In this document: piece after piece, positions 1 through 64,000 of the stretch
Layout: the number at the start of each line of letters is the position of its first letter
Position numbering within the stretch: position 1 is the first letter of the stretch
From: Komagataeibacter sp. FNDCF1
Lineage (GTDB): Bacteria; Pseudomonadota; Alphaproteobacteria; Acetobacterales; Acetobacteraceae
DNA: 64,000 nucleotides
Assembly: GCF_021295335.1 (NCBI RefSeq)
Contig: NZ_JAIWOT010000001.1
Span: 2,526,501 to 2,590,500, forward strand
Direction: 5' to 3'
Notes under the pieces: model-generated
The model's database searches: none
Told to the model about the DNA's origin: nothing
The model's input: the letters and a program-made list of their open reading frames with translations, nothing else
Made by a program: the position numbers and the translations under genes

Positions 1-1
1 T

Positions 2-895
2 ATTCTGGTAACCGGTGGTTCAGGCCAGCTTGCCCGTGCCCTGCGCCTGCGTGGCGGTGATGCGGTGACGGTCGTCGGGCGGCCCCGGTTCGATTTCGAC
101 CAGCCTGACACCGTGGTGCGCGTCATGCACGATATCCGGCCCGACCTGGTCATCAATGCCGCCGCATGGACCGCGGTGGACGCGGCCGAGGAACAGCATG
201 CCCGTGCCCGCCAGGCCAATGCGGAAGGTCCCGCCCTGCTGGCATTGCTGTGCGCGGGGCAGGCCGTGCCCCTGCTGCATGTTTCGACGGATTACGTGTT
301 CAGCGGTGACAAGGGCAGCCCGTATGTGGAAACGGACCCCACCGACCCGCAAAACGTCTATGGAAGCACAAAGGCGGAGGGCGAAAAGGCGGTCCTCACA
401 GCCTGCGCGCAGGCCATGGTGGTGCGTACGGCGTGGGTCTATGGCCCGCATGGCCGCAATTTCGTCCGCACAATGCTGGATGCCGCCCGCACGAAATCAC
501 GGCTTGAGGTCGTGTCCGACCAGTCGGGCAATCCCACCAGCACCCTCGATCTGGCCGATGCGCTTCTGCAGGTGGCGATGCGGATACGGCAGACCGGCTG
601 GCGCCCCGGCTACCGGGGCGTGTTCCATGCCGTGGGCGGGGGAAGTGCCACGTGGCATGAACTGGCCTGCGCGGCCGTGGCACAGGCGGGTCGCCATGGC
701 CATCCTGTGCCGTCCGTCACGCCAATCACCACAGCGGACTGGCCAACACCCGCCCCCCGTCCCATCGATGCCCGGCTTGACTGCGGGCGGCTCAGGCAGG
801 TTTTCGGGATTGAACTGCCCCACTGGCGCGACAGTCTGGGTCCGGTGGTCGACACCATGCTTGGCCATGACCGGCAGTTCGGTCAGGTCGAGTGA
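2..895 (+). CDS. rfbD: dTDP-4-dehydrorhamnose reductase, 5' end cut by window
   Basis: Last step of dTDP-L-rhamnose synthesis: NADPH-dependent reduction of dTDP-4-dehydro-rhamnose, supplying rhamnose for LPS or exopolysaccharide. The reading frame is open from base 2, where the Rossmann glycine motif VTGGSGQL is already present, so only a few N-terminal residues should be missing; 297 residues are visible. Further family marks are the VINAAAWTAVDAAE segment, HVSTDYVFSG, and the catalytic YGSTK (YxxxK) typical of extended SDR enzymes. It ends with TGA at 893-895 and overlaps the convergent MATE gene by 13 bases. Rhamnose genes usually sit in rfbACBD clusters; the partners would lie to the left of the window. 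The exopolysaccharide locus at the other end of the window could use its product, but that is inference. Confidence 0.9.
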   Translation: MLVTGGSGQLARALRLRGGDAVTVVGRPRFDFDQPDTVVRVMHDIRPDLVINAAAWTAVDAAEEQHARARQANAEGPALLALLCAGQAVPLLHVSTDYVFSGDKGSPYVETDPTDPQNVYGSTKAEGEKAVLTACAQAMVVRTAWVYGPHGRNFVRTMLDAARTKSRLEVVSDQSGNPTSTLDLADALLQVAMRIRQTGWRPGYRGVFHAVGGGSATWHELACAAVAQAGRHGHPVPSVTPITTADWPTPAPRPIDARLDCGRLRQVFGIELPHWRDSLGPVVDTMLGHDRQFGQVE

Positions 896-2316
896 TCGAG
901 TTCATCCAGTTCGATCATGCCTGCCTCCCCTGTCTGTGGCGGGGGAAGGACGGGCATGGCATGTGCGGTTGCATGATCACCCGGATGCAGCCTGCGTACC
1001 ACGGTAAAGGCGGTCATGACCGCGCATGAACCGAACAGTATGCTGCCCAGCACCTGCCCCACCTGCACGCCGCCGGGGCCGAATTTCATGCCAAGCCAGA
1101 CAAACGGCACGGTACCCAGCGTAGCCCGCCCCCAGTTGAACAGGGTGGAATAAAGCGGGAAACCAAGGTTGTTGAAGGCTGCATTGGCCACGAACAGCAT
1201 ACCGATGAAGACATAACCGGCAATGGTCCAGTTACAGAACAGATGGATCAGCATGGCGGCGGTGCCCTGTGCCGAGAAAACCCGCACCACCATGTCCTGT
1301 GTTAAGAACAGGATGCACCACGTGATGGCCACGCACCCCGCGACCAGCCATAGCGAGGCCACCAGCGTCGCACGCACCCGGCCCAGTTGTCCCGCGCCAA
1401 GATTTTGCGACATGATCGGCCCGACCGATCCCGTCAGCGCGAAGACAAAGGCAAAGGCAACCGGCACGATCCGCTCGATGGTGGCCTGTCCCGCTATGGC
1501 CGCCAGTCCGAAGCCTGCCATGGCGTGGGTCACGAATATGCTGCTGACCGGCGTTGCCAGGTTGGTCAGGATGGCGGGCATGGCCACCTCCCCCACCAGT
1601 TTCGTATCCGCCAGCACATGCGTGCGCACGGGCCAGGCCAGCAGGCCATGCCGGCGCACGCAGCGAAAACCGACAAGGGCCACGAAGGCGCGGGAGAACA
1701 CGGTGCTGATCGCCGCCCCTTCCAGCCCCAGTCCCAGCCCCACGATCAGCAGCGGATCCATGATGGCCGAAACCATGGCCCCCAGCAGCGTGACATTCAT
1801 GGAAATGCGGGCGGCACCTATGGCGCGCAGCAGGGCGGAACACCCCATGCCCGCCGCGATCAGCGGCAGTCCGGGGGATACGATCTCCAGGAAAAGGGTG
1901 GCCTGCCGCGCCGCATCCCCCTTTGCCCCCAGCATGGCCAGAAGAGGTGCGGCAAGCCACGCCGTGACCAGGCCGATCAGCAGGCAGCTTGCCATTATGA
2001 CAATGCCGAAGGACGAGGCCACGCGCCGCGCCTGCTCGATCCTGCCCGCACCGATCAGCCTGCCGCTGATCGCCCCGATGCCGATTGACAGGCCAATGGA
2101 CACGGCAATCTGCACGTAGCTGACCACGCCGGAAAAACCGATGGCCGCCGTCAGCGCCGGGTTCCCCAGCCAGGCGATGTAGAACAGGTTGAGCAGATCG
2201 ACCGTGAACACGGTCATGAGACCAATGGCCCCCGTCCCCGCCATGACCACGACATGACGCACAATGCTGCCGGTGCAGAATGTAGCCTTTGGTCGTGTTG
2301 CGGGTGCTGCCCCCAT
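883..2316 (-). CDS. MATE family efflux transporter
   Basis: Predicted inner-membrane multidrug/toxin extruder of 477 residues, the usual size for a MATE protein. About twelve hydrophobic segments can be counted, arranged as two similar halves; the first half begins with a segment containing GLMTVFTVDLLNLFYIAWLG and later has the conserved region with NVTLLGAMVSAIMDPLL. Transport is probably driven by Na+ or H+, and the substrate cannot be told from sequence. An AGGA lies only two bases before the ATG at 2316, so the start is acceptable but not certain. It stands alone, convergent with the rhamnose reductase gene, with a long A/T-rich region upstream. Confidence 0.85.
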   Translation of the reverse strand: MGAAPATRPKATFCTGSIVRHVVVMAGTGAIGLMTVFTVDLLNLFYIAWLGNPALTAAIGFSGVVSYVQIAVSIGLSIGIGAISGRLIGAGRIEQARRVASSFGIVIMASCLLIGLVTAWLAAPLLAMLGAKGDAARQATLFLEIVSPGLPLIAAGMGCSALLRAIGAARISMNVTLLGAMVSAIMDPLLIVGLGLGLEGAAISTVFSRAFVALVGFRCVRRHGLLAWPVRTHVLADTKLVGEVAMPAILTNLATPVSSIFVTHAMAGFGLAAIAGQATIERIVPVAFAFVFALTGSVGPIMSQNLGAGQLGRVRATLVASLWLVAGCVAITWCILFLTQDMVVRVFSAQGTAAMLIHLFCNWTIAGYVFIGMLFVANAAFNNLGFPLYSTLFNWGRATLGTVPFVWLGMKFGPGGVQVGQVLGSILFGSCAVMTAFTVVRRLHPGDHATAHAMPVLPPPQTGEAGMIELDELDHST

Positions 2317-2555
2317 GGGGTGGTCCTGTCTGCTGGGCGTTCATGCTGCCGGCCATGGCTGTGCCGTGGCATGGCCATATGATGCGGGGCAATGAAATCC
2401 GGCACAAGGCCCCCCGTGTGCACCACTTTTTGTGTCATGGCAGAAAAGTGGCGTGCTGTTCTTTATATATTGATGTCCCATTGTGCGGTGCAAAATAAAC
2501 AGTTGAATTGTGCAGCGCAAAAAAAGTAAAATTTCATTTTTATTTATGTTTATTG

Positions 2556-2584
2556 TTGACCTGATAAAATAAGCATGGCATACA
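2556..2584 (+). promoter_or_regulatory. Candidate promoter for the small RNA at 2585-2714
   Basis: In an unusually A/T-rich stretch, TTGACC (2556-2561) is followed after 17 bases by CATACA (2579-2584), a good -35 but a weak -10 match. TAAAAT at 2565-2570 is a better -10 on its own but lacks a -35. The direction agrees with the hairpins and terminator that follow. This is pattern reading only. Confidence 0.3.
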
Positions 2585-2714
2585 GAATCACACGAGGCCA
2601 GCAGGCTTCCATAAATACCAAGAATATCCGGTAAAGATACCGGACAGGACGCGGTGGCAGAAATGCCAGCATCCCACTAACAGGGTTCCCTTTTATTGGG
2701 GAACCCTGTTTTTT
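2585..2714 (+). ncRNA. Candidate structured small RNA with its own terminator
   Basis: Four consecutive hairpins are seen in 120 bases that have no convincing ORF: GAGGCC-AGCA-GGCTTC (2594-2609, one G-U pair), CCGGTA-AAGA-TACCGG (2628-2643), TGGCA-GAAA-TGCCA with a GNRA tetraloop (2655-2668), and a 12-bp stem followed by a T-run (2679-2714). The gene upstream points away, so the terminator has no protein gene to serve. A free-standing sRNA is the simplest reading; a long 5' leader for the 67-residue gene at 2837 is less likely because the terminator intervenes. I do not recognise a known RNA family. Confidence 0.5.
2679..2714 (+). terminator. Rho-independent terminator of the candidate small RNA
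   Basis: A perfect 12-bp stem, AACAGGGTTCCC (2679-2690) pairing with GGGAACCCTGTT (2699-2710), with an 8-base loop, followed by further T residues to 2714. It reads on the + strand, while the nearest upstream protein gene (MATE) is on the - strand. Confidence 0.8.
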
Positions 2715-2836
2715 TACGTATGGCAATCAGTAACGGGTGCCATCCGTCTTTTACGTATCTGGTCCGTCCGGGCTTTCACTACGCTATGGCGGGCGTCGGC
2801 ACCTGCTGGCGCCATTCCGCCAAGGGAGCCATACCA

Positions 2837-3040
2837 ATGTCCAGACTGACAGCGGCCGAACGCAATGCCCTGCCTGATTCAGCCTTTGCCCTGCCCGGCC
2901 GGCGTTATCCGATACCCGACGCCACCCATGCGCGCGATGCGCTGGCCCGTGCCAGCGAAATGCTGCATCGCGGCGACCTGACACGCGAAGAGTATGACAC
3001 GATCGTTTTACGTGCCCACGCCGTGCTGGAAAACGAATAG
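2837..3040 (+). CDS. Small hypothetical protein, 67 residues
   Basis: The ATG at 2837 is chosen over upstream in-frame starts because AAGGGAG lies 8 bases before it (2822-2828) and because the upstream extension crosses the terminator at 2679-2714. The protein begins MSRLTAAERNALPDSAFALP and continues with a segment rich in Pro, Ala and charged residues. From memory this opening (S-R-L-T-x-A-x-R-x-x-L-P-x-S-x-F-A) resembles a conserved small family (DUF6582-like) found in bacteria and phages; this was not checked. It has no membrane segment or signal peptide. Function is unknown. It converges on etfA and lies about 80 bases from it. Confidence 0.7.
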   Translation: MSRLTAAERNALPDSAFALPGRRYPIPDATHARDALARASEMLHRGDLTREEYDTIVLRAHAVLENE

Positions 3041-3050
3041 CCGCCCCATG

Positions 3051-3090
3051 AAAAAAAGGGGGCGCGGACCATCTTCCGGCCCGCGCCCCC
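3051..3090 (-). terminator. Intrinsic terminator of etfBA
   Basis: Read on the - strand this is a 13-bp GC-rich stem (3078-3090 with 3058-3070, one G-U pair) with a 7-base loop, followed by seven T residues (3051-3057). It begins 29 bases after the etfA stop codon. Confidence 0.85.
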
Positions 3091-3118
3091 CTTCGGGCCT
3101 GCATGGAGTCGAAAGGCG

Positions 3119-4057
3119 TCAGCCCGCCTTGTCCAGTTCCGCCTCAAGCTGCGGCAGAATGGTGAACAGGTCGCCCACGATCCCGTAATCCGCCACCTGG
3201 AAGATCGGTGCTTCAGGGTCCTTGTTGACGGCAACGATCACCTTGCTGTCCTTCATGCCCGCAAGATGCTGGATCGCGCCCGATATGCCCAGCGCGATAT
3301 ACAGTTCGGGGGCCACGATCTTGCCGGTCTGGCCAACCTGGTATTCGTTGGGCACGAAACCCTTGTCCACCGCGGCGCGCGACGCGCCAATGGCGGCGCC
3401 AAGACGGTCGGCCAGCGGTTCGAGGAGCTTGAAGTTCTCCCCGTTCTGCATGCCGTTGCCGCCCGAGACCACGACACGGGCGGATTCCAGTTCCGGGCGT
3501 TCGGACTTGGACAGTTCCGTGCTGACAAAGGTCGAGCCACCGGGGCCTGCCGGCAGGGCCACGTCCTCGATCACCGCATTGCCGCCTTCGGCAGCCACCG
3601 GCTCGAAGGCGGAAGCACGCACGGTGATGATCTTCTTCGCATCGGCCGATTTCACGGTGGCCAGCGCGCTGCCCGCATAGATCGGGCGGACGAAGGTGTC
3701 GGCATCGTTGATTGCGACAATATCGGGAATCGGCTGCACATCCAGCAATGCTGCCGCACGGGGCAGCACGTTCTTCGCCATGGCGGACGACGTGGCGAGG
3801 ATATGGGTATAACCCGCGGCAAGCTGCGCCAGCAGGGCCGCAACCGGCTCGGCCAGTTCGCTGCTGCCGGTCGTGTCGGTGACCTGCAGCACCTTTTTCA
3901 CGCCGGGAATGGCGGCGGCCGACCTTGCGGCGGCAACTGCGTCCGGTCCGGTGACCAGCACATCGACATCACCCAGCTGGCTGGCGGCCGCAATGGCCGA
4001 GCGTGAAGCCTGCCGGATCACGCCGCCTTCATGATCAAGGAAAACGAGTACGGTCAT
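3119..4057 (-). CDS. etfA: Electron transfer flavoprotein, alpha subunit
   Basis: FAD-binding subunit of the soluble ETF heterodimer, which collects electrons from acyl-CoA and other dehydrogenases and passes them to ETF-quinone oxidoreductase. It is 312 residues, normal for the family. The N-terminal domain (about 1-185) begins [12 protein letters not shown]; the C-terminal FAD domain holds the signature region with [20 protein letters not shown] and [17 protein letters not shown], and ends [13 protein letters not shown]. It follows etfB after a 2-base gap, so the two are surely co-translated from one mRNA. A strong terminator follows. Confidence 0.97.
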
Positions 4058-4059
4058 GA

Positions 4060-4809
4060 TCAGATCACCTTTGCTTCGTTACGCAGGCGCGACACCAGTT
4101 CCGCCGCCGAGTCGAGCTTTATGCCCGCCTTGCGTTCCGGTGGTTCGGCAACCGAGACCACGCTCAGGCGCGGCGTCATGTCCACGCCCAGATCGGCGGG
4201 CGTGAGCTTTTCCATCGGCTTCTTGCGCGCCTTCATGATGTTGGGCAGCGAGGCATAGCGCGGTTCGTTCAGGCGCAGGTCAGCGGTGATGATGGCGGGC
4301 AGCGCCAGTCTGATGGTCTGCAGGCCGCCATCGATCTCACGCGTCACGGTCACGCCGCCATCGGCCACGTCCACCTTGGAGGCAAAGGTCGCCTGCGGCC
4401 GGTCCAGCAGTCCCGCCAGCATCTGGCCGGTGGCGTTCATGTCATCATCGATGGCCTGCTTGCCCAGGATGACGAGATCAGGCTTTTCCCTTTCCACCAG
4501 CGCCCTGAGTACCTTGGCCACCGCCAGCGGTTCGGTCACCACGTCGGTTTCCACCAGGATCGCGCGATCCGCACCCATGGCCATGGCCGTGCGCAGGGTG
4601 TCCTGTGCCTTGGCCTCGCCAATGGAGACGGCGATGATCTCGCTCACCACGCCTTTTTCCTTCAGGCGCACGGCTTCCTCGACCGCGATCTCGTCAAACG
4701 GATTCATGGACATCTTGACGCCAGCGGTTTCCACGCCGGAACCATCGGCCTTCACGCGCGGCTTGATGTTGTAATCAATCACGCGCTTAACGGGTACAAG
4801 AACCTTCAT
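4060..4809 (-). CDS. etfB: Electron transfer flavoprotein, beta subunit
   Basis: AMP-binding subunit of ETF, partner of the adjacent alpha subunit. It is 249 residues, as expected. It opens [20 protein letters not shown] and contains the family pattern [20 protein letters not shown] and the AMP-loop region around [20 protein letters not shown]; the beta-subunit signature lies around [18 protein letters not shown]. It is the first gene of etfBA, with the ETF-QO gene 71 bases upstream on the same strand, so the three may form one transcription unit for feeding electrons into ubiquinone. Confidence 0.97.
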
Positions 4810-4880
4810 TGCATATTTGCCTGTCTGTCTTCGGATAAGGGCAATCGGTGTGGCGGGTACATACCGTACCCGCCATCCAA

Positions 4881-6521
4881 TTACATCCCACCCGGATAGT
4901 TCGGGCCGCCCGCGCCCTCCGGCGTGGCCCAGTCGATGTTCTGGGCCGGGTCCTTGATGTCGCAGGTCTTGCAGTGCACGCAGTTCTGCGCGTTGATCTG
5001 CAGGCGCGGGTCGGTGGCTTCATCCGCCACCTCATACACGCCCGCCGGGCAGTAACGGCTTTCGGGGGCGCGGAACACGTCCCAGTTCACCGTTTTCCAC
5101 AGCGACATGTTGCGTACCTTCAGGTGGACCGGCTGGTCTTCCTCGTGGTTGGTGCTGGACAGGAACACGGATGAAAGACGGTCGAAGGTGATCTTGCCGT
5201 CAGGCTTGGGGTAGTTGATCTTCGGCGAGATCGAGGCCGGTTCTAGCACCTCGTTATCGGCGTGGCGGGTGTGCAGCGTCCACGGCGCGCGGCCGCGCAG
5301 CAGCATGGCGTCGATGCCGGAATACAGCGCGCCGCCCTTCATGCCGAATCTGGCGAAGGCGGGGCGGATGTTGCGCACCGCGCGCAGTTCGGCCCACAGC
5401 CAGGAATCCTTGATGCGGCGCGTGTACGAACCCGGTTCGACCCGGCTGGTGGCCAGTGCTTCGGCCACGGCTTCGGCCGCGAGCATGCCGGACTTCATGG
5501 CCGTGTGGGTACCCTTGATCTTGGGCACGTTGAGGAAGCCCGCCGTATCGCCAATCAGCGCCCCACCGGGGAAGGTCAGGCGCGGGATGGACTGGATGCC
5601 CCCTTCGGACAGCGCGCGCGCGCCATAGGCGATGCGGCGGCCACCCTCGAAATACGGGCGGAAGGCCGGGTGCAGCTTCAGGCGCTGCATTTCTTCGAAC
5701 GGCGACAGCCAGGTGTTGGGATAATCCAGCCCCGTGACAAACCCGTAGGAGACCAGGTTGTCCCCGAAATGGTACATCCATGCCCCGCCATAGGTCCGGT
5801 CATCCAGCGGCCAGCCAAAGCTGTGCTGCACCAGGCCGGGACGGTGCATTTCCTTGGGGATTTCCCACAGTTCCTTGATGCCCAGCCCGTAGGTCTGCGG
5901 GTCCACGCCCTTGCGCAGGTTGTACATGGCCGTGACCTGCTTGGTCAGCGATCCACGGCAGCCTTCGGCAAACAGGGTGTATTTCGCGCGCAGTTCCATG
6001 CCCGGCGCATAGTTGTCGCCCGGCTGGCCATCGCGGCCCACGCCCATGTCGCCCGTTGCGACACCCGTCACCCGGCCGCTGTCATCGACCAGCACTTCCG
6101 CCCCCGCGAAGCCGGGATAGATCTCGACGCCCAGTTCCTCGGCACGGCCGGCAAGCCAGCGGCACAGGTCGCCAAGGCTTACGATGTAATTGCCGTGGTT
6201 GCTCATATGCGGCATCACGCGGTCAAGATAGGGAACTTCGAGACTGCCCTTTTCCGTCAGGTAGAGCATCTGCTCTTCCGTCACGGCGGTGTTGAGCGGT
6301 GCGCCTTCCTCACGCCAGTGCGGCAGGAGTTCTTCCAGCGCGCGTGGTTCGATCACGGCGCCGGACAGGATATGGGCGCCAATTTCGCTGCCCTTCTCGA
6401 TCAGGCATACGCTGGCCTCGGGGGCAACCTGCCGCAGCCGGATCGCCGCGGCCAGGCCCGATGGGCCACCGCCGACAATAACGACATCGAATTCCATAGT
6501 CTCGCGCGTGGTCTCGCTCAT
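4881..6521 (-). CDS. Electron transfer flavoprotein-ubiquinone oxidoreductase
   Basis: Membrane-associated FAD and 4Fe-4S enzyme that oxidises reduced ETF and reduces ubiquinone. It is 546 residues, close to the family norm. The N-terminal FAD motif is [16 protein letters not shown] (about 14-29). The quinone/FAD core follows, with GCRGSLTKQ and the [20 protein letters not shown] segment. The C-terminal ferredoxin-like region supplies the cluster cysteines: CPAGVYE, then [14 protein letters not shown]. It lies directly upstream of etfBA on the same strand. In acetic acid bacteria this chain would feed the ubiquinol oxidases; that is general knowledge applied to this gene set. Confidence 0.96.
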
Positions 6522-6592
6522 ACCTCTGTTGTCCTCATTGCGTCATGACCGGGATGACATACGGTAAATGTTACACGGGATAGACGTGCTTC

Positions 6593-7306
6593 CTAGAACC
6601 GTTTGGTACCTGAATAAAGACCTGTTGCACATTCCGTTCCCGTGGCCCATGCAGACTGACCCGTCTTGGCATGCACGGGTGGTGCGGCCAGTTCGCCGGT
6701 CGCCTGCCATTCGGGGCCGACATAATTGACAATCAGCGTGCGTCGCACCCCGTTGAGCGGGCGTGGCACAAACCCGTGCCACGACTGCGCCGACGGGATG
6801 AAAAGCAGCCCGGAATTGAATACGCCCGAAGCACGCGCCACGGGCATGCCCTCTGCTGTCATGATGTCCGTGCCCCAGTCCGCCGCCTGCGCGCCCATGG
6901 AGAGCGAGATGAGCAGCGTCAGCCGCTTGGCGCCGATATCGGTATGCGGTTCCAGCCAGAAGCCATCGGTATCCAGACACAGTTCAAGGCGCAGGGACGT
7001 GTTTTCAAGCCGGGCCGCGCACCGGGTGGTGAACATGTCGCGGGTACATCGCGCATCAAACAGCCGTGCCAGCCGGTCCAGCGCCGGGCTGGTCGCGCGC
7101 AGGGACGGGGTGATGAACAGCCGCTGCCCGTTGCGCCCGGCCCGCTGGCCACCGCTGTCACCGCCGATGAAGCGGGCCCCGGGCCGCCAGGCCATTAGCG
7201 CCATTGTTACAGGGGCGGGCAGGACGTCCTGAAGCTGCCAGTGGGGATAGGGCCAGGCAATGGTCGGGCTGGCCTGCAGGGCGGCGATGACGCAGTTGGT
7301 GTGCAT
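6593..7306 (-). CDS. 2OG-Fe(II) oxygenase-like protein
   Basis: 237 residues. The iron-binding triad of a 2-oxoglutarate-dependent dioxygenase can be read: HTD in EPHTDIGAKRLTLLISL, and a distal His in SWHGFVPRPLNGVRRTLIVNY, where the following Arg (VRRTL) would bind 2-oxoglutarate. This matches the HxD...H...R order of the prolyl-4-hydroxylase-like fold. The substrate is unknown; related proteins in polysaccharide and peptide clusters hydroxylate sugars, fatty acids or peptides. It is the last gene of a - strand series, separated from hemN by a degenerate copy of the dispersed palindromic element. The last 30 or so residues look poorly conserved in character. Confidence 0.7.
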   Translation of the reverse strand: MHTNCVIAALQASPTIAWPYPHWQLQDVLPAPVTMALMAWRPGARFIGGDSGGQRAGRNGQRLFITPSLRATSPALDRLARLFDARCTRDMFTTRCAARLENTSLRLELCLDTDGFWLEPHTDIGAKRLTLLISLSMGAQAADWGTDIMTAEGMPVARASGVFNSGLLFIPSAQSWHGFVPRPLNGVRRTLIVNYVGPEWQATGELAAPPVHAKTGQSAWATGTECATGLYSGTKRF

Positions 7307-7357
7307 GGAATGGTTTATGGCCCGGCCTGTCGCGGCATGAAGGATGGGAAGAGGCGT

Positions 7358-7440
7358 AAAAGCTTCCGGATGCCGCCGTTCTTCAACAGACGGGTCGTTT
7401 CCTGAAGTTTCCTGAAAAAAGCTTTACCGGAAACGTCCTT
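7358..7440. repeat. Dispersed nested palindrome, copy 1 (degenerate)
   Basis: Degenerate member of the family described under the copy at 27450-27526. The ends (AAAGCTTCCGG and CCGGAAACGT), the TGCCGCC half-stem and the AAAAAAGCTT half-stem are recognisable, but the central pairing is largely lost. It lies 22 bases beyond the hemN stop codon and before the start of the oxygenase gene. Confidence 0.6.
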
Positions 7441-7462
7441 ATGGTTTTCCCGGCATTTCAGT

Positions 7463-8830
7463 CTACAGGGCGCTGGCATGACGGGTGGCGCTGTCAGCCC
7501 CCAGATAACGGTCAAAGATCGCGGCCACATGCCGCACGAAGGGCCGCCCCTTTTCCGTAATCCGGATCTGGTGGCCGGTGACCTGCACCAGCCCGTCGCG
7601 CGCCATGCCCTGCAGGCGGCCCAGTTCGGGGTCAAGGCTGCTGGCGGGCAGGCCGTGCCGTGCCAGGACCTGCGCCACATCGACCCGCAGGGTGCACATG
7701 ACCTGTTCTATTATGGCGGCGCGCAGCCGGTCATCGCCGTCCAGCGCTACGCCGCGCACAACCGGCAGGCTGTCCGTATCCTGCGCCATGAGCCGGGCAT
7801 AGGCGGCGGAGGATACGGCATTCTGCGTCATGCCGCCCGGCAGCGCTGAAATGGCGGATGCACCAATCCCGATCAGGGCGGTGGCGGCATCAACCGTGTA
7901 ACCCTGAAAATTGCGGTGCAGCGTGCCTGTGGTCATGGCGCGGGCCATGCTGTCGTCAGGATCGGCATAATGGTCCAGCCCCACGGGCACGAAGCCCTCC
8001 GCGCGCAGTACGCCATCAATGGCCGCACGCTGTGCCACGCGTTCCGCCGGGCCGGGCAACTGGCCCGTGGGCATCAGGGCCTGACGCTTCTGCTTCCATG
8101 GCACATGGGCATAGCCGAACACGGCCAGCCGGTCCGGGCGCAGGCTGGCCACCGCCCGTGCCGTGCGGGCAACGCCCGCCACGTCCTGACGCGGCAGGCC
8201 ATAGATCAGGTCGATATTGACGGACGCCACGCCCGCCGCGCGCAGGGCGTCCAGACAGTCCCGCGTCTGGTCCCAGCCCTGTATGCGCCCGCAGGCTTCC
8301 TGCACGTCCGGGTCCAGGTCCTGCACGCCCATGCTGGCGCGGTTGAAGCCCAGTTCATGCAGCAGCGCAGGATATGCGGGCGGCAGGTGGCGGGGATCGA
8401 CCTCGATGCTGATTTCGGCATCCGCAGTGATGGTGAAATTCTGGCGTATGGCCTGCATCACCCGGCGCATCGTGCCCACGGGCAGCGTGGTGGGCGTGCC
8501 GCCACCCCATTGCAGGTGGCTTATGCTGTGGCCTGGGCCAAGGATCGCCACGACCCGGCGCAGTTCCTCCAGCAGCAGGGCGCCGTAGGCGGCCCGCGCA
8601 TCCGCATTGCGCAGCACGGCGGTATTGCACCCGCAGAACCGGCATAGCGTGTCACAGAAGGGAACGTGGAGATAAAGGGAAAGTGGCTGCGTGGCCGGCA
8701 GGGTGGAGAGCCATGCGCGGCTGTCCGCAGGGCCCACCGCATCGCTGAACTGCGCTGCGGTGGGGTAGCTGGTGTAACGCGGCAGGTTGCCCCCGTAGCG
8801 GGAAAGCAGGGTGCTGTCCGCCGCGTTCAT
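7463..8830 (-). CDS. hemN: Oxygen-independent coproporphyrinogen III oxidase
   Basis: Radical-SAM enzyme of haem synthesis that converts coproporphyrinogen III to protoporphyrinogen IX without oxygen. The start at 8830 (MNAADSTLLSRYGGN) gives 455 residues, the normal HemN size; a longer frame would run through ompW. The cluster cysteines are C59, C63, C66 with C68 next to them (CDTLCRFCGC), and the SAM region GGGTPTTLP follows. The C-terminal HemN domain is complete. It starts 4 bases after the ompW stop codon, so both genes should share the promoter with the FNR box at 9746-9759, which would make expression rise under oxygen limitation. Confidence 0.96.
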   Translation of the reverse strand: MNAADSTLLSRYGGNLPRYTSYPTAAQFSDAVGPADSRAWLSTLPATQPLSLYLHVPFCDTLCRFCGCNTAVLRNADARAAYGALLLEELRRVVAILGPGHSISHLQWGGGTPTTLPVGTMRRVMQAIRQNFTITADAEISIEVDPRHLPPAYPALLHELGFNRASMGVQDLDPDVQEACGRIQGWDQTRDCLDALRAAGVASVNIDLIYGLPRQDVAGVARTARAVASLRPDRLAVFGYAHVPWKQKRQALMPTGQLPGPAERVAQRAAIDGVLRAEGFVPVGLDHYADPDDSMARAMTTGTLHRNFQGYTVDAATALIGIGASAISALPGGMTQNAVSSAAYARLMAQDTDSLPVVRGVALDGDDRLRAAIIEQVMCTLRVDVAQVLARHGLPASSLDPELGRLQGMARDGLVQVTGHQIRITEKGRPFVRHVAAIFDRYLGADSATRHASAL

Positions 8831-8834
8831 GCCA

Positions 8835-9641
8835 TCAGAACCGGTAGGCGATACCGGCGGAGACGACGGTCGGGTCAAGCGAGTCGTGGGCGGTGACACG
8901 CACGCTCTCGTTGGAGGTTTCAGCCCATGCATGCATGCGCACGAACATCTGCTTGACGTCGAAGTTGAAGAACCAGTTGCCAACCAGCTGGTAATCCACA
9001 CCGACATTGACGGACGGGCCACCGGTAAAGCCGGCATTCAGCTTGCCGCCCGCGCCGACCGCGCCGACATTCGCGTTCATGTTGTGGAACCACATGAATG
9101 TGCCGCCAACACCCACATACGGGTTCAGGCGCTTGTGCGGACGGAAGTGCCAGGCCACCGTTACCGTGGGGGGCAGGACCCATGCGCTGCCGACATCCGT
9201 CTTGCCGCCAGCCATGCCGCCTTCGATCGCGACTTCATGGCGGGTGCTGGTGGCGATCAGGTCCAGCGAGATATTGTCGGTCACGAAGTATTCGAACGTC
9301 AGTTCCGGCATGGCCTGGTTGGTGGTCTTGACGCGGGTGCCGTTCAGCGTGGTGAGCGGCAGGCCCTTGCCCTGTTCCCAGACCTTGCTGTCACGGTCTT
9401 CGGGCAGTACGCCCACGGCGGACAGGCGGATCATGAAGTCACCACGGCCCAGGCCGATCTTGGTGGAGGAGCAGGTCTCGAAGATGCCGCAATGGCCCTT
9501 GGGCTGCGCCACGGCTACCGGGTTGGCAATCGGCGCATTGACGTAGGTGGAAGGCGTCGCGGTCTGCGCATGGACCGCAACGGGTGCGAGGGCCGCAGCA
9601 CCCAGTGCTGCCGACATGGCGAATTTGCGAATGTTCTTCAT
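8835..9641 (-). CDS. ompW: OmpW family outer-membrane protein
   Basis: Small outer-membrane beta-barrel of 268 residues. A signal peptide is clear (MKNIRKF, hydrophobic stretch, cleavage after about residue 25 at VHA-Q). The mature part has OmpW character, such as YFVTDNISLDLIATSTRHE and NPYVGVGGTFMWFHN, and it ends in the terminal aromatic residue (AYRF) needed for barrel assembly. OmpW proteins form a narrow hydrophobic channel and in enterobacteria are induced by FNR. Here a perfect FNR box lies 105 bases upstream, and hemN follows within 4 bases. Confidence 0.9.
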   Translation of the reverse strand: MKNIRKFAMSAALGAAALAPVAVHAQTATPSTYVNAPIANPVAVAQPKGHCGIFETCSSTKIGLGRGDFMIRLSAVGVLPEDRDSKVWEQGKGLPLTTLNGTRVKTTNQAMPELTFEYFVTDNISLDLIATSTRHEVAIEGGMAGGKTDVGSAWVLPPTVTVAWHFRPHKRLNPYVGVGGTFMWFHNMNANVGAVGAGGKLNAGFTGGPSVNVGVDYQLVGNWFFNFDVKQMFVRMHAWAETSNESVRVTAHDSLDPTVVSAGIAYRF

Positions 9642-9745
9642 CGTGAGCAGACCTTGGTTTTTTCCGTCCGGGTAGAGACGAAGGCGTTAGGAATATTCAA
9701 TTCAGCTTGATGAGTGCAGAAATCACGGCCACCTAGCATCCGGCT

Positions 9746-9759
9746 TTGATATGAATCAA
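9746..9759. promoter_or_regulatory. FNR box upstream of ompW-hemN
   Basis: Perfect match to the FNR consensus, TTGAT-ATGA-ATCAA. It lies 105 bases before the ompW start and directly abuts the stop codon of the upstream acyltransferase-like gene. An FNR-type regulator with the matching recognition helix is encoded about 700 bases away. Confidence 0.85.
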
Positions 9760-10236
9760 TCAGGGAGCCTGATGTATTTCCTTATTGCGATCCAGATGAA
9801 CTGTTCTTTCGGTAATGTGGCCTGATGAACACAGTTTCCGTACCACGCTGTCCCTGGTAACCGTGGGTTTACTGTAGGAAAACGTGCGTATTGCATCGCA
9901 GCCCAGTTCGCGCGCCAGTGTTTCCATTGCCGGCAGCAGGGCATTGAGGATCTGCTGCTCCTGGGTGTAGCTGAGTGCGACAATGTAATCCGATGTCAGC
10001 GTATCACCCGAGCACAGGTCGAAGCCGCGCCGGAATGTAGCCATGCCACAGGGCGGGCGGCCCTGGCCGTAGCGGGCGACCAGCATGCCCTCGCGCATCC
10101 GGGGGCCGGAGCGCGCCATCCTGCGGCCGATACGCACCCATTCGCGCAACGTGATATGCGGAAATGAAATCCTGATGAGGGGATACAGCAGGGGCACATC
10201 AGCAAGCTCCAGTCGTCTGACCATGGGCGGGGGCAT
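9760..10236 (-). CDS. GNAT-like hypothetical protein
   Basis: The frame could begin at 10320, but that ATG lies inside an FNR box; a start at 10236 (MPPPMVRRLELADVPLLYPL) or at the GTG at 10245 leaves room for a promoter activated from the box, and 10236 is chosen. The product is 158 residues. The opening pattern RRLELADVPLLYPLI, the central LVARYGQGRPPCGMATF and the late helix LLPAMETLARELGCDAI are reminiscent of GNAT N-acyltransferases, but I cannot identify the acetyl-CoA loop with confidence. Substrate unknown. Its position between two FNR boxes suggests an oxygen-limited role. Confidence 0.6.
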   Translation of the reverse strand: MPPPMVRRLELADVPLLYPLIRISFPHITLREWVRIGRRMARSGPRMREGMLVARYGQGRPPCGMATFRRGFDLCSGDTLTSDYIVALSYTQEQQILNALLPAMETLARELGCDAIRTFSYSKPTVTRDSVVRKLCSSGHITERTVHLDRNKEIHQAP

Positions 10237-10319
10237 GACGTACACGCGTCGGGATTTCCTCTGGGCTGGATTTTTGTGAAGGCGAGCAATGGTTACCTTA
10301 TATTTGCCTTTGGCACGCA

Positions 10320-10333
10320 TTGATTTACATCAA
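10320..10333. promoter_or_regulatory. FNR box between the GNAT-like gene and fnr
   Basis: Second perfect FNR site, TTGAT-TTAC-ATCAA. Its centre at 10326.5 would place a class II transcription start near 10285 on the - strand, just ahead of the GNAT-like gene. It is also about 126 bases before the fnr start, so autoregulation is possible. Confidence 0.8.
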
Positions 10334-10410
10334 ACCATCCGGCATACTCCCGGGTCTTGGCAAATGCATTTTAGTGTATTCTAGGAAGCCAGAGCACGTC
10401 CGGTTACTTA

Positions 10411-10432
10411 AGGCGCCGGAACGCAGGCGCCT
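10411..10432 (+). promoter_or_regulatory. Hairpin in the fnr leader
   Basis: AGGCGCC (10411-10417) pairs perfectly with GGCGCCT (10426-10432) around an 8-base loop, ending 20 bases before the fnr ATG. It could affect translation or mRNA stability; no T-run follows, so it is not an intrinsic terminator. Confidence 0.4.
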
Positions 10433-10452
10433 GAGAGTGATTGGAAATAGTT

Positions 10453-11220
10453 ATGTCGGATATGCCTTCGTGTCAGTTTGAATCGAGGCCACGGCGTATT
10501 GTAATCGGGTCCGGTGGCGTACAGGGGGATTTCTGCACCAGCTGCACCGTGCGCCCCAAAAGCGTATGCAGCGTGATCGAACCGGGCGATATTTCACGTC
10601 TGGCCGAAGTCGCGGTGGAAGCCATCGTGCCGCCGGGCCGCGGCTTCATAGAAGAAGGCGCGCCCGCCACCGATTTCTTCAATGTCACGTCAGGCACCGT
10701 AAAACTGTTCAAGGCCCTGCCCGACGGGCGGCGGCAGATTACCGGGTTTGCGGCGCCCGGCCATTTCCTCGGCCTGGCGGTGTCGGACAATTACGCCTTC
10801 GGGGCGGAAGCGGTCGATACCGTGCGCGTGTGCCGCTTCTCGCGCGACAAGATGAGCGAACTGCTTGACGATTTTCCCAAGCTGGAACGCCGCCTGCTTG
10901 AAGAGGCATCCAACGAACTGGTCGCTGCCCAGAACCAGATGCTGCTGCTGGGCCGCAAGACCGCGCGTGAACGTGTGGCCAGCTTCCTGCTGGACCAGAT
11001 GCACGCCAGCCTGCCGGCAGGGCAGGATGGCAATGGTGGCCGGCTGCACCTGCCCATGACACGGGGCGATATTGCCGATTACCTTGGCCTGACGATCGAG
11101 ACCGTCAGCCGCACGCTCAGCTGGATGCGTGCCCAAGGTATGATCGAGGTCGGCAAGGGCTACGCCATTACCATCCTGTCGGTCGCCAAGCTGGAAGTGC
11201 TGGCCGCCGGAAACGGCTAG
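10453..11220 (+). CDS. fnr: FNR-type oxygen-responsive transcription regulator
   Basis: 255 residues from the ATG at 10453; an upstream in-frame TTG is less likely. N-terminal cysteines C28, C31 and C39 (CTSC then seven residues to C) plus a central C127 give the four ligands for an oxygen-labile 4Fe-4S cluster, in the spacing of rhizobial FnrN rather than E. coli FNR. A cyclic-nucleotide-binding-like sensor domain follows, then the dimer helix and a helix-turn-helix. The recognition helix reads IETVSRTLS, with E216, S219 and R220 as in FNR (E-x2-SR), which reads TTGAT. Two such sites lie next door, so the regulator and at least three target genes form a local regulon. Confidence 0.92.
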   Translation: MSDMPSCQFESRPRRIVIGSGGVQGDFCTSCTVRPKSVCSVIEPGDISRLAEVAVEAIVPPGRGFIEEGAPATDFFNVTSGTVKLFKALPDGRRQITGFAAPGHFLGLAVSDNYAFGAEAVDTVRVCRFSRDKMSELLDDFPKLERRLLEEASNELVAAQNQMLLLGRKTARERVASFLLDQMHASLPAGQDGNGGRLHLPMTRGDIADYLGLTIETVSRTLSWMRAQGMIEVGKGYAITILSVAKLEVLAAGNG

Positions 11221-12470
11221 TCATCCTGACCGGATGCCATGCCATCCGGGTCAGTGGCCGGGACGCGGGGTTTGGGCGGGGTCGTGCGTGCAGGCCCCCC
11301 TACGATATGACCGATGGGGGTCAGGATATCCACATGGTCACAGATGATCTTGAACACCGCCAGCAGCGGCACGGACAGGAACGCCCCGAAAATACCCCAT
11401 AGCCAGTCCCAGAACATGAGCGACGCCATGACCAGCACCGGGTTGAGCGTGAACCGGCGCGCCAGCACCATGGGGGTTATGGTCTCGCCTTCCGTCAGGT
11501 GGATGCACAGATAGATGGCCGGTGGCAGCAGCGCCTGCCACACCGACGGGTAGACGAACAGTCCCACCAGGAAATAGATGATGATGCCCATCATCGGCCC
11601 GATGATGGGTATGTAATTGAGCAGGAAGGCCATCACCCCCCACAGCAGCGCGTTGGGCATGCCCAGCAGCCAGCACTGGGCCATGTTCACCAGCCCCACA
11701 AGGCTGTTGATGATGGTGATGGTGGCCAGGTACTGCGAGACATTGCGCTCGATCTGGTAGGCGATCTGTACCGCGCGCCGCTTGTCGGCAAAGGTGGGCA
11801 TGATCTCCACGAACCGCCTGAGCAGGCTGTCCCCCTGTGCCAGCAGGAAGAACAGCATCAGGATCATGGTAAAGAACTGCCCCATGAAGGCCTGCGTGCC
11901 CAGCAGGATGGAGGAACTGAACCGGTCCAGCCCCCCCGTGCCCGTGGGGGAAGCCACGACGATGACATGTCCGTCCGCCGTCTGGGATGTGGGGGTTGCA
12001 AGGTCGATATGGCCGCCCGCAATGGTCATGAAGTTATGGATGCGGTCGGATGCGCTGGCCAGCAGCTGGAACGGCCCGCGCAGGAAGGCCAGCCGGTCGT
12101 ACAGGGTATTGAGTGCATCGGGCGCACGCTCCAGCCAGCCGGTGGCGGGCACGGAAATGGCGGTACCCACCGCCCCCACCACGCCGAATACGCACAGGAT
12201 CAGGCACAGCGCCGCAAGTGGCTTGGGCAGGCGCAGGCGCATGTGCAGGAAGCGCAGCGGTGTTGACAGCAGCAGGTTGACCACCAGCGCCAGGATCATG
12301 GGCAGGATGATGGCGGAGGCGAAATACAGCGTGTAGAAAACCGCCAGCACGCTGAGCAGCAGCAGGCATGCGGTGCGCGTGTCGATCCGGCTGTGGCGCA
12401 TCGCCTCGTTCGCGCGCTGCTGCTGAATCTGTTCATAGGATGGAGGTGGCTTGATCTCGGGCGGCATCAA
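11217..12470 (-). CDS. AI-2E (PerM) family membrane transporter
   Basis: 417 residues with the family's layout: an N-terminal soluble tail, a pair of hydrophobic segments (LLLLSVLAVFYTLYFASAII), a long periplasmic or loop region of about 100 residues, and a C-terminal block of helices with LLWGVMAFLLNYIPIIGPMM and the LIT-type region LTEGETITPMVLARRFTLNP. Proposed roles range from autoinducer-2 export to Na+/H+ antiport, so the substrate stays open. It shares the 4-base CTAG with the convergent fnr stop codon, and its start lies upstream of the divergent pqq operon. Confidence 0.88.
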   Translation of the reverse strand: MMPPEIKPPPSYEQIQQQRANEAMRHSRIDTRTACLLLLSVLAVFYTLYFASAIILPMILALVVNLLLSTPLRFLHMRLRLPKPLAALCLILCVFGVVGAVGTAISVPATGWLERAPDALNTLYDRLAFLRGPFQLLASASDRIHNFMTIAGGHIDLATPTSQTADGHVIVVASPTGTGGLDRFSSSILLGTQAFMGQFFTMILMLFFLLAQGDSLLRRFVEIMPTFADKRRAVQIAYQIERNVSQYLATITIINSLVGLVNMAQCWLLGMPNALLWGVMAFLLNYIPIIGPMMGIIIYFLVGLFVYPSVWQALLPPAIYLCIHLTEGETITPMVLARRFTLNPVLVMASLMFWDWLWGIFGAFLSVPLLAVFKIICDHVDILTPIGHIVGGPARTTPPKPRVPATDPDGMASGQDD

Positions 12471-12676
12471 TCAGGTCCTGGCGTTGGCTGGCGTGGCCGG
12501 GATGGCCAGGGCGCTTCGTGTGCCGGATTCAACTCTGTCCACGCTGCTTCCTTTATGAAGGTACTGTGGGGACAGGACCAAGGATTTTGGCACATTCCCG
12601 CTACGCAGCCATTGCAGGGGCATGGCAGGTACACGCTAAAGTGAAATTTATGGCTCCCCCCTGGCGGACTCACGAC

Positions 12677-12732
12677 TTGAAAGCCCGGTTGGACAGGGTT
12701 CAAATACAGCGGAGGGAAGGTGTCTGCCTTCC
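12677..12732 (+). promoter_or_regulatory. pqqA leader: candidate promoter and hairpin
   Basis: The gene-free stretch 12471-12757 must hold the pqq promoter. TTGAAA (12677-12682) and TCAAAT (12700-12705) are 17 bases apart and are the best sigma-70-like pair I see. A hairpin GGAAGG-TGTCTG-CCTTCC (12715-12732) follows and lies 16 bases before the pqqA ribosome site. Weak evidence for the promoter, better for the hairpin. Confidence 0.35.
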
Positions 12733-12757
12733 GCTACTGCAACCAATGGAGAGTCCC

Positions 12758-12838
12758 ATGGCCTGGAATACCCCCAAGATCGTTGAAGTCCCCCTGGGTG
12801 CCGAGATCAACAGCTACGTCTGTGGCGAAAAGAAATAA
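12758..12838 (+). CDS. pqqA: PQQ precursor peptide
   Basis: 26-residue ribosomal peptide that is the substrate for pyrroloquinoline quinone: MAWNTPKIVEVPLGAEINSY followed by six residues ending in Lys. Glu16 and Tyr20, in the invariant E-x3-Y, are the residues crosslinked by PqqE. GGAGAG (12748-12753) sits four bases before the ATG at 12758; an in-frame ATG at 12746 would add four residues and is less likely. It is followed by a terminator and then pqqBCDE. PQQ serves the periplasmic alcohol, aldose and polyol dehydrogenases that define acetic acid bacteria. Confidence 0.97.
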   Translation: MAWNTPKIVEVPLGAEINSYVCGEKK

Positions 12839-12845
12839 GGAATAG

Positions 12846-12880
12846 CGCCGCCTGTCTCGCACAGGCGGCGTTTTTCTTTT
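12846..12880 (+). terminator. Intrinsic terminator between pqqA and pqqB
   Basis: A perfect 10-bp stem, CGCCGCCTGT (12846-12855) with ACAGGCGGCG (12861-12870), 5-base loop, followed by TTTTTCTTTT. Partial read-through would make pqqA mRNA exceed pqqBCDE mRNA, fitting a consumed peptide substrate. Confidence 0.9.
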
Positions 12881-12893
12881 ACACTCTGCGTCC

Positions 12894-13817
12894 ATGATCG
12901 ACATTATCGTTCTCGGCGCGGCGGCGGGTGGCGGATTTCCGCAATGGAATTCCAATGCTCCCGGTTGCAGGCGGGCCAGGGCCGGCGATCCGGCAGCCCT
13001 GCCCCGCACTCAGGCTTCCATCGCCATCAGTGGAGATGGCAAGAACTGGTTCGTGGTCAATGCATCCCCCGACCTGCGGACCCAGATAAACCAGACCCCG
13101 GCCCTGCACCCCAGCGAAGGCCTGCGGTCCACGCCCATTGCCGGTGTCATCCTGACCGGCGGTGAGGTGGACACCATCACCGGCCTGCTTACGCTGCGTG
13201 AGCGCCAGCCCTTCACCCTGCTGGCAACACCCGAAGTGCTGTCCATGCTGGATGCCAACCCCATTTTCGAAGCCCTGAACCGCGCGGTCGTGACCCGCAC
13301 GCCCATGGGGCTTGACCAGCCACTGGCGCTGAAGCTGGTCGATGGCACGCCCGCGGGCCTGACCATCGTGCCGTTCGCGGTGCCGGGCAAGGCGCCGCTT
13401 TATGCCGAGTCCGGGCCTGACCCCGCAGCCATATGCGAAAATGGCGAGACGGTGGGGCTGGAAATATCTGATGGTAACCATCGCGTCTGTTTCGTGCCGG
13501 GCTGCGCGCGCATGACCGACAACCTGCGCGTGCGCCTGCGTGGCGCGGATGCCGTGTTCTTTGACGGCACGCTGTGGGTGGATGACGAGATGGTCCGCGC
13601 CGGACTGGGTGAAAAGACCGGCCGCCGCATGGGCCACATGTCCATGGATGGCATGGACGGTACCATCGCCGCCCTGCGGGACCTGGGTATCAGACGCAGG
13701 ATTTTCATACACATCAACAATTCCAACCCTGTCCTGCTGGCGGACTCGCCCGAACGCGCCGCAGTCGAGGCGGCGGGGTGGGAAATCTCCCATGACGGGA
13801 TGAGGATTACGGCATGA
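12894..13817 (+). CDS. pqqB: PQQ biosynthesis protein PqqB
   Basis: 307-residue metallo-beta-lactamase-fold protein. In current models PqqB hydroxylates the tyrosine of the crosslinked PqqA-derived intermediate. The opening MIDIIVLGAAAGGGFPQWNS is diagnostic, followed by the cysteine of NAPGCRRAR and the ITGLLTLRERQPF region. Metal-fold residues appear in the second half (MGHMSMDGMDG, IFIHINNSNPVLL). The start at 12894 follows the pqqA-pqqB terminator by 14 bases. Its stop overlaps the pqqC start as ATGA, so translation of the downstream genes is coupled. Confidence 0.96.
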   Translation: MIDIIVLGAAAGGGFPQWNSNAPGCRRARAGDPAALPRTQASIAISGDGKNWFVVNASPDLRTQINQTPALHPSEGLRSTPIAGVILTGGEVDTITGLLTLRERQPFTLLATPEVLSMLDANPIFEALNRAVVTRTPMGLDQPLALKLVDGTPAGLTIVPFAVPGKAPLYAESGPDPAAICENGETVGLEISDGNHRVCFVPGCARMTDNLRVRLRGADAVFFDGTLWVDDEMVRAGLGEKTGRRMGHMSMDGMDGTIAALRDLGIRRRIFIHINNSNPVLLADSPERAAVEAAGWEISHDGMRITA

Positions 13818-14551
13818 GCGGAAAACTGCTTTCCCCCGATGAACTCGAGGCCGCACTGCGCGCCATCGGGGCGGAACGCTACCACAACCTGCACCCCTTC
13901 CATCGCGCGCTGCATGACGGCAGGCTCAACCGCGCGCAGGTGCAGGCATGGGCGCTCAACCGCTACTACTATCAGGCCAGCATCCCGGCCAAGGATGCCA
14001 CCCTGCTCGCCCGCCTGCCCACGGCGGAACTGCGGCGTGAATGGCGCCGGCGTCTGGTGGATCATGATGGCGATGCACCGGGTACCGGAGGTGTTGCCCG
14101 CTGGCTGAAGCTGACCGACGGGCTGGGGCTGGACCGGGCCTATGTTGAGTCGCTGGAGGGGCTGCTGCCCGCCACGCGCTTTGCGGTGGATGCCTATGTG
14201 GCCTTCGTGCGTGACCGCTCCATCCTTGAAGCCATTGCCTCATCGCTGACCGAACTGTTCTCGCCCACCATCATCAGCGAGCGCGTGGCGGGCATGCTGC
14301 GCCATTACGACTTCATCACGCCCGAGACGCTGGCCTATTTCCAGCCACGCCTGACGCAGGCCCCGCGGGATTCCGATTTTGCGCTGGGCTATGTAAAGGA
14401 ACATGCCCGCACGCCCGAACAGCAGAAGGCTGTGCTGGACGCGCTGAAGTTCAAGTGCGGCGTACTGTGGTCCATGCTGGATGAACTGGAATACGCCTAC
14501 GTCAATCCTGCCCGCATTCCCCCCGGCGCCTTCCGCCCGGATGCGGCATGA
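13814..14551 (+). CDS. pqqC: Pyrroloquinoline-quinone synthase
   Basis: Cofactor-less oxidase that closes the ring and oxidises the last intermediate to PQQ. It is 245 residues, the usual length. Conserved PqqC segments are YHNLHPFHRALHDGRL, WALNRYYYQASIPAKDA and RRRLVDHDGDA, which hold the His, Tyr and Arg residues lining the active site; later FSPTIISERVAGMLRHYDF is typical. It overlaps pqqB and pqqD by four bases at each end, in a tightly coupled operon. Confidence 0.97.
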   Translation: MSGKLLSPDELEAALRAIGAERYHNLHPFHRALHDGRLNRAQVQAWALNRYYYQASIPAKDATLLARLPTAELRREWRRRLVDHDGDAPGTGGVARWLKLTDGLGLDRAYVESLEGLLPATRFAVDAYVAFVRDRSILEAIASSLTELFSPTIISERVAGMLRHYDFITPETLAYFQPRLTQAPRDSDFALGYVKEHARTPEQQKAVLDALKFKCGVLWSMLDELEYAYVNPARIPPGAFRPDAA

Positions 14552-14832
14552 CCACAGGACTTGCAGACGACAGCATCATCCGTTTCGCGCGCGGGGTCCG
14601 GCTCCAGCATGACCGCGTGCGCGAGCGCTGGATCATACAGGCGCCGGAGCGGGCCTTCATTCCCGACCCGATTGCCGCCGAAGTGCTGAAACTGGTCGAT
14701 GGCGCCCGCACGGTGGGGCAGATCGTGGCCGAACTGGCCAGCCGCTTTGCCGCCCCGGTTGATGTGATCGGGCGCGATGTCCATGTGATGGTCAGTGACC
14801 TCATAACCCGGCAGGTGCTGGTCGTATCATGA
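14548..14832 (+). CDS. pqqD: PQQ peptide chaperone PqqD
   Basis: 94-residue winged-helix RiPP recognition element that binds the PqqA peptide and presents it to PqqE. The family pattern can be read in FARGVRLQHDRVRERWIIQA, PERAF, and EVLKLVDGARTVGQIVAELA. It has four-base ATGA overlaps with pqqC and pqqE. In some bacteria pqqC and pqqD are fused; here they are separate. Confidence 0.95.
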   Translation: MTTGLADDSIIRFARGVRLQHDRVRERWIIQAPERAFIPDPIAAEVLKLVDGARTVGQIVAELASRFAAPVDVIGRDVHVMVSDLITRQVLVVS

Positions 14833-15935
14833 CAGACACACTTCTTTCCCCCATGAGCCTTCTGGCGGAACTGACGCATCGCTGCCCGTTGCAGTGCCCG
14901 TACTGTTCCAACCCGCTGGCGCTGGAACCACGGCAGAACGAACTTTCCACTGCCGAATGGATCAGCGTGCTGGACCAGGCGGCGGAAATGGGTGTTCTGC
15001 AGGTCCATTTCTCGGGCGGGGAACCGATGAGCCGCCCCGACCTGCCCGACCTGATCCGCCATGCGGTGGGGCTGGGGCTGTACACCAACCTCATTACCTC
15101 CGGCGTGCTGCTGAACGAGAAGACATTTCCTGTGCTGGCGGAAGCCGGGCTGGATCACGTCCAGCTTTCCTTTCAGGACATCGACACGGCAAATGCCGAG
15201 CATGTGGGCGGCATGAAGGGTGCACAGGCCCGCAAGCTGGAAGCGGCAAGGCTGGTCACGGCCGATGGCATGCCGCTTACGCTGAACTTCGTCATCTACC
15301 GCGAAAACGCGCAGCGCGTGCCGCAGATGCTTGACGCCGCCGTGGAAATGGGTGCCCGCCGGGTCGAGATCGCGCATACGCAGTATTATGGCTGGGGGCT
15401 TGCCAACCGTGCCGCCCTCATGCCCACGCCGGAACAGCTTGAGCAGACCACGCAGGCGGTGGAAGCGGCACGTAAAAAATACGAAGGCCGCCTGAGCATC
15501 GATTACGTCACCCCCGATTACTATGCCGACCGTCCCAAGCCGTGCATGGGCGGCTGGGGGCGGCGGTTCATCAACATCTCGCCTTCGGGCCGGGTGCTGC
15601 CGTGCCACGCGGCCGAGACCATCCCCAACGTTACCTTCCCCGATGTGCGGACCGACACACTGGACCATATCTGGCGCGAGGCCCCGCTGTTCACCATGTT
15701 CCGGGGCACGGACTGGATGCCCCAGCCCTGTCGCAGCTGCGACCAGCGGGAGAAGGACTGGGGCGGCTGCCGCTGCCAGGCGCTGGCGCTGGCAGGGGAT
15801 GCGGCCGCAACCGACCCGGTCTGCAGCCGTGCCCCCGACCATGGGCGCGTGCTCGAAGTGCTGGAAACCCTGCCTGCCGAGCCGCCGCCCTTCCGTTACC
15901 GCCGGTACGCCCGTGCTACGGATGAGGTCGGCTGA
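14829..15935 (+). CDS. pqqE: Radical SAM PqqA crosslinking enzyme
   Basis: Radical-SAM/SPASM enzyme that forms the carbon-carbon bond between Glu16 and Tyr20 of PqqA. It is 368 residues. The SAM cluster motif is C19, C23, C26 (CPLQCPYC), followed by HFSGGEPMSRPDL. The C-terminal SPASM cysteines lie in the last third (GRVLPCHAAETIP, then QPCRSCDQREKDWGGCRCQAL). It is the last gene of the operon and overlaps the convergent chvG by 20 bases; pqqF or pqqG proteases are not present in the window. Confidence 0.97.
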   Translation: MTDTLLSPMSLLAELTHRCPLQCPYCSNPLALEPRQNELSTAEWISVLDQAAEMGVLQVHFSGGEPMSRPDLPDLIRHAVGLGLYTNLITSGVLLNEKTFPVLAEAGLDHVQLSFQDIDTANAEHVGGMKGAQARKLEAARLVTADGMPLTLNFVIYRENAQRVPQMLDAAVEMGARRVEIAHTQYYGWGLANRAALMPTPEQLEQTTQAVEAARKKYEGRLSIDYVTPDYYADRPKPCMGGWGRRFINISPSGRVLPCHAAETIPNVTFPDVRTDTLDHIWREAPLFTMFRGTDWMPQPCRSCDQREKDWGGCRCQALALAGDAAATDPVCSRAPDHGRVLEVLETLPAEPPPFRYRRYARATDEVG

Positions 15936-17694
15936 CCTCCGGCCTGGACTCCACCCTGGGCAGGCAGATCACGAAGCGCGCGCCCTGCACGTGGCCATCG
16001 GCATCCGTGCGGTTTTCCGCGCTGATGGTGCCACGCAGGGCTGTGATGATCTGCTTGCTGATCGACAGGCCAAGGCCGGAATGCTGGCCAAAATTCTCGC
16101 TGCTGGGCCGCTCGGAATAAAAACGGTCGAAAATGTTGTCCAGCTTGGCCTGCGGAATGCCGGGGCCATCATCGCTGACCGCGATCTCCACCATGTTGCC
16201 CGCAGGGACCGCGCTGAGCAGGATCTTGCCATCGGGCGGTGAGAACGAAATGGCGTTGCCGATCAGGTTGCGCAGCACCTGCACCAGCCGGTCCTCCACC
16301 GCCAGCACGGTCAGGCGGCGTTCGGGGCTGTCGCCGCTGCTGGCTACGACCATGTAGGGCTGGCCGGGCTGGCGGGTGGCCTGGTGTATCTCCGCCAGTA
16401 CCGACAGCAGCGGCACGATGGCCACGGGTTCGGTGCGGGTGCGCGACAGTTCTGCGTCCACGCGGCTGGCATCGGCGATGTCGGTAATCAGCCGGTCGAG
16501 TCGGCGGACATCATCGTTGATGATCGACATCAGGCGGCGCTGGCGTTCAGGGTCATCGATACGCAGCAGGCTTTCTATGGCCGAGCGGATGGAGGAAAGC
16601 GGGTTCTTGATCTCGTGGCTGACATCGGCGGCAAAGCGCTCGATGGCGTCCATGCGGGCCCATAGCGCATTGGCGCTGTCCTGCAGGGCGCGGGCGACCT
16701 CGCCAATCTCGTCGCCACGGGCCAGCAGGCGGTCGGGCACCATGTCCGTCCGGCCCGAGGATTCGCGCATGATATGGGCGGATGCCGCCAGCCGCAGCAG
16801 CGGGCGCGCGATGGTCAGCGACAGGTACCATGAAAGCAGGATGGTCAGCGCCAGCGCCATCAGGAACAGCGACAGGATGGAGGACCGCACCGCGAACAGC
16901 GAGCGGTCCACGTCACGCGCTTCGCGTGTCAGCTGGATGATGCCTACCGTGGTCTGCCCGTCATCCATCACCGGCTCGGCCACGGTCACCATCAACTGGT
17001 GGTTGGCGTTGCGGCGGATATAGGGCGGGATTTCCATGACCCGCGTGCCATCGGGCTGGGTAACCGGCTGGATCGAGGGATCGGAATCCGGTGTGTCCAG
17101 CATCATGATCCGCTCCCCCGACAGGGTGGGCAGCTGGGCAAGCAGCCAGTTGTACAGCCGCTCCCCCATGTTGATGGAGGGGGGATAGAGGGGGGAGTGT
17201 TCCTCCTCCTCGGCACTGGAAAGCGGGGTTGCCCGGACCGGACTGCCGGGGGGGACGGGCTGGTCGGCCCGGCTGTCGGCCACGACCTGCCCGTCGGGTG
17301 CGAACAGGCGGGCATGGGCGCTCGGGCTGGGTTCGGTCAGGCGCAGCAGCAGGGGGCGGGCCAGTCCGGGTTCGAGGGTGATGTCATGGCGTGCCGTGAC
17401 AATGGCGCTGTGCCCCAGCGCGCCCGCATAGATACGTGCCTGCTCCCGCAGTGCCGAGACCTCGGCCTCCAACAGGCTGTTCTGGAACTGCGTAAGATAG
17501 AGCAGCGTCAGCGCCAGCAGCCCCAGCGGCAGGGTGTTGACCAGCAGGATCCGCCGCATGAGCGGGGAGACCAGCCGGGTCCGGTATTCCATGAATTCCG
17601 CAACGCTGTTCTGGCTGTCCCCGCTCCACCGGCGCGGGACCAGCCGACGCAGGGGCTGCGGCAGGGGAAGGGAAGACAGGGGGAAACGCGGCAT
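15916..17694 (-). CDS. chvG: Sensor histidine kinase ChvG-like
   Basis: 592 residues. Two membrane segments flank a periplasmic sensor domain of about 200 residues: LLVNTLPLGLLALTLLYLTQ (near 50-70) and ILSLFLMALALTILLSWYLS (near 275-295). A HAMP region, the H-box FAADVSHEIKNPLSS, and an ATPase domain with NLIGNAISFS, DDGPGIP and GLGLSISKQI follow. The arrangement and the neighbouring response regulator match ChvG/ExoS of alphaproteobacteria, an acid- and envelope-stress sensor also controlling exopolysaccharide. In an acid producer such a sensor is of obvious use. It lies 9 bases after chvI. Confidence 0.9.
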   Translation of the reverse strand: MPRFPLSSLPLPQPLRRLVPRRWSGDSQNSVAEFMEYRTRLVSPLMRRILLVNTLPLGLLALTLLYLTQFQNSLLEAEVSALREQARIYAGALGHSAIVTARHDITLEPGLARPLLLRLTEPSPSAHARLFAPDGQVVADSRADQPVPPGSPVRATPLSSAEEEEHSPLYPPSINMGERLYNWLLAQLPTLSGERIMMLDTPDSDPSIQPVTQPDGTRVMEIPPYIRRNANHQLMVTVAEPVMDDGQTTVGIIQLTREARDVDRSLFAVRSSILSLFLMALALTILLSWYLSLTIARPLLRLAASAHIMRESSGRTDMVPDRLLARGDEIGEVARALQDSANALWARMDAIERFAADVSHEIKNPLSSIRSAIESLLRIDDPERQRRLMSIINDDVRRLDRLITDIADASRVDAELSRTRTEPVAIVPLLSVLAEIHQATRQPGQPYMVVASSGDSPERRLTVLAVEDRLVQVLRNLIGNAISFSPPDGKILLSAVPAGNMVEIAVSDDGPGIPQAKLDNIFDRFYSERPSSENFGQHSGLGLSISKQIITALRGTISAENRTDADGHVQGARFVICLPRVESRPEVSRPHP

Positions 17695-17703
17695 CCGGCG
17701 GGG

Positions 17704-18414
17704 TCATTCTTCCTTGTAGCGGTAGCCGATTCCGTACAGCGTCTCGATCTGGTTGAACGCGTCATCCACCTGGCGGAACTTCTTGCGTACGCGCTTGATG
17801 TGGCTGTCGATCGTGCGGTCATCGACATAGATGTTCTCGCCATAGGCGGCATCGATCAGCTGGTCACGCGACTTGACCAGCCCGGGGCGCGCGGCCAGCG
17901 CCTTGACCAGCAGGAATTCGGTCACCGTAAGCTGGATGTCCCGGCCATGCCACAGGCACTGGTGGCGGGTCTCGTCCAGCGACAGGGCGCCACGCACCAT
18001 GGTGCCGGTGGGGCTGATGCCGGCGGCCTCGCTGCGGCTGACCTCGTTGCGGCGCAGCAGCGCGCGGATGCGCTCAAGCAGCAGGCGCTGGGAAAACGGC
18101 TTGGTGATATAGTCATCCGCCCCCAGCCGCAGGCCCATGAGCTGGTCCACTTCCTCATCCTTGGAGGACAGGAAGATGACCGGCAGCTGCGAGCGCGCGC
18201 GCAGGCGCTGCAGCAGCTCCATTCCGTCCATGCGCGGCATCTTGATGTCGAGCACGGCCAGATCCGCCGGACGGGACGACAGACCGTGCAGCGCACTTTC
18301 CCCATCGGTATAGGTGCGGACAATGAAGCCTTCCGCCTCCAGCGTCATCTGCACGGAGGTCAGGATGTTCCGGTCATCGTCAACCAGCACGATTGTCTGT
18401 TTCGTTGGCTCCAT
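17704..18414 (-). CDS. chvI: Response regulator ChvI-like
   Basis: 236-residue OmpR-type regulator. The receiver domain has DDDRN near the N-terminus, the phosphorylation site in [15 protein letters not shown], and the conserved Lys in [10 protein letters not shown]. The winged-helix DNA-binding domain contains [17 protein letters not shown] and [17 protein letters not shown]. It is the first gene of the pair and lies upstream of the chvG kinase, a gene order characteristic of chvI-chvG. In rhizobia this system represses motility and activates exopolysaccharide under acid stress. Confidence 0.92.
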
Positions 18415-18539
18415 GGGGGGTCTCTTTTTGCTCCTGTACCGATCCGGTCATGACAGCCGGGACCTTGCCCGGCAGGCGGTTGCAGCATAGCGTCATATCC
18501 GCCCGCATGTCATGAGGGGATGCGGGTTCCTGCTTCACT

Positions 18540-18558
18540 GGAATGACAACGTCATTCC
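18540..18558. promoter_or_regulatory. 19-base dyad between chvI and grpE
   Basis: GGAATGAC-AAC-GTCATTCC is a perfect 8-bp inverted repeat in the 243-base divergent region between chvI and grpE. It could be an operator for either gene, ChvI itself being a candidate binder. It lacks a T-run and is not a good terminator. No CIRCE (HrcA) element was found nearby. Confidence 0.45.
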
Positions 18559-18657
18559 GGCTGCCCCGTTCACGGCAGGTACGTTGCGCAAAATCGGCAT
18601 GTCTGCCGGGAGCACAATGTCTTGTCCATCGGCCAGCCGTTACCTACTTGTAAGAGC

Positions 18658-19263
18658 ATGAGCGAGAACACAGACCCCAACCCCTTTGCCGGAACCCCAG
18701 AGGGCCACGGTAACCCCAACCCCCACGCCGAAGGCCAGCCGGAAGCCCCCGGCGCCGCCTCCGCGCCGGAAGGCCCGCTTGAGGCCCGCATTGCCGAGCT
18801 TGAGGCCGAGGTCGCGACCCTGCGTGACAAATGGGTCCGGTCGGAAGCCGAGACCCAGAACGTGCGCAACCGCGCCAAGCGCGATGTGGAGGATGCCCGG
18901 CAATACGCCGTGCAGAAATTCGCCAAGGACGTGGTGGAGGCCGCCGACAACCTCAAGCGCGCGGTGGCAAGCCTGCCCCCCGCGACCGAGGGCGAGGACA
19001 GCCTGCTGACCCGCATGCGTGAAGGTATCGAGAGCACGGAGCGTTCCTTCATCGGCATTCTCGAACGCAATGGCATCAAGGCGGAAGACGCCAGGGGCAA
19101 GCCGTTTGATGCCAACCTGCATCAGGCCATGTCCGAACAGCATAGTGACGAACATGGCCAGGGCACCGTGATGGAGGCCTGGACACCGGCCTGGACGCTG
19201 CACGGGCGGCTGCTCAAGCCGGCCATGGTCGTCGTCTCCAAGGGGCCGGCGCAGGCAGGCTGA
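18658..19263 (+). CDS. grpE: Nucleotide exchange factor GrpE
   Basis: 201-residue cofactor that releases ADP from DnaK. The ATG at 18658 (MSENTDPNPFAG) is chosen; the frame extends upstream only through an unlikely TTG. A disordered Pro/Ala-rich N-terminus is followed by the long helix (EARIAELEAEVATLRDKW, VRNRAKRDVEDARQYA) that forms the GrpE dimer, and the C-terminal beta domain with GKPFDANLHQAMSE. dnaK follows 185 bases later on the same strand and dnaJ after that, the standard chaperone order. Confidence 0.95.
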   Translation: MSENTDPNPFAGTPEGHGNPNPHAEGQPEAPGAASAPEGPLEARIAELEAEVATLRDKWVRSEAETQNVRNRAKRDVEDARQYAVQKFAKDVVEAADNLKRAVASLPPATEGEDSLLTRMREGIESTERSFIGILERNGIKAEDARGKPFDANLHQAMSEQHSDEHGQGTVMEAWTPAWTLHGRLLKPAMVVVSKGPAQAG

Positions 19264-19448
19264 AATCCTGCCATGGCACGTCCCGATCCTCTTGAAAGGG
19301 GGGAGCGGGCTGCCTACATCGGTAATAACAGCCGGGGGGGCCGGCGGATGTGGAACGACAGTCCGCCAGATGCCCCGGACGATAGGAAAGAAAGGGTCTG
19401 TCCCGATGCTTCGGGTCCGGACAGGCCGCTGAAAAGGAGAGTATCCAT

Positions 19449-21356
<1,908 letters not shown>

Positions 21357-21434
21357 TCGCCGCAAGGCGTCATACAGGCTCCGGAAGGACGGGGTGGGCC
21401 CAGATGGGTCCACCCCACCCCTTTCACCAGGGTG

Positions 21435-21466
21435 GCGCCCGTGCTTCTGTGAAGACGGGCGCTTTT
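21435..21466 (+). terminator. Terminator between dnaK and dnaJ
   Basis: GCGCCCGT (21435-21442) pairs with ACGGGCGC (21455-21462), with an inner CTTC-TGT-GAAG stem and one bulged base, followed by TTTT. A second GC-rich hairpin (GGGGTGG / CCACCCC, 21391-21416) precedes it. The pair should reduce dnaJ transcription relative to dnaK. Confidence 0.75.
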
Positions 21467-21546
21467 CGTATTCTGAACAACCATTACCCGGAACACGAGG
21501 CGCGCGCCGCATGAAGACGGGCCGCTGTGTTTGCTAGAGGATCCCC

Positions 21547-22680
21547 ATGGCCACCAAGATAGATTATTATTCAGTCCTTGAGGTTTCGCGCGATGCCAAT
21601 GGCGACGAGATCAAGCGGGCGTATCGCAGGCTGGCCATGAAATACCACCCCGACCGCAACCAGGGCGATGCGGAGGCGGAAGACAAGTTCAAGGAAATCA
21701 ACGAAGCCTATGAAGTCCTGAAGGACGACAGCAAGCGCGCCGCCTATGACCGTTTTGGCCACGCCGCCTTCGAGGGCGGTGGCCCCGGCGCGGGCGCCGG
21801 TGGCTTCGATTTCGGCGGCGGCGGACTGGGTGATATCTTCGAGCAGATGTTCGGTGACATGATGGGCGGCAGGCGTGGTGGCCGCCGTTCGGGTGCCGAC
21901 CTGCAGGTGCAGGTGACCATCACCTTTGCCGAGGCCTTTGCCGGGGTGAAGAAAAAGATCACCGTGCCCAGCCGTGTCACGTGTGAAAGCTGCGATGGCA
22001 CCGGTTCGGCCGACAAGGACCAGCCGCCCGAGACCTGCCCCTCCTGCCATGGCGCGGGCAAGGTCCGTGCCCAGCAGGGTTTCTTCTTTGTGGAACGTCC
22101 CTGCCCCACCTGCCATGGCACGGGCCGCCTGATACGCAACCCATGCAAGGAATGCCACGGTGCGGGCACGGTGGAGAAGAACCGCACCATCGAGGTCGCC
22201 ATCCCCGCAGGCGTGGAGGATGGAACCCGCATTCGCATGTCCGGTGAGGGCGAGGCTGGCGGCAAGGGCGTGCCCGCCGGCGACCTGTATGTCCATGTAA
22301 CGGTGGAAGCGCATGCAATCTTCCAGCGCGATGGTTCCAACATCTACTGCCGCGTGCCCGTACGCATGACGCAGGCGGCCCTGGGCACCGAGATCGAGGT
22401 GCCGGTGGTCGACGGTTCGCGCACCAAGGTCAAGATTCCGGCGGGAACACAGACGGGCGAGCACTTCCGCCTGCGCGGCAAGGGCTTCTCGGTCCTGCGG
22501 TCCTCCGCGCGGGGCGACATGTATATCCAGGTGGTGGTGGAAACACCGCGCCATCTGACCAAGCGCCAGCGCGAACTGCTGGAGGAATTCGAGGGCGATG
22601 CATCCGGGCACGCCAAGGGCAGCCCCGAAAGCACCGGCTTTTTCAGCAAGGTGAAGGACTTTTTCGAAGGCAAGCTGTAA
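21547..22680 (+). CDS. dnaJ: Molecular chaperone DnaJ
   Basis: Hsp40 partner that delivers substrates to DnaK and stimulates its ATPase. It is 377 residues. The J domain has the catalytic HPD at 34-36 (KYHPDRNQ), followed by a Gly/Phe-rich linker (about 75-115). Four zinc-binding repeats are present: CESCDGTG, CPSCHGAG, CPTCHGTG and CKECHGAG. The C-terminal substrate domains follow. It sits behind dnaK but is separated from it by terminator-like hairpins. Confidence 0.98.
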   Translation: MATKIDYYSVLEVSRDANGDEIKRAYRRLAMKYHPDRNQGDAEAEDKFKEINEAYEVLKDDSKRAAYDRFGHAAFEGGGPGAGAGGFDFGGGGLGDIFEQMFGDMMGGRRGGRRSGADLQVQVTITFAEAFAGVKKKITVPSRVTCESCDGTGSADKDQPPETCPSCHGAGKVRAQQGFFFVERPCPTCHGTGRLIRNPCKECHGAGTVEKNRTIEVAIPAGVEDGTRIRMSGEGEAGGKGVPAGDLYVHVTVEAHAIFQRDGSNIYCRVPVRMTQAALGTEIEVPVVDGSRTKVKIPAGTQTGEHFRLRGKGFSVLRSSARGDMYIQVVVETPRHLTKRQRELLEEFEGDASGHAKGSPESTGFFSKVKDFFEGKL

Positions 22681-22859
22681 GCCTGCCCGCACGCCCCGAC
22701 CGGCATGCCGGGGGCGCGGTTGAAATGACCGATTGTTCAGGTGTAGGGTCACGACGCCATTCATGGTGAATCCCCCAACACGCACCATGGATGGGTTCAG
22801 GCGGCGCGATCCCCCGGTCGCGCCGCCATTTCCGTATCTGGACTGGTGGAGAACACGGC

Positions 22860-23654
22860 ATGAACGCGCAGCCATTGCGTATCGGGATCGCGGGTCTGAA
22901 CGGGCGCGTCGGTCGCCTTCTGGCGCAGGAAGTACCGGCAGGCGGTGCCGTGCTGGCCGGAGGCACAACGCGTGATGGTGCGCCGGTGGCCGGGATCGAC
23001 TGCCCGGTGCATGCCGATATCACCCAGCTTGCACGTAGCTGCGACGTGGTGATCGATTTTACCCATGTCTCGACTGTCGTGGCGCATGCGGCGGCGCTGG
23101 CGGCATCCGGCACTGCGTGGGTGCTGGGCACGACCGGCCTTTCAGCCGTCGAACAGCAGGCGGTTGATGCGGCGGCCGGGCGGATTGCCGTAGTGCAGGC
23201 GGCCAATTTCTCCCCCGGCGTCACACTGGTCACCCGGCTTGCGCGCCAGATGGGCGCGGCCCTTCCCGGTAGTGATTATGATGCCGAAATACTGGAAATG
23301 CACCACCGCCAGAAGGTCGATGCGCCATCCGGCACCGCGCTGGCCATGGGCCGTGCGGTAGCCGAAGGGCGCGGCATAAGGCTGGAGGAGCATATTGAAA
23401 GTGGGCGTGACGGCCATACCGGCCCGCGCGCCGATGGCGCGATCGGCTTCGCGGCGCTGCGTGGTGGCCAGATTGTGGGGGAGCATTCGGTCATCTTCAC
23501 TTCCAGCCACGAACAGATCAGCCTGACCCACCGCTCGTTTGACCGCAGGGTCTATGCCACGGGCGCCGTTCGGGCCGCGCAGTGGCTGCGCATACGCCCC
23601 CCCGGGCTGTATGACATGGAAGACGTGCTGGGACTGAAGCATCCGGCAGCCTGA
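22860..23654 (+). CDS. dapB: 4-hydroxy-tetrahydrodipicolinate reductase
   Basis: Second committed step of lysine/diaminopimelate synthesis, using NAD(P)H. The start at 22860 (MNAQPLRIGIAGLNGRVGR) has a GGAG about ten bases upstream and gives 264 residues, the normal length; a longer frame adds 23 unconserved residues. The Rossmann motif GIAGLNGRVG and the family signature EMHHRQKVDAPSGTA are both present. It is followed by a highly structured segment and metK. Confidence 0.95.
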   Translation: MNAQPLRIGIAGLNGRVGRLLAQEVPAGGAVLAGGTTRDGAPVAGIDCPVHADITQLARSCDVVIDFTHVSTVVAHAAALAASGTAWVLGTTGLSAVEQQAVDAAAGRIAVVQAANFSPGVTLVTRLARQMGAALPGSDYDAEILEMHHRQKVDAPSGTALAMGRAVAEGRGIRLEEHIESGRDGHTGPRADGAIGFAALRGGQIVGEHSVIFTSSHEQISLTHRSFDRRVYATGAVRAAQWLRIRPPGLYDMEDVLGLKHPAA

Positions 23655-23685
23655 ATCCACCTGTCCCGCATGGGAACGGGATGGT

Positions 23686-23766
23686 GCCATTCGGGGAAAT
23701 GGCTTGACGCCTGAACAGCTTTCGGCCAAACGCATGCGATCATGCGCCGGGTTCCGCAGGCGTCAA
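23686..23766 (+). promoter_or_regulatory. Structured segment before metK: candidate cis-acting RNA
   Basis: Three nested or adjoining pairings are perfect: GCCATT-CGGGGA-AATGGC (23686-23703), then directly adjoining a 10-bp closing stem TTGACGCCTG (23704-23713) with CAGGCGTCAA (23757-23766), which encloses CGCATG-CGAT-CATGCG (23731-23746). The block ends 35 bases before the metK ATG. Position and compactness suggest a riboswitch-like or attenuator leader of the SAM synthetase gene. TATATT at 23773-23778 could be a -10 box, in which case the block would be DNA upstream of the promoter. I do not recognise it as SAM-II or SAM/SAH. Confidence 0.5.
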
Positions 23767-23801
23767 TCATCCTATATTCATACGAGGCAGACAGGACCAT
23801 C

Positions 23802-24989
23802 ATGCGTAATAAAGGCGATTTTCTGTTTACATCGGAATCCGTATCCGAAGGGCATCCTGACAAGGTCGCCGACCGGATCAGCGATACCGTTCTTGATGCA
23901 TTCCTGACGGCAGACGGTGAATCACGCGTTGCATGCGAAACGATGGTCACGACCAATCGCATCATCCTGGCGGGTGAAGTCCGTGGTCCGTCTTCGGTCA
24001 CGCCGGAACAACTGATCGAAGGCGCGCGTGATGCGGTGAAGGATATCGGCTACGACCAGGCCGGTTTCTCCTGGCGCAATGCCGAGGTGGAATACTACCT
24101 CCACGCCCAGTCCGCCGATATTGCCGTGGGCGTTGACAGCGCGGGCGAGAAGGACGAAGGCGCTGGCGACCAGGGCATCATGTTCGGCTTTGCCACGCGT
24201 GAGACCGAAAGCCTGATGCCGGCCCCGCTGTTTTACGCGCATGACATCCTTCACCGCGTGCGCGACCTGCGCAAGGCGGGTGACCCGCGTGCCGCGGCCC
24301 TCCAGCCCGACGCCAAGAGCCAGGTCACCCTGCGCTACGTCGATGGCAAGCCGGTCGGCGCCACTTCCGTCGTGATCTCCACCCAGCACGTCGAAGGGGC
24401 CAGCCAGGCCACCATCCGTGAGGAACTGGGCAGCATCGTGCGTGATGTCCTGCCCGAGGGCTGGATGCCGCCGGAGAACGAGTTCTACGTCAACCCCACC
24501 GGCATCTTCGTCATTGGTGGCCCGGATGGTGACTGCGGCCTGACCGGGCGCAAGATCATTGTGGACACCTATGGTGGCGCGGCACCGCATGGCGGCGGCG
24601 CATTCTCCGGCAAGGACCCGACGAAAGTCGACCGTTCCGCCGCCTATGCCTGCCGTTATCTGGCCAAGAACATCGTGGCGGCCGGCCTTGCCGATCGCTG
24701 CACCCTGCAGGTCTCCTACGCCATTGGCGTGTCGCACCCGCTGTCGGTCTATGTTGACCTTGACGGGACCGGCAAGGACGTGGACGAGGAAAAGCTGGGC
24801 CGTGTGCTGCGCGAGGTCATGGACCTCAGCCCGCGCGGTATCCGCAAGCATCTGCGCCTCAACCGCCCGATCTATACCCAGACCTCCGCCTACGGCCACT
24901 TTGGCCGCACGCCGGATGCGGCGAAGGATGACTTCACCTGGGAGCAGACCGATCTGGTCGATGCCCTGCGTGGCGCGTTCAACCGCTAA
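23802..24989 (+). CDS. metK: S-adenosylmethionine synthetase
   Basis: Makes S-adenosylmethionine from methionine and ATP. The start at 23802 ([20 protein letters not shown]) gives 395 residues; an upstream in-frame start would add 20 unconserved residues that overlap the structured leader. Signatures are [26 protein letters not shown] (methionine/ATP binding) and [19 protein letters not shown] (phosphate loop and catalytic lysines). It is followed after 11 bases by a copy of the dispersed palindrome and then by an insertion sequence. Confidence 0.98.
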
Positions 24990-25000
24990 AAGACAATAAC

Positions 25001-25076
25001 AGTTTTTGGGTGCCGCCTTTTTTCAAAAAAGGCGGCGTTCTTCGACGCTTTTTGACAAAAGATTCACCAAAAACTT
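25001..25076. repeat. Dispersed nested palindrome, copy 2
   Basis: Orientation opposite to the copy at 27450. Outer ends AGTTTTTGG and CCAAAAACTT, a perfect GCCGCCTTTTTT/AAAAAAGGCGGC hairpin and a decayed GACGCTTTTTG hairpin. It begins 12 bases after the metK stop codon, where the T-rich hairpin can act as terminator. Confidence 0.85.
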
Positions 25077-25202
25077 CTTCAGGTATTGGGGGCCTGTCAT
25101 GACTGCTTGCAAAAGCAGGTCGTGGCGGCCCCTCACATGAGGAGTTTCACGTCAATGGCCACTTTCACTGCGAGATCATTTTTTCTTCTCCGTGTTTTGG
25201 AT

Positions 25203-25410
25203 CCATGGTCTGAGCCTGTTTAACGACTACCGGCGCGATGCCGCACCTGTAGAACCTCACATCCGGTCGCCGCTCGCGCGCGGCAGCACCACTATCCCGC
25301 ATTCGGGGCAAAGGCTCAGGAGAACGGGACCATTCTGAAAGGTCGGCATTGCAAGCCATGGGGCCGATCGGTCCGTTCACCTGGATCCACAGGACTGATC
25401 AGGTCCTGGG
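25203..25410 (-). ncRNA. Candidate guide (seekRNA/bridge RNA) region of the IS
   Basis: The tail after the transposase gene is packed with pairings: a long-range 8-bp stem CTGAGCCT (25210-25217) with AGGCTCAG (25312-25319) enclosing GCCGC-TCGCGC-GCGGC (25269-25284) and CCCG-CATT-CGGG (25296-25307), and a separate hairpin CAGGAC/GTCCTG near 25390-25408. IS1111-group elements are known to encode their target-recognising RNA in this position. The RNA limits and the guide sequences are not determined here. Confidence 0.5.
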
Positions 25411-25438
25411 GATGGGGTTTATGTCTGTGGTGTTTCCA

Positions 25439-26605
25439 TCAGCGGGACGCCGGATGCGCGCCATCGATAACGACACCACTCGTGACATATTTCCAGAGCG
25501 CAACAAGAAGCTTGCGGGCCAGGGCAACGATCGCCGTTTTGCGGCTCCGGTTACTTCTTGCGCCCACGTGTTCATGGAACCACTGCGCCAGCGCGGTGTC
25601 AGGCTGGTAGCGGAGCCACAGCCAGGCAAGCTGGATCATGGCCGTGCGCAGGCGCGGATTACCGGATTTCGAGACGCCTTGTTCACGGTCGATCGATCCG
25701 CTTTTCCACGGCGAAGGCGCCAGACCGGCATAAGCCGCGACCTGCCGCCTGTTGTCGAAATGCCGGAACAGTCCTTCCTGCGTCAGAACGGTGGCAAACT
25801 CGGCGCCAATCCCTCTGAGACCCTGCAACAGGACAACTGGCGAACATTGATTGTTGTCATTCACTTTTGCCAATTCGTCCCGTTCGCTCTCAACCATTTT
25901 AATCTGTTCCATGAGAAGTTCGATGCGGTCCAGTTCTCGTCCGATCTGCGCCTTGAGATGCTTCGGCAAGGGATGACCATCGCCCGTTCGCAACTCGTCG
26001 AGACAGGCACGCCGATCCCGTCGCAGCGGCCGGTAACCTCGAATGCCCTGGCTCAGCAGCAGGCCCTGGACGCGGTTGATATGCCGCGTGCGCTCGCCCA
26101 CCAGAACCTTACGCTCCCGACTGAGACGTCGGCGGTCTTCCTCTTCCCGTGATGGAGGGCGGACCATTGAGCAGACCCGTGCCTCTCCGCGTTTGAACGC
26201 CAGCAGCGTACGGACCAGCATCTCCCCGTCGATACGATCCGTCTTTGCACGCCGGTGCTTGCGGGGAACTGCGATCGACGCCGCATCGACGACATGGCTC
26301 TCGATCCAGTCCTCCTGCTTCAAGGCTCTATCGATCCAGAATCCATCCAATCCGGCTTCCTGAATCACCACAAGCGGAAAAAGTCTTCCTTCCCGAGCGC
26401 GGGCCTTGTCACGAAGACTAGTGAAACAGCCGAACAGGCCCGCAATATCGCCACCTTGAACCGAGTGGCGCGACATCTTCTCGCTTCCGGGTGAGAGCGA
26501 TGTGACCAGCCAACTCGATTTTCCAAGTTCCAGTGAAACGAAGATCGCGCCAAGATCAACGCGGATAGCGACCGGGGTCGTGGGATGATCAGATGCCTCG
26601 AGCAT
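25439..26605 (-). CDS. IS110-family transposase
   Basis: 388 residues, apparently complete. The N-terminal RuvC-like DEDD domain shows RVDLGAIFVSLEL (first Asp), VVIQEAGLDGFWID (Glu) and RAKTDRIDGEML (two Asp). The C-terminal Tnp_20 domain shows LLQGLRGIGAEFATVL, QVAAYAGLAPSPWKSGS and GVSKSGNPRLRTAM, where the serine of the SKSGN motif is the catalytic nucleophile. GGAGGG lies 8 bases before the ATG at 26605. All catalytic positions are present, so the element may be active. Flanked by the IS inverted repeats. Confidence 0.95.
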   Translation of the reverse strand: MLEASDHPTTPVAIRVDLGAIFVSLELGKSSWLVTSLSPGSEKMSRHSVQGGDIAGLFGCFTSLRDKARAREGRLFPLVVIQEAGLDGFWIDRALKQEDWIESHVVDAASIAVPRKHRRAKTDRIDGEMLVRTLLAFKRGEARVCSMVRPPSREEEDRRRLSRERKVLVGERTRHINRVQGLLLSQGIRGYRPLRRDRRACLDELRTGDGHPLPKHLKAQIGRELDRIELLMEQIKMVESERDELAKVNDNNQCSPVVLLQGLRGIGAEFATVLTQEGLFRHFDNRRQVAAYAGLAPSPWKSGSIDREQGVSKSGNPRLRTAMIQLAWLWLRYQPDTALAQWFHEHVGARSNRSRKTAIVALARKLLVALWKYVTSGVVIDGAHPASR

Positions 26606-26737
26606 GGTTCTGCCCTCCAGAGAGTTTCAGCAAGCACACTCTGACACGGCGCGGCTCGCTATCCACTCCTCATGGAATCTGATGCGTTTTGTAATCATGC
26701 CGTGCACCACGGCAGCAGGAGCAGGATTTCCGGACAT

Positions 26738-27442
26738 ATGACCGCCTCCGTGGATGTAAAGGCATCGCCAGAACGGCTTTACGGGCGCCAGCGCGGCCAT
26801 CCGCTGCGCCCCCGCCAGCAGCGGCTTCTGGACCAGACCCTGCCGCGCATGCGGTTCCCCGAGGCGGCGATACCTGACCCGGCTTCAGCTTTTGGCCATG
26901 CACCCCAGCAGATCTGGCTGGAAGTAGGGTTTGGCGGGGGTGAGCATTCGCTGGCCCAGAATGCAGCCAATCCCGATGTCGGCTATATTGCGTGTGAGGT
27001 GTTCGAGAACGGGCTGTGTTCCCTGCTCTCACGCGTTGTGCCCGAAGGGGGGGAAGAAACCGCCCCCGTGCCCGACATGCTGCGGATATGGGATGAGGAT
27101 GCGCGTATGCTGCTGCGTGGCCTGCCCGATGCCTCGATTGACCGGCTGTTCCTCATGTTTCCTGACCCATGGCCCAAGTCACGCCATGCCAAGCGTCGCT
27201 TCGTCCACCCCGAGACGGTAAAGATGGCCGCCCGCATCCTGCGCCCGGGTGCTACCTGGCGTGTGGCAAGTGATGATCCCACCTACCAGGCATGGGTGGA
27301 GGAAGTCATGGGCGCGCAGGACCTGTTCGAGACGGCACCCCCTGCCACCGTCCGCCCCGAAGGCTGGCCCCCGACCCGCTATGAGGCTAAGGCGTTTGCC
27401 GCAGGCCGCAAGCCACTGTACTGGACGTTCATCCGCCGCTGA
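26738..27442 (+). CDS. trmB: tRNA (guanine-N7)-methyltransferase
   Basis: Methylates G46 of tRNA using SAM. The ATG at 26738 (MTASVDVKASPERLYGRQRG) gives 234 residues; the longer frame starts inside the insertion sequence. The SAM motif is LEVGFGGGEHSLAQ, the family motif FLMFPDPWPKSRHAKRRFVH is complete, and the substrate-binding TRYEAK region is at the C-terminus. The IS ends only about 60 bases upstream, so the native trmB promoter may have been displaced from metK-side sequences. Confidence 0.97.
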   Translation: MTASVDVKASPERLYGRQRGHPLRPRQQRLLDQTLPRMRFPEAAIPDPASAFGHAPQQIWLEVGFGGGEHSLAQNAANPDVGYIACEVFENGLCSLLSRVVPEGGEETAPVPDMLRIWDEDARMLLRGLPDASIDRLFLMFPDPWPKSRHAKRRFVHPETVKMAARILRPGATWRVASDDPTYQAWVEEVMGAQDLFETAPPATVRPEGWPPTRYEAKAFAAGRKPLYWTFIRR

Positions 27443-27449
27443 GAGGACA

Positions 27450-27526
27450 AAAGTTTTTGGTGAAGCTTTTTTCAAAAAGCTTCAGGAACGCCGTCTTTTT
27501 GAAAAAAGACGGCGCCCAAAAACTTT
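27450..27526. repeat. Dispersed nested palindrome, copy 3 (reference copy)
   Basis: Best-formed copy. Outer inverted repeat AAGTTTTTGG ... CCAAAAACTT; inside, hairpin one is GAAGCTTTTTTCAAAAAGCTTC and hairpin two is GCCGTC-TTTTTGAAAAAA-GACGGC. Read in the other direction the same element begins AAGTTTTTGGGTGCCGCC. It starts 8 bases after the trmB stop codon and ends 11 bases before the convergent SDR gene's stop, so it can terminate both. Confidence 0.9.
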
Positions 27527-27536
27527 TATCTGCTGA

Positions 27537-28478
27537 CTACGATAGCGACGTGCCGGTCAGCCGTTCGGCCGCCTGCCACAACCGCCGCGCTACCCCCAGG
27601 TCACGCGCGGCGGCGGGGATGAAGGCATCGGCCACATGGCCCCGGCGTTCGCCACGCCCGCTGGGGCCGTAATAGCCACCATCGCGGGCTTCGGGCGCCA
27701 TGGCGGCGAATTCGATCGGCAGCGCGCCATGGGCGGCGGACTGGCCCATCAGCCGGAAGGCCCAGACCGCGCCAAGGCGGGTCATCCTTTCCTGCAGTCC
27801 CTGCTTTGTGGACAGGCGGCTGGTGGAAATATCCGTCATGGCCCAGCCCGGATGGGCGGCGATAGAGTGCAGGTTCCAGTTATGGGTGCGGGCCTGCCGG
27901 TCCAGTTCCAGCGCCAGGATCAGGTCCGCCAGTTTGCTCTGCCGGTAGGCGCGGAACGGCGCGTAGCGCCGCCGGGCCTGCAGGTCATCAAACACGATAT
28001 GGCCATCCAGCGCCGCCAGGCTTGCCACCGTGACCACCCGCCCCCCCTGCGGCGCGGCGCATAGCAGCGGGCGCAGCCGGGCGGTCAGTGCGAACGGGCC
28101 AAGGAAATTGGTGCCGAACTGCAGTTCGAACCCGTCACGCGTTTCCATGCGGCGCGGGGTGCCCATCACGCCCGCATTGTTGACCAGCACGTCCAGCCTG
28201 TCGGTTTCCTGCGCCAGTTCGTGGGCGAAGGTGGCAATGGAGGACAGGCTTGCCACATCCAGCAGCCGGAAGGAGGCCTGTGCCCCCGGCACGTCACCCT
28301 GCAGGCGCACCAGTGCCGCCATGCCCTTTTCGGGGTTGCGGCCCGCCAGCATGACGGTCGCCCCACGGCTGGCAAGGCCCAGCGCGGTCTCGTATCCAAG
28401 GCCGCCGGTCGCCCCCGTTACCAGGGCCAGGCGGCCATCCATGCGGGGAGCCTGCCTGATGGTCCAGTGTCTGGTCAT
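27537..28478 (-). CDS. Short-chain dehydrogenase/reductase
   Basis: 313-residue SDR oxidoreductase. The nucleotide-binding motif is VTGATGGLGYETA, the structural motif NNAGVMG follows, and the catalytic YRQSK (YxxxK) is near residue 180. The size and the arrangement resemble retinol-dehydrogenase-like or WW-oxidoreductase-like SDRs in bacteria, whose substrates are generally unknown. Its start overlaps the stop of the DedA gene by four bases, so the two are translated together. Confidence 0.88.
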   Translation of the reverse strand: MTRHWTIRQAPRMDGRLALVTGATGGLGYETALGLASRGATVMLAGRNPEKGMAALVRLQGDVPGAQASFRLLDVASLSSIATFAHELAQETDRLDVLVNNAGVMGTPRRMETRDGFELQFGTNFLGPFALTARLRPLLCAAPQGGRVVTVASLAALDGHIVFDDLQARRRYAPFRAYRQSKLADLILALELDRQARTHNWNLHSIAAHPGWAMTDISTSRLSTKQGLQERMTRLGAVWAFRLMGQSAAHGALPIEFAAMAPEARDGGYYGPSGRGERRGHVADAFIPAAARDLGVARRLWQAAERLTGTSLS

Positions 28479-29143
28479 GTCTCACCCTCTTGCTGTGATT
28501 GATTCATTTCCTGCCGGGCGGCAGCTTCCACCCTGGCGGTCAGGCGGCGTTCATGCCGACGCAGCAACACGACCCCGCCTACTGCCACCACCCCGCCACA
28601 GGCCGCCAGCGTCATGCCCACCGGCCCGGAAATGCGTGTGATCCTGTGCCCCAGATAATAGGCGGCATAGGCATATCCGCCCGCCCAGGCTATGCCCCCC
28701 AGCGCGTTGTACACGACAAACCGGCCCCATGGCATGCGGTTCGCCCCCGCCAGCAGTGCCACGAACACGCGCAGTATGGCGATGAACCGCCCGAGGCACA
28801 CGACAATTCCGCCATACCGCCTGAACAGGAAGCGACCGGTCTGCAGGCGGGCTGCCGTCAGCCCAACCCTGCGCCCGTGGCGTTCAAGCAGCGGGTAGCC
28901 CAGCCACCGGCCGATCAGGTAACCGAAATTGTCCCCCATGATCGCCCCGATGATGGCGGCCATGGCCACCCATGCGATGTTCATCTTGTGGGTGGTGGCG
29001 CAATACAGGGCGGCGGAGATGAGCAGGGTTTCCGCCGGAAGCGGAATTCCCATGCTTTCCAGCATGATGATGACGCCAATCACACCGTAGCCGTAATGCT
29101 GGAAAAGATGTTCAAGATGCTGGAGCAGCGGATTACCTGTCAC
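28475..29143 (-). CDS. DedA family membrane protein
   Basis: 222-residue inner-membrane protein with the SNARE-associated/DedA fold: several hydrophobic segments, the conserved GVIIMLESMGIPLPAETLL opening, the GDNFGYLIGRWLG segment and the RFIAILRVFVALLAGANRM motif with its critical arginine. Recent work gives DedA proteins a role in recycling undecaprenyl phosphate or other lipids. The C-terminal tail is basic. It precedes and overlaps the SDR gene. Confidence 0.9.
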   Translation of the reverse strand: MTGNPLLQHLEHLFQHYGYGVIGVIIMLESMGIPLPAETLLISAALYCATTHKMNIAWVAMAAIIGAIMGDNFGYLIGRWLGYPLLERHGRRVGLTAARLQTGRFLFRRYGGIVVCLGRFIAILRVFVALLAGANRMPWGRFVVYNALGGIAWAGGYAYAAYYLGHRITRISGPVGMTLAACGGVVAVGGVVLLRRHERRLTARVEAAARQEMNQSQQEGET

Positions 29144-29239
29144 GAAAAAAAGAATTATGTAGGGTACGGACCCAGACCGTGAAACGCGGTTTGTGCAATC
29201 CCGATCCCATTGTCACGCACAAATGGCAGGAGCAGACAC

Positions 29240-31231
29240 ATGACCCAGTCCGATGGCAGCGACAGGCCAGGCCCCGTAACCGCCCCGTATGGCACATGGC
29301 CTTCGCCCGTCAGCGCGGAACTGGTGGCAGGAAAGACGATTTCCCTGTCCGATGTACGGGTGGATGGGCATGATGTCTACTGGGTGGAAGGCCGCCCGGC
29401 CGAAGGGGGCCGCCGCGTGCTGGTGCGCGCCCGGGGTGGACAGGTGGTGGATGTAACGCCTGCCCCCCTTGATGTTGGTACCCGGGTGCATGAATACGGC
29501 GGCGGCGCCTATGCTGTGTGCCGGGGGCGTGTCGTGTTCAGCAACCGGCGTGATGGCAGCGTGTGGCTGGTGGAAGGCGGGCAGTCGCGCTGCCTGTGTG
29601 CTGGTACGGGGCTGCGTTATGCCGACCTGACCTTCAGCCCCGACGGGCGCTTCGTGTTCTGCGTGCGTGAGGACCATCGGGTGGAGGACGGGGAACCGGC
29701 TGCCGCCATTGTCGTGCTGGACTGCACGGATACGACCGACCCGGCCTTCATTACCGGCACGCCGCTGGTGATGGGGCCGGATTTCCTGTCCTCTCCGCGT
29801 CCTTCGCCCGATGGGCGGTACCTGGCCTGGATCGAGTGGGATCACCCCGCCATGCCGTGGGACGGCACGCGCCTGCGCGCGGCTTCCCTGCTGCAGGAAG
29901 GGGATGACCCCCCACGCCTTGCCGCTCCCTGGAGCGTGGCAGGGGAGGACGGCCAGCCGGAATCCGTTATCGAACCGTGCTGGGACCGGGACGGGCATCT
30001 GCTGGCCCTGTCGGATCGCAGCGGGTGGTGGAACCTCTACCGCTTTGATACGACAGGCGCCCCCCCGGCAGCCCTGGCCCCGATGCAGGCCGAGATCGGT
30101 CAGCCACACTGGGTGTTCGGCCTGCGCAGCTATGTGCCGCTGGAAGATGGCAGCATCCTTGCCATGGTCATCAGCGAAGGCGCGGCGCGCATGGTGTCCA
30201 TCCGTGATGGTGTGGCGAACCCGGTTGCACTGGGCCACCCCGCCGCCTGCCCGCTTCCGGTGGAGGGGGCAGGGTTCGCGTGGCTTGATGCCCCACCCGA
30301 TGATGCGGCGGCGGTGGTATGTGGCCAGCCGGGGCAGCCGGTCCATGTGCTGCGCCGTGCGGCGACACTTCCCCTTGCAACAGACGATATTGCCCGCGCC
30401 ACAACGGTCCGCTTCCCCCTGCCGGACGGGAAAGGGACCGGGCACGCCTTTTTCTATGCGCCTGCCAGTGCTCGCTACCGGGGGGCTGCGGGCGAGAAGC
30501 CGCCGCTGGTGGTCATGGCCCATGGCGGCCCCACCGGGCGGGCCAGCACGGCGTTTTCGTTCAAGGTGCAATGGTGGACGTCCCGCGGGTTCGCGGTGGT
30601 TGATGTCAATTATGGTGGTTCCACCGGTTTTGGCCGCTCCTACCGCCAGAGGCTGGAAGGCCAGTGGGGCGTGGTGGATGTGGATGACTGCATTGCCGCC
30701 TGCCGGTACCTGGCTGATGCCGGACGGGTGGACCCGGCCCGCATTGTCATACGTGGCAGCAGTGCGGGCGGGCTTACGGTCCTGCTTGCCCTTGCGCGTT
30801 CGGACCTGTTTGCCGCGGGCACCAGCCTGTATGGCGTGACCGACCTGCGCGCGCTGGCGCGCGATACCCACAAATTCGAATCCCGCTATCTTGATACGCT
30901 GGTCGGTCCCTACCCGGCGGATGAAGCCACCTATCTGGCCCGTTCGCCCATTACCCGGGTGGCGGATATCAGGGCGCCGGTGCTGTTCCTGCAGGGACTG
31001 GACGACACGGTGGTGCCGCCCACGCAGGCGGAGTCCATGGTTGCCGCACTTCGCGCGCAGGGCGTGCCATGCGCGCTGTACGAATTTGCGGGCGAAGGTC
31101 ATGGCTTTCGGCAGGAGACAACCATCCGCCAGGCATGGGAACTGGAACTGGCTTTCTACCAGCAGGTTCTTAAGATGCCGGTCGCGCCCGCGCTCAAGGT
31201 TGAACTGACGGTGGATGCGCCTGTGGCGTAA
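29240..31231 (+). CDS. S9 family prolyl oligopeptidase-like peptidase
   Basis: 663 residues from the ATG at 29240, which has AGGAG eight bases upstream; an earlier in-frame GTG lacks this. The N-terminal half is a beta-propeller-like region (segments such as DLTFSPDGRFVFCVRED). The C-terminal alpha/beta hydrolase has GGSTGFGRSYRQRL, the nucleophile elbow GSSAGG (Ser near 508), Asp in FLQGLDDTVVPP and His in GEGHGF. It is most like acylaminoacyl peptidases. No signal peptide is seen, so it is probably cytosolic. Confidence 0.92.
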   Translation: MTQSDGSDRPGPVTAPYGTWPSPVSAELVAGKTISLSDVRVDGHDVYWVEGRPAEGGRRVLVRARGGQVVDVTPAPLDVGTRVHEYGGGAYAVCRGRVVFSNRRDGSVWLVEGGQSRCLCAGTGLRYADLTFSPDGRFVFCVREDHRVEDGEPAAAIVVLDCTDTTDPAFITGTPLVMGPDFLSSPRPSPDGRYLAWIEWDHPAMPWDGTRLRAASLLQEGDDPPRLAAPWSVAGEDGQPESVIEPCWDRDGHLLALSDRSGWWNLYRFDTTGAPPAALAPMQAEIGQPHWVFGLRSYVPLEDGSILAMVISEGAARMVSIRDGVANPVALGHPAACPLPVEGAGFAWLDAPPDDAAAVVCGQPGQPVHVLRRAATLPLATDDIARATTVRFPLPDGKGTGHAFFYAPASARYRGAAGEKPPLVVMAHGGPTGRASTAFSFKVQWWTSRGFAVVDVNYGGSTGFGRSYRQRLEGQWGVVDVDDCIAACRYLADAGRVDPARIVIRGSSAGGLTVLLALARSDLFAAGTSLYGVTDLRALARDTHKFESRYLDTLVGPYPADEATYLARSPITRVADIRAPVLFLQGLDDTVVPPTQAESMVAALRAQGVPCALYEFAGEGHGFRQETTIRQAWELELAFYQQVLKMPVAPALKVELTVDAPVA

Positions 31232-31269
31232 ACCTGAAACATCATTTCAGAGTGCTAAAGAAGGAATAA

Positions 31270-31345
31270 ACGTTTTTGGGTGCCGCCTTTTTTCAAAAAG
31301 GCGGCGTTCATTGAAGCTTTTTTTAAAAAGCTTCACCAAAAACGT
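31270..31345. repeat. Dispersed nested palindrome, copy 4
   Basis: Ends ACGTTTTTGG and CCAAAAACGT; inner hairpins GCCGCCTTTTTT/AAAAAGGCGGC and GAAGCTTTTTTT/AAAAAGCTTC are both intact. It lies between the convergent S9 peptidase and hldE genes, ending 12 bases before the hldE stop codon. Confidence 0.9.
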
Positions 31346-31357
31346 CTGTCCCGTTCA

Positions 31358-32791
31358 TCAGGGGCGTGCGGCTGCCTTGACAAGGGCGGTCGTGGACCGG
31401 CCCGATACGATATCGACCAGCACCACACGCCCGCCACCGGCCTTTACAATATGACCGCCCACCACCTGGTCCTCGCGGTAATCAGCACCCTTGACCAGAA
31501 TATCGGGCATGATGGCGCGGATGGCGTCCAGCGGTGTGTCCTCATCAAACAGTACCACCAGATCAACAGCGCGTAGCGCGCCGATTACGGCGGCGCGTGC
31601 CAGTTCATCCTGAATGGGGCGGCTTTCCCCTTTCAGCCGTCTGACGGAACGGTCCGTATTCAGGGCAACGATCAGCTTGTCCCCCTGTGCCGCCGCTGCC
31701 TGCAGAAGGGAGATATGACCCGGATGCAGCAGGTCGAAGCAGCCATTGGTAAACACGACCCGCATGCCATGATGCCGCCAGTCGCTGGCAATGCTGGCGG
31801 CCTGTTCCAATGTGACAAGTTTGCCCGAATCCTGTGTATCGCGCATGAGTGCGCTACCCAGTTCCGCACGCGAGACCGTGGCCGTGCCCAGCTTGCCGAC
31901 CGAGATCGAGGCCGCCGTGCCGGCAATGGTCACCGCCGTTTCGACCGGCTGGCCGGCGGACAGGATGGTGGCCAGCGTCGCCACCACGGTATCCCCTGCC
32001 CCCGATACGTCAAACACCTCGGCAGCCCTTGCCCGGACATGGGTTACGCGCCCGTCCGTCTGCCACAGGGTCATGCCTTCATCCGACCGGGTGACCAGCA
32101 CATTGCCGCCAAACTGGGCGCTGGCGGCCTGTGCCGCCGCCGCCACCTGCGCATCCGTGTCCAGCGGCAGGCCGGTGGCACGCGCCATTTCGTGGCGGTT
32201 GGGCGTGATCAGGCTTGCGCCACGATAGGCGGCAAATGAACTGCGCTTGGGGTCGACAATGACTGGGATGCCACGGGCATGGGCGCGCGCAAAAATCGCT
32301 GCCAGCATGGCATCATTCAGCACACCCTTCCCATAATCCGAGCAGACCACGATATCGGCGCGGTCAATGGCAGCATGGACCTGCTCCACCAGCCGGGTTG
32401 TAATGGCCGGGTCGAGCGGTGTGGTGTCCTCGTTATCAATCCGCACGATCTGCTGGCGGCCGCTCATCACACGGGTCTTGGTAATGGTGGGGCGGCTGGC
32501 ATCCGTGACCAGCCCGTCCGTGCTGATGTGCTCCCAGCGCCCCAGCGTGCGGATCAGTTCAGGCGCGAATTCATCAGCCCCCACCAGACCGGTCAACAGC
32601 ACGCATGCGCCCAGGGCTGCGGCATTTGTTGCGACATTGGCAGCCCCGCCCGCAACGGTGGTGAGTTTTTCATGCAGCACGACGGGAATGGGTGCTTCGG
32701 GCGAAATGCGGCTGACAGTGCCAGAAATGTACCGGTCCAGCATCACATCACCAATCACGGCGATGGTCCCGAACTGCATGTTGTCAATCAT
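31358..32791 (-). CDS. hldE: Bifunctional heptose-7-phosphate kinase / heptose-1-phosphate adenylyltransferase
   Basis: Two-domain enzyme making ADP-heptose for the LPS inner core. The start at 32791 (MIDNMQFGTIAVIGDVMLDR) gives 477 residues, the length of E. coli HldE; a longer frame adds 45 unlikely residues. The N-terminal PfkB/ribokinase domain shows VAGGAANVATNAAALG and the anion-hole motif VSGAGDTVVA. The C-terminal cytidylyltransferase-like domain shows FTNGCFDLLHPGHISLL with HPGH. Dispersed palindrome copies lie on both sides. Confidence 0.96.
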   Translation of the reverse strand: MIDNMQFGTIAVIGDVMLDRYISGTVSRISPEAPIPVVLHEKLTTVAGGAANVATNAAALGACVLLTGLVGADEFAPELIRTLGRWEHISTDGLVTDASRPTITKTRVMSGRQQIVRIDNEDTTPLDPAITTRLVEQVHAAIDRADIVVCSDYGKGVLNDAMLAAIFARAHARGIPVIVDPKRSSFAAYRGASLITPNRHEMARATGLPLDTDAQVAAAAQAASAQFGGNVLVTRSDEGMTLWQTDGRVTHVRARAAEVFDVSGAGDTVVATLATILSAGQPVETAVTIAGTAASISVGKLGTATVSRAELGSALMRDTQDSGKLVTLEQAASIASDWRHHGMRVVFTNGCFDLLHPGHISLLQAAAAQGDKLIVALNTDRSVRRLKGESRPIQDELARAAVIGALRAVDLVVLFDEDTPLDAIRAIMPDILVKGADYREDQVVGGHIVKAGGGRVVLVDIVSGRSTTALVKAAARP

Positions 32792-32967
32792 GACCTGTCC
32801 ATCATTCCCGTGGCTGCCAGCCGCATCCTGATCAGGGGCGCGGCATTGCGCAACCCCCTGCCCGGCCAGTAACCGGTCCACATGAAGAAAGCTTTCCCGA
32901 TCTGTAATCAGGAAAGCTTCCATCAAGGCGTCAGGACCGAACCCTGGAGACCAGTTTCAAAATAAAG

Positions 32968-33045
32968 AAGTTTCTGGGTGCCGCCTTTTTTCAAAAAGGC
33001 GGCGTTCTTTGAAGCTTTTTGGGAAAAAGCTTCACCAAAAACTTT
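32968..33045. repeat. Dispersed nested palindrome, copy 5
   Basis: Ends AAGTTTCTGG and CCAAAAACTT; hairpins GCCGCCTTTTTT/AAAAAGGCGGC and GAAGCTTTTT/AAAAAGCTTC are intact. It lies 21 bases beyond the stop codon of the sugar porter gene and upstream of hldE on the same strand. Confidence 0.9.
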
Positions 33046-33066
33046 TATTATTTTTCAAACAGTCTC

Positions 33067-34545
33067 TTACTCTTCTTCTTCCACGATGGCGGTGTTGCCG
33101 CGCGTGGGGCGGAAGCGGCCTTCACGCAGCGCTTCCTCGATATCCTCCAGCGAGGCACCACGCGTTTCCGGCACCATGAAATACACGAACAGCACCGACA
33201 GCAGGTTCACGCCCGCATAGAACCACATGGTCCCGCCCAGCGTGATCTTGGTCACCAGCGTCAGCGCCGTGCTGGTCACCAGCAGGTCACTGCCCCACAG
33301 CATGGCCGAATGCAGGCTGGTGGCGTTGCCACGCATGGAAAGCGGGAACATTTCCGCCCCCAGCAGCCAGCCCACGACCTGGATACCGCCCGCGTTGAAC
33401 ACCATGAACAGCAGCATGAACGCGATGATCAGCCAGCTGCCCGGACTGCCCGGCTGCGGATGCACCAGGAACATGATGCCAAGCCCGATCAGGCTGAGCA
33501 CGCTGCCCGGCCCCATGACCAGCACCAGACGGCGGCGACCGATCCGGTCCACGATGTTCGAGCCCAGCACGGTCATGACCAGATAGATGATGGAGATGCC
33601 GATGCTGGCCATCAGCGCCGAGGAACTGCCAAACCCCGCATCCGACAGGAAGGTGGGGGCGTAGTAGATCATCATTTCCAGCCCGCCCGCCTGCGTGAAG
33701 AAGGCGACGCCCAGGGCCGCGACCAGCGCCGGGCGCACCCAGGGCTGGCGGATGCCGCGCCAGCCGATGTCGCGCGGGTCGGTTTCCTCGTTGGCATTGG
33801 CGTGGATGCGGCGCATCTCGCGGCGGATGTCGCGCTCGGAGGTGCGGATGCGCTGCAGCTGTTCCAGTGCGGAATCAAGGCTTTCATGTTCCGCCGCCCA
33901 GCGCGGGCTCTTGGGCAGGAAGAACATGGAGATGAACACCACCGCCGCCGGGATGGCCGCAATGGCCACCATCGGCCGCCAGCCCCACGCATCACGCGCG
34001 GCAAAGCCGATGATGTTGGCGGCAAAGATGCCGATGCCGATGGCGATGTTGAACATCGTCACCATGTGACCGCGCTTGTGCGCGGGCGCCAGTTCGGAAA
34101 TGTACATCGGCACTACCTGCGTGGAGCCACCCACCGCAAGCCCGAGGAACACGCGTGAGACGATAAGCGTGTAGACCCCGGGCGAGAAGGCGCAGGCCAG
34201 CGCGCCCAGCACGAAGATCGCGGTCACGATCATGATGGATTTGCGCCGCCCGAAATGTTCGGACATCCAGCCGGTCAGCAGCGAACCCATGACCGCGCCC
34301 GCCAGGATGGCGGAGGCCACCATTTCCTGCAGGAAGCTGCTCAGGTGGAAATCGCGGGTAATGAGCAGCAGCGCGCCTGAGACAATGCCGGTATCGTAAC
34401 CATAGAGGCCGCCGCATATGGCGGCCACGATGGCTGCGAGCCACAGGGTCTTGCGGGCATTGGGGGCAATGTCGATCTGGGACAGGTCGGGTAACGGCTC
34501 GGTCTGCTGCTGGTCTGCTCGGGCGGCTGGTGCTTGGGTGTTCAT
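33067..34545 (-). CDS. Sugar porter family MFS transporter
   Basis: 492 residues, twelve predicted membrane helices. Sugar porter signatures are GGLYGYDTGIVSGALLL, GWMSEHFGRRKS, SRVFLGLAVGG, the PKSPRW motif after helix 6, and PETRGASLEDIEEAL after helix 12. It is of the GalP/AraE/XylE type, probably a proton symporter for a hexose or pentose. An acidic C-terminal end (VEEEE) is unusual. A second, clearly diverged porter of the same family is at 39280. A palindromic element lies 21 bases after the stop. Confidence 0.93.
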   Translation of the reverse strand: MNTQAPAARADQQQTEPLPDLSQIDIAPNARKTLWLAAIVAAICGGLYGYDTGIVSGALLLITRDFHLSSFLQEMVASAILAGAVMGSLLTGWMSEHFGRRKSIMIVTAIFVLGALACAFSPGVYTLIVSRVFLGLAVGGSTQVVPMYISELAPAHKRGHMVTMFNIAIGIGIFAANIIGFAARDAWGWRPMVAIAAIPAAVVFISMFFLPKSPRWAAEHESLDSALEQLQRIRTSERDIRREMRRIHANANEETDPRDIGWRGIRQPWVRPALVAALGVAFFTQAGGLEMMIYYAPTFLSDAGFGSSSALMASIGISIIYLVMTVLGSNIVDRIGRRRLVLVMGPGSVLSLIGLGIMFLVHPQPGSPGSWLIIAFMLLFMVFNAGGIQVVGWLLGAEMFPLSMRGNATSLHSAMLWGSDLLVTSTALTLVTKITLGGTMWFYAGVNLLSVLFVYFMVPETRGASLEDIEEALREGRFRPTRGNTAIVEEEE

Positions 34546-34601
34546 GCGGGGCCTTTTCCTTTCTTGTTGGTTATAATCCGTGCCCCGCCGGTTGGTTCCC
34601 G

Positions 34602-36035
34602 CTACGGGGTAGCGGTACCGGGCCGCAGGGCAAGGGCCGACTTCATGCTGGCGATCTGGCGCATGGCGTCGTGCAGGCCGGACCAGTCATCCGCCGTGGC
34701 AATGGGCTGCCACAGTGCTTCCACTGTCTCCACCGGCATCCCAAGCGGCAGCACACCACGGAAATACGGGTGTGACAGGTCAATGCCGGGTGCCGGTTCA
34801 TGCTGCATGATCCCGTCCTGCAGCGTCCTGAAACCATCCTGCACATAGAAGTCGGCACGTGGTCCTGACAGGGCACGTTTCTGGCTCTTGGGGCCACCAT
34901 ACCAGTCAAAAAACGGAAATTCAAACCCAATCTGGCTTTCTTCCATGAAAGAAAACAGATCTGTGCGCAGGCTGCGTGAGGATTTTCTTGAAATCTCTTT
35001 CAGGCCAAGCCGGTGGATCACTGAAATATCAAGAAAACGTTCATAACGTTCCCAGAAATCATCAAATATACTTTGGATTTTCTCAAGGGAGGAAAGGGAG
35101 ATCAGACATTCCCCTAGCCGGGCCACGTTCCACATCATCGCCTCGGGCTGGCGGCCATAGGCATACAGGCCGGAATGGTCGAAATAGGCGGCGGTGAACG
35201 TGGGATTGAAGGTGGGCAGGAAGCGCCACGGCCCGTAATCGAAGCTCTCGCCGGTCAGGTTGATGTTGTCGGTGTTGAGCACCCCGTGCACAAAGCCCGC
35301 CGCCATCCACTGCGCCGTCATTTCCGCAATGCGGGTGGTGGCGGCATCGTACAGGGCTGCGGCGGGATCGGTCTCGTTGGCCAGGTGGGGGTAGTAGGTC
35401 TCGATCACATAGGTCACCAGATGCTTCAGGCTGGCGCTGTCCTGCAGGGCCACCAAGCGCTGGAAGGTGCCGATGCGGATGTGGGAATGGCTCAGCCGTG
35501 CCAGCACGCATGACCGCGTGGGAGAGGGTTCGTCGCGCCGGTGCAGGTCCTCCCCGGTTTCGATCACGCTCAGCGTGCGTGACGTGCGCACGCCCAGCGC
35601 GTCCAGCCGTTCGCTGGCCAGCATCTCGCGCACGCCACCCTTGAGCGTCAGCCGTCCATCCCCGCCGCGTGACCACGGCGTGGTGCCGCTGCCCTTGGTC
35701 CCGATATCCAGCAGGCGTCCGTCCACCGCATCCACAAGCTGGGCGAACAGGAAGCCGCGTCCGTCCCCCAGGTCGGGATTGTACGCGCGGAACTGGTGGC
35801 CATGGTAGCGCAGCGCCAGCGGCCGGGGCAGCGAGCCGGGCAGCGGGTCGAAATGGCCGAAATGGCGGATCCATTCGGCATCATCCAGCGTGTCGAGTCC
35901 GATGCGTGGCGAGACGTCATCATTACGGTAGCGCAGGATATGGGCAGGAAAGCGGGCGGCCTGCACCACGTCATAGAATTCATCCCCCAGCCGGCTGTGA
36001 TGGGTGGCGGGTCGGTAGTGATTGGAAAATGGCAT
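34602..36035 (-). CDS. selO: Protein adenylyltransferase SelO (YdiU) family
   Basis: Pseudokinase-fold protein that transfers AMP to target proteins and is linked to oxidative stress. It has 477 residues, near the E. coli length. Family features are LALRYHGHQFRAYNPDLGDG, LDIGTKGSGTTPWSRGGDGR (nucleotide-binding Lys and Arg), REMLASERLDALGV, and the metal-binding NTDNINLTGESFDYGPW. All appear intact. It lies 6 bases downstream of the CoA hydrolase-like gene, so the two are likely co-transcribed. Confidence 0.93.
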   Translation of the reverse strand: MPFSNHYRPATHHSRLGDEFYDVVQAARFPAHILRYRNDDVSPRIGLDTLDDAEWIRHFGHFDPLPGSLPRPLALRYHGHQFRAYNPDLGDGRGFLFAQLVDAVDGRLLDIGTKGSGTTPWSRGGDGRLTLKGGVREMLASERLDALGVRTSRTLSVIETGEDLHRRDEPSPTRSCVLARLSHSHIRIGTFQRLVALQDSASLKHLVTYVIETYYPHLANETDPAAALYDAATTRIAEMTAQWMAAGFVHGVLNTDNINLTGESFDYGPWRFLPTFNPTFTAAYFDHSGLYAYGRQPEAMMWNVARLGECLISLSSLEKIQSIFDDFWERYERFLDISVIHRLGLKEISRKSSRSLRTDLFSFMEESQIGFEFPFFDWYGGPKSQKRALSGPRADFYVQDGFRTLQDGIMQHEPAPGIDLSHPYFRGVLPLGMPVETVEALWQPIATADDWSGLHDAMRQIASMKSALALRPGTATP

Positions 36036-36041
36036 TTCTAT

Positions 36042-37121
36042 CTACTTTATGTGTGATAATAATAAGTTGCTATCTGTGCTGGCCAGCGGAAGGTCGAGCG
36101 AGAAGGCCGTGCGGGTGTGCAGGCAGGTTGCAATTTCGTGCAGGGACACATCACGTATGTCGGCAGGCGTCCAGCGTGGGGCGTTGTCCTTGTCAATCAG
36201 CAGGGCCCGCACGCCTTCGGCAAAGTCGGGGCGGGCAAGCATGTGGCAGACAAGCTGGAATTCCTGCTCCAGCACATGGTCCAGGTCGGGCAGCCTGCGG
36301 GCGGCATGCCATGCGGCAAAGGTGATGCAGAGCGAGAACGGGCAGGCGCGCTGCATGGCGGCAAGATCCGCCTGCGCCCAGTCCGCGCCATGGGCGCTGA
36401 GCCGGCCCATCAGTTCAGGCATGTCCGGCGCGCTGTAGACCGGCGCAATCTCCGCCGTGTCAGGTCCGGCATCAAGTGATGGACATGGCGGCAGGCCATC
36501 CATCACCACGCCTGCGGGCTGGTGGGTCAGGGCGGCCCTTATGCTGTCCAGCCGGCCTGAATGCACCTGGCGGTCGGCAAAGCCTGCGGCAATGGCGGCG
36601 GTCGCGTTCATGCGCCCCGCCGTCAGGGCCAGGCGCAGCCCGCTCAGCCCGGGCGCGCGCGAAAGCAGGTACGAACCCCCCGCGTCGGGTGTCAGGGCAA
36701 TGGCGATCTCTGGCATGGCGAGCGTGGAGCGCTCGGTCACCACCCGGTAGCGCACATGCCCACCCAGCCCGATGCCGCCGCCCATGGCAATCCCGTCCAT
36801 GAAGGAGACGACCGGCTTGGGGTAGCCCGCCAGCAGGGATGCCATCCGGTAGCTCATGCGGAAGGGGGCGGCCGCGGCGGCCAGGCCCCCGGTTTCCAGC
36901 CGGGAGCGGATGGCGCGGATGTCACCGCCCGCGCTGAAGGCCTTCGGGCTGGTACTGTCCAGCAGCACGGTCTCGACAGCGGGGTCGTCACGCCATGCCT
37001 GCAGGCAGGCACCGATGGTGCGGAACATGTCCATGTTCAGGGCATTGAGCGCACGCGGGCGGTTGAGCGTGATGCGGCCCAGCCTGCCGGTTTGGGTGAT
37101 CTCGATCAGTTCAGGTTCCAT
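36042..37121 (-). CDS. Enoyl-CoA hydratase/isomerase family; 3-hydroxyisobutyryl-CoA hydrolase-like
   Basis: 359 residues, longer than simple crotonases and typical of HIBYL-CoA hydrolase of valine breakdown. The crotonase oxyanion-hole regions are SPKAFSAGGDIRAIR and SFMDGIAMGGGIGLGGHVRY, and the hydrolase-specific acidic site MPEIAIALTPDAGGSYLLSR follows. The C-terminal extension with RALLIDKDNAPRW fits the same subfamily. It heads a pair with selO. ETF and ETF-QO elsewhere in the window would serve the dehydrogenases of the same catabolic route. Confidence 0.88.
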   Translation of the reverse strand: MEPELIEITQTGRLGRITLNRPRALNALNMDMFRTIGACLQAWRDDPAVETVLLDSTSPKAFSAGGDIRAIRSRLETGGLAAAAAPFRMSYRMASLLAGYPKPVVSFMDGIAMGGGIGLGGHVRYRVVTERSTLAMPEIAIALTPDAGGSYLLSRAPGLSGLRLALTAGRMNATAAIAAGFADRQVHSGRLDSIRAALTHQPAGVVMDGLPPCPSLDAGPDTAEIAPVYSAPDMPELMGRLSAHGADWAQADLAAMQRACPFSLCITFAAWHAARRLPDLDHVLEQEFQLVCHMLARPDFAEGVRALLIDKDNAPRWTPADIRDVSLHEIATCLHTRTAFSLDLPLASTDSNLLLSHIK

Positions 37122-37216
37122 GCTGCGACTCCCTGTGCGTTTGCGGTGTTCAATCCCGGTAGAATGCGCTACCCCGGCTTCTGTCCCGCGTCACGGCTGC
37201 GTGCGGACCACTGGCA

Positions 37217-37222
37217 TATAAT
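37217..37222 (+). promoter_or_regulatory. Candidate -10 box for the flavin reductase gene
   Basis: A perfect TATAAT 22 bases before the ATG at 37245. No good -35 is visible at the usual distance. The 123-base divergent gap (37122-37244) should also hold the promoter for the hydrolase-selO pair. Confidence 0.4.
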
Positions 37223-37244
37223 AGTGACCGAGGCAGAGTAGATT

Positions 37245-37730
37245 ATGGGGATTGATGCCCTCACCTTCCGTAACGCCATGGCGCGGCTGGGCGCTGCGGT
37301 AAATGTGGTAACTACCGGCACGCTGGATGATCCGGCGGGTTTTACCGCATCCGCCGTGTGTTCGGTAACCGATACGCCGCCAACAATCCTGGCCTGTCTC
37401 AACCGTGGCTCCCGCGTGCGGGACCGCTTCCGGGTGGATGGGGCCATGTGCATCAATGTGCTGGCAGGCGACCAGCAGGACATCTCCGGCGTGTTCGCAA
37501 GCCCGCTGGAGCAGGCGGAGCGCTTCCGCGCCGGTCACTGGTCCACGTTGACCAGTGGCGCCCCGGTGCTGGAGGAAGCCGTGCTGTCGCTTGACTGCCG
37601 GATCGAGCGGATTGTGGAGGTCGGCACCCACAGCGTGATGTTTGGCGTGGTGGAAAGCCTGCGCAGCAGTACGCCGCGTGGTGGGCTGGTCTATTTCAAC
37701 CGCACCTACCACACCCTGCCGCACGAATAA
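37245..37730 (+). CDS. Flavin reductase domain protein
   Basis: 161 residues of the flavin reductase-like (DIM6/NTAB, HpaC/RutF) family, which use NAD(P)H to reduce FMN or FAD for a two-component monooxygenase. The family pattern can be read from FRNAMARLGAAVNVVTTG, GFTASAVCSVTDTPPTILAC and CINVLAGDQQDIS, to the terminal PRGGLVYFNRTYHTL. No partner monooxygenase is adjacent, so the role is open. A palindromic element begins 18 bases after its stop codon. Confidence 0.9.
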   Translation: MGIDALTFRNAMARLGAAVNVVTTGTLDDPAGFTASAVCSVTDTPPTILACLNRGSRVRDRFRVDGAMCINVLAGDQQDISGVFASPLEQAERFRAGHWSTLTSGAPVLEEAVLSLDCRIERIVEVGTHSVMFGVVESLRSSTPRGGLVYFNRTYHTLPHE

Positions 37731-37748
37731 CATAGGTCAAACGTAAGG

Positions 37749-37824
37749 AAGTTTCTGGTGAAGCTTTTTTCAAAAAGCTTCGGAGAACGCCGTCTTTTTG
37801 AAAAAAGGCGGCACCCAAAAACTT
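37749..37824. repeat. Dispersed nested palindrome, copy 6
   Basis: Ends AAGTTTCTGG and CCAAAAACTT; hairpin GAAGCTTTTTT/AAAAAGCTTC intact and GCCGTC/GGCGGC hairpin with a G-T pair. Same orientation as the copy at 27450. It begins 18 bases after the flavin reductase stop codon. Confidence 0.9.
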
Positions 37825-37926
37825 CTCTCCCTTCTCAATGATGTACGTTCAGCCTCCTTCTTAAGGGAAAATCCAGCCTTCTGCCGTAGGCTCGACCGGA
37901 TACACCGGGGTTGAGGGACGTTGATC

Positions 37927-38058
37927 ATGAAGGAGACACAGGGCACGCAGGCTGGCAGGGTTCCTGTCTTGACGCTGCGCGGGCTGATCTGGATACATGC
38001 AGGGCTTGCCCTGTTCGTGGCGCTGATGGCCATGTGGGTGGATCACCTGCCGGACTGA
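37927..38058 (+). CDS. Small single-span membrane protein, 43 residues
   Basis: Starts MKETQGTQAGRVPVLTLRGL and continues with one hydrophobic helix (IWIHAGLALFVALMAMWV) and a short DHLPD end. A GAGGG lies about ten bases before the ATG. It ends 59 bases before the Zur-like gene on the same strand. A charged N-terminus and single transmembrane helix suggest a real small membrane protein, and co-transcription with the repressor gene is plausible. I do not recognise a family; a chance ORF remains possible. Confidence 0.5.
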   Translation: MKETQGTQAGRVPVLTLRGLIWIHAGLALFVALMAMWVDHLPD

Positions 38059-38117
38059 ATCCCTGCCCTGTTCCGGCCAGGGAGCGCACCGGCAAACCGG
38101 ATACAGGAGGGCGTGCA

Positions 38118-38627
38118 GTGCCCCGCGTGATACAGATGGATACGGCTGGCCCCCGGCCCCGGGCGGACACGCAGGCCCTGCTCGATCAGGCAGCCAGCCT
38201 GTGCCAGGATCGCGGTGTCAGACTGACGGAAATGCGCCGTCTCGTGCTGGATCTGGTACTGGCGGCCGAACGGCCGCTGGGGGCTTATGACCTGCTTGAA
38301 CAGCTGCGTATCAGCCGGGGCAGGCCGGTTGCACCCCCCACGGTCTACCGGGCGCTTGATTTTTTGATGGAGCAGGGGCTGATCCACAAGATCGAACGTC
38401 TGTCCGCCTTCGTAGGCTGCCGGCACATGCTGGAATCGGGGCATATATGCCATGGGCACGGCCATGTGCATGCGGCCCAGTTCCTGATCTGCAGCCAGTG
38501 CGGACGGGTGACGGAACTTGATGATTCCCGTATCCTCACGGCCCTGGTCGAAGTAACGCGCGCGCGCGGCTTCACGGTCAGGCAGAGCACGATCGAGGCG
38601 GAAGGCCTGTGCGCCGCCTGCGCCTGA
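38118..38627 (+). CDS. zur: Fur family regulator, Zur-like
   Basis: 169 residues from the GTG at 38118, chosen because AGGAGGG lies six bases before it; an ATG at 38136 is an alternative, and the longer upstream frame has unlikely sequence. The N-terminal winged helix has GVRLTEMRRLVLDLVLAAE and APPTVYRALDFLMEQGLIH. The C-terminal metal domain has a His-rich stretch (HICHGHGHVHAAQF) and structural zinc pairs CSQC and CAAC. These fit a zinc-uptake repressor more than an iron-type Fur, but the metal is inferred. Confidence 0.8.
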   Translation: MPRVIQMDTAGPRPRADTQALLDQAASLCQDRGVRLTEMRRLVLDLVLAAERPLGAYDLLEQLRISRGRPVAPPTVYRALDFLMEQGLIHKIERLSAFVGCRHMLESGHICHGHGHVHAAQFLICSQCGRVTELDDSRILTALVEVTRARGFTVRQSTIEAEGLCAACA

Positions 38628-38686
38628 TCCGCCATTCCCGGCAGGTCAGGTCATAACCGTTTTCGGGCATGGATTGAGGCACGGAC

Positions 38687-39235
38687 ATGGCGCAACGCCG
38701 AAAAGGCCGGATGGCGGAGCTGCCCCTTGCGCCCCTGCCGCGCGCGCGCAGGCCGAAGCGGCACCGCCCGGGTCCGGACGCGCCGCCCGCATCTGCCCCC
38801 TCCGCCGCCCTGCCCCAGCCCGACCTGTTCGCGGCACCGCAGGTTGCAGGAAGCAGGCTGACCTATCTCGATAATGCAACACTGGGGCTGGCGCGCGTGG
38901 ACATGCGGGGCTGGCGGCCGGGCGATGGCCCGGACAGCTATCTGTACCATGTGACGCAGCGTGACGGGATGGCGACGATCGAGGCCCGTGGCACGATCGT
39001 GTTCTCACCGCGTGCGCCGCTGGTGCTGACGGAACGCCCCGGCGTGGGGCCATGGCTTGCAAACATGATGGAAGTCATGGAACCGGACGAAATTGCGGGC
39101 CATAGTGACGAAACCCCGGTCGTTTTTCGGGTAAAACGATTTGTAATCGATGAACTGCTGGAACATGATCCGGACCGGACGCGGAGATATGGTGTATCGT
39201 TCTTCCTGCTGACGGGTCTTGCCCGTTCCGACTGA
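38687..39235 (+). CDS. Hypothetical protein, 182 residues
   Basis: A basic, Pro/Ala/Arg-rich N-terminal third (about 1-50) is followed by a compact domain from about 55 to 180 with SYLYHVTQRDGMATIEARG, LVLTERPGVGPWLANMMEVM and VVFRVKRFVIDELLEHDP. The LYHVT-RDG-I---G pattern recalls small domains of the ADP-ribosyltransferase or KptA type, where such a His and a following Arg bind NAD, but I cannot confirm it. No signal peptide or membrane helix. It follows zur after 59 bases on the same strand. Confidence 0.6.
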   Translation: MAQRRKGRMAELPLAPLPRARRPKRHRPGPDAPPASAPSAALPQPDLFAAPQVAGSRLTYLDNATLGLARVDMRGWRPGDGPDSYLYHVTQRDGMATIEARGTIVFSPRAPLVLTERPGVGPWLANMMEVMEPDEIAGHSDETPVVFRVKRFVIDELLEHDPDRTRRYGVSFFLLTGLARSD

Positions 39236-39279
39236 CACGATCACCGGCAACAAAAAAAATATTTTAAGGACCGGCCATA

Positions 39280-40704
39280 ATGGACAATCAGACCGCCGCC
39301 ACCACTACCACCACGTTTGATACGAACCGGCTGCGCACACTTATCATTGGCTGCCTTGCAGCGCTTGCGGGCCTAATGGCCGGTCTGGATATCGGGGTCA
39401 TCTCCGGTGCGCTGGACCTGCTGGCCAGCACCTTTCACGCCACAACGGTCGAGCAGGAATGGATTGTCAGCGCCATGATGGCGGGCGCCGCCGTGGGGTC
39501 GCTGTGCGGGGGGTGGATGTCGCACCAGATCGGGCGCAAGCATGCGCTGCTGGTGGGCGCCGCCGTATTCGTGATCGGGTCGCTGGCCTGCGCGCTGGCA
39601 TGGTCCATCCCGTCCATGATCGCGGGCAGGCTCATCATGGGGCTGGCCATTGGCGTCGCAGCCTTCACCGCGCCGCTCTACCTGTCCGAAATTGCCAGCG
39701 AGCAGGCGCGCGGGGCCATGATCTCGACCTACCAGCTCATGATCACAGCGGGCATCTTCATCGCCTTCCTCAGCAACACCATGTTCAGCTATTCCGGCAA
39801 CTGGCGCGGCATGTTCGCGGTTGCCGCCGTGCCGGGCGTGCTGTTCCTGATTGGCGTGCTGTTCCTGCCCTACAGCCCGCGCTGGCTCATGATGCGTGGC
39901 CGCCGCAAGGAAGCGCTGGCCGTGCTGGAGGACCTGCGCAACGACCATGGCGTGGCCATGCAGGAAATCCAGAACATCAGCCGCCAGCTCCAGCAGAAGC
40001 AGCGTGGCTGGAGCCTTTTGCGCAACAACGCCAATTTCCGCCGCTCCATCTTCCTGGGCATGACATTGCAGGTCATGCAGCAGCTGGCGGGCGTGAACGT
40101 GGTAATGTACTACGCGCCCAAGATCTTCGCGCTGGCGGGCTATGTCGGACCGGCGCAGCTGTGGTGCACGGCCATGGTGGGGCTGGTGAACATGCTGGCC
40201 ACCTTTATCGCCATCGGGCTGGTGGACCGCTGGGGCCGCAAGCCGATCCTGTATACCGGCTTCATCATCATGGCGGTGGGCATGGGCTGCCTTGGCGTCA
40301 TGCTCAACCGGTCCAATCTGGGGCAGACGGAACAGATCATCGCCGTGTTCATGCTGCTGATCTACATCTCCGGCTTCGCCATGTCGGCCGGCCCCCTGAT
40401 CTGGGTGCTGTGTTCGGAAGTGCAGCCGCTGCAGGGGCGTGACCTGGGCATTTCCATCTCCACGCTGACCAACTGGATCGCCAACATGATCGTGGGGGCA
40501 AGCTTCCTGTCGCTGCTGCAGTGGATGGGTAATGGCCCGACATTCTGGCTGTTTGCCGGGTTCAACCTGTTTTTCGTGCTGGTGACATGGCGCTTTATCC
40601 CTGAAACGCGGGACATGTCGCTGGAAAAGATCGAGCAGCGCCTGATGGCGGGCCTGCCGCTGCGTGAGATCGGGCGCGGCAAACCGCTGCCGGATGGGCA
40701 GTAA
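39280..40704 (+). CDS. Sugar porter family MFS transporter
   Basis: 474 residues, twelve predicted helices. Signatures include MAGLDIGVISGALDLLAS, GGWMSHQIGRKHA, GRLIMGLAIGVAAFTAPLYL, LPYSPRW, and the C-terminal PETRDMSLEKIEQRL. The helix-7 region QVMQQLAGVNVVMYYAPKIF matches GalP/AraE sugar-binding residues. It is a probable proton-coupled galactose, arabinose or glucose importer. It is only distantly similar to the porter at 33067, so not a recent duplicate. A palindromic element starts 8 bases after its stop. Confidence 0.94.
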   Translation: MDNQTAATTTTTFDTNRLRTLIIGCLAALAGLMAGLDIGVISGALDLLASTFHATTVEQEWIVSAMMAGAAVGSLCGGWMSHQIGRKHALLVGAAVFVIGSLACALAWSIPSMIAGRLIMGLAIGVAAFTAPLYLSEIASEQARGAMISTYQLMITAGIFIAFLSNTMFSYSGNWRGMFAVAAVPGVLFLIGVLFLPYSPRWLMMRGRRKEALAVLEDLRNDHGVAMQEIQNISRQLQQKQRGWSLLRNNANFRRSIFLGMTLQVMQQLAGVNVVMYYAPKIFALAGYVGPAQLWCTAMVGLVNMLATFIAIGLVDRWGRKPILYTGFIIMAVGMGCLGVMLNRSNLGQTEQIIAVFMLLIYISGFAMSAGPLIWVLCSEVQPLQGRDLGISISTLTNWIANMIVGASFLSLLQWMGNGPTFWLFAGFNLFFVLVTWRFIPETRDMSLEKIEQRLMAGLPLREIGRGKPLPDGQ

Positions 40705-40711
40705 GTTGTAA

Positions 40712-40789
40712 AAGTTTTTGGTGAAGCTTTTTTCAGAAAGCTTCGAAGAATGCCGCCTTTTTGAAAAAAGGCGGCACCCAGAAACTTTT
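40712..40789. repeat. Dispersed nested palindrome, copy 7
   Basis: Ends AAGTTTTTGG and CCAGAAACTT; hairpins GAAGCTTTTTT/AGAAAGCTTC (one mismatch) and GCCGCCTTTTT/AAAAAAGGCGGC. It fills the gap between the convergent sugar porter and folC genes. Confidence 0.9.
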
Positions 40790-40808
40790 ATTCTTCTTTG
40801 TTCAGTAT

Positions 40809-42131
40809 TTACTCTGGCTGCCAGCCATCAAGCTGGAGTGCCACCCCGGCCAGATACAGGCTGCCGCATATGATTACCCATGCCGGTGCGGGATCAGGAC
40901 CCGCACTGCCTGCCAGATGGGCCAGTGCCGCATGCAGCGTGGGGCCTGCGGTGGCCCGACCACCCGATGCGGCGACAATCTCCGCTACGGGCTGGGCCAG
41001 GTGCTGCCCCTCCTCCGCCACGGCCTGAATGCTGGCCGCACCCGGCAGCAGCGGGGCCAGGAAGCCGGTGGCGTCTTTCGTCTGTTTCATGCCGATGACC
41101 AGATGCGTGGGCCGGTCGGGCCATGCCGCCATGACGTGGGCCAGCACCTCGCCCGCACCCGGGTTATGGCCGCCATCCAGCCACAGTTCCCAGCCATCGG
41201 GCAGTAGCGCTGCCAGCCTGCCTGTCAGGCGCTGCATGCGCGCGGGCCAGCGTGCCTGTGCGATTCCCGCCCATGCCTTTTCGGGCAGGGGCAGCCCACC
41301 TGCGCGCAGGGTGGCGATGGCAAGCCCGGCATTATCGACCTGATGCGCGCCGGGCAGGCCCGGTAGTGGCAGGTCCAGCGTGCCATGGGCGTCGCTGTAC
41401 TGCAGGCCGGTCTGATCCTCACGCAGCGAGATCGACCATTCATGGTCCCGCCGGGACAGGGGGCTGGTCTTTTCATCCGCCGTGCGGGTCAGCACGTCCA
41501 TCACTTCGGTCGGCTGGCGACCGGTGGCCACGGGCACGCCGTGTTTGATGATCCCGGCCTTCTCGGTCGCGATGGCCGTGAGCGTATCGCCCAGAAAAGC
41601 CTCGTGGTCCATCGAAATGGCGGTAATGGCGCAGGCGGCGGGGTGCTGGAGCACATTGGTGGCGTCATACCGGCCGCCCAGCCCCACTTCCACAATGGCC
41701 AGATCCGCCGGATGGCGGGCGCATAGTACGAAGCCCGCCGCCGTCAGCACCTCGAACACGGTAATCGGTGCACCGGCATTGACGCGCTCGATTTCCTCCA
41801 GCACTGCCGCCAGTTCGTGCTCGGGCACGATCCGGCCCGCGATGCGGAAACGCTCGGTCACATGCACAAGGTGGGGCGAGGTCAGCACATGCACCCGCCA
41901 CCCCGCCGCTTCGCCAATGGCACGCATGAAGGCGCAGGTGCTGCCCTTGCCATTGGTACCCGCCACATGCACCACCGGCGGCAGGTGGCGCTCGGGGTGG
42001 CCAAGGCGGGCCAGAAGATTTTCCAGCCGTGTCAGGGACAGGTCGATCAGGGCCGGATACAGCCGGTTCAGCCGTTCGAGTATCTGCCCGGTCCGGCCTA
42101 CGAATTCCGGCCCGAGGGTGGGTGTGTTCAT
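40809..42131 (-). CDS. folC: Bifunctional folylpolyglutamate synthase/dihydrofolate synthase
   Basis: Adds glutamate to dihydropteroate and to folates. It has 440 residues, normal length. The P-loop is VAGTNGKGSTCAFM, and LTSPHLVHVTERFRI and the VGLGGRYDATNVL segment follow; the C-terminal ligase domain contains WELWLDGGHNPGAGE. It lies 24 bases downstream of accD on the same strand, an accD-folC order that is widespread in proteobacteria. Confidence 0.96.
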   Translation of the reverse strand: MNTPTLGPEFVGRTGQILERLNRLYPALIDLSLTRLENLLARLGHPERHLPPVVHVAGTNGKGSTCAFMRAIGEAAGWRVHVLTSPHLVHVTERFRIAGRIVPEHELAAVLEEIERVNAGAPITVFEVLTAAGFVLCARHPADLAIVEVGLGGRYDATNVLQHPAACAITAISMDHEAFLGDTLTAIATEKAGIIKHGVPVATGRQPTEVMDVLTRTADEKTSPLSRRDHEWSISLREDQTGLQYSDAHGTLDLPLPGLPGAHQVDNAGLAIATLRAGGLPLPEKAWAGIAQARWPARMQRLTGRLAALLPDGWELWLDGGHNPGAGEVLAHVMAAWPDRPTHLVIGMKQTKDATGFLAPLLPGAASIQAVAEEGQHLAQPVAEIVAASGGRATAGPTLHAALAHLAGSAGPDPAPAWVIICGSLYLAGVALQLDGWQPE

Positions 42132-42155
42132 GCGCGATGGCCCAGAGATTAAGGA

Positions 42156-43025
42156 TCAGGCGGCAGCGTGCTGCGTGATGTGGCGGTAATTGAGCTGGCC
42201 GATCAGGCGGGCCAGCGTCTCGTGCAGGTCACCGCGCTTGACCACCATGTCCAGCATGCCGTGCTCAAGCAGGTATTCCGCGCGCTGGAAGCCTTCGGGC
42301 AGCTTTTCGCGCACCGTATCCTCGATCACGCGCTGGCCTGCAAAGCCGATCAGCGCATTGGGTTCGGCAATCTGCACATCGCCCAGCATGGCAAAGGATG
42401 CGGAAACACCACCCGTGGTCGGGTTGGTCATCACCACGATATAGGGCAGCCCCGCATCATGCAGCATGTCCACCGCCACCGTGGTGCGCGGCATCTGCAT
42501 GAGGCTGATCATGCCTTCCTGCATGCGGGCACCGCCAGATGCGGTAAAGACGACCAGCGGCGCCTGCTGCAGGATGGCCAGGCGGGCGGCGGCAATGAAG
42601 GCCTCACCCAGCGCTGCCCCCATCGTGCCGGCAATGAATTCGAACGCCATCACGGCGACAACCGCGTTGTGGCCACCGATCAGGCCGTGGGCCACGACCA
42701 TGGATTCGTCCAGATGTGACTTGGCGCGCTCATCCTTCAGCCGGTCGGTATAGCGCTTGCGGTCGCGAAAGGAGAGGGGATCAACCGCGACCTTGGGCAG
42801 TTCGATGCGGGTATATTCCCCGTTATCGAAGGTCCATTCCAGGCGCTCCGCTACGCTGGCGCGCATGTGGTGGCCGCAATGCGGGCACACGTTCAGCGCC
42901 TTGTGCAGGTCCTTGGTCAGGATCATCTGCTCGCACGATTCGCAGTTGGTCCACAGGTTGTCCGGCACTTCCCGCTTGAGCAGGCCGCGGATCTTGGGAC
43001 GGACATATTCGGTCAGCCAGCTCAT
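42156..43025 (-). CDS. accD: Acetyl-CoA carboxylase carboxyltransferase beta subunit
   Basis: Beta half of the carboxyltransferase that makes malonyl-CoA for fatty-acid synthesis. It has 289 residues. The N-terminal zinc ribbon is CESCEQMILTKDL followed by CPHCGHH, and the crotonase-like core shows ASGGARMQEGMISLMQM and NPTTGGVSASFAMLGD. It is the first gene of accD-folC. The trpA gene lies about 200 bases upstream, with a palindromic element between, matching the common trpFBA-accD-folC order of alphaproteobacteria. Confidence 0.97.
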   Translation of the reverse strand: MSWLTEYVRPKIRGLLKREVPDNLWTNCESCEQMILTKDLHKALNVCPHCGHHMRASVAERLEWTFDNGEYTRIELPKVAVDPLSFRDRKRYTDRLKDERAKSHLDESMVVAHGLIGGHNAVVAVMAFEFIAGTMGAALGEAFIAAARLAILQQAPLVVFTASGGARMQEGMISLMQMPRTTVAVDMLHDAGLPYIVVMTNPTTGGVSASFAMLGDVQIAEPNALIGFAGQRVIEDTVREKLPEGFQRAEYLLEHGMLDMVVKRGDLHETLARLIGQLNYRHITQHAAA

Positions 43026-43147
43026 TTTGCCTCTCCCTTAAGCTTTCTGGAGGCCTGTTCCATACAGGTAGATGAACGATTGGGCCAGATTGTCATTGCA
43101 GGGCGTGTCCCGGAAAAATGCCGGTGAAACGTCCTCCAGGTCATAAG

Positions 43148-43226
43148 AAGGTTTCTGGTGAAGCTTTTTTCAAAAAGCCTTCAGAAAGACACCGCCTTTC
43201 CGGAAAAAGGCGGCGCCCGAAAACTT
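43148..43226. repeat. Dispersed nested palindrome, copy 8
   Basis: Ends AAGGTTTCTGG and CCGAAAACTT; hairpin GAAGCTTTTTT/AAAAAGCCTTC with one bulge and GCCTTTCC/GGAAAAAGGC. Its right end abuts the trpA stop codon, which falls in the A/T-rich end of the element. Confidence 0.85.
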
Positions 43227-44066
43227 TTATTGTTTTGAGGCGGTTTTGCTTACGGCATGCACGGCGTCAGCCAGGCCGCGCAACTGGTCCAGCACGGCAG
43301 GCACGGTTGTGGCTGTTGCCTTTCCATTCGCATCAAGCGTGCCCTCAAGCGTGTTGAGCAGGGCGGAGGCAACCACGGCGGCATCGGCCACGCGCACGGC
43401 ATTGGCAGCCAGTTCCGGCGTGCGGATGCCAAAGCCGATGGCAATCGGCAGGTCGGTCGCCTTGCGCAGGCGCGGCAGGGCCTGGGCCAGTTCATCGGTG
43501 CTGGCGGTGCGGGTGCCGGTCACCCCGGTAATGCTGACATAATACACGAACCCCGATGCGCCATCGAACACGACCGGCAGCCGGGCATCCGGCGTGGTGG
43601 GGGCGACAAGGCGGATGATGTCCAGCCCGGTCGCGGCGGCGGGGCCTGCCAGCAGGTCGGCTTCCTCCGGCGGCAGGTCGACGACGATTAGCCCGTCCAC
43701 GCCCGCTTTGTGCGCATCCACGCAGAAGCGCTCCGGCCCGTAGGCCTCGATGGGGTTGGTGTAGCCCATCAGGATGATCGGTGTTTCGTCATCACCCTCG
43801 CGGAAGGTGCTTACCATTTCCAGCACGCGCTTCATGCTCGATCCGCCCTTCAGGCCACGCAGGGCGGCCTTCTGGATGGTCGGGCCATCGGCGGATGGAT
43901 CGGAAAAGGGCACGCCTACCTCGATCAGGTCGGCACCCGCGCCCGGCATGCCGCGCAGGATGGCAAGCGATGTGTCGTAATCCGGGTCACAGGCTTCGAC
44001 ATAGGGAATCAGGGCGCCACGGCCCTGCTGGCGCAGGCTGGCAAAGCGGCGGGCGATGCGGCTCAC
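43227..44066 (-). CDS. trpA: Tryptophan synthase alpha chain
   Basis: Cleaves indole-3-glycerol phosphate to indole. The start is taken as the GTG at 44066 (then [20 protein letters not shown]), with GGGAG about eight bases upstream and a 4-base overlap with the trpB stop; the longer frame runs antisense-free through trpB and is a shadow. This gives 279 residues. Catalytic Glu lies in [12 protein letters not shown], and Asp in [16 protein letters not shown]. Phosphate-binding loops GIRTPE and SGFVYYVS are present. Confidence 0.96.
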
Positions 44067-45340
44067 AGTTTTACTCCCAGGCGTTCGGCTACGGTGAAGA
44101 TGTCCTTGTCCCCCCGGCCGGAAATATTGACCACAAGGATCTGGTCCTTTGCCATCGTGGGCGCGATCTTGGCGGCATAGGCGATGGCATGCGCACTTTC
44201 CAGCGCGGGGATGATGCCCTCGGTGCGGGTGCACAGCTGGAAGGCATCAAGCGCGTCCTGATCGGTGGCGCCGACATATTCCGCGCGCCCGATATCGCTC
44301 AGCCATGAATGCTCGGGGCCGACACCGGGGTAGTCGAGGCCGGCGCTGATGGAATGGGCTTCCGTCACCTGCCCGTCCTCATCCTGCATGAGATAGGTGC
44401 GGTTGCCATGCAGCACGCCGGGGCGGCCGCGTTCGATGGAGGCGGCGGTCAGCCCGCTGTCCAGCCCGCAGCCCGCAGCCTCCACGCCGATCAGCTTTAC
44501 CTCGGGGTCATCAAGGAACGGGTGGAAGATGCCCATGGCGTTCGACCCGCCGCCAATGGCCGCCACGATTGCATCGGGCAGGCGGCCTTCGGCTTCCATG
44601 ATCTGTTCCTTGGTCTCCACGCCGATCACGGACTGGAAGTCACGCACCATTTCTGGGTAGGGGTGCGGGCCTGCCACGGTGCCGACAAGGAAGTAGGTAT
44701 CATGCACGTTGGTCACCCAGTCGCGCATGGCTTCGTTCATTGCATCCTTCAGCGTGCCCGCACCTGCGGTGACCGGCACCACTTCGGCGCCCAGCAGCTT
44801 CATGCGGAACACGTTGGGCTTTTGCCGCTCCACATCGGTCGCACCCATGTAGATCGCGCATTTCATGCCGAACAGCGCGCACACGGTGGCGGTGGCCACG
44901 CCATGCTGGCCCGCCCCGGTCTCGGCCACGATGCGGGTGCGGCCCATGCGGCGGGCCAGCAGGATCTGCCCCATGACGTTGTTGAGCTTGTGGGAACCGG
45001 TATGGTTCAGTTCCTCGCGCTTCATGTAGATCCTGGCGCCGCCAAGTTCTTCGGTCATGCGGCGGGCAAACCACAGCGGGCTGGGACGGCCTACGTAATC
45101 CTTCAGGTAATAATCAAGCTCACGGCGGAATTCGGGGTCCGCCTGCGTGGCCCGATAGGCGCTTTCCAGTTCGGCCAGCAGGGGCATCAGGGTCTCGGCA
45201 ACAAACCGGCCGCCAAAAATGCCAAAGCGGCCGCGATGATCAGGGCCGCTACGCAGGCTGTTCGTGCCTGCCTGTGTCTGTGTTGCGCTCAACTTCGCTA
45301 CTCCGCAAGAAAGTGGGGCGTGGCTTTGTGTTACAGTCAT
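44063..45340 (-). CDS. trpB: Tryptophan synthase beta chain
   Basis: PLP enzyme that joins indole and serine. The ATG at 45340 gives 425 residues; a TTG about 15 codons downstream has a better-placed GGAG and would give about 410, so the start is uncertain. The core shows [15 protein letters not shown], the PLP lysine in [13 protein letters not shown], and the phosphate-binding [10 protein letters not shown]. It is coupled to trpA by a 4-base overlap. trpF does not precede it here; the neighbour is the divergent corA. Confidence 0.96.
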
Positions 45341-45484
45341 GCAGCCGTCCCGGGCCGCCTGCCGGTTCTGGACCCAATGGTGGAAAAATACCAGCCCCCG
45401 GCCATGCGGAACGGTTGTCACGATTTGACATATTTTCTGCCGCGTGATGGATGGACAACCATACAAACGTAAGAAAGACAGCCC

Positions 45485-46453
45485 ATGTTCCTAGCGCATC
45501 GCCCGGGTGCCCCGGCCCGGACCGTGAGCACAGCAGCCGATGGGGAAGGTGCCGCGTGGCTTGACCTGCTTGATCCCACACCGGAGGAGGAAGCCCTGGC
45601 CGCCGAGGTGACCGGCCTGCGCATTCCCACCCGTTCCCAGCTGGACGAGATTGAAAGTTCATCGCGCCTGTTCATGGAAGGGGACGCCGTCTACCTCTCC
45701 ACCCCGCTGGTGCGCAAGACTCCGGATGACTTCTTTGTTTCCCCGGTTGGATTCGTGCTCATGCACGAACGCCTGCTGACCATCCGCTACACCGGGTTCA
45801 GCGCGTTTGACGTGGTGGCCCGGCAGGTGGCGGGACAGACCACGCCGTTAAGCGCCAACGAGGCCGGCATCCTGCTGCTGGAGGCGGTGGTGGACCGGCT
45901 GGCCGATATCCTGGAGCATCTGGGGCAGGCACTGGATGGCATGTCACGCGATGTGTTCCAGTCCGAGGAACCAAGCCAGGCGCAGGCGGCCACCCTGCTG
46001 CGCAACATGCTGCGCCGGGTTGGCCGGTCGGGCGACCTGAGTTCATCCGTACGCGACAGCCTGCTGGGGCTGGAGCGGATCTCGATCTTTCTGGGCGAGA
46101 ACAAGCGCCATGACCTGTCGGACCGGCTGCAGGTCCGGCTGGGCACGGTGGAACGTGATATCCGTTCGCTGAACGACTTTGTTTCACAGACGGCGAACAA
46201 GGTGCAGTTCCTGCTGGATGCGACGCTGGGCTTCATCAGCATCGAGCAGAACAATGGCATGAAAATCCTGACCGTGGTCAGCTTTATCGGTGTGGCACCT
46301 ACGCTGGTAGCGGGCATCTATGGCATGAACTTCCATGATATACCGGAACTGAACTGGAAATACGGCTACTGGTATTCCCTTGCCCTGATGGCCGCGACCG
46401 TGGTGCTGCCGCTGCTATGGTTCTGGCGGCGGGGATGGTTGGGCAAGAATTAG
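45485..46453 (+). CDS. corA: CorA family magnesium/divalent cation transporter
   Basis: 322 residues: a long cytoplasmic N-terminal domain, then two C-terminal membrane helices. The pore signature GMN is present in [15 protein letters not shown] at the end of helix 1. The sequence ends in basic residues after helix 2 (WRRGWLGKN), as in CorA channels. It stands divergent to trpBA with a 144-base gap. Magnesium is the usual substrate, with Co2+ or Ni2+ as alternatives. Confidence 0.93.
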
Positions 46454-46609
46454 GTCATATCAGTATCAATATTATTAAATTATCAAATTATTTCAATAGT
46501 TTAGGTTTCAGGAGGCTGAAAAAGGGCATAAAAGGAAATTCATGGATGCCGGGGGCATATGCATCATGCTGCTGCCAGCCCGGACGGACCGGAGGGGAAA
46601 ACGACCGTT

Positions 46610-47917
46610 ATGAAACCGGGTTGGAGGCTTGGCTGCTTTCTGTTTTTCAGCGCGGTGCTGACGGGTCCGTCCCTCCGGGCGCATGCGCAGGTACAGGTCT
46701 TTTCCGGTCTGAAACCCGATAGCGGGGTCACGCGCTGGCTCAGGGACATTACCCTGACCGGCCAGATCGAAGGCGGGATCATGGCCAACCCCGCCCGCCC
46801 GCAGCCGGGCTACAATTTTGGGGACTTCTTTGCCGACCATGCCAACCAGGTGCAGCTCAACCAGCTGGAATTCACCCTCAACAAGGCCATCAATTCCAGC
46901 GTGAACAGATATCAGGTCGGCTTCACGCTCGAGGCCATGTATGGCTCCGATGCCCGTTACTACCATCTGCTCGGCATCAGTGACCGGGAGTGGAGCAACC
47001 GCTACCAGCTTATCCCCGCCCAGGCGCATATGGATGTGCACCTGCCCTGGCTGACCCGGGGCGGGCTGGACATGCAGGCGGGCATCCTGCTGGCCCCGAT
47101 GGGCATAGAAGGGCTCGACCCCGCATCCCGCGCATTCTACACGCTGGCCTATACATCCGAATATTCCGTGCCGTTCCAGCACGTGGGGGCGATGTTCACC
47201 TGGCATGTAACGCCCGTGGTGGACGTGACCTTCGGCATTGATACCGGCAACCAGACGACCTTTGGCCGCTCAGACAACAACAATGCGCCTGCGGGCTATT
47301 TTGGCTTCAACCTGAACAATCTGGCGCATGGCAGGCTGCGGATCATAGAACTGAGCCGCGTGGGGCCGGAGGATTCATGGCGTCTGGTGGGGCATTACGA
47401 AGCCAACCATGCCAACCGCTTCTGGAACGATATCAGCGCCATTTATCAGCTCAACAAACGCCTGACGCTTATGGCCGAGTTCAATTACCTGCATGACGAA
47501 GGCGTGCGTGGCACCGGCGCGCGGGGGCAGTTTGCCGGGGCGGATGCGGAAAGCTTCATCAGCTTCCTGAGCTACAGGATCAGTGACAGCCTGACGTTCA
47601 ATTATCGAGGCGAGATCTACCGTGATAACAACAACGCCATGGTCGCGACCTTCCGGGGCAACAACTCCTACATGGAAGCCCTGGCCGGAACCGGCGGGCT
47701 GGTGGTGCCGGGGCCGTCGGCTTCAAGCCATGGTACCACCTATGGCGAAATGACGCTGAACATGAGCTACCGCCCCAATCTGGGGCATCATGTACGTGTG
47801 TTCCAGATCCGCCCGGAAATCCGTTTTGACCGCGCGCTCAATGGCAGCACGCCGTTCAATGGCGGGCGGAACAATGGCATGTTCACCTTTGGGGGGGATG
47901 CGGTGATCGGGTTCTGA
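46610..47917 (+). CDS. Putative outer-membrane beta-barrel porin (BBP2/OmpL-like)
   Basis: 435 residues from the ATG at 46610, about 12 bases after GGAGGGG. A signal peptide is present (MKPGWRLGCFLFFSAVLTGP to about RAHAQ). The mature part alternates polar and aromatic residues, as in GYNFGDFFADHANQVQLNQL and RVFQIRPEIRFDRAL, and ends FGGDAVIGF with the terminal Phe of barrel proteins. From memory it resembles the putative beta-barrel porin-2 family of Acetobacteraceae. Substrate unknown. The preceding 155 bases are strongly A/T-rich. Confidence 0.8.
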   Translation: MKPGWRLGCFLFFSAVLTGPSLRAHAQVQVFSGLKPDSGVTRWLRDITLTGQIEGGIMANPARPQPGYNFGDFFADHANQVQLNQLEFTLNKAINSSVNRYQVGFTLEAMYGSDARYYHLLGISDREWSNRYQLIPAQAHMDVHLPWLTRGGLDMQAGILLAPMGIEGLDPASRAFYTLAYTSEYSVPFQHVGAMFTWHVTPVVDVTFGIDTGNQTTFGRSDNNNAPAGYFGFNLNNLAHGRLRIIELSRVGPEDSWRLVGHYEANHANRFWNDISAIYQLNKRLTLMAEFNYLHDEGVRGTGARGQFAGADAESFISFLSYRISDSLTFNYRGEIYRDNNNAMVATFRGNNSYMEALAGTGGLVVPGPSASSHGTTYGEMTLNMSYRPNLGHHVRVFQIRPEIRFDRALNGSTPFNGGRNNGMFTFGGDAVIGF

Positions 47918-48048
47918 TGCCGCACGCTACCGTGCTCCGGTGGCATGTCACACACGGCCGGATTGTAAGTATGCGTAAGGGTGGGGTATTGTCCTGACCG
48001 ACCATTGGATGCGGATGAAAGCTGTCCTGGTCCAGGGCAGGGCGCGCC

Positions 48049-49242
48049 ATGCGTCCGGATACTGATTTGGGATGGTATATGCCGGACGCATGGATTGATA
48101 CACGCGGTACGGCCCTTGAGGGCGGCACGGGTATTGCGACTTATGCCACGGGACTTGCCAGCACGCTGGAGCGGATGGGAAATAAGCCGGATTTCCTGCG
48201 GCTGGCACCGGCGGGGTCGCCCGTCGTGCAGGGGCGTCCCGATATCATTACAATAATTTCCTATATTCTGAAGGCTATGGGCCCGTGGGTCAGGATAAGG
48301 CAGGACCGGGAAGGGCACCCTTACCTGCCATACATGTTCCGTATGGGAAACACGCATTTACAGTGTTTTGGCAGGCCCCTGCGGCTAAAGGCCCAGGTTC
48401 CGCCCAGGGTCATGCACTGGACTTATCCGCTGCCGTTAAAAGTCATGAATGCGGTGAATATAGCCACGATACATGACATAATACCCCTGCTCCATTCCGA
48501 CCTTACCGGAATTGACCCGGTCAGGATGAAGAAGGTGCTGCATGCTGTTACAGCAGGCATGGATCACATCATAACGGTAACGGAAACCGTGCGCCGGCAG
48601 GTTATTGCGCATCTGGGCGTGGAGGAAAGCCGTATTACCAATCTGTACCAGTGCGCGGGGGTCAGTGCCGGGGAAGCACGATTGCTGCCGGGGGCCGAGG
48701 CGGTGGCACCCGCGGATTCGTTTGTATGCGTAGGACGGGTGGAAGCGCGAAAAAACATCCGCCGTCTTGTCATGGCCCATGGCATGAGCGAAACCCGCAG
48801 GCCGCTTGTCATAATCGGGCCGGATGGAGATGATCGTCCCGATCTGTCCCCGGTGCATGGGGAACAGACAATCATCCGGGTTCCGTGGTGTGCCCGCCAT
48901 TCCCTGCTCCGGGCGATGGCGGAGGCACGGGCACTGCTTTTTCCCTCGTTGGGCGAAGGTTTTGGCCTGCCCATCATTGAAGCCATGTCGCTTGATACGC
49001 CAGTGATGACATCCGCCGGAGGAGCGACCCAGGAAGTGGCGGGCAACGCAGCCCTGCTGGTGGACCCAATGGACATCAAGGAGATGAGCCAGACCATCCG
49101 CAGACTGGATGGAATGGATACCGCGATACGTAACACGCTGGTCGCGGCGGGGCGGGAAAGGGCAAAATTCTTTTCTCTTGATATGCAGGCCGCCCGTATG
49201 GCTGCATTTTATGAAAGACTGTTTCAGACATCTGTTCTCTGA
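48049..49242 (+). CDS. Glycosyltransferase family 4
   Basis: 397 residues with the GT-B fold. The C-terminal nucleotide-sugar domain carries VCVGRVEARKNIRRLVMAH and the retaining-enzyme motif in FPSLGEGFGLPIIEAMSLDT (E-x7-E), followed by the DMKEMS-type ending. It is likely a mannosyl- or similar transferase of exopolysaccharide synthesis. Start at 48049 (MRPDTDLGWYMPDAWID) is plausible but the initial RBS is weak. It is paralogous in layout to the GT4 at 49448, which faces it. A degenerate palindromic element lies after the stop. Confidence 0.88.
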   Translation: MRPDTDLGWYMPDAWIDTRGTALEGGTGIATYATGLASTLERMGNKPDFLRLAPAGSPVVQGRPDIITIISYILKAMGPWVRIRQDREGHPYLPYMFRMGNTHLQCFGRPLRLKAQVPPRVMHWTYPLPLKVMNAVNIATIHDIIPLLHSDLTGIDPVRMKKVLHAVTAGMDHIITVTETVRRQVIAHLGVEESRITNLYQCAGVSAGEARLLPGAEAVAPADSFVCVGRVEARKNIRRLVMAHGMSETRRPLVIIGPDGDDRPDLSPVHGEQTIIRVPWCARHSLLRAMAEARALLFPSLGEGFGLPIIEAMSLDTPVMTSAGGATQEVAGNAALLVDPMDIKEMSQTIRRLDGMDTAIRNTLVAAGRERAKFFSLDMQAARMAAFYERLFQTSVL

Positions 49243-49269
49243 AACATCCCGCACACCATCAGGGCATTC

Positions 49270-49311
49270 CCGGTGAAGCGTTTTTTCAGGGGCTTCCGTA
49301 AACGCTGTGTG
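49270..49311. repeat. Dispersed nested palindrome, copy 9 (degenerate, partial)
   Basis: Only one half is recognisable: GGTGAAGC, TTTTTTCA, GGCTTC and AAACGC in the right order. The second hairpin and the right end are missing. It lies 28 bases after the GT4 stop codon, the usual position of the family. The rest of 49243-49447 holds nothing I can identify. Confidence 0.45.
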
Positions 49312-49447
49312 GATTTGCGTCCAGCATCCCGGTCAAGATCGGTGATGTGGACCAGTCAGGACAGTATACTGATTTTATGGTGTTTTTTTTGGTTGGGAAA
49401 GGCGTCCTGTGCAGGCATGTCTTTGCCTGTCTTCAGATATTGATCAA

Positions 49448-50731
49448 TCATGGGGAATGTTGGTCATGTCCTGAAATTCTGAGCTGATCCGCACATCGGG
49501 TCAGTGCCTCAGAAAGCCGATGGCGATAGGCTTCGGGGGAAAATCTGTTGGCCTGTCTGCGTCCCTTCTCCGCAAGGCTGTCCGCAAGGCCGGGAACATG
49601 TTCCATCTGTTCCATTGCCTGTGTCAGTGCCGCGGTATCAAGCGGATCGACAAGCAATCCCCCATCCCCGATCACTTCGGGCAGGCTGGCTGCTGTTGAA
49701 CCGATTACCGGCGTACCCAGGGCCATGGCTTCCAGAACGGGTAATCCAAATCCTTCATACAGCGAAGGGAAAACGACGGACTTTGCATTTGCAATGACAT
49801 TTACAAGACCATGTCGTGGAAGATACTTCATTACGATACAGCGATTATTGCCTTCATTACAATAATCGTGAATCTCTTTCCAGACATCCTGGCTTCCCCA
49901 GCCTGTTGAAGAAACCAGAACAAGCGGAAGGGTCACATTGGCCTTACGGTGGGCTGCGATAATACGGCCGACATTCTTCTTGGGCTCCACTGCGCCAAAA
50001 AACAGGAAATATCCCTTGTTCCGCAGGTTGTCCGGCAGGGCGGCCGGAACGCTGGACGGAGGTGTCCAGAAATATTTTTCTATGGTCTGATAGGTATTTA
50101 TGATCTTGTTTTCATCGCATGATGAAAAATTCACGATGTCTTTTTTGGAGTTTTCTGAAACTGTAAATATGAAGTCGGCGATATCCGCGATACGCCTGAA
50201 AAGCCTTCTGTTCAGTCTTATGTTTCCGGTAATGAACTCCGGCATGGTCGCCGGTATCATATCGTGGATCGTATAAATGTTGATCGCATTGCGCACGCGT
50301 ACCGGCAGTGGCGAAGTCCAGTGTGCAACATCGATGCCCGGTATGTCGAGTTCCGTAAAACGATCAAAATGCTTGAATGCCATCATGGCATTCCGATAAA
50401 GCCGCGGGACCTGCCAGGCCTGCCGGACAGGCAGGAACTTTTCCTGATTTACCAGGGGAATGTTATTGACGCGCGGGGCAAAGCATGTGCGGATTTCGCC
50501 ATATAGAAGCTTGACCGGCCTCAATATCCCGCCCGGTTCCGGGGCGGGCGTCAGGGCATCCGCCAATGTAACGCCGCGATGGGCCTTTTTTGAATAATGC
50601 CCGTTACTGGATAATACAAGATCAACTTCATGCCCGCATTTCACGGCATTTTTGATAAAATTTTCCGTATAGGTTGCAATCCCTGTGCCCGAGGACAATC
50701 CAAGATTCAGACTATCTACAAGAATGCGCAC
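49448..50731 (-). CDS. Glycosyltransferase family 4
   Basis: 427 residues, GT-B. The N-terminal acceptor domain starts MRILVDSLNLGLSSGTGIAT; the donor domain has FFGAVEPKKNVGRIIAAHRK and VFPSLYEGFGLPVLEAMALG (E-x7-E). The SSGTGIATYT opening and the internal HWTSPLPVRVRNAINIYTIHD closely parallel the GT4 at 48049 (GGTGIATYATG, HWTYPLPLKVMNAVNIATIHD), so the two are paralogues. The gene is visibly richer in A/T than those left of 46 kb. Likely part of the exopolysaccharide locus. Confidence 0.9.
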   Translation of the reverse strand: MRILVDSLNLGLSSGTGIATYTENFIKNAVKCGHEVDLVLSSNGHYSKKAHRGVTLADALTPAPEPGGILRPVKLLYGEIRTCFAPRVNNIPLVNQEKFLPVRQAWQVPRLYRNAMMAFKHFDRFTELDIPGIDVAHWTSPLPVRVRNAINIYTIHDMIPATMPEFITGNIRLNRRLFRRIADIADFIFTVSENSKKDIVNFSSCDENKIINTYQTIEKYFWTPPSSVPAALPDNLRNKGYFLFFGAVEPKKNVGRIIAAHRKANVTLPLVLVSSTGWGSQDVWKEIHDYCNEGNNRCIVMKYLPRHGLVNVIANAKSVVFPSLYEGFGLPVLEAMALGTPVIGSTAASLPEVIGDGGLLVDPLDTAALTQAMEQMEHVPGLADSLAEKGRRQANRFSPEAYRHRLSEALTRCADQLRISGHDQHSP

Positions 50732-51218
50732 TCAAGCTTCCCATTGATTGATCCTGTCAGCCAGGCTGATGGCCATTCTGGCAAAACATTCAAAAACATG
50801 ATAATTTTATCATCCCCTTTGTTTATTATATGCAGATTTGATCAAATTCCATACGAATCTGGCACAGTGCGCCCTGAATGATCTGCGGCCATCGTTGATC
50901 ATCACCGAAACCTGATCCGCACGGCACCACGTTGTCCATCGGGTTATGAAAAGCGCTGTATGCGAAGACTGCAACCGATCATGCATCCCCTGCACACGGC
51001 AGGGCAGCAACGGCAGGCCTGGCTGCCGGAACACGGGCACGTATTGCCTTACCCGGAGGGTTGTCCTTAAAGTTCAGGAAATTACGTCGATGAAGGTTAT
51101 TGAGATTGAAGAAGCCATTTCCCGGATTTGCGCGCCCGTTGCGGCCATCCGTTTCATAGGTTCTGGAAAATGATCCTGTGCCCCCTCAAAGCCATGACCG
51201 GTCAGATCAGAAGCGTGC

Positions 51219-51302
51219 CTATGCTTTGAAATCATCAGCGAAGGGGATCAGGGCAGTGATGGCGCTATGGATCATGCGGTGGTGGTAATAGTAAGAGGGT
51301 TT
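51219..51302 (-). pseudogene. Possible C-terminal remnant of a transposase or other gene
   Basis: On the - strand a 27-codon open stretch ends in TAG and is preceded by an in-frame TAA. Its sequence, including SYYYHHRMIHSAITALIPF and a charged ADDFKA end, looks like a genuine protein C-terminus in composition and codon use, unlike the surrounding A/T-rich DNA. A transposase tail is my guess; I could not name the family. No start codon, ribosome site or terminal repeats were identified. Confidence 0.3.
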
Positions 51303-51317
51303 TTAATTATTCATATG

Positions 51318-51337
51318 ATGATTTTTATAAAAATCAT
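51318..51337. promoter_or_regulatory. Perfect 20-base palindrome upstream of the large glycosyltransferase
   Basis: ATGATTTTTATAAAAATCAT is a perfect palindrome, centred about 112 bases before the GTG start. It could be an operator or a cruciform-prone spacer in an A/T-rich promoter region. Confidence 0.4.
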
Positions 51338-51438
51338 GCCATGATACTGAATTATTTTATAAAACCATCATATATACTGCAAAATTTTCCAGTCTGTCCA
51401 AAAATGTCTGCACATTGAGTAATGGAGATCTCGTCCCT

Positions 51439-54400
51439 GTGGCCCGAGCAATAAAAATCCAGAGTCTGGTCCTGCGCCCCCGCAAGACCGTACTCGCGTT
51501 AAAATCCATTTCCAGGGCACGAACAGCAGCACGACAGCAACAGTGGCAGCAGGCGGCAGAGCATTACGCCCGGGCGCTGAGGCACGACCGGAATCAGCCC
51601 GGAATATGGACACAGTATGGTCATGCGTTGCTGCAGACGGGACAGGTCAGTGAGGGAACCCAGGCCTATCTTGAAGCAGTAACGCTCAGTCCCAGTTCAG
51701 ATGGTTTCCTGCAACTGGGGCGTGGCTATAAATTACTGGGGATGCAGGGTGCGGCCTGCTATGCATTTGGAAAGGCACTGACACTCGATCCCTCCAACGA
51801 AAATGCCCGTATGGAACTGGCTGCGTTGGGAGGAACGGTCGCGACGGAAAAAACCGCCGATTTCCTGCCAGACCCTGTATTTATGAAGAAAATATATAAT
51901 ATAGATATAAAAGACAGCGATATAACAAAAAAACAGAAAGATGATTGGGCACGCAGAAATATATATCTGAGCCTGCCCCATTTATTGCATGCACATAATC
52001 TGACAGACAATCTGCTAAGCCTGTTTGACAGTCAGTATTATGCTACGGAACATGGAATTACCGCAGATGATCCGGATGATTTAACGTTCCGGTGCCTGAT
52101 GCACTTTATCAGTTCCGGATTGCAGGATACGGCCGCCCTGCGACAGGGAATGGAATTCGACCCCGAATTCTTCCAGCAGCATTATGGTTTTCCCGGAATG
52201 AAGGTGGGAGACCTTTATCGATACTGGCTGAATTACGGTATTACACAAGGACAGGCCCCCAATAACCTGGTCTGGATGGAAATGCGCAGGGCGCTTGAAT
52301 ATGGAGAGACAGAAGGGGAGAGCGCGGGACTGATCGGCAATCTTGATCAGTCAGTGGTGATCGAAGCCCTTGTGCGAAGCGACAGTCTGCTGGCCATCAG
52401 GCCGACAGCCCGTACGGCTGATCTGTTCCGGCTGGGAGCAGAAAATCTATTCAGTAAAGGCGAAGGCAGCCGCGCTGCGTCCATCCTGGAGCGACTGCTG
52501 GATGTTTTTCCGCATGATGCTGATGCACTGATGCTGTATGCGGATTACCAGGTGACATTGGGTCAGTATCTGATGGCAAAATGGTGCTACGAAAGACTGG
52601 AAAAAGAAAAACGGGACGGATACCAGTACAGGCTCGGCATGGTACGGTGTGCGCTGGGACTGGGATATCATATTGATGCCTACAAGGGTGTGCTGCAACT
52701 GATCCGGGATTACCCTGCTTTTGCTTGCCTGCGTGAACTGCGATGGAAGATTGCGGAAGTCTATTTCCACAGCGCCGTGCGTTCCTATCTGGATATGGCC
52801 TATATGGAGCGCCGCGAGGAGGGGCTGCAATCTCTTTCCCGATACGGCGCGGTTGTGACACATGACACCGGTGCCGAGGTCATGCCCCCCCGGCCCATCC
52901 GCTCCGTTGCCTTGTTTACCATTACGGAACCACAGCAATGCTATTTTTATCGTGTGGTACAGAAAAAGGAGCAGATAAAGGCTGCTGGCTTTCACGTCGC
53001 GGTTTATGATTGCAATAAGGAGCAGGAAAAGTTCCTGGAAGAAATCAATCGCTTCGATGCGGTCATATTCTACCGTGTTAAGGCCCTTCCGGCCATTATC
53101 CGCGTAGTGGAAGCGGCACGGATTGCGGGCCTGATTACATTTTATGAGACGGATGACCTGTTATTCCAGTCACAATATTACCCCGAGCCATATGACAGCT
53201 ATGCCGGGCAGATAACCTATAACCAGTATGTTCATCTGGCCATGGATGCCCCCCTGACGCAGTACCTGATCGGGATGTGTGATTATGCCCTTGCATCGAC
53301 CCCATTGCTGGCGGAAACCATGCAGCCTTTTGTCAGGCAGAAAAGAGCCTTCGTGCACCGGAACGCGATGGGCAGCGACCATGAACGGTATCTGACCTAC
53401 ACACGCCCCGAAACCGATGATGATGTGGTCACCATTTTCTATGGTTCAGGAACACGTGCCCACAAGCAGGATTTTATTGAACTGCTGGAACCCGCAATGC
53501 TGGCGGTCGCGCAGCGCCATGGCGCCCGTGTGCGTTTTGTCATGCTTGGATGGCTGCCGGTTTCGGATACGTTCCGTAAAATTGCCGGGGACAGGCTTGT
53601 TGTATATGAGCCCATCTGGGATATTCATGAATACTGGAAGCTTCTTGAAAAATCAGACATCAATATTGCCGTAATAAAACGTTCCCTGCATGCCGATGCG
53701 AAAAGTGAAATCAAATGGATGGAAGCGGCGATGTTCGGCATTCCATCCATTGTCAGCCGAAATCCGACCTATGAAGGTGTGATCGAGGATGGTCGCACCG
53801 GTATCATGTGCTCGACAGTGGAGGAGTGGACCGCAGCACTTGACCTGCTTGTGTCAGATAAACAGATGCGGCAGGAAATAGGACGCAATGCCCGGGAAGA
53901 AGTGCGGGAAATATATTCAATTGCCGGAATGGCGGAAAATGTAAAAGCCATATTTGGCGCAGTTTCCCCGCCTGCCATTGCTGACACACGAAAACGCCTG
54001 CTTGTTGTGAATGTTTTTTATGCTCCCCAGTTGATTGGTGGGGCGACACGCGTCATACATGACAACATACTTCATATAAAAGAGCATTACGGCAATGAAT
54101 TCAATATAGATGTCATGTGCGTTATTGATGGCGCCGAAACAGAATATGAAGTGCAGACCTATGTATGGGAAGGGATCAGGGTCAAGGCCATAAACCGCTC
54201 TTATCGCGGTGATGGCCTGGTGCCTTACCATGACGGGAAAATGGAGAAAGTATTCACGCAGACCCTGAAAGAGTTCCGGACAGATATCGTCCATTTCCAC
54301 TGCATACAGCGCCTTACGGTTTCAGTTGTCGATGCTGCCCGAATGGCGGGTATTCCCTACGTCATCACGGTTCATGATTCGTGGTGGATTTCCGATGAAC

Positions 54401-55200
54401 AGTTCATAAGAGATGAAAAAAATCCAGACAGTCTGTATGATTACCGGAATATTGAAAATAATACGCACAGCACCAATAACCCGGAAATAAAACGGATGAA
54501 GGCATTGAAACCGGCCCTGTTCGGTGCACAGGCCATACTGGCGGTTTCCGAGCCGTTTGCTCGCCTCTATCGTGATTGTGGTATTCCGCGTGTTGTTGCG
54601 GTAGAGAATGGTCTCTCCGTGTTCCCTGATGGCTGTGAGAAAACCGTCTCGCCCGATGGTCGCGTAAGGCTGGCACAGATTGGCGGCATGGAGGCACACA
54701 AGGGACTGCCGCTGATCAGGGAAGCCCTGAAGTCAGGAAAATACGGTAACCTTCATCTGACTGTCGTCGATCTTTCCCGCACCAAGGGATATCGCCGTAG
54801 AGAAACCTGGGGCGTGACGCCCGTCGATATTATCGGAAAGGTTCCCAGTAACGAGATATCCCGGCTTTATCGTCATATCGATGTGCTGCTTGCGCCCTCA
54901 TGCTGGTTTGAGAGCTATGGGTTGGTAACGCGCGAGGCCCTGGCCCATAAATGCTGGGTGGTCAGTTCCGACCGCGGCGCGATTGGTCAGGATGTGACGG
55001 AAAACAGGAACGGGCATGTCATTGATGTTTCATCTGCCAGAGAACTGATAACTGTTCTGGGCAGGATTGATTCACATCCCGAAATATATGGAAACCCGCC
55101 GCAGTTTGATGCCACATTGCGGAAAGCAGGCGATCAGGCCAGGGATATTGTGAAAATCTATCGGCAGATACTGGGAATGGACCATAAGATTCAGGTCTGA
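51439..55200 (+). CDS. Multidomain glycosyltransferase: TPR repeats and two GT-B domains
   Basis: 1253 residues from the GTG at 51439 (GGAG eleven bases upstream; a TTG eight codons earlier is the alternative). Order: TPR-like repeats at about 25-140 (QQAAEHYARALRHDRNQPGI), a middle domain at about 185-300 with SLFDSQYYATEHG and RYWLNYGITQGQAPNN, further TPR-like repeats, a first GT-B domain at about 490-860 (FYETDDLLFQSQYY, MEAAMFGIPSIVSRNPTYEG), and a second GT4-type domain at about 865-1250 (SVFPDG, FESYGLVTREALAH). The double transferase could add two successive sugars. A/T-rich codon use compared with the left half of the window. Confidence 0.85.
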   Translation: MARAIKIQSLVLRPRKTVLALKSISRARTAARQQQWQQAAEHYARALRHDRNQPGIWTQYGHALLQTGQVSEGTQAYLEAVTLSPSSDGFLQLGRGYKLLGMQGAACYAFGKALTLDPSNENARMELAALGGTVATEKTADFLPDPVFMKKIYNIDIKDSDITKKQKDDWARRNIYLSLPHLLHAHNLTDNLLSLFDSQYYATEHGITADDPDDLTFRCLMHFISSGLQDTAALRQGMEFDPEFFQQHYGFPGMKVGDLYRYWLNYGITQGQAPNNLVWMEMRRALEYGETEGESAGLIGNLDQSVVIEALVRSDSLLAIRPTARTADLFRLGAENLFSKGEGSRAASILERLLDVFPHDADALMLYADYQVTLGQYLMAKWCYERLEKEKRDGYQYRLGMVRCALGLGYHIDAYKGVLQLIRDYPAFACLRELRWKIAEVYFHSAVRSYLDMAYMERREEGLQSLSRYGAVVTHDTGAEVMPPRPIRSVALFTITEPQQCYFYRVVQKKEQIKAAGFHVAVYDCNKEQEKFLEEINRFDAVIFYRVKALPAIIRVVEAARIAGLITFYETDDLLFQSQYYPEPYDSYAGQITYNQYVHLAMDAPLTQYLIGMCDYALASTPLLAETMQPFVRQKRAFVHRNAMGSDHERYLTYTRPETDDDVVTIFYGSGTRAHKQDFIELLEPAMLAVAQRHGARVRFVMLGWLPVSDTFRKIAGDRLVVYEPIWDIHEYWKLLEKSDINIAVIKRSLHADAKSEIKWMEAAMFGIPSIVSRNPTYEGVIEDGRTGIMCSTVEEWTAALDLLVSDKQMRQEIGRNAREEVREIYSIAGMAENVKAIFGAVSPPAIADTRKRLLVVNVFYAPQLIGGATRVIHDNILHIKEHYGNEFNIDVMCVIDGAETEYEVQTYVWEGIRVKAINRSYRGDGLVPYHDGKMEKVFTQTLKEFRTDIVHFHCIQRLTVSVVDAARMAGIPYVITVHDSWWISDEQFIRDEKNPDSLYDYRNIENNTHSTNNPEIKRMKALKPALFGAQAILAVSEPFARLYRDCGIPRVVAVENGLSVFPDGCEKTVSPDGRVRLAQIGGMEAHKGLPLIREALKSGKYGNLHLTVVDLSRTKGYRRRETWGVTPVDIIGKVPSNEISRLYRHIDVLLAPSCWFESYGLVTREALAHKCWVVSSDRGAIGQDVTENRNGHVIDVSSARELITVLGRIDSHPEIYGNPPQFDATLRKAGDQARDIVKIYRQILGMDHKIQV

Positions 55201-55241
55201 AACCTTGATGCCGCGGTCACGTATTCCGATCATCCACCACC

Positions 55242-55280
55242 GGTCCGGAAACCAGGGTCATCTGCCTGAATTTCCGGACC
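55242..55280. terminator. Probable bidirectional terminator
   Basis: GGTCCGGAAA (55242-55251) pairs perfectly with TTTCCGGACC (55271-55280), with an inner CAGG/CCTG pairing, in the gap between two convergent glycosyltransferase genes. T-runs are poor on both sides, so strength is uncertain. Confidence 0.5.
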
Positions 55281-55294
55281 AGACCTGTTATCCA

Positions 55295-57697
55295 TCAATA
55301 TGATACCGGATCAGTTACGGGCTGCTGGATATGATACGGGAGTGGCTGGTTGTGTTTGATGATATTTACAAAATTTACCAGGGAATCTGCCATTCCATCG
55401 CAGGATGCCGGCATGTCAAGATGACCGAACGGGTGGCCCAGAGGTGAGAAATAGTGCAAACGGTCTTCCCCCATATCATAAAAAATAATTTTACAGGCTT
55501 CTCCAATAAGCTGGGAAATAGTGTAATATTTCCCGACAGGGGAAATGACACAGTCAATATCATGTTCCACACTATAGGTGGCTGCATCCTGGCATGTATT
55601 CAGATTGACATATCGTAATGCCGCTTTTTTTTCATTCGACTGCACATCATCACAGCCAACCGTTACCTGAAAACCCTGTTCCTGCAGGGCATATGCCTGC
55701 TTTTCCACAAACAGTCCGACTGTTTCACCATGTTGCCGTGGCGGTGCAAGAACGAGAATGTTCCGGGCACATGATATCTCAGGTATATCACGCCAGAACT
55801 TCCGGCGGCGGGGCGGGAAAGACAGGTCATAAAGCTGGTACAGATCCAGATTGGGATTATAATAGGGGTCGTTATCAAAAACGTCTGGATACCGGTTGCG
55901 CGCGCGCGCCATCTCATGGCGGAAAAGTGCCTGCTTGTCCGGGGTGTCATCATATCCGCGCGAACGGGATTCATGATGCAGCAGAAGCGGTATGCCAATG
56001 GTCAGGTTTCGATAGCCGCGTGCCTGTGCGGCCAGACAGAGCAGCGTATCGTTGAACGCAACGGCAAACCCGGTGTCGAACCCACCCAGCTCCGCAAATA
56101 ATACAGCGCGGATGGCAAGGCAGGCACCCGTTACCGCCGAGACCTCACGGGTTGCATTCATGAGTCCGAAATAACCACCCGCATCGGATGCGATGCCAAC
56201 CCCCGCGTGGCCGGCACCGCCACACATGCCAATCACACAACCGGCATGCTGCACGGTCCGGTCACCATAAAGAAGTTTGCATCCAACGGCCGCTACATCT
56301 TTTTGTACTGCATATGATGCCAGCTGTTTCAGCCAGTCCCCGCGCTCTACCTCGGTATCATTATTCAGGAACAGCAGGATCTCATGACTGGCGTATTTTG
56401 CGGCAAGGTTGTTCAGACGCGGGAAATTGAATGGTCCGTCATCACGGATGACGACAACCCGGATATCTTTCTGTATGGCCGATAAATACTCAAGCACTGC
56501 CTTTTCGGTCGACCCGTTATCAACGATAATGATCTGGATCCTGTCGGCTGGGTAATCGGTTTTTGCGCCAATACTGTCAATGCAGGCCCGGAGCAGATCA
56601 AGACGGTCCCGTGTGGGAATGATAATGCTGATCGTTGGCCATTCATGGCCGGCAGGCAGCACGATGTCGGATGCAATCCGGTGGCGTTCGGGCATTTTTC
56701 CCAGCAGGTGGGAAAGGATGAATGGAACATGGCATGTCTGGGCGCGCCGCAGGCCCCTTACCGCCTGTTGCAGCACCTGCTGCAGGTTCTCGCCAGCCAG
56801 CAGGGATGCGTAGACACGCTGATTGAGGGCTGCATCCCCCGCCAGCATGCTGCCACCCGTCAGATAATCAACATGACGCAGGAGCTCGGGTGAGAAATCG
56901 GGCTTGAAAAAAGGCGTGTGCCGGACGCCATCGCGCGAACGCATGTCCTCATCGCCATAAACCAGACGGATATCCCGGCGCGCGGCGCAGGACAGGACCA
57001 CAAGCGCATGCGGACGCAGGCAGACATTGCCCGATGCCAGCACCAGCGCCTCGCCTTCCTTCAGGGGTGGATAAGGTGCGGCTGTCGTGAGCCGGGGGGC
57101 TGTGACGGCCTGGCATATGGCCGCAACCTCGTCATGCTGACAGGATGAATCAAAGGTGAAGACCGCGCGCCATTCAGTAAAATACTGTGCCATCAGGCTG
57201 TCCGCAATCGCGGGTGCATTGCGTAGCGTTCGGGCATTGAACTGATATATGACACATATCGGCGCGAAGTAATTCCGGTATGTCTCCACCAGATGGTGGA
57301 AAATATCCATGTCGGCAGCCTGTGGCGTATCGAAGCGCGATAGCCAGCCTGCGTAGCCCCGCCTTGTCGCAGCATGGGGCAGGGGGGCATCCAGTGCCGA
57401 TGGCGATGTATCCGTCCTGTGCTGGAGTCGTGCTGTCAGCTGCTCGCCAATCTGCCTGCCCCAGTGCAGTATGGCCTGCTGTCCGTTCCGCAGCCTGTCA
57501 CGCTGCTTCAGCACGGCCGGGCGTATCTTGCGCACCGGGACCGTAAGACGCCACGACAGCGACCGCCGCAGTCTGAACAGCCGCTGGTCCTGCATGGCCG
57601 TTTCCGCGCGGGCCCGGGCCAGTTCCAGTCGCGCGCGCACGATTTCTTTTTCCAGGTCTGGATGTTCGTCCATGGGGGGAGGAGACTGTGTGTTCAT
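55295..57697 (-). CDS. Tandem GT2 glycosyltransferase with extra C-terminal domain
   Basis: 800 residues. The N-terminus (about 15-110) is helical and charged, likely coiled coil (KEIVRARLELARARAETAMQ). A first GT-A-like part lacks a clear donor loop but has LVYGDEDMRSRDG and PFFKPDFSPELL. A complete GT2 domain follows (about 355-610): ISIIIPTRDRLDLLRAC, IIVDNGST, FLNNDTEVERGDW, and TGACLAIRAVLFAELGGFDT. The last 150 residues (NILVLAPPRQHGETVGLFVE) look like a separate Rossmann-like domain. Such proteins belong to O-antigen or exopolysaccharide synthesis, and the architecture recalls rhamnan-type enzymes. Confidence 0.85.
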   Translation of the reverse strand: MNTQSPPPMDEHPDLEKEIVRARLELARARAETAMQDQRLFRLRRSLSWRLTVPVRKIRPAVLKQRDRLRNGQQAILHWGRQIGEQLTARLQHRTDTSPSALDAPLPHAATRRGYAGWLSRFDTPQAADMDIFHHLVETYRNYFAPICVIYQFNARTLRNAPAIADSLMAQYFTEWRAVFTFDSSCQHDEVAAICQAVTAPRLTTAAPYPPLKEGEALVLASGNVCLRPHALVVLSCAARRDIRLVYGDEDMRSRDGVRHTPFFKPDFSPELLRHVDYLTGGSMLAGDAALNQRVYASLLAGENLQQVLQQAVRGLRRAQTCHVPFILSHLLGKMPERHRIASDIVLPAGHEWPTISIIIPTRDRLDLLRACIDSIGAKTDYPADRIQIIIVDNGSTEKAVLEYLSAIQKDIRVVVIRDDGPFNFPRLNNLAAKYASHEILLFLNNDTEVERGDWLKQLASYAVQKDVAAVGCKLLYGDRTVQHAGCVIGMCGGAGHAGVGIASDAGGYFGLMNATREVSAVTGACLAIRAVLFAELGGFDTGFAVAFNDTLLCLAAQARGYRNLTIGIPLLLHHESRSRGYDDTPDKQALFRHEMARARNRYPDVFDNDPYYNPNLDLYQLYDLSFPPRRRKFWRDIPEISCARNILVLAPPRQHGETVGLFVEKQAYALQEQGFQVTVGCDDVQSNEKKAALRYVNLNTCQDAATYSVEHDIDCVISPVGKYYTISQLIGEACKIIFYDMGEDRLHYFSPLGHPFGHLDMPASCDGMADSLVNFVNIIKHNQPLPYHIQQPVTDPVSY

Positions 57698-57742
57698 TAC
57701 GATGATGCTTGTCCGGAAAACCTGTAAGATGCCATTCCTGTA

Positions 57743-59566
57743 TCAGGGCATTGCATATGTGCTGCAGGCATAGTCTTTCATCCACATATCCCGGTTGCGG
57801 GAACTGGCCCAGGAATCAAAATTCCGGATTGTCTGCAGCAGGGGATGGCTGGCCCAACGGCCATCCGCCATGAAATTGACCAGTACCCTGGCCATGCCAG
57901 ACGGGTCGGCAGGCAGGGCGAGAGCGTTGCGCTGTGCTTCAAACCTGTCGGCAAAATCCACAATACCCCGCAGGACTTCAGCATTAAGTTCCAGCAGGTT
58001 ATCTGTAGGGCCACGTCCCGGATCAAGTACCGGCATGACCGCGCCGGTGCTGTCCTGGTAACTGATGACCGGATCATGCGGTGCCGAGAAGAAGAACTCG
58101 CCGGCAACACGATTGTCATAGATGGCATGCAGGAGATCGGGCGGGGTGTTGCGTGCATTGATGAGCGCGGACATGGACATGGATCTGGCGCGCTTTACGC
58201 ACATGCGCTGATCTGTCAGGCAGAAATAATATCCCCTTACATCCAGCGGAAGCAGTTCGCGAATGGCGGCCTCGAAGGCTTCTTGTGTGGTTCCGTTCCA
58301 GCCGATATCCACAAAGGCCACTTTCTGTCCCGCATGCAGATCGTGCTGCAGCAGATGGCGTAACAGCCCCCGGCGGGTGCGGTAAGCAACCTTCAGGATT
58401 TCACGCTGCCATGCGCTGACCAGGGCGCGGATTGTCTCGGGCACCCGGTCGGGAATGACGGAACCGGCAGGGAACCCGATATCCGCAAGAATCTCCGCAG
58501 CGGGTGCGGCAACGCCAATACGGGCAAAAATTTCATCCGGTGACAGCCCACCCGCGCCTGACACCAGGAATTCCATGAAGTCTGGAAAACTGTTTTCCGA
58601 CATGGCGGCAAGGGAGAAAGCAACACGGGAGCCAAGCAGATAGGATGACGCGGGCAGGCCTGCCGCCCCGCTGGCCCGCCGCTGTTCAAGAAGCTGGTGC
58701 AGGACATAACCATCCCGCGAGACGAACAGGATATGCTCCACCCGGTCCGCCCTGGCCTGCGCAATGATCCAGTCCAGAAACCCGACGGCCGCGGGACCGC
58801 CTACCATAAACCCCAGTTCATGTGCACTCCCAGCCCTGACCTGTTCCTGATGAACACGGACAAGTGCGCGTGCCAGTGACGTGGCGGGGGAGAAATCCTT
58901 ATCACGTGCCGGCAGGCGTGCTTCCCGGTAATGGAAAGCCTGAAGGCCTTTTTCCCGGGCCCGTTCAACATCCGCTACAAGGTTATCGCCAATATGCAGG
59001 ACCGTATGGGGTGGCGTGTTCAGGTCACGGCAAAGTATCTCGAATAATGCTCCGGTATCTCTTTTCGTCGCGTTCCTGTCCGATGAAATATAGAGGGGAA
59101 CGCAGGGCAGGTCATGCCTGCGCAGGAGTTCAGTGAAAAAGGGGGCCTGAAAATACATGTCGGATGTAATGACGACCTGCTTGCCCTGTGCGATGGCTTC
59201 CCGGAAAAGGGCAGTCATCTCCGGGTTGGGCAGGGTCAGGTCCTGCTCCATTTCCCATTCCATGGCATGGGCGGTGGCGGGCAGGTCGGGCGAACAGGCG
59301 TAAATACCTGCAAAGGTGATTTCCCGCCTTTTCTGCTCAGACATGACCTCAAAGGCACGCTTCTGCGCGGCGCGACGCCGTTGCGTGAAGTCGGGGATAT
59401 CAAGCCGTTGCCCTACCATCTTGAAGATGTCTTCCGCATGGACAACGGGGCGTACGAAAAGGGTGTCGAAAAAATCAAAGGAAATGACATCGGCCTGCAT
59501 CATTTTCTGCCGCAGCTGTGCAAGCATGGTCATATGCGCCGACGTATCATGTGGGGGGGCGTTCAT
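57743..59566 (-). CDS. HAD-type hydrolase fused to a large uncharacterised domain
   Basis: 607 residues. The N-terminal third is a HAD phosphatase: motif I VISFDFFDTLFVRP, motif II VVITSDMYF and motif III/IV LHIGDNLVADVERAREKG. The remaining 370 residues form a second domain starting around GFMVGGPAAVGFLDWIIAQA, with FVSRDGYVLHQLLEQR and VAFVDIGWNGTTQEAFEAAI. Similar HAD-plus-tail proteins occur in polysaccharide loci next to GT2 enzymes, but their reaction is not established. It sits between two tandem-GT2 genes, 12 bases after the upstream one. Confidence 0.8.
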   Translation of the reverse strand: MNAPPHDTSAHMTMLAQLRQKMMQADVISFDFFDTLFVRPVVHAEDIFKMVGQRLDIPDFTQRRRAAQKRAFEVMSEQKRREITFAGIYACSPDLPATAHAMEWEMEQDLTLPNPEMTALFREAIAQGKQVVITSDMYFQAPFFTELLRRHDLPCVPLYISSDRNATKRDTGALFEILCRDLNTPPHTVLHIGDNLVADVERAREKGLQAFHYREARLPARDKDFSPATSLARALVRVHQEQVRAGSAHELGFMVGGPAAVGFLDWIIAQARADRVEHILFVSRDGYVLHQLLEQRRASGAAGLPASSYLLGSRVAFSLAAMSENSFPDFMEFLVSGAGGLSPDEIFARIGVAAPAAEILADIGFPAGSVIPDRVPETIRALVSAWQREILKVAYRTRRGLLRHLLQHDLHAGQKVAFVDIGWNGTTQEAFEAAIRELLPLDVRGYYFCLTDQRMCVKRARSMSMSALINARNTPPDLLHAIYDNRVAGEFFFSAPHDPVISYQDSTGAVMPVLDPGRGPTDNLLELNAEVLRGIVDFADRFEAQRNALALPADPSGMARVLVNFMADGRWASHPLLQTIRNFDSWASSRNRDMWMKDYACSTYAMP

Positions 59567-59578
59567 TAAACGGATCTT

Positions 59579-61351
59579 TTACAATGCCAGGTCAAAGCGG
59601 GTGCTGTCCGCGCGCAGGTTGGCATTGTAAAATGGATCATGCAAAAAAAACTCCGGATTTTTGTTATACATATCCATGATATCTTTAATATCGGCGTTTA
59701 TTTCCGGTTTGTGCGCATATGTGAATTTTGCCTGCGGGCAGACGATATTCCAGTAATTTTTCTGTACAAGCCGGAAGCATAGATCGATTTCCGTAAGATC
59801 CCGGGCCAGACTTTCATCAAAACCCTGCATCATCTCGAATTTTGCACGCTCGATCATCAGGCAGGCACCGCTCACGGCAATCCAGTTATATTCTACAAGA
59901 TTGCGCATGAAGTAGCCACCTTCCCGGTTGTCCATGCCCTGAAAGGCAAAAACCGGACGTCCCGACCCGTTCAGGATGCCGGCATGCTGTACATGCTTGC
60001 CCCCCGGCAGCAGCAGCTTCGCGCCTACCGCCCCGATATGCTCGCGTTGTGCGTAGCCGGCCATGCGGTCCAGTGCATCGGGTACCTGCAGTTCCAGATC
60101 CGCGTCCAGAAACAGCAGTACCGTCCCTTCTGCCTGTGCTGCGCCAAAATTGCGGGCTGCCGGCATGGTACAGATGGTTTCAGGTAATGAGACATGCCTG
60201 CATGGGCTGGAAGATGGCACATCGATGTGCCCGGTCCTGTCTGATGCCACAATAATGATTTCTGTATTTTCCCATTCATTACCTTGGCTGATCGCCTGCA
60301 GGCATTGGCGTAGCTGCGCTTTGTGTTTGTGGGACTGGATGACAATAATTATGGAAATCATTGTATCCGCTTCAGGAATATAGCGGATACAATGAACGGG
60401 GTGACCCGGAAGTGGCTCCACCAGGCCTGCATGGCCACGTCTGTGCAGGGCTTCTTCCCGCAGGCGCTGCGCTGCGGAAACGGCATACGGTTTTGCCGCC
60501 ATGTCAGCCGCGATGGACTGGGGGATGATACGCCAGTGATAAAGGACTTTCGGGATATGGAAGATCTTTTGCGCGCGCTCGGTAATCCGTAAAACTAGAT
60601 CCCAGTCCTGTGCGCCATTAAATTCGGACCTGAGCAATCCTGTCTGCATCAACAGGTCACGTCGTACACAGCTGACATGGCAGGTGTACATGATGCTCAT
60701 CAGGGTATCTGGTGACCAGTCCGGTTTGAAGAACGGCTGAACAAAACGGCCGTTTTCATCTATTTTATCTTCATCACTATATATGTAATCCGGATCATGC
60801 AGGTTGATGCACAGGGCCAGTTCATGCAGGCAGTCTTCTGTCAGTTCATCATCATGGTCCAGAAAAACGACATGACTGCCTGTTGCCGCCCGGATGGCTG
60901 TATTGGTCGCCTCGGCAATACCGGTATTGTGTTCAAGATACAGCACATGAACCGAAGGATGGGACAGTGATTGCAGAAAGCCGACCGTATCTTCACGGCT
61001 GCTTGCATCATCGACAAGAATAAGATTCCAGTCTGGATACCATTGCCGGTAAACGGATTCCAGCATGGCGTCCAGCAGACGGGGCTCGGTATTATATACC
61101 GGAACCACAATGGAAAATTCCGGTCCTGCCGGAAGATCGGGCAGTACGACATCAGGCTTTTCAGAACGGACATAACAGTATTCTGGTGCTGTCCGTGTTA
61201 TATGATAATGGTGCCGAGTATCCAGATCAAGATAATGGCGTTCCATCTTTCCGGCAGGGATGAAGGAACGGATCTGCCGTGCAAGGCGTCGGAAATATCG
61301 AATGGGTGAAGATATGCCGCGCGGAATTTTTCTCTTGTTGGTCATTTCCAT
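59579..61351 (-). CDS. Tandem GT2 glycosyltransferase
   Basis: 590 residues with two GT-A domains. Domain one (about 78-300): FSIVVPVYNTEPRLLDAMLE, LILVDDASS, VVFLDHDDELTEDC, YSDEDKIDENGRFVQPFFKP. Domain two (about 325-560): MISIIIVIQSHKHKAQLRQC, FLDADLELQVPDAL, VSGACLMIERAKFEMMQGFD. The YSDED...PFFKPDWSPD block is also found in the 800-residue neighbour, so both share an evolutionary origin. It ends 12 bases before the HAD gene, with which it is probably co-transcribed. Nothing is identified in the 285 bases upstream of its start (61352-61636). Confidence 0.9.
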   Translation of the reverse strand: MEMTNKRKIPRGISSPIRYFRRLARQIRSFIPAGKMERHYLDLDTRHHYHITRTAPEYCYVRSEKPDVVLPDLPAGPEFSIVVPVYNTEPRLLDAMLESVYRQWYPDWNLILVDDASSREDTVGFLQSLSHPSVHVLYLEHNTGIAEATNTAIRAATGSHVVFLDHDDELTEDCLHELALCINLHDPDYIYSDEDKIDENGRFVQPFFKPDWSPDTLMSIMYTCHVSCVRRDLLMQTGLLRSEFNGAQDWDLVLRITERAQKIFHIPKVLYHWRIIPQSIAADMAAKPYAVSAAQRLREEALHRRGHAGLVEPLPGHPVHCIRYIPEADTMISIIIVIQSHKHKAQLRQCLQAISQGNEWENTEIIIVASDRTGHIDVPSSSPCRHVSLPETICTMPAARNFGAAQAEGTVLLFLDADLELQVPDALDRMAGYAQREHIGAVGAKLLLPGGKHVQHAGILNGSGRPVFAFQGMDNREGGYFMRNLVEYNWIAVSGACLMIERAKFEMMQGFDESLARDLTEIDLCFRLVQKNYWNIVCPQAKFTYAHKPEINADIKDIMDMYNKNPEFFLHDPFYNANLRADSTRFDLAL

Positions 61352-61636
61352 TTATTAAAATCTATATTATCCGGATATGAGTGCGCTTGATTTCTTCATG
61401 ACATGCGGCGGCCATCAATCGTTTCAAAATACGACAACCGGATGATTACGCATGACCTTCCCATGGCGATGTCTGGACAACAATGCCACTCCTTTCGCAT
61501 TCACATCCCGGAACGGTACGTTATCACAGGCCGGGTGTTGAGGGAAACGGCGGTGCCGGATGACGGAATTTCCGGCCGGGGCCGCCTGCCTGTCATGCGG
61601 CCAAGGGTGGATCGCCGCTTCCGGGTAGCGCCAGTG

Positions 61637-62881
61637 TCAGGGTGTGGAGATGAATGTTTCCACATTCGCCTGCCGGGACTGAGGGGAAGCATTCCACTGC
61701 CGTGCTTCAGGCGCCCGGGTCATCATTTCCCGTCCTGCGCCGTAAATATGGTAAAGGGAACTGGCCGGCATATGGTCGACCATGGGGCGCAGTTGCTGGT
61801 CAAGGCGATCAATCCAGCCACCGGCCAGATGATCGGGTGCATAGCGTTCAAAAAACAGGCCGCTGATCTGCGGCAGCATGCTGGTGGCCTCCACGCCGTC
61901 ATGCGCCTGCTTGCGACCGAGCAGACGCATGAGCTCGGTCTGTGGCCAGATACGGGTGGAGTGCTCGATGACTATGCCATCTTCCGTCACGGCATCGAAA
62001 GCCAGCCCCGTCCCGGGGTGACAGCCAGCAGTCACACCGCTTGCGAACAGTCGGTCTGCCGCGGCGGCAATCCGCATGCTTTCCGCACCCGTACAGCCTG
62101 AAAGCCGGCTGTATTCATGCAGAAGCCACGACCATTCGAACAGGTGCCCCGGTTCGGCACGGTTGCGGCCGGGCGGAAGGGCCGCAACCCATTCCGCATC
62201 GAAAAACTCACGCACCATGCCAGATCGGGCATCGATAAAACGCTCAAGCGCGAGCGAGACAAGAGGCCTGGCCTGATTAAGGTAGAACGCATCCCCTGTC
62301 GTTTCAGACAGGGTGAGGCAGGCTTCAAGCATATGCATGTGCGGATTTTGCCGGCGCAGGGAATCCGCCGGGGGAAGGGAGTCCCGAAAGCCGCCATTCC
62401 CTGCGGCAAAAATGGTATGGATTTCATCCATGGTCTCGCGCGCTATCGTGCGATAACGGGTTTCGGCCGTAAGCTTGTACGCCCATGCATAAGCAAAAAG
62501 AATGAACGCATGGGCATAAAGGTCACGCACGCGGGAGGCTGGGCGCCCATCGGATGCGAGCGAAAATATCCAGCCCGGCGCACCGTCGCAATGCCTGTAA
62601 AGACGCTCGATCTCATCAAGGCAGCGGACGGCCTGGGCCGAGCGATCATAAAATCCGTCAATTGCCGCACGGCAATAGGTCGCCACCTGCCGGGCCTGCA
62701 CCATGAGGCGCAGCTGCTTCATGGGCACTGGAGAGGCATCCCAGCCCAACCGTTCATGATAGAGATGGCAACTGCTATCGAAACCGGCGTCACTCCACAG
62801 CGGCAGGGCCCGACCGATGAGCCATTTCCGCCATTGGGCCTGCATGGTAATGCTGGAAGAGGGACCGCTGGTTGTCGACAT
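61637..62881 (-). CDS. AGE family epimerase/isomerase
   Basis: 414 residues from the ATG at 62881 (MSTTSGPSSSITMQAQWRKW); a frame from 62929 lacks a ribosome site. The protein has the alpha/alpha-barrel pattern of N-acylglucosamine 2-epimerase, mannose isomerase and related enzymes: RDLYAHAFILFAYAWAYKLT, NPHMHMLEACLTLSETTGD and EPGHLFEWSWLLHEYSRL, which supply the conserved His residues (H in DLYAHAF, HMHMLEA and PGHLFEW). The exact sugar interconversion is unknown; in this position it may supply mannose or a related unit for the polymer. Confidence 0.88.
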   Translation of the reverse strand: MSTTSGPSSSITMQAQWRKWLIGRALPLWSDAGFDSSCHLYHERLGWDASPVPMKQLRLMVQARQVATYCRAAIDGFYDRSAQAVRCLDEIERLYRHCDGAPGWIFSLASDGRPASRVRDLYAHAFILFAYAWAYKLTAETRYRTIARETMDEIHTIFAAGNGGFRDSLPPADSLRRQNPHMHMLEACLTLSETTGDAFYLNQARPLVSLALERFIDARSGMVREFFDAEWVAALPPGRNRAEPGHLFEWSWLLHEYSRLSGCTGAESMRIAAAADRLFASGVTAGCHPGTGLAFDAVTEDGIVIEHSTRIWPQTELMRLLGRKQAHDGVEATSMLPQISGLFFERYAPDHLAGGWIDRLDQQLRPMVDHMPASSLYHIYGAGREMMTRAPEARQWNASPQSRQANVETFISTP

Positions 62882-63118
62882 GATACTGATCTGCCCTGAT
62901 ACGCTGGCAGCCAGACCAGCACGCAGCATAAAATGGCTGTGTTTTCGCTACAATGAAAGAGGCAATTGCGGCATGCAGGACGCAACGGAACCCGTCGATA
63001 TCATGCTGGATAACATGAACATTTCACAACCATATTGCCATTGACGGCGGGCGTGACCCGGGACGCCGGGTCTTGTGGTGTTGCCTGAAGTATAAAGTAG
63101 GTAAAACGATTATTTATA

Positions 63119-64000
63119 TTATCTCGCGATGCCACCCATCGACGTTCCGGGAGAAATGATGGTCGTGATCAGACCAAAGAATTTATAGAATTTGTTACTT
63201 GCCGAATTGGCAACATAAATGAGATCCCCGTCCCGCATCATGAATTCCTGCGCCAGGAAGTAGCTGCTTGGGTTCATCATGTCCAACTGGTAGATGACTG
63301 GTGCAGTTGATGCATTATTATCAACCGGCATACCAAGCCGGCGCAGGATGTCAGCATTTTCAAAGCGGAAAAGATAGACGGCATTGGGGTCGGCACGTGA
63401 ATCGATCGGGCCACCAACGCGGGAAACCGCCTCGGCCATTGTCAGGGTCGGGGTTGTAAACTGTACCTGCGTTATATGATTGGTTGCGCCAAATACACTG
63501 AAGCTGCGTGGCTGGAACGTAAGCTGGACCCGATCTCCGGGCTGCATGACAATGTTCTGGGCGGGATCGTTTTCAATGACCTTGAGGGGCAGTTCGGCAA
63601 TCTTGCTGTTCCGTGTCAGCCGGACGACATAGTCTTCATCGGCATGGGTCTGCTGCTCCTCGCCCCCTGCCAGTGCGATGACATCCAGGATGCGTTCACG
63701 GTTCGGGGTCAGCATGATCCGGCTTGGGCGGCGGACCCCGCCATACACCATGACGGAGTTGGCAATGTCGGAAGCAATCCGGACCAGAACCTGCGGCGCC
63801 TGGGATTTCTGCTTCAGTCTGGCCAGAATGGCATCGGCGGCCTGATTGGTGGTCATGTTGGCGACATGGATCTGACCGGCAAAGGGGATTTCGATATTGC
63901 CGCTGCCATCGACGCTGAGGAGCGGCAGATGTGAAGCCGTGGAGGTACCGGACATCGAACCGGTGCCGCCGCCGGTCGCACCCGTGCTGCCGCCCATACC
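63119..64000 (-). CDS. Polysaccharide export protein (Wza-like), 5' end outside window
   Basis: Outer-membrane polysaccharide secretin-type protein; 293 visible residues, the N-terminus with signal peptide lying beyond base 64000. The frame is open to the window edge. A Gly/Ser/Thr-rich linker is followed by the Poly_export domain (LLSVDGSGNIEIPFAGQIHV) and SLBB-like modules (VYGGVRRPSRIMLTPNRERI, FSVFGATNHITQVQF). It ends in a hydrophobic C-terminal stretch (FYKFFGLITTIISPGTSMGG). It is the first gene of the - strand part of the exopolysaccharide locus, upstream of the AGE epimerase by 237 bases of A/T-rich DNA without another gene. Confidence 0.9.
   Translation of the reverse strand, partial: GMGGSTGATGGGTGSMSGTSTASHLPLLSVDGSGNIEIPFAGQIHVANMTTNQAADAILARLKQKSQAPQVLVRIASDIANSVMVYGGVRRPSRIMLTPNRERILDVIALAGGEEQQTHADEDYVVRLTRNSKIAELPLKVIENDPAQNIVMQPGDRVQLTFQPRSFSVFGATNHITQVQFTTPTLTMAEAVSRVGGPIDSRADPNAVYLFRFENADILRRLGMPVDNNASTAPVIYQLDMMNPSSYFLAQEFMMRDGDLIYVANSASNKFYKFFGLITTIISPGTSMGGIAR

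What the first reader, a model, noticed from the sequence alone, without database searches (positions are those of the whole stretch)
7358..43226. A family of nested palindromes placed just 3' of genes, nine copies in 64 kb
Copies at 7358, 25001, 27450, 31270, 32968, 37749, 40712, 43148 and (partial) 49270 share one design: an outer inverted repeat AAGTTTTTGG/CCAAAAACTT enclosing two separate hairpins, one built on GAAGCTTTTT/AAAAAGCTTC and the other on GCCGCCTTTTT/AAAAAGGCGGC. Both orientations occur. Every copy lies within roughly 6-40 bases after a stop codon, and several lie between convergent genes. The T-runs inside make them look like double terminators. Their near-identity at unrelated sites means they spread or are kept uniform. 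Unlike ordinary terminators, copies share loop and arm sequences. Placement after genes and repeat identity are seen; mobility (for example by a transposase acting on the palindrome) and terminator function are inference.
Basis: partly seen in the sequence, partly recalled or inferred. Interest (0 to 1): 0.8.

Follow-up and report, generated by a model that had tools for sequence, protein, structure and literature searches.

The report
Dispersed paired-hairpin repeats at gene ends
This stretch of an acetic-acid bacterium's chromosome carries scattered copies of a short DNA element that folds into a stem holding two hairpins and sits just after genes, mostly where two genes point at each other, where it probably stops transcription from both sides; relatives with different hairpin sequences occur in other genera of the same bacterial family.

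Summary
Seven strong copies, one degenerate copy (7358) and one probable relic (49270) lie in the window, a Komagataeibacter near K. rhaeticus. A covariance model finds 105 places in the genome: 80 between convergent genes, 24 tandem, 1 divergent, none called genic. Convergent gaps hold only 11.5% of intergenic bases in a spaced 400-kb sample. The element is an inverted pair of two related ~40-nt palindromic units: an outer stem AAAAGTTTTTGG/CCAAAAACTTTT around two hairpins, with T-rich sequence beyond the stem on both strands. Best reading: a REP/BIME-like dispersed element acting as a two-way terminator or 3'-end structure (termination inferred, not shown). Mobiliser unknown: RAYT/IS200 transposases are absent from 19 of 19 genus genomes, and no target duplication was found. 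Presence and orientation at a site change between species, and same-site copies are hardly more alike than different-site copies, which points to concerted evolution or a recent burst. The architecture recurs with other stem sequences elsewhere in Acetobacteraceae (unit pattern in 125 of 395 genomes, some at chance level) and not above chance in other Alphaproteobacteria sampled. In one g21 genome the convergent preference is absent. Filed as a new variant of extragenic palindromic repeats.

The parts
24998..25078 (-). strong copy, after metK stop (23742-24989 +), convergent gap
   Evidence: R1 88.8 bits; fold z -3.87; metK by Pfam
27449..27527 (+). strong copy between a methyltransferase gene (Methyltransf_4, 26672-27442 +) and a short-chain dehydrogenase gene (27537-28478 -), convergent
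   Evidence: R1 100.0 bits; Pfam; no element and a 25-base anchor gap in 5 Komagataeibacter loci, opposite orientation in K. diospyri
31268..31347 (-). strong copy between S9 peptidase gene (29240-31231 +) and hldE-like gene (31358-32926 -), convergent
   Evidence: R1 103.2 bits; outer arm pair changed on both sides (ACG/CGT)
32966..33046 (-). strong copy after sugar-transporter gene (33067-34545 -), tandem
   Evidence: R1 98.8 bits; Pfam Sugar_tr
37747..37826 (+). strong copy after flavin-reductase-like gene (37245-37730 +), tandem
   Evidence: R1 101.7 bits; Pfam; same orientation in K. rhaeticus, opposite in 3 K. xylinus loci, no R1 match in 9 (two of these show remnants)
40710..40789 (+). 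strong copy between sugar-transporter gene (39280-40704 +) and Mur-ligase-like gene (40809-42131 -), convergent
   Evidence: R1 104.2 bits; + in 5 and - in 9 of 14 Komagataeibacter, window included
43147..43228 (+). strong copy at the 3' end of trpA (43227-44066 -), tandem; within a segment of about 150 bp missing in K. rhaeticus
   Evidence: R1 77.2 bits; alignment breaks at 43097/43250 against K. rhaeticus; Pfam Trp_syntA
7358..7438 (-). degenerate copy after a HemN-like gene (7463-8830 -), tandem
   Evidence: R1 38.9 bits, not in the model; fold z -1.6; Pfam
49262..49340 (+). probable decayed relic in a convergent gap between two glycosyltransferase genes
   Evidence: R1 13.9 bits with filters off; not found genome-wide at E<=0.1; Pfam

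Best explanation
The copies are one family of dispersed, non-coding, composite palindromes, REP/BIME-like in kind, with relatives in Acetobacteraceae. Shown: each element is an inverted pair of two related ~40-nt units (AAAAGTTTTTGG + hairpin N-CTTTTTTCAAAAAG-N') closed by an outer stem, with T-rich sequence just outside the stem on both strands on average; it sits mostly within tens of bases after stop codons, in the window's genome mainly between convergent genes; presence and orientation at a site change between species, while core sequences stay near one consensus. Inferred: transcribed from either side, the element folds into a branched stem followed by a U-rich tract and ends or trims the transcript, a two-way terminator that keeps convergent genes from reading into each other. 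Inferred: copies are kept alike by gene conversion or repeated re-insertion (or spread in a recent burst), and in-place inversion comes from recombination or template switching between the outer arms. The copying machinery is unknown, and no RAYT was found in this genus.
For: 105 places, 80 convergent, 24 tandem, 1 divergent, 0 called genic. Spaced 400-kb sample: convergent gaps are 50 of 336 junctions and 11.5% of intergenic bases, binomial p 2.5e-53; against a 3'-end-only expectation of 30%, p 1.5e-22. Of 104 copies with a facing stop, 87 lie within 40 nt, median 17.5. T fraction in the 12 nt outside the stem 0.47 and 0.38 on the two strands versus 0.23 and 0.20 farther out; at least 5 T on both sides in 24 of 79 versus 2 of 79 (p 1.8e-6). 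Pairs changed on both sides: 64 cells versus 36 in shuffles, 0 of 500 as high (80 copies). The two halves resemble each other: score 16.5 versus maximum 11.0 of 2000 base shuffles (these shuffles do not keep the palindrome). At least 11 state changes at 5 junctions on a gene tree. K. diospyri at 27442: flanks as in relatives, core inverted. Same-site identity 0.864 (153 pairs) versus other-site 0.857 (1035 pairs). Same architecture with other stems in further genera.
Against: No transcript ends were seen; termination is inferred. The stem next to the U-rich tract is A/U-rich and branched, unlike textbook terminators, and 55 of 79 copies do not have at least 5 T on both sides. In the g21 genome G038 0 or 1 of 18 copies is convergent depending on the score table; 14 are tandem with short gaps, 2 divergent, 2 genic. 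A strong terminator there could be polar; gene calls there are rough. In G378 convergent is 12 of 26 (11 tandem, 1 divergent, 2 at contig edges). The G-U versus A-C asymmetry expected of RNA selection was not clear. Copies were selected by score, which narrows identity differences, and 18 of 51 have the same site as best match against 13% expected, so some vertical signal remains. Six of seven window copies are shared with K. rhaeticus.
Confidence: 0.6

Rival explanations
1. A non-autonomous transposable element (MITE) moved by an insertion-sequence transposase that recognises the outer inverted repeat; placement reflects target choice or purifying selection, and termination is incidental.
For: Terminal-repeat-like outer arms; many copies in both orientations; presence/absence between species; copies on plasmids of Novacetimonas and Komagataeibacter, 2 of 5 records typed conjugative.
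Against: No target duplication at any fixed offset in 72 copies, though old copies could have lost it; hairpin stems change wholesale between genera while the A/T runs persist. An autonomous element with the same ends was not searched for.
Confidence: 0.25
2. A REPIN: a REP doublet spread by a RAYT (Y1 tyrosine transposase).
For: Inverted pair of related palindromic units; extragenic, 3' of genes.
Against: PF01797 absent from the own genome and from 19 of 19 genus genomes, while 5 of 14 control genomes ring; among 25 high-copy family genomes 6 have any match, mostly weak, versus 2 of 25 with no unit. No GTAG or CGTC in the consensus.
Confidence: 0.07
3. Functional terminators that arose at each site and converge on one sequence by selection, without any copying.
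For: Position, T-rich tracts, covariation.
Against: Loop, linker and stem sequences are shared across unrelated sites, and two g21 copies are identical over 72 nt, which selection on structure alone does not require.
Confidence: 0.05
4. DNA-level element: a binding site for IHF, gyrase or another nucleoid protein placed where convergent transcription piles up supercoils; RNA structure is a by-product.
For: An IHF-like site (motif recalled, WATCAANNNNTTR) lies within 60 nt on the right side of 17 of 139 Komagataeibacter-set copies, 0 of 139 on the left, 0 of 278 control windows; in G378 8 of 44 sides versus 0 of 44 controls; convergent preference.
Against: 122 of 139 copies lack the exact motif, and none of 16 G038 copies has it; T-rich tracts and base-pair covariation fit RNA at least as well.
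Confidence: 0.15

Closest known systems
REP/BIME elements (enterics, pseudomonads and others)
   Same: Short dispersed extragenic palindromes, often in inverted pairs, 3' of genes, mainly between unidirectional and convergent ORFs (PMC3733652, passages seen); attenuator role proposed but disputed (PMC1525189, passages seen).
   Different: No GTAG/CGTC tag in the consensus; closed by a long A/T outer stem into a three-way junction; no RAYT in the genus; stem sequences differ between genera on a largely constant A/T-run skeleton. CGTC repeats too are said to lack a dedicated transposase (PMC3733652), so lack of a RAYT alone is not new.
REPIN (REP doublet moved by RAYT)
   Same: Two inverted related units behaving as one dispersed element.
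   Different: No RAYT in 19 of 19 genus genomes. The REPIN definition is recalled, with the search listing of PMC3116915.
MITEs, including ERIC/RU-1 type
   Same: About 100 bp, terminal inverted repeats, intergenic; an IHF-like motif in part of the copies (the abstract of PMC2229807 in a listing, mentions IHF sites in such elements).
   Different: No target duplication found; transposase unknown; the outer stem holds two hairpins.
Bidirectional intrinsic terminators between convergent genes (recalled)
   Same: A-rich tract, stem, T-rich tract on both strands.
   Different: Branched stem, and similar copies dispersed over the genome.

Membership tests
REP/BIME-like extragenic palindromic repeats | dispersed, high copy, extragenic | tested here: met
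   105 places, 0 called genic
REP/BIME-like extragenic palindromic repeats | palindromic units paired in inverted orientation | tested here: met
   halves alike in inverted orientation; covariation
GTAG/CGTC-tagged REP superfamilies | GTAG or CGTC tetranucleotide at the hairpin foot | tested here: not met
   neither occurs in the 80-copy consensus on either strand (read); PMC3733652 states that CGTC repeats are missing in Acetobacteraceae
REPIN/RAYT system | cognate Y1 transposase (PF01797) in the genome | tested here: not met
   0 of 19 genus genomes
MITE | terminal inverted repeats | tested here: met
   outer arms pair in 81% of cells
MITE | target-site duplication of fixed length | tested here: not met
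   no offset stands out in 72 copies; old copies could have lost it
MITE | related autonomous element with the same ends | not tested
   no search was made
Intrinsic terminator | stem followed by a T-rich tract | tested here: met
   enriched on both strands; at least 5 T of 12 in 56, 39 and (both) 24 of 79 copies versus 13, 9 and 2 in controls
Intrinsic terminator | transcripts end there | not testable with these tools
   no RNA data
Rfam families | match at gathering score | tested here: not met
   0 matches in the window

The most novel reading that the evidence does not exclude
An Acetobacteraceae-wide class of mobile bidirectional terminators: paired-hairpin elements on a constant A/T-run skeleton, whose stem sequences are swapped between lineages, that copy themselves by a RAYT-independent route into convergent gene junctions, are kept uniform by concerted evolution, and flip in place through their outer arms.
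Probability: 0.3. Interest if true: 0.8.

Novelty: new variant of a known kind. Interest (0 to 1): 0.6.

Why it matters
GTAG-tagged palindromes are tied to RAYT transposases, while CGTC-tagged ones are said to lack a dedicated transposase (PMC3733652, passages); whether such repeats end transcription is disputed (PMC1525189, passages). Here is a further, untagged family with no RAYT in the genus, a very strong bias to convergent gene ends in the window's genome but not in a g21 genome, and a skeleton that persists while stem sequences change. That makes two open questions testable in culturable cellulose producers: how palindromic repeats spread without a RAYT, and whether they serve as two-way terminators. 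The copies could also serve as terminator parts for Komagataeibacter engineering, and their sites may mark gene gain or loss (for example the hldE-like gene flanked by two copies).

Tried and rejected
RAYT/REPIN: rejected for this genus. Fixed target-site duplication: lengths 2-6, 8 and 9 at all offsets within 80 nt in 72 copies; the best scores are what tens of thousands of comparisons give. Known RNA family: none at gathering score. Phage carriage: no match for one Komagataeibacter copy. G-U versus A-C asymmetry as a sign of RNA-level selection: convergent copies 174 versus 126; tandem copies read in the transcript's sense 40 versus 34; inconclusive. Gene calling in G038 with a locally trained table gave antisense ORFs as genes, so placement was redone with two other score tables; even then 2 to 4 of 18 are called genic, and I trust these calls less. 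Weak R1 hits in distant genera were first suspected to be chance; reading them showed the same architecture. Model R2 was used only for G038 and G378.

Literature: searches (the held open-access library only). Passages seen in PMC6528568, PMC3733652, PMC1525189, PMC12306157; other papers only as search listings. None of what I saw describes this element; six sequence strings from it were found in no held paper. PMC12306157 counts 1,369 REPs in Lichenicola cladoniae (an Acetobacteraceae as far as I recall) and may have counted palindromes of this kind; its motifs were not seen. Subscription journals are not covered.
Full report
WHAT WAS CHECKED. The window (64 kb, 60.9% G+C) is at 2526501-2590500 of the main contig (3,529,188 bases) of a 3.74-Mb genome. 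Its SelO protein has its best named match in K. rhaeticus, 92% identical, then other Komagataeibacter at 84-87% (very near records may be left out there), so it is a Komagataeibacter. The seven strong copies align over about 80 nt with 87% mean column identity. A covariance model, R1, was built from them.

GENOME-WIDE. R1 gives 135 matches at E<=0.1 in the window's genome. Because the element is nearly symmetric many places match on both strands; they are 105 distinct places, 55 + and 50 -, all on the main contig. Only 150 of 674 first-look candidates were scored, so 105 may be a lower bound. With a home-made codon-usage gene caller, 80 places lie between convergent genes, 24 between tandem genes, 1 between divergent genes, none within genes. 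In 20 evenly spaced 20-kb stretches, junctions are 230 tandem, 56 divergent and 50 convergent; convergent gaps hold 11.5% of intergenic bases (binomial p 2.5e-53). In that sample 4 of 50 convergent and 2 of 230 tandem junctions carry a copy. If only gene 3' ends were sought, about 30% would be convergent (p 1.5e-22). Of 104 copies with a facing stop codon 87 lie within 40 nt; the median is 17.5 nt.

ANATOMY. The consensus of 80 copies (of 86 with at least 40 bits; 6 of odd length left out) is AGAAGTTTTTGGTGAAGCTTTTTTCAAAAAGCTTCAGAGAACGCCGCCTTTTTGAAAAAAGGCGGCACCCGAAAACTTTT. The first half and the reverse complement of the second are alike (score 16.5, maximum of 2000 base shuffles 11.0): the element is an inverted pair of related units. 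Pairs hold in 81% (outer stem), 90% and 90% (hairpins) of cells; 64 cells carry changes on both sides against 36 in shuffles (0 of 500 as high), and slid partners pair in 47-61%. Copies chosen by a structure model lean towards it. Outside the outer stem the sequence is A-rich on the left and T-rich on the right, so that either strand tends to have a T-rich tract after the stem: T fraction 0.47 and 0.38 in 12 nt versus 0.23 and 0.20 farther out; at least 5 T on both sides in 24 of 79 copies versus 2 of 79. Part of the copies have a right-hand tail like TTTTTTATCAAT. An IHF-like site (motif recalled) lies on the right within 60 nt in 6 of 92 own and 11 of 47 copies in L059-L072, never on the left and in none of 278 control windows; in G378 on 8 of 44 sides, in G038 on none of 32.

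BETWEEN SPECIES. Loci orthologous to the window were fetched from 13 Komagataeibacter records, N. hansenii and G. diazotrophicus. Thirteen junctions were compared; seven carry the element in at least one species, six in none. Five of the seven were mapped on a three-gene tree; the two next to inserted genes (24989 and 31231) were not. 23654|23742: filled in 4 and empty in 9 of 13 tips (1 change). 27442|27537: + in 6, - in 1, none in 6 of 13 (3 changes). 37730|38118: + in 2, - in 3, no R1 match in 9 of 14 (2 changes); the alignment shows a degraded copy in K. nataicola and a remnant in K. melomenusus among these 9, and N. hansenii, with a 31-bit match, was left out. 40704|40809: matched in all 14, + in 5 and - in 9 (2 changes; scores 31 to 104 bits). 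43025|43227: filled in 11 and empty in 3 of 14 (3 changes). That is at least 11 changes; gain and loss are not told apart. At 27442|27537 the loci without the element have the two stop codons adjoining, and K. diospyri has a left flank like that of FXV3 and K. intermedius and a right flank like that of K. swingsii, but the core turned round: an in-place inversion. For 51 cores (of at least 65 bits, N. hansenii left out), identity is 0.864 for the same site in different species (153 pairs) and 0.857 for different sites (1035 pairs), AUC 0.54, p 0.11; the best match is the same site in 18 of 51, against 13% expected. Window against K. rhaeticus alone: 0.88-0.95 at six shared sites, mean 0.90 for non-corresponding pairs. 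So the copies are spread or homogenised, with some vertical signal left; a recent burst, or strong constraint on the consensus, could give part of this pattern.

BEYOND THE GENUS. In a sample of 249 family genomes, with stricter filters, 30 match. Reading 29 loci from 8 of these genomes shows one architecture with other stems: GTTC and CTCCC in g21; GCTTC and GTTC in g34 and g80; GTTC with CTTC in g5; for example GTGGGGGC or GCAGC with GCCGCC in g68; mostly on an AAGTTTTT...CTTTTTTCAAAAAG skeleton. Two g21 copies are identical over 72 nt. The unit pattern AAGTTTTTN{2,16}TTTTTTCAAAAA occurs in 125 of 395 genomes of the order sample (every row shown is of the same family), 29 of 84 genera, up to 172+148 times in one genome, while the reversed control pattern is nearly absent; some of the 125 have a single match, which is the chance level. 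In 385 genomes of the class sample 8 match: the window's own with 19, and 7 with one match each (one of these in the same family), about the level of the control pattern. Copies occur on Komagataeibacter and Novacetimonas plasmids (5 records) and a half unit on Pseudoroseomonas cervicalis plasmids (2 records; in the one looked at it lies between convergent annotated genes); no match in phage records.

RESULTS AGAINST A SIMPLE STORY. Placement differs by genome: G378 12 convergent, 11 tandem, 1 divergent, 2 at contig edges of 26 (against 3 convergent of 18 other junctions, p 0.05); G238 4 of 4 convergent, but G156 4 of 4 tandem; G202 2 convergent of 3, G090 3 of 4, G136 0 of 3, G161 1 of 4, G022 1 of 3; G038 0 convergent of 18 (14 tandem, 2 divergent, 2 genic) with short gaps on both sides, or 1 of 18 with other score tables. 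These loci are the best-scoring ones of each genome. No transposase was identified: PF01797 is absent from 19 of 19 genus genomes and from 19 of 25 high-copy family genomes; other families were not tested. No target duplication was found. Termination rests on anatomy and place alone.

JUDGEMENT. I am confident (about 0.9) that this is a real family of dispersed composite palindromes with its relatives in Acetobacteraceae; about 0.6 that its main effect in Komagataeibacter is two-way termination or 3'-end formation; about 0.3 that it moves by a dedicated transposition-like process. It is a new variant of extragenic palindromic repeats, not a member of the tagged REP superfamilies nor of the RAYT-linked REPINs on the features tested.

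Noticed in passing
window 25133-26682, gene 25439-26605 (-): An IS110/IS1111-type transposase gene (Pfam Transposase_20, DEDD_Tnp_IS110) sits in a segment not aligned in K. rhaeticus, starting about 55 nt beyond the element copy at 24998-25078, not inside it.
   Followed up: partly
window 31268-33046: An hldE-like gene (PfkB + cytidylyltransferase domains, 31358-32926) is flanked by two copies in the same orientation. K. rhaeticus has two copies and a gap of like length (1914 bases); the other 11 Komagataeibacter loci that span it have gaps of 113-274 bases with one copy or none, in the opposite orientation where present. Suggests gene gain or loss between copies.
   Followed up: partly
window genome, main contig: Copies are unevenly spread: 7 of 105 in the first 1.0 Mb (expected 29.8) and 61 of 105 in 2.25-3.25 Mb (expected 29.8). 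Unexplained.
   Followed up: no
genomes G433, G169, G275: Several unit types with different stem sequences coexist in one genome (for example GGTTC with GGTGAAGC and GGGTGCYGCC; or GCTTC, GTTTC, GCTAC and GGTTC).
   Followed up: no
L217 1113-1244 (Pseudoroseomonas cervicalis plasmid): A convergent gap holds one unit of this type next to two other strong palindromes, a mosaic like a BIME.
   Followed up: partly
hit H11, Clostridioides difficile 4.4-kb plasmid: A 44-nt match (91%) to half of a g68 unit; possibly a chance likeness of T/A-run hairpins.
   Followed up: no
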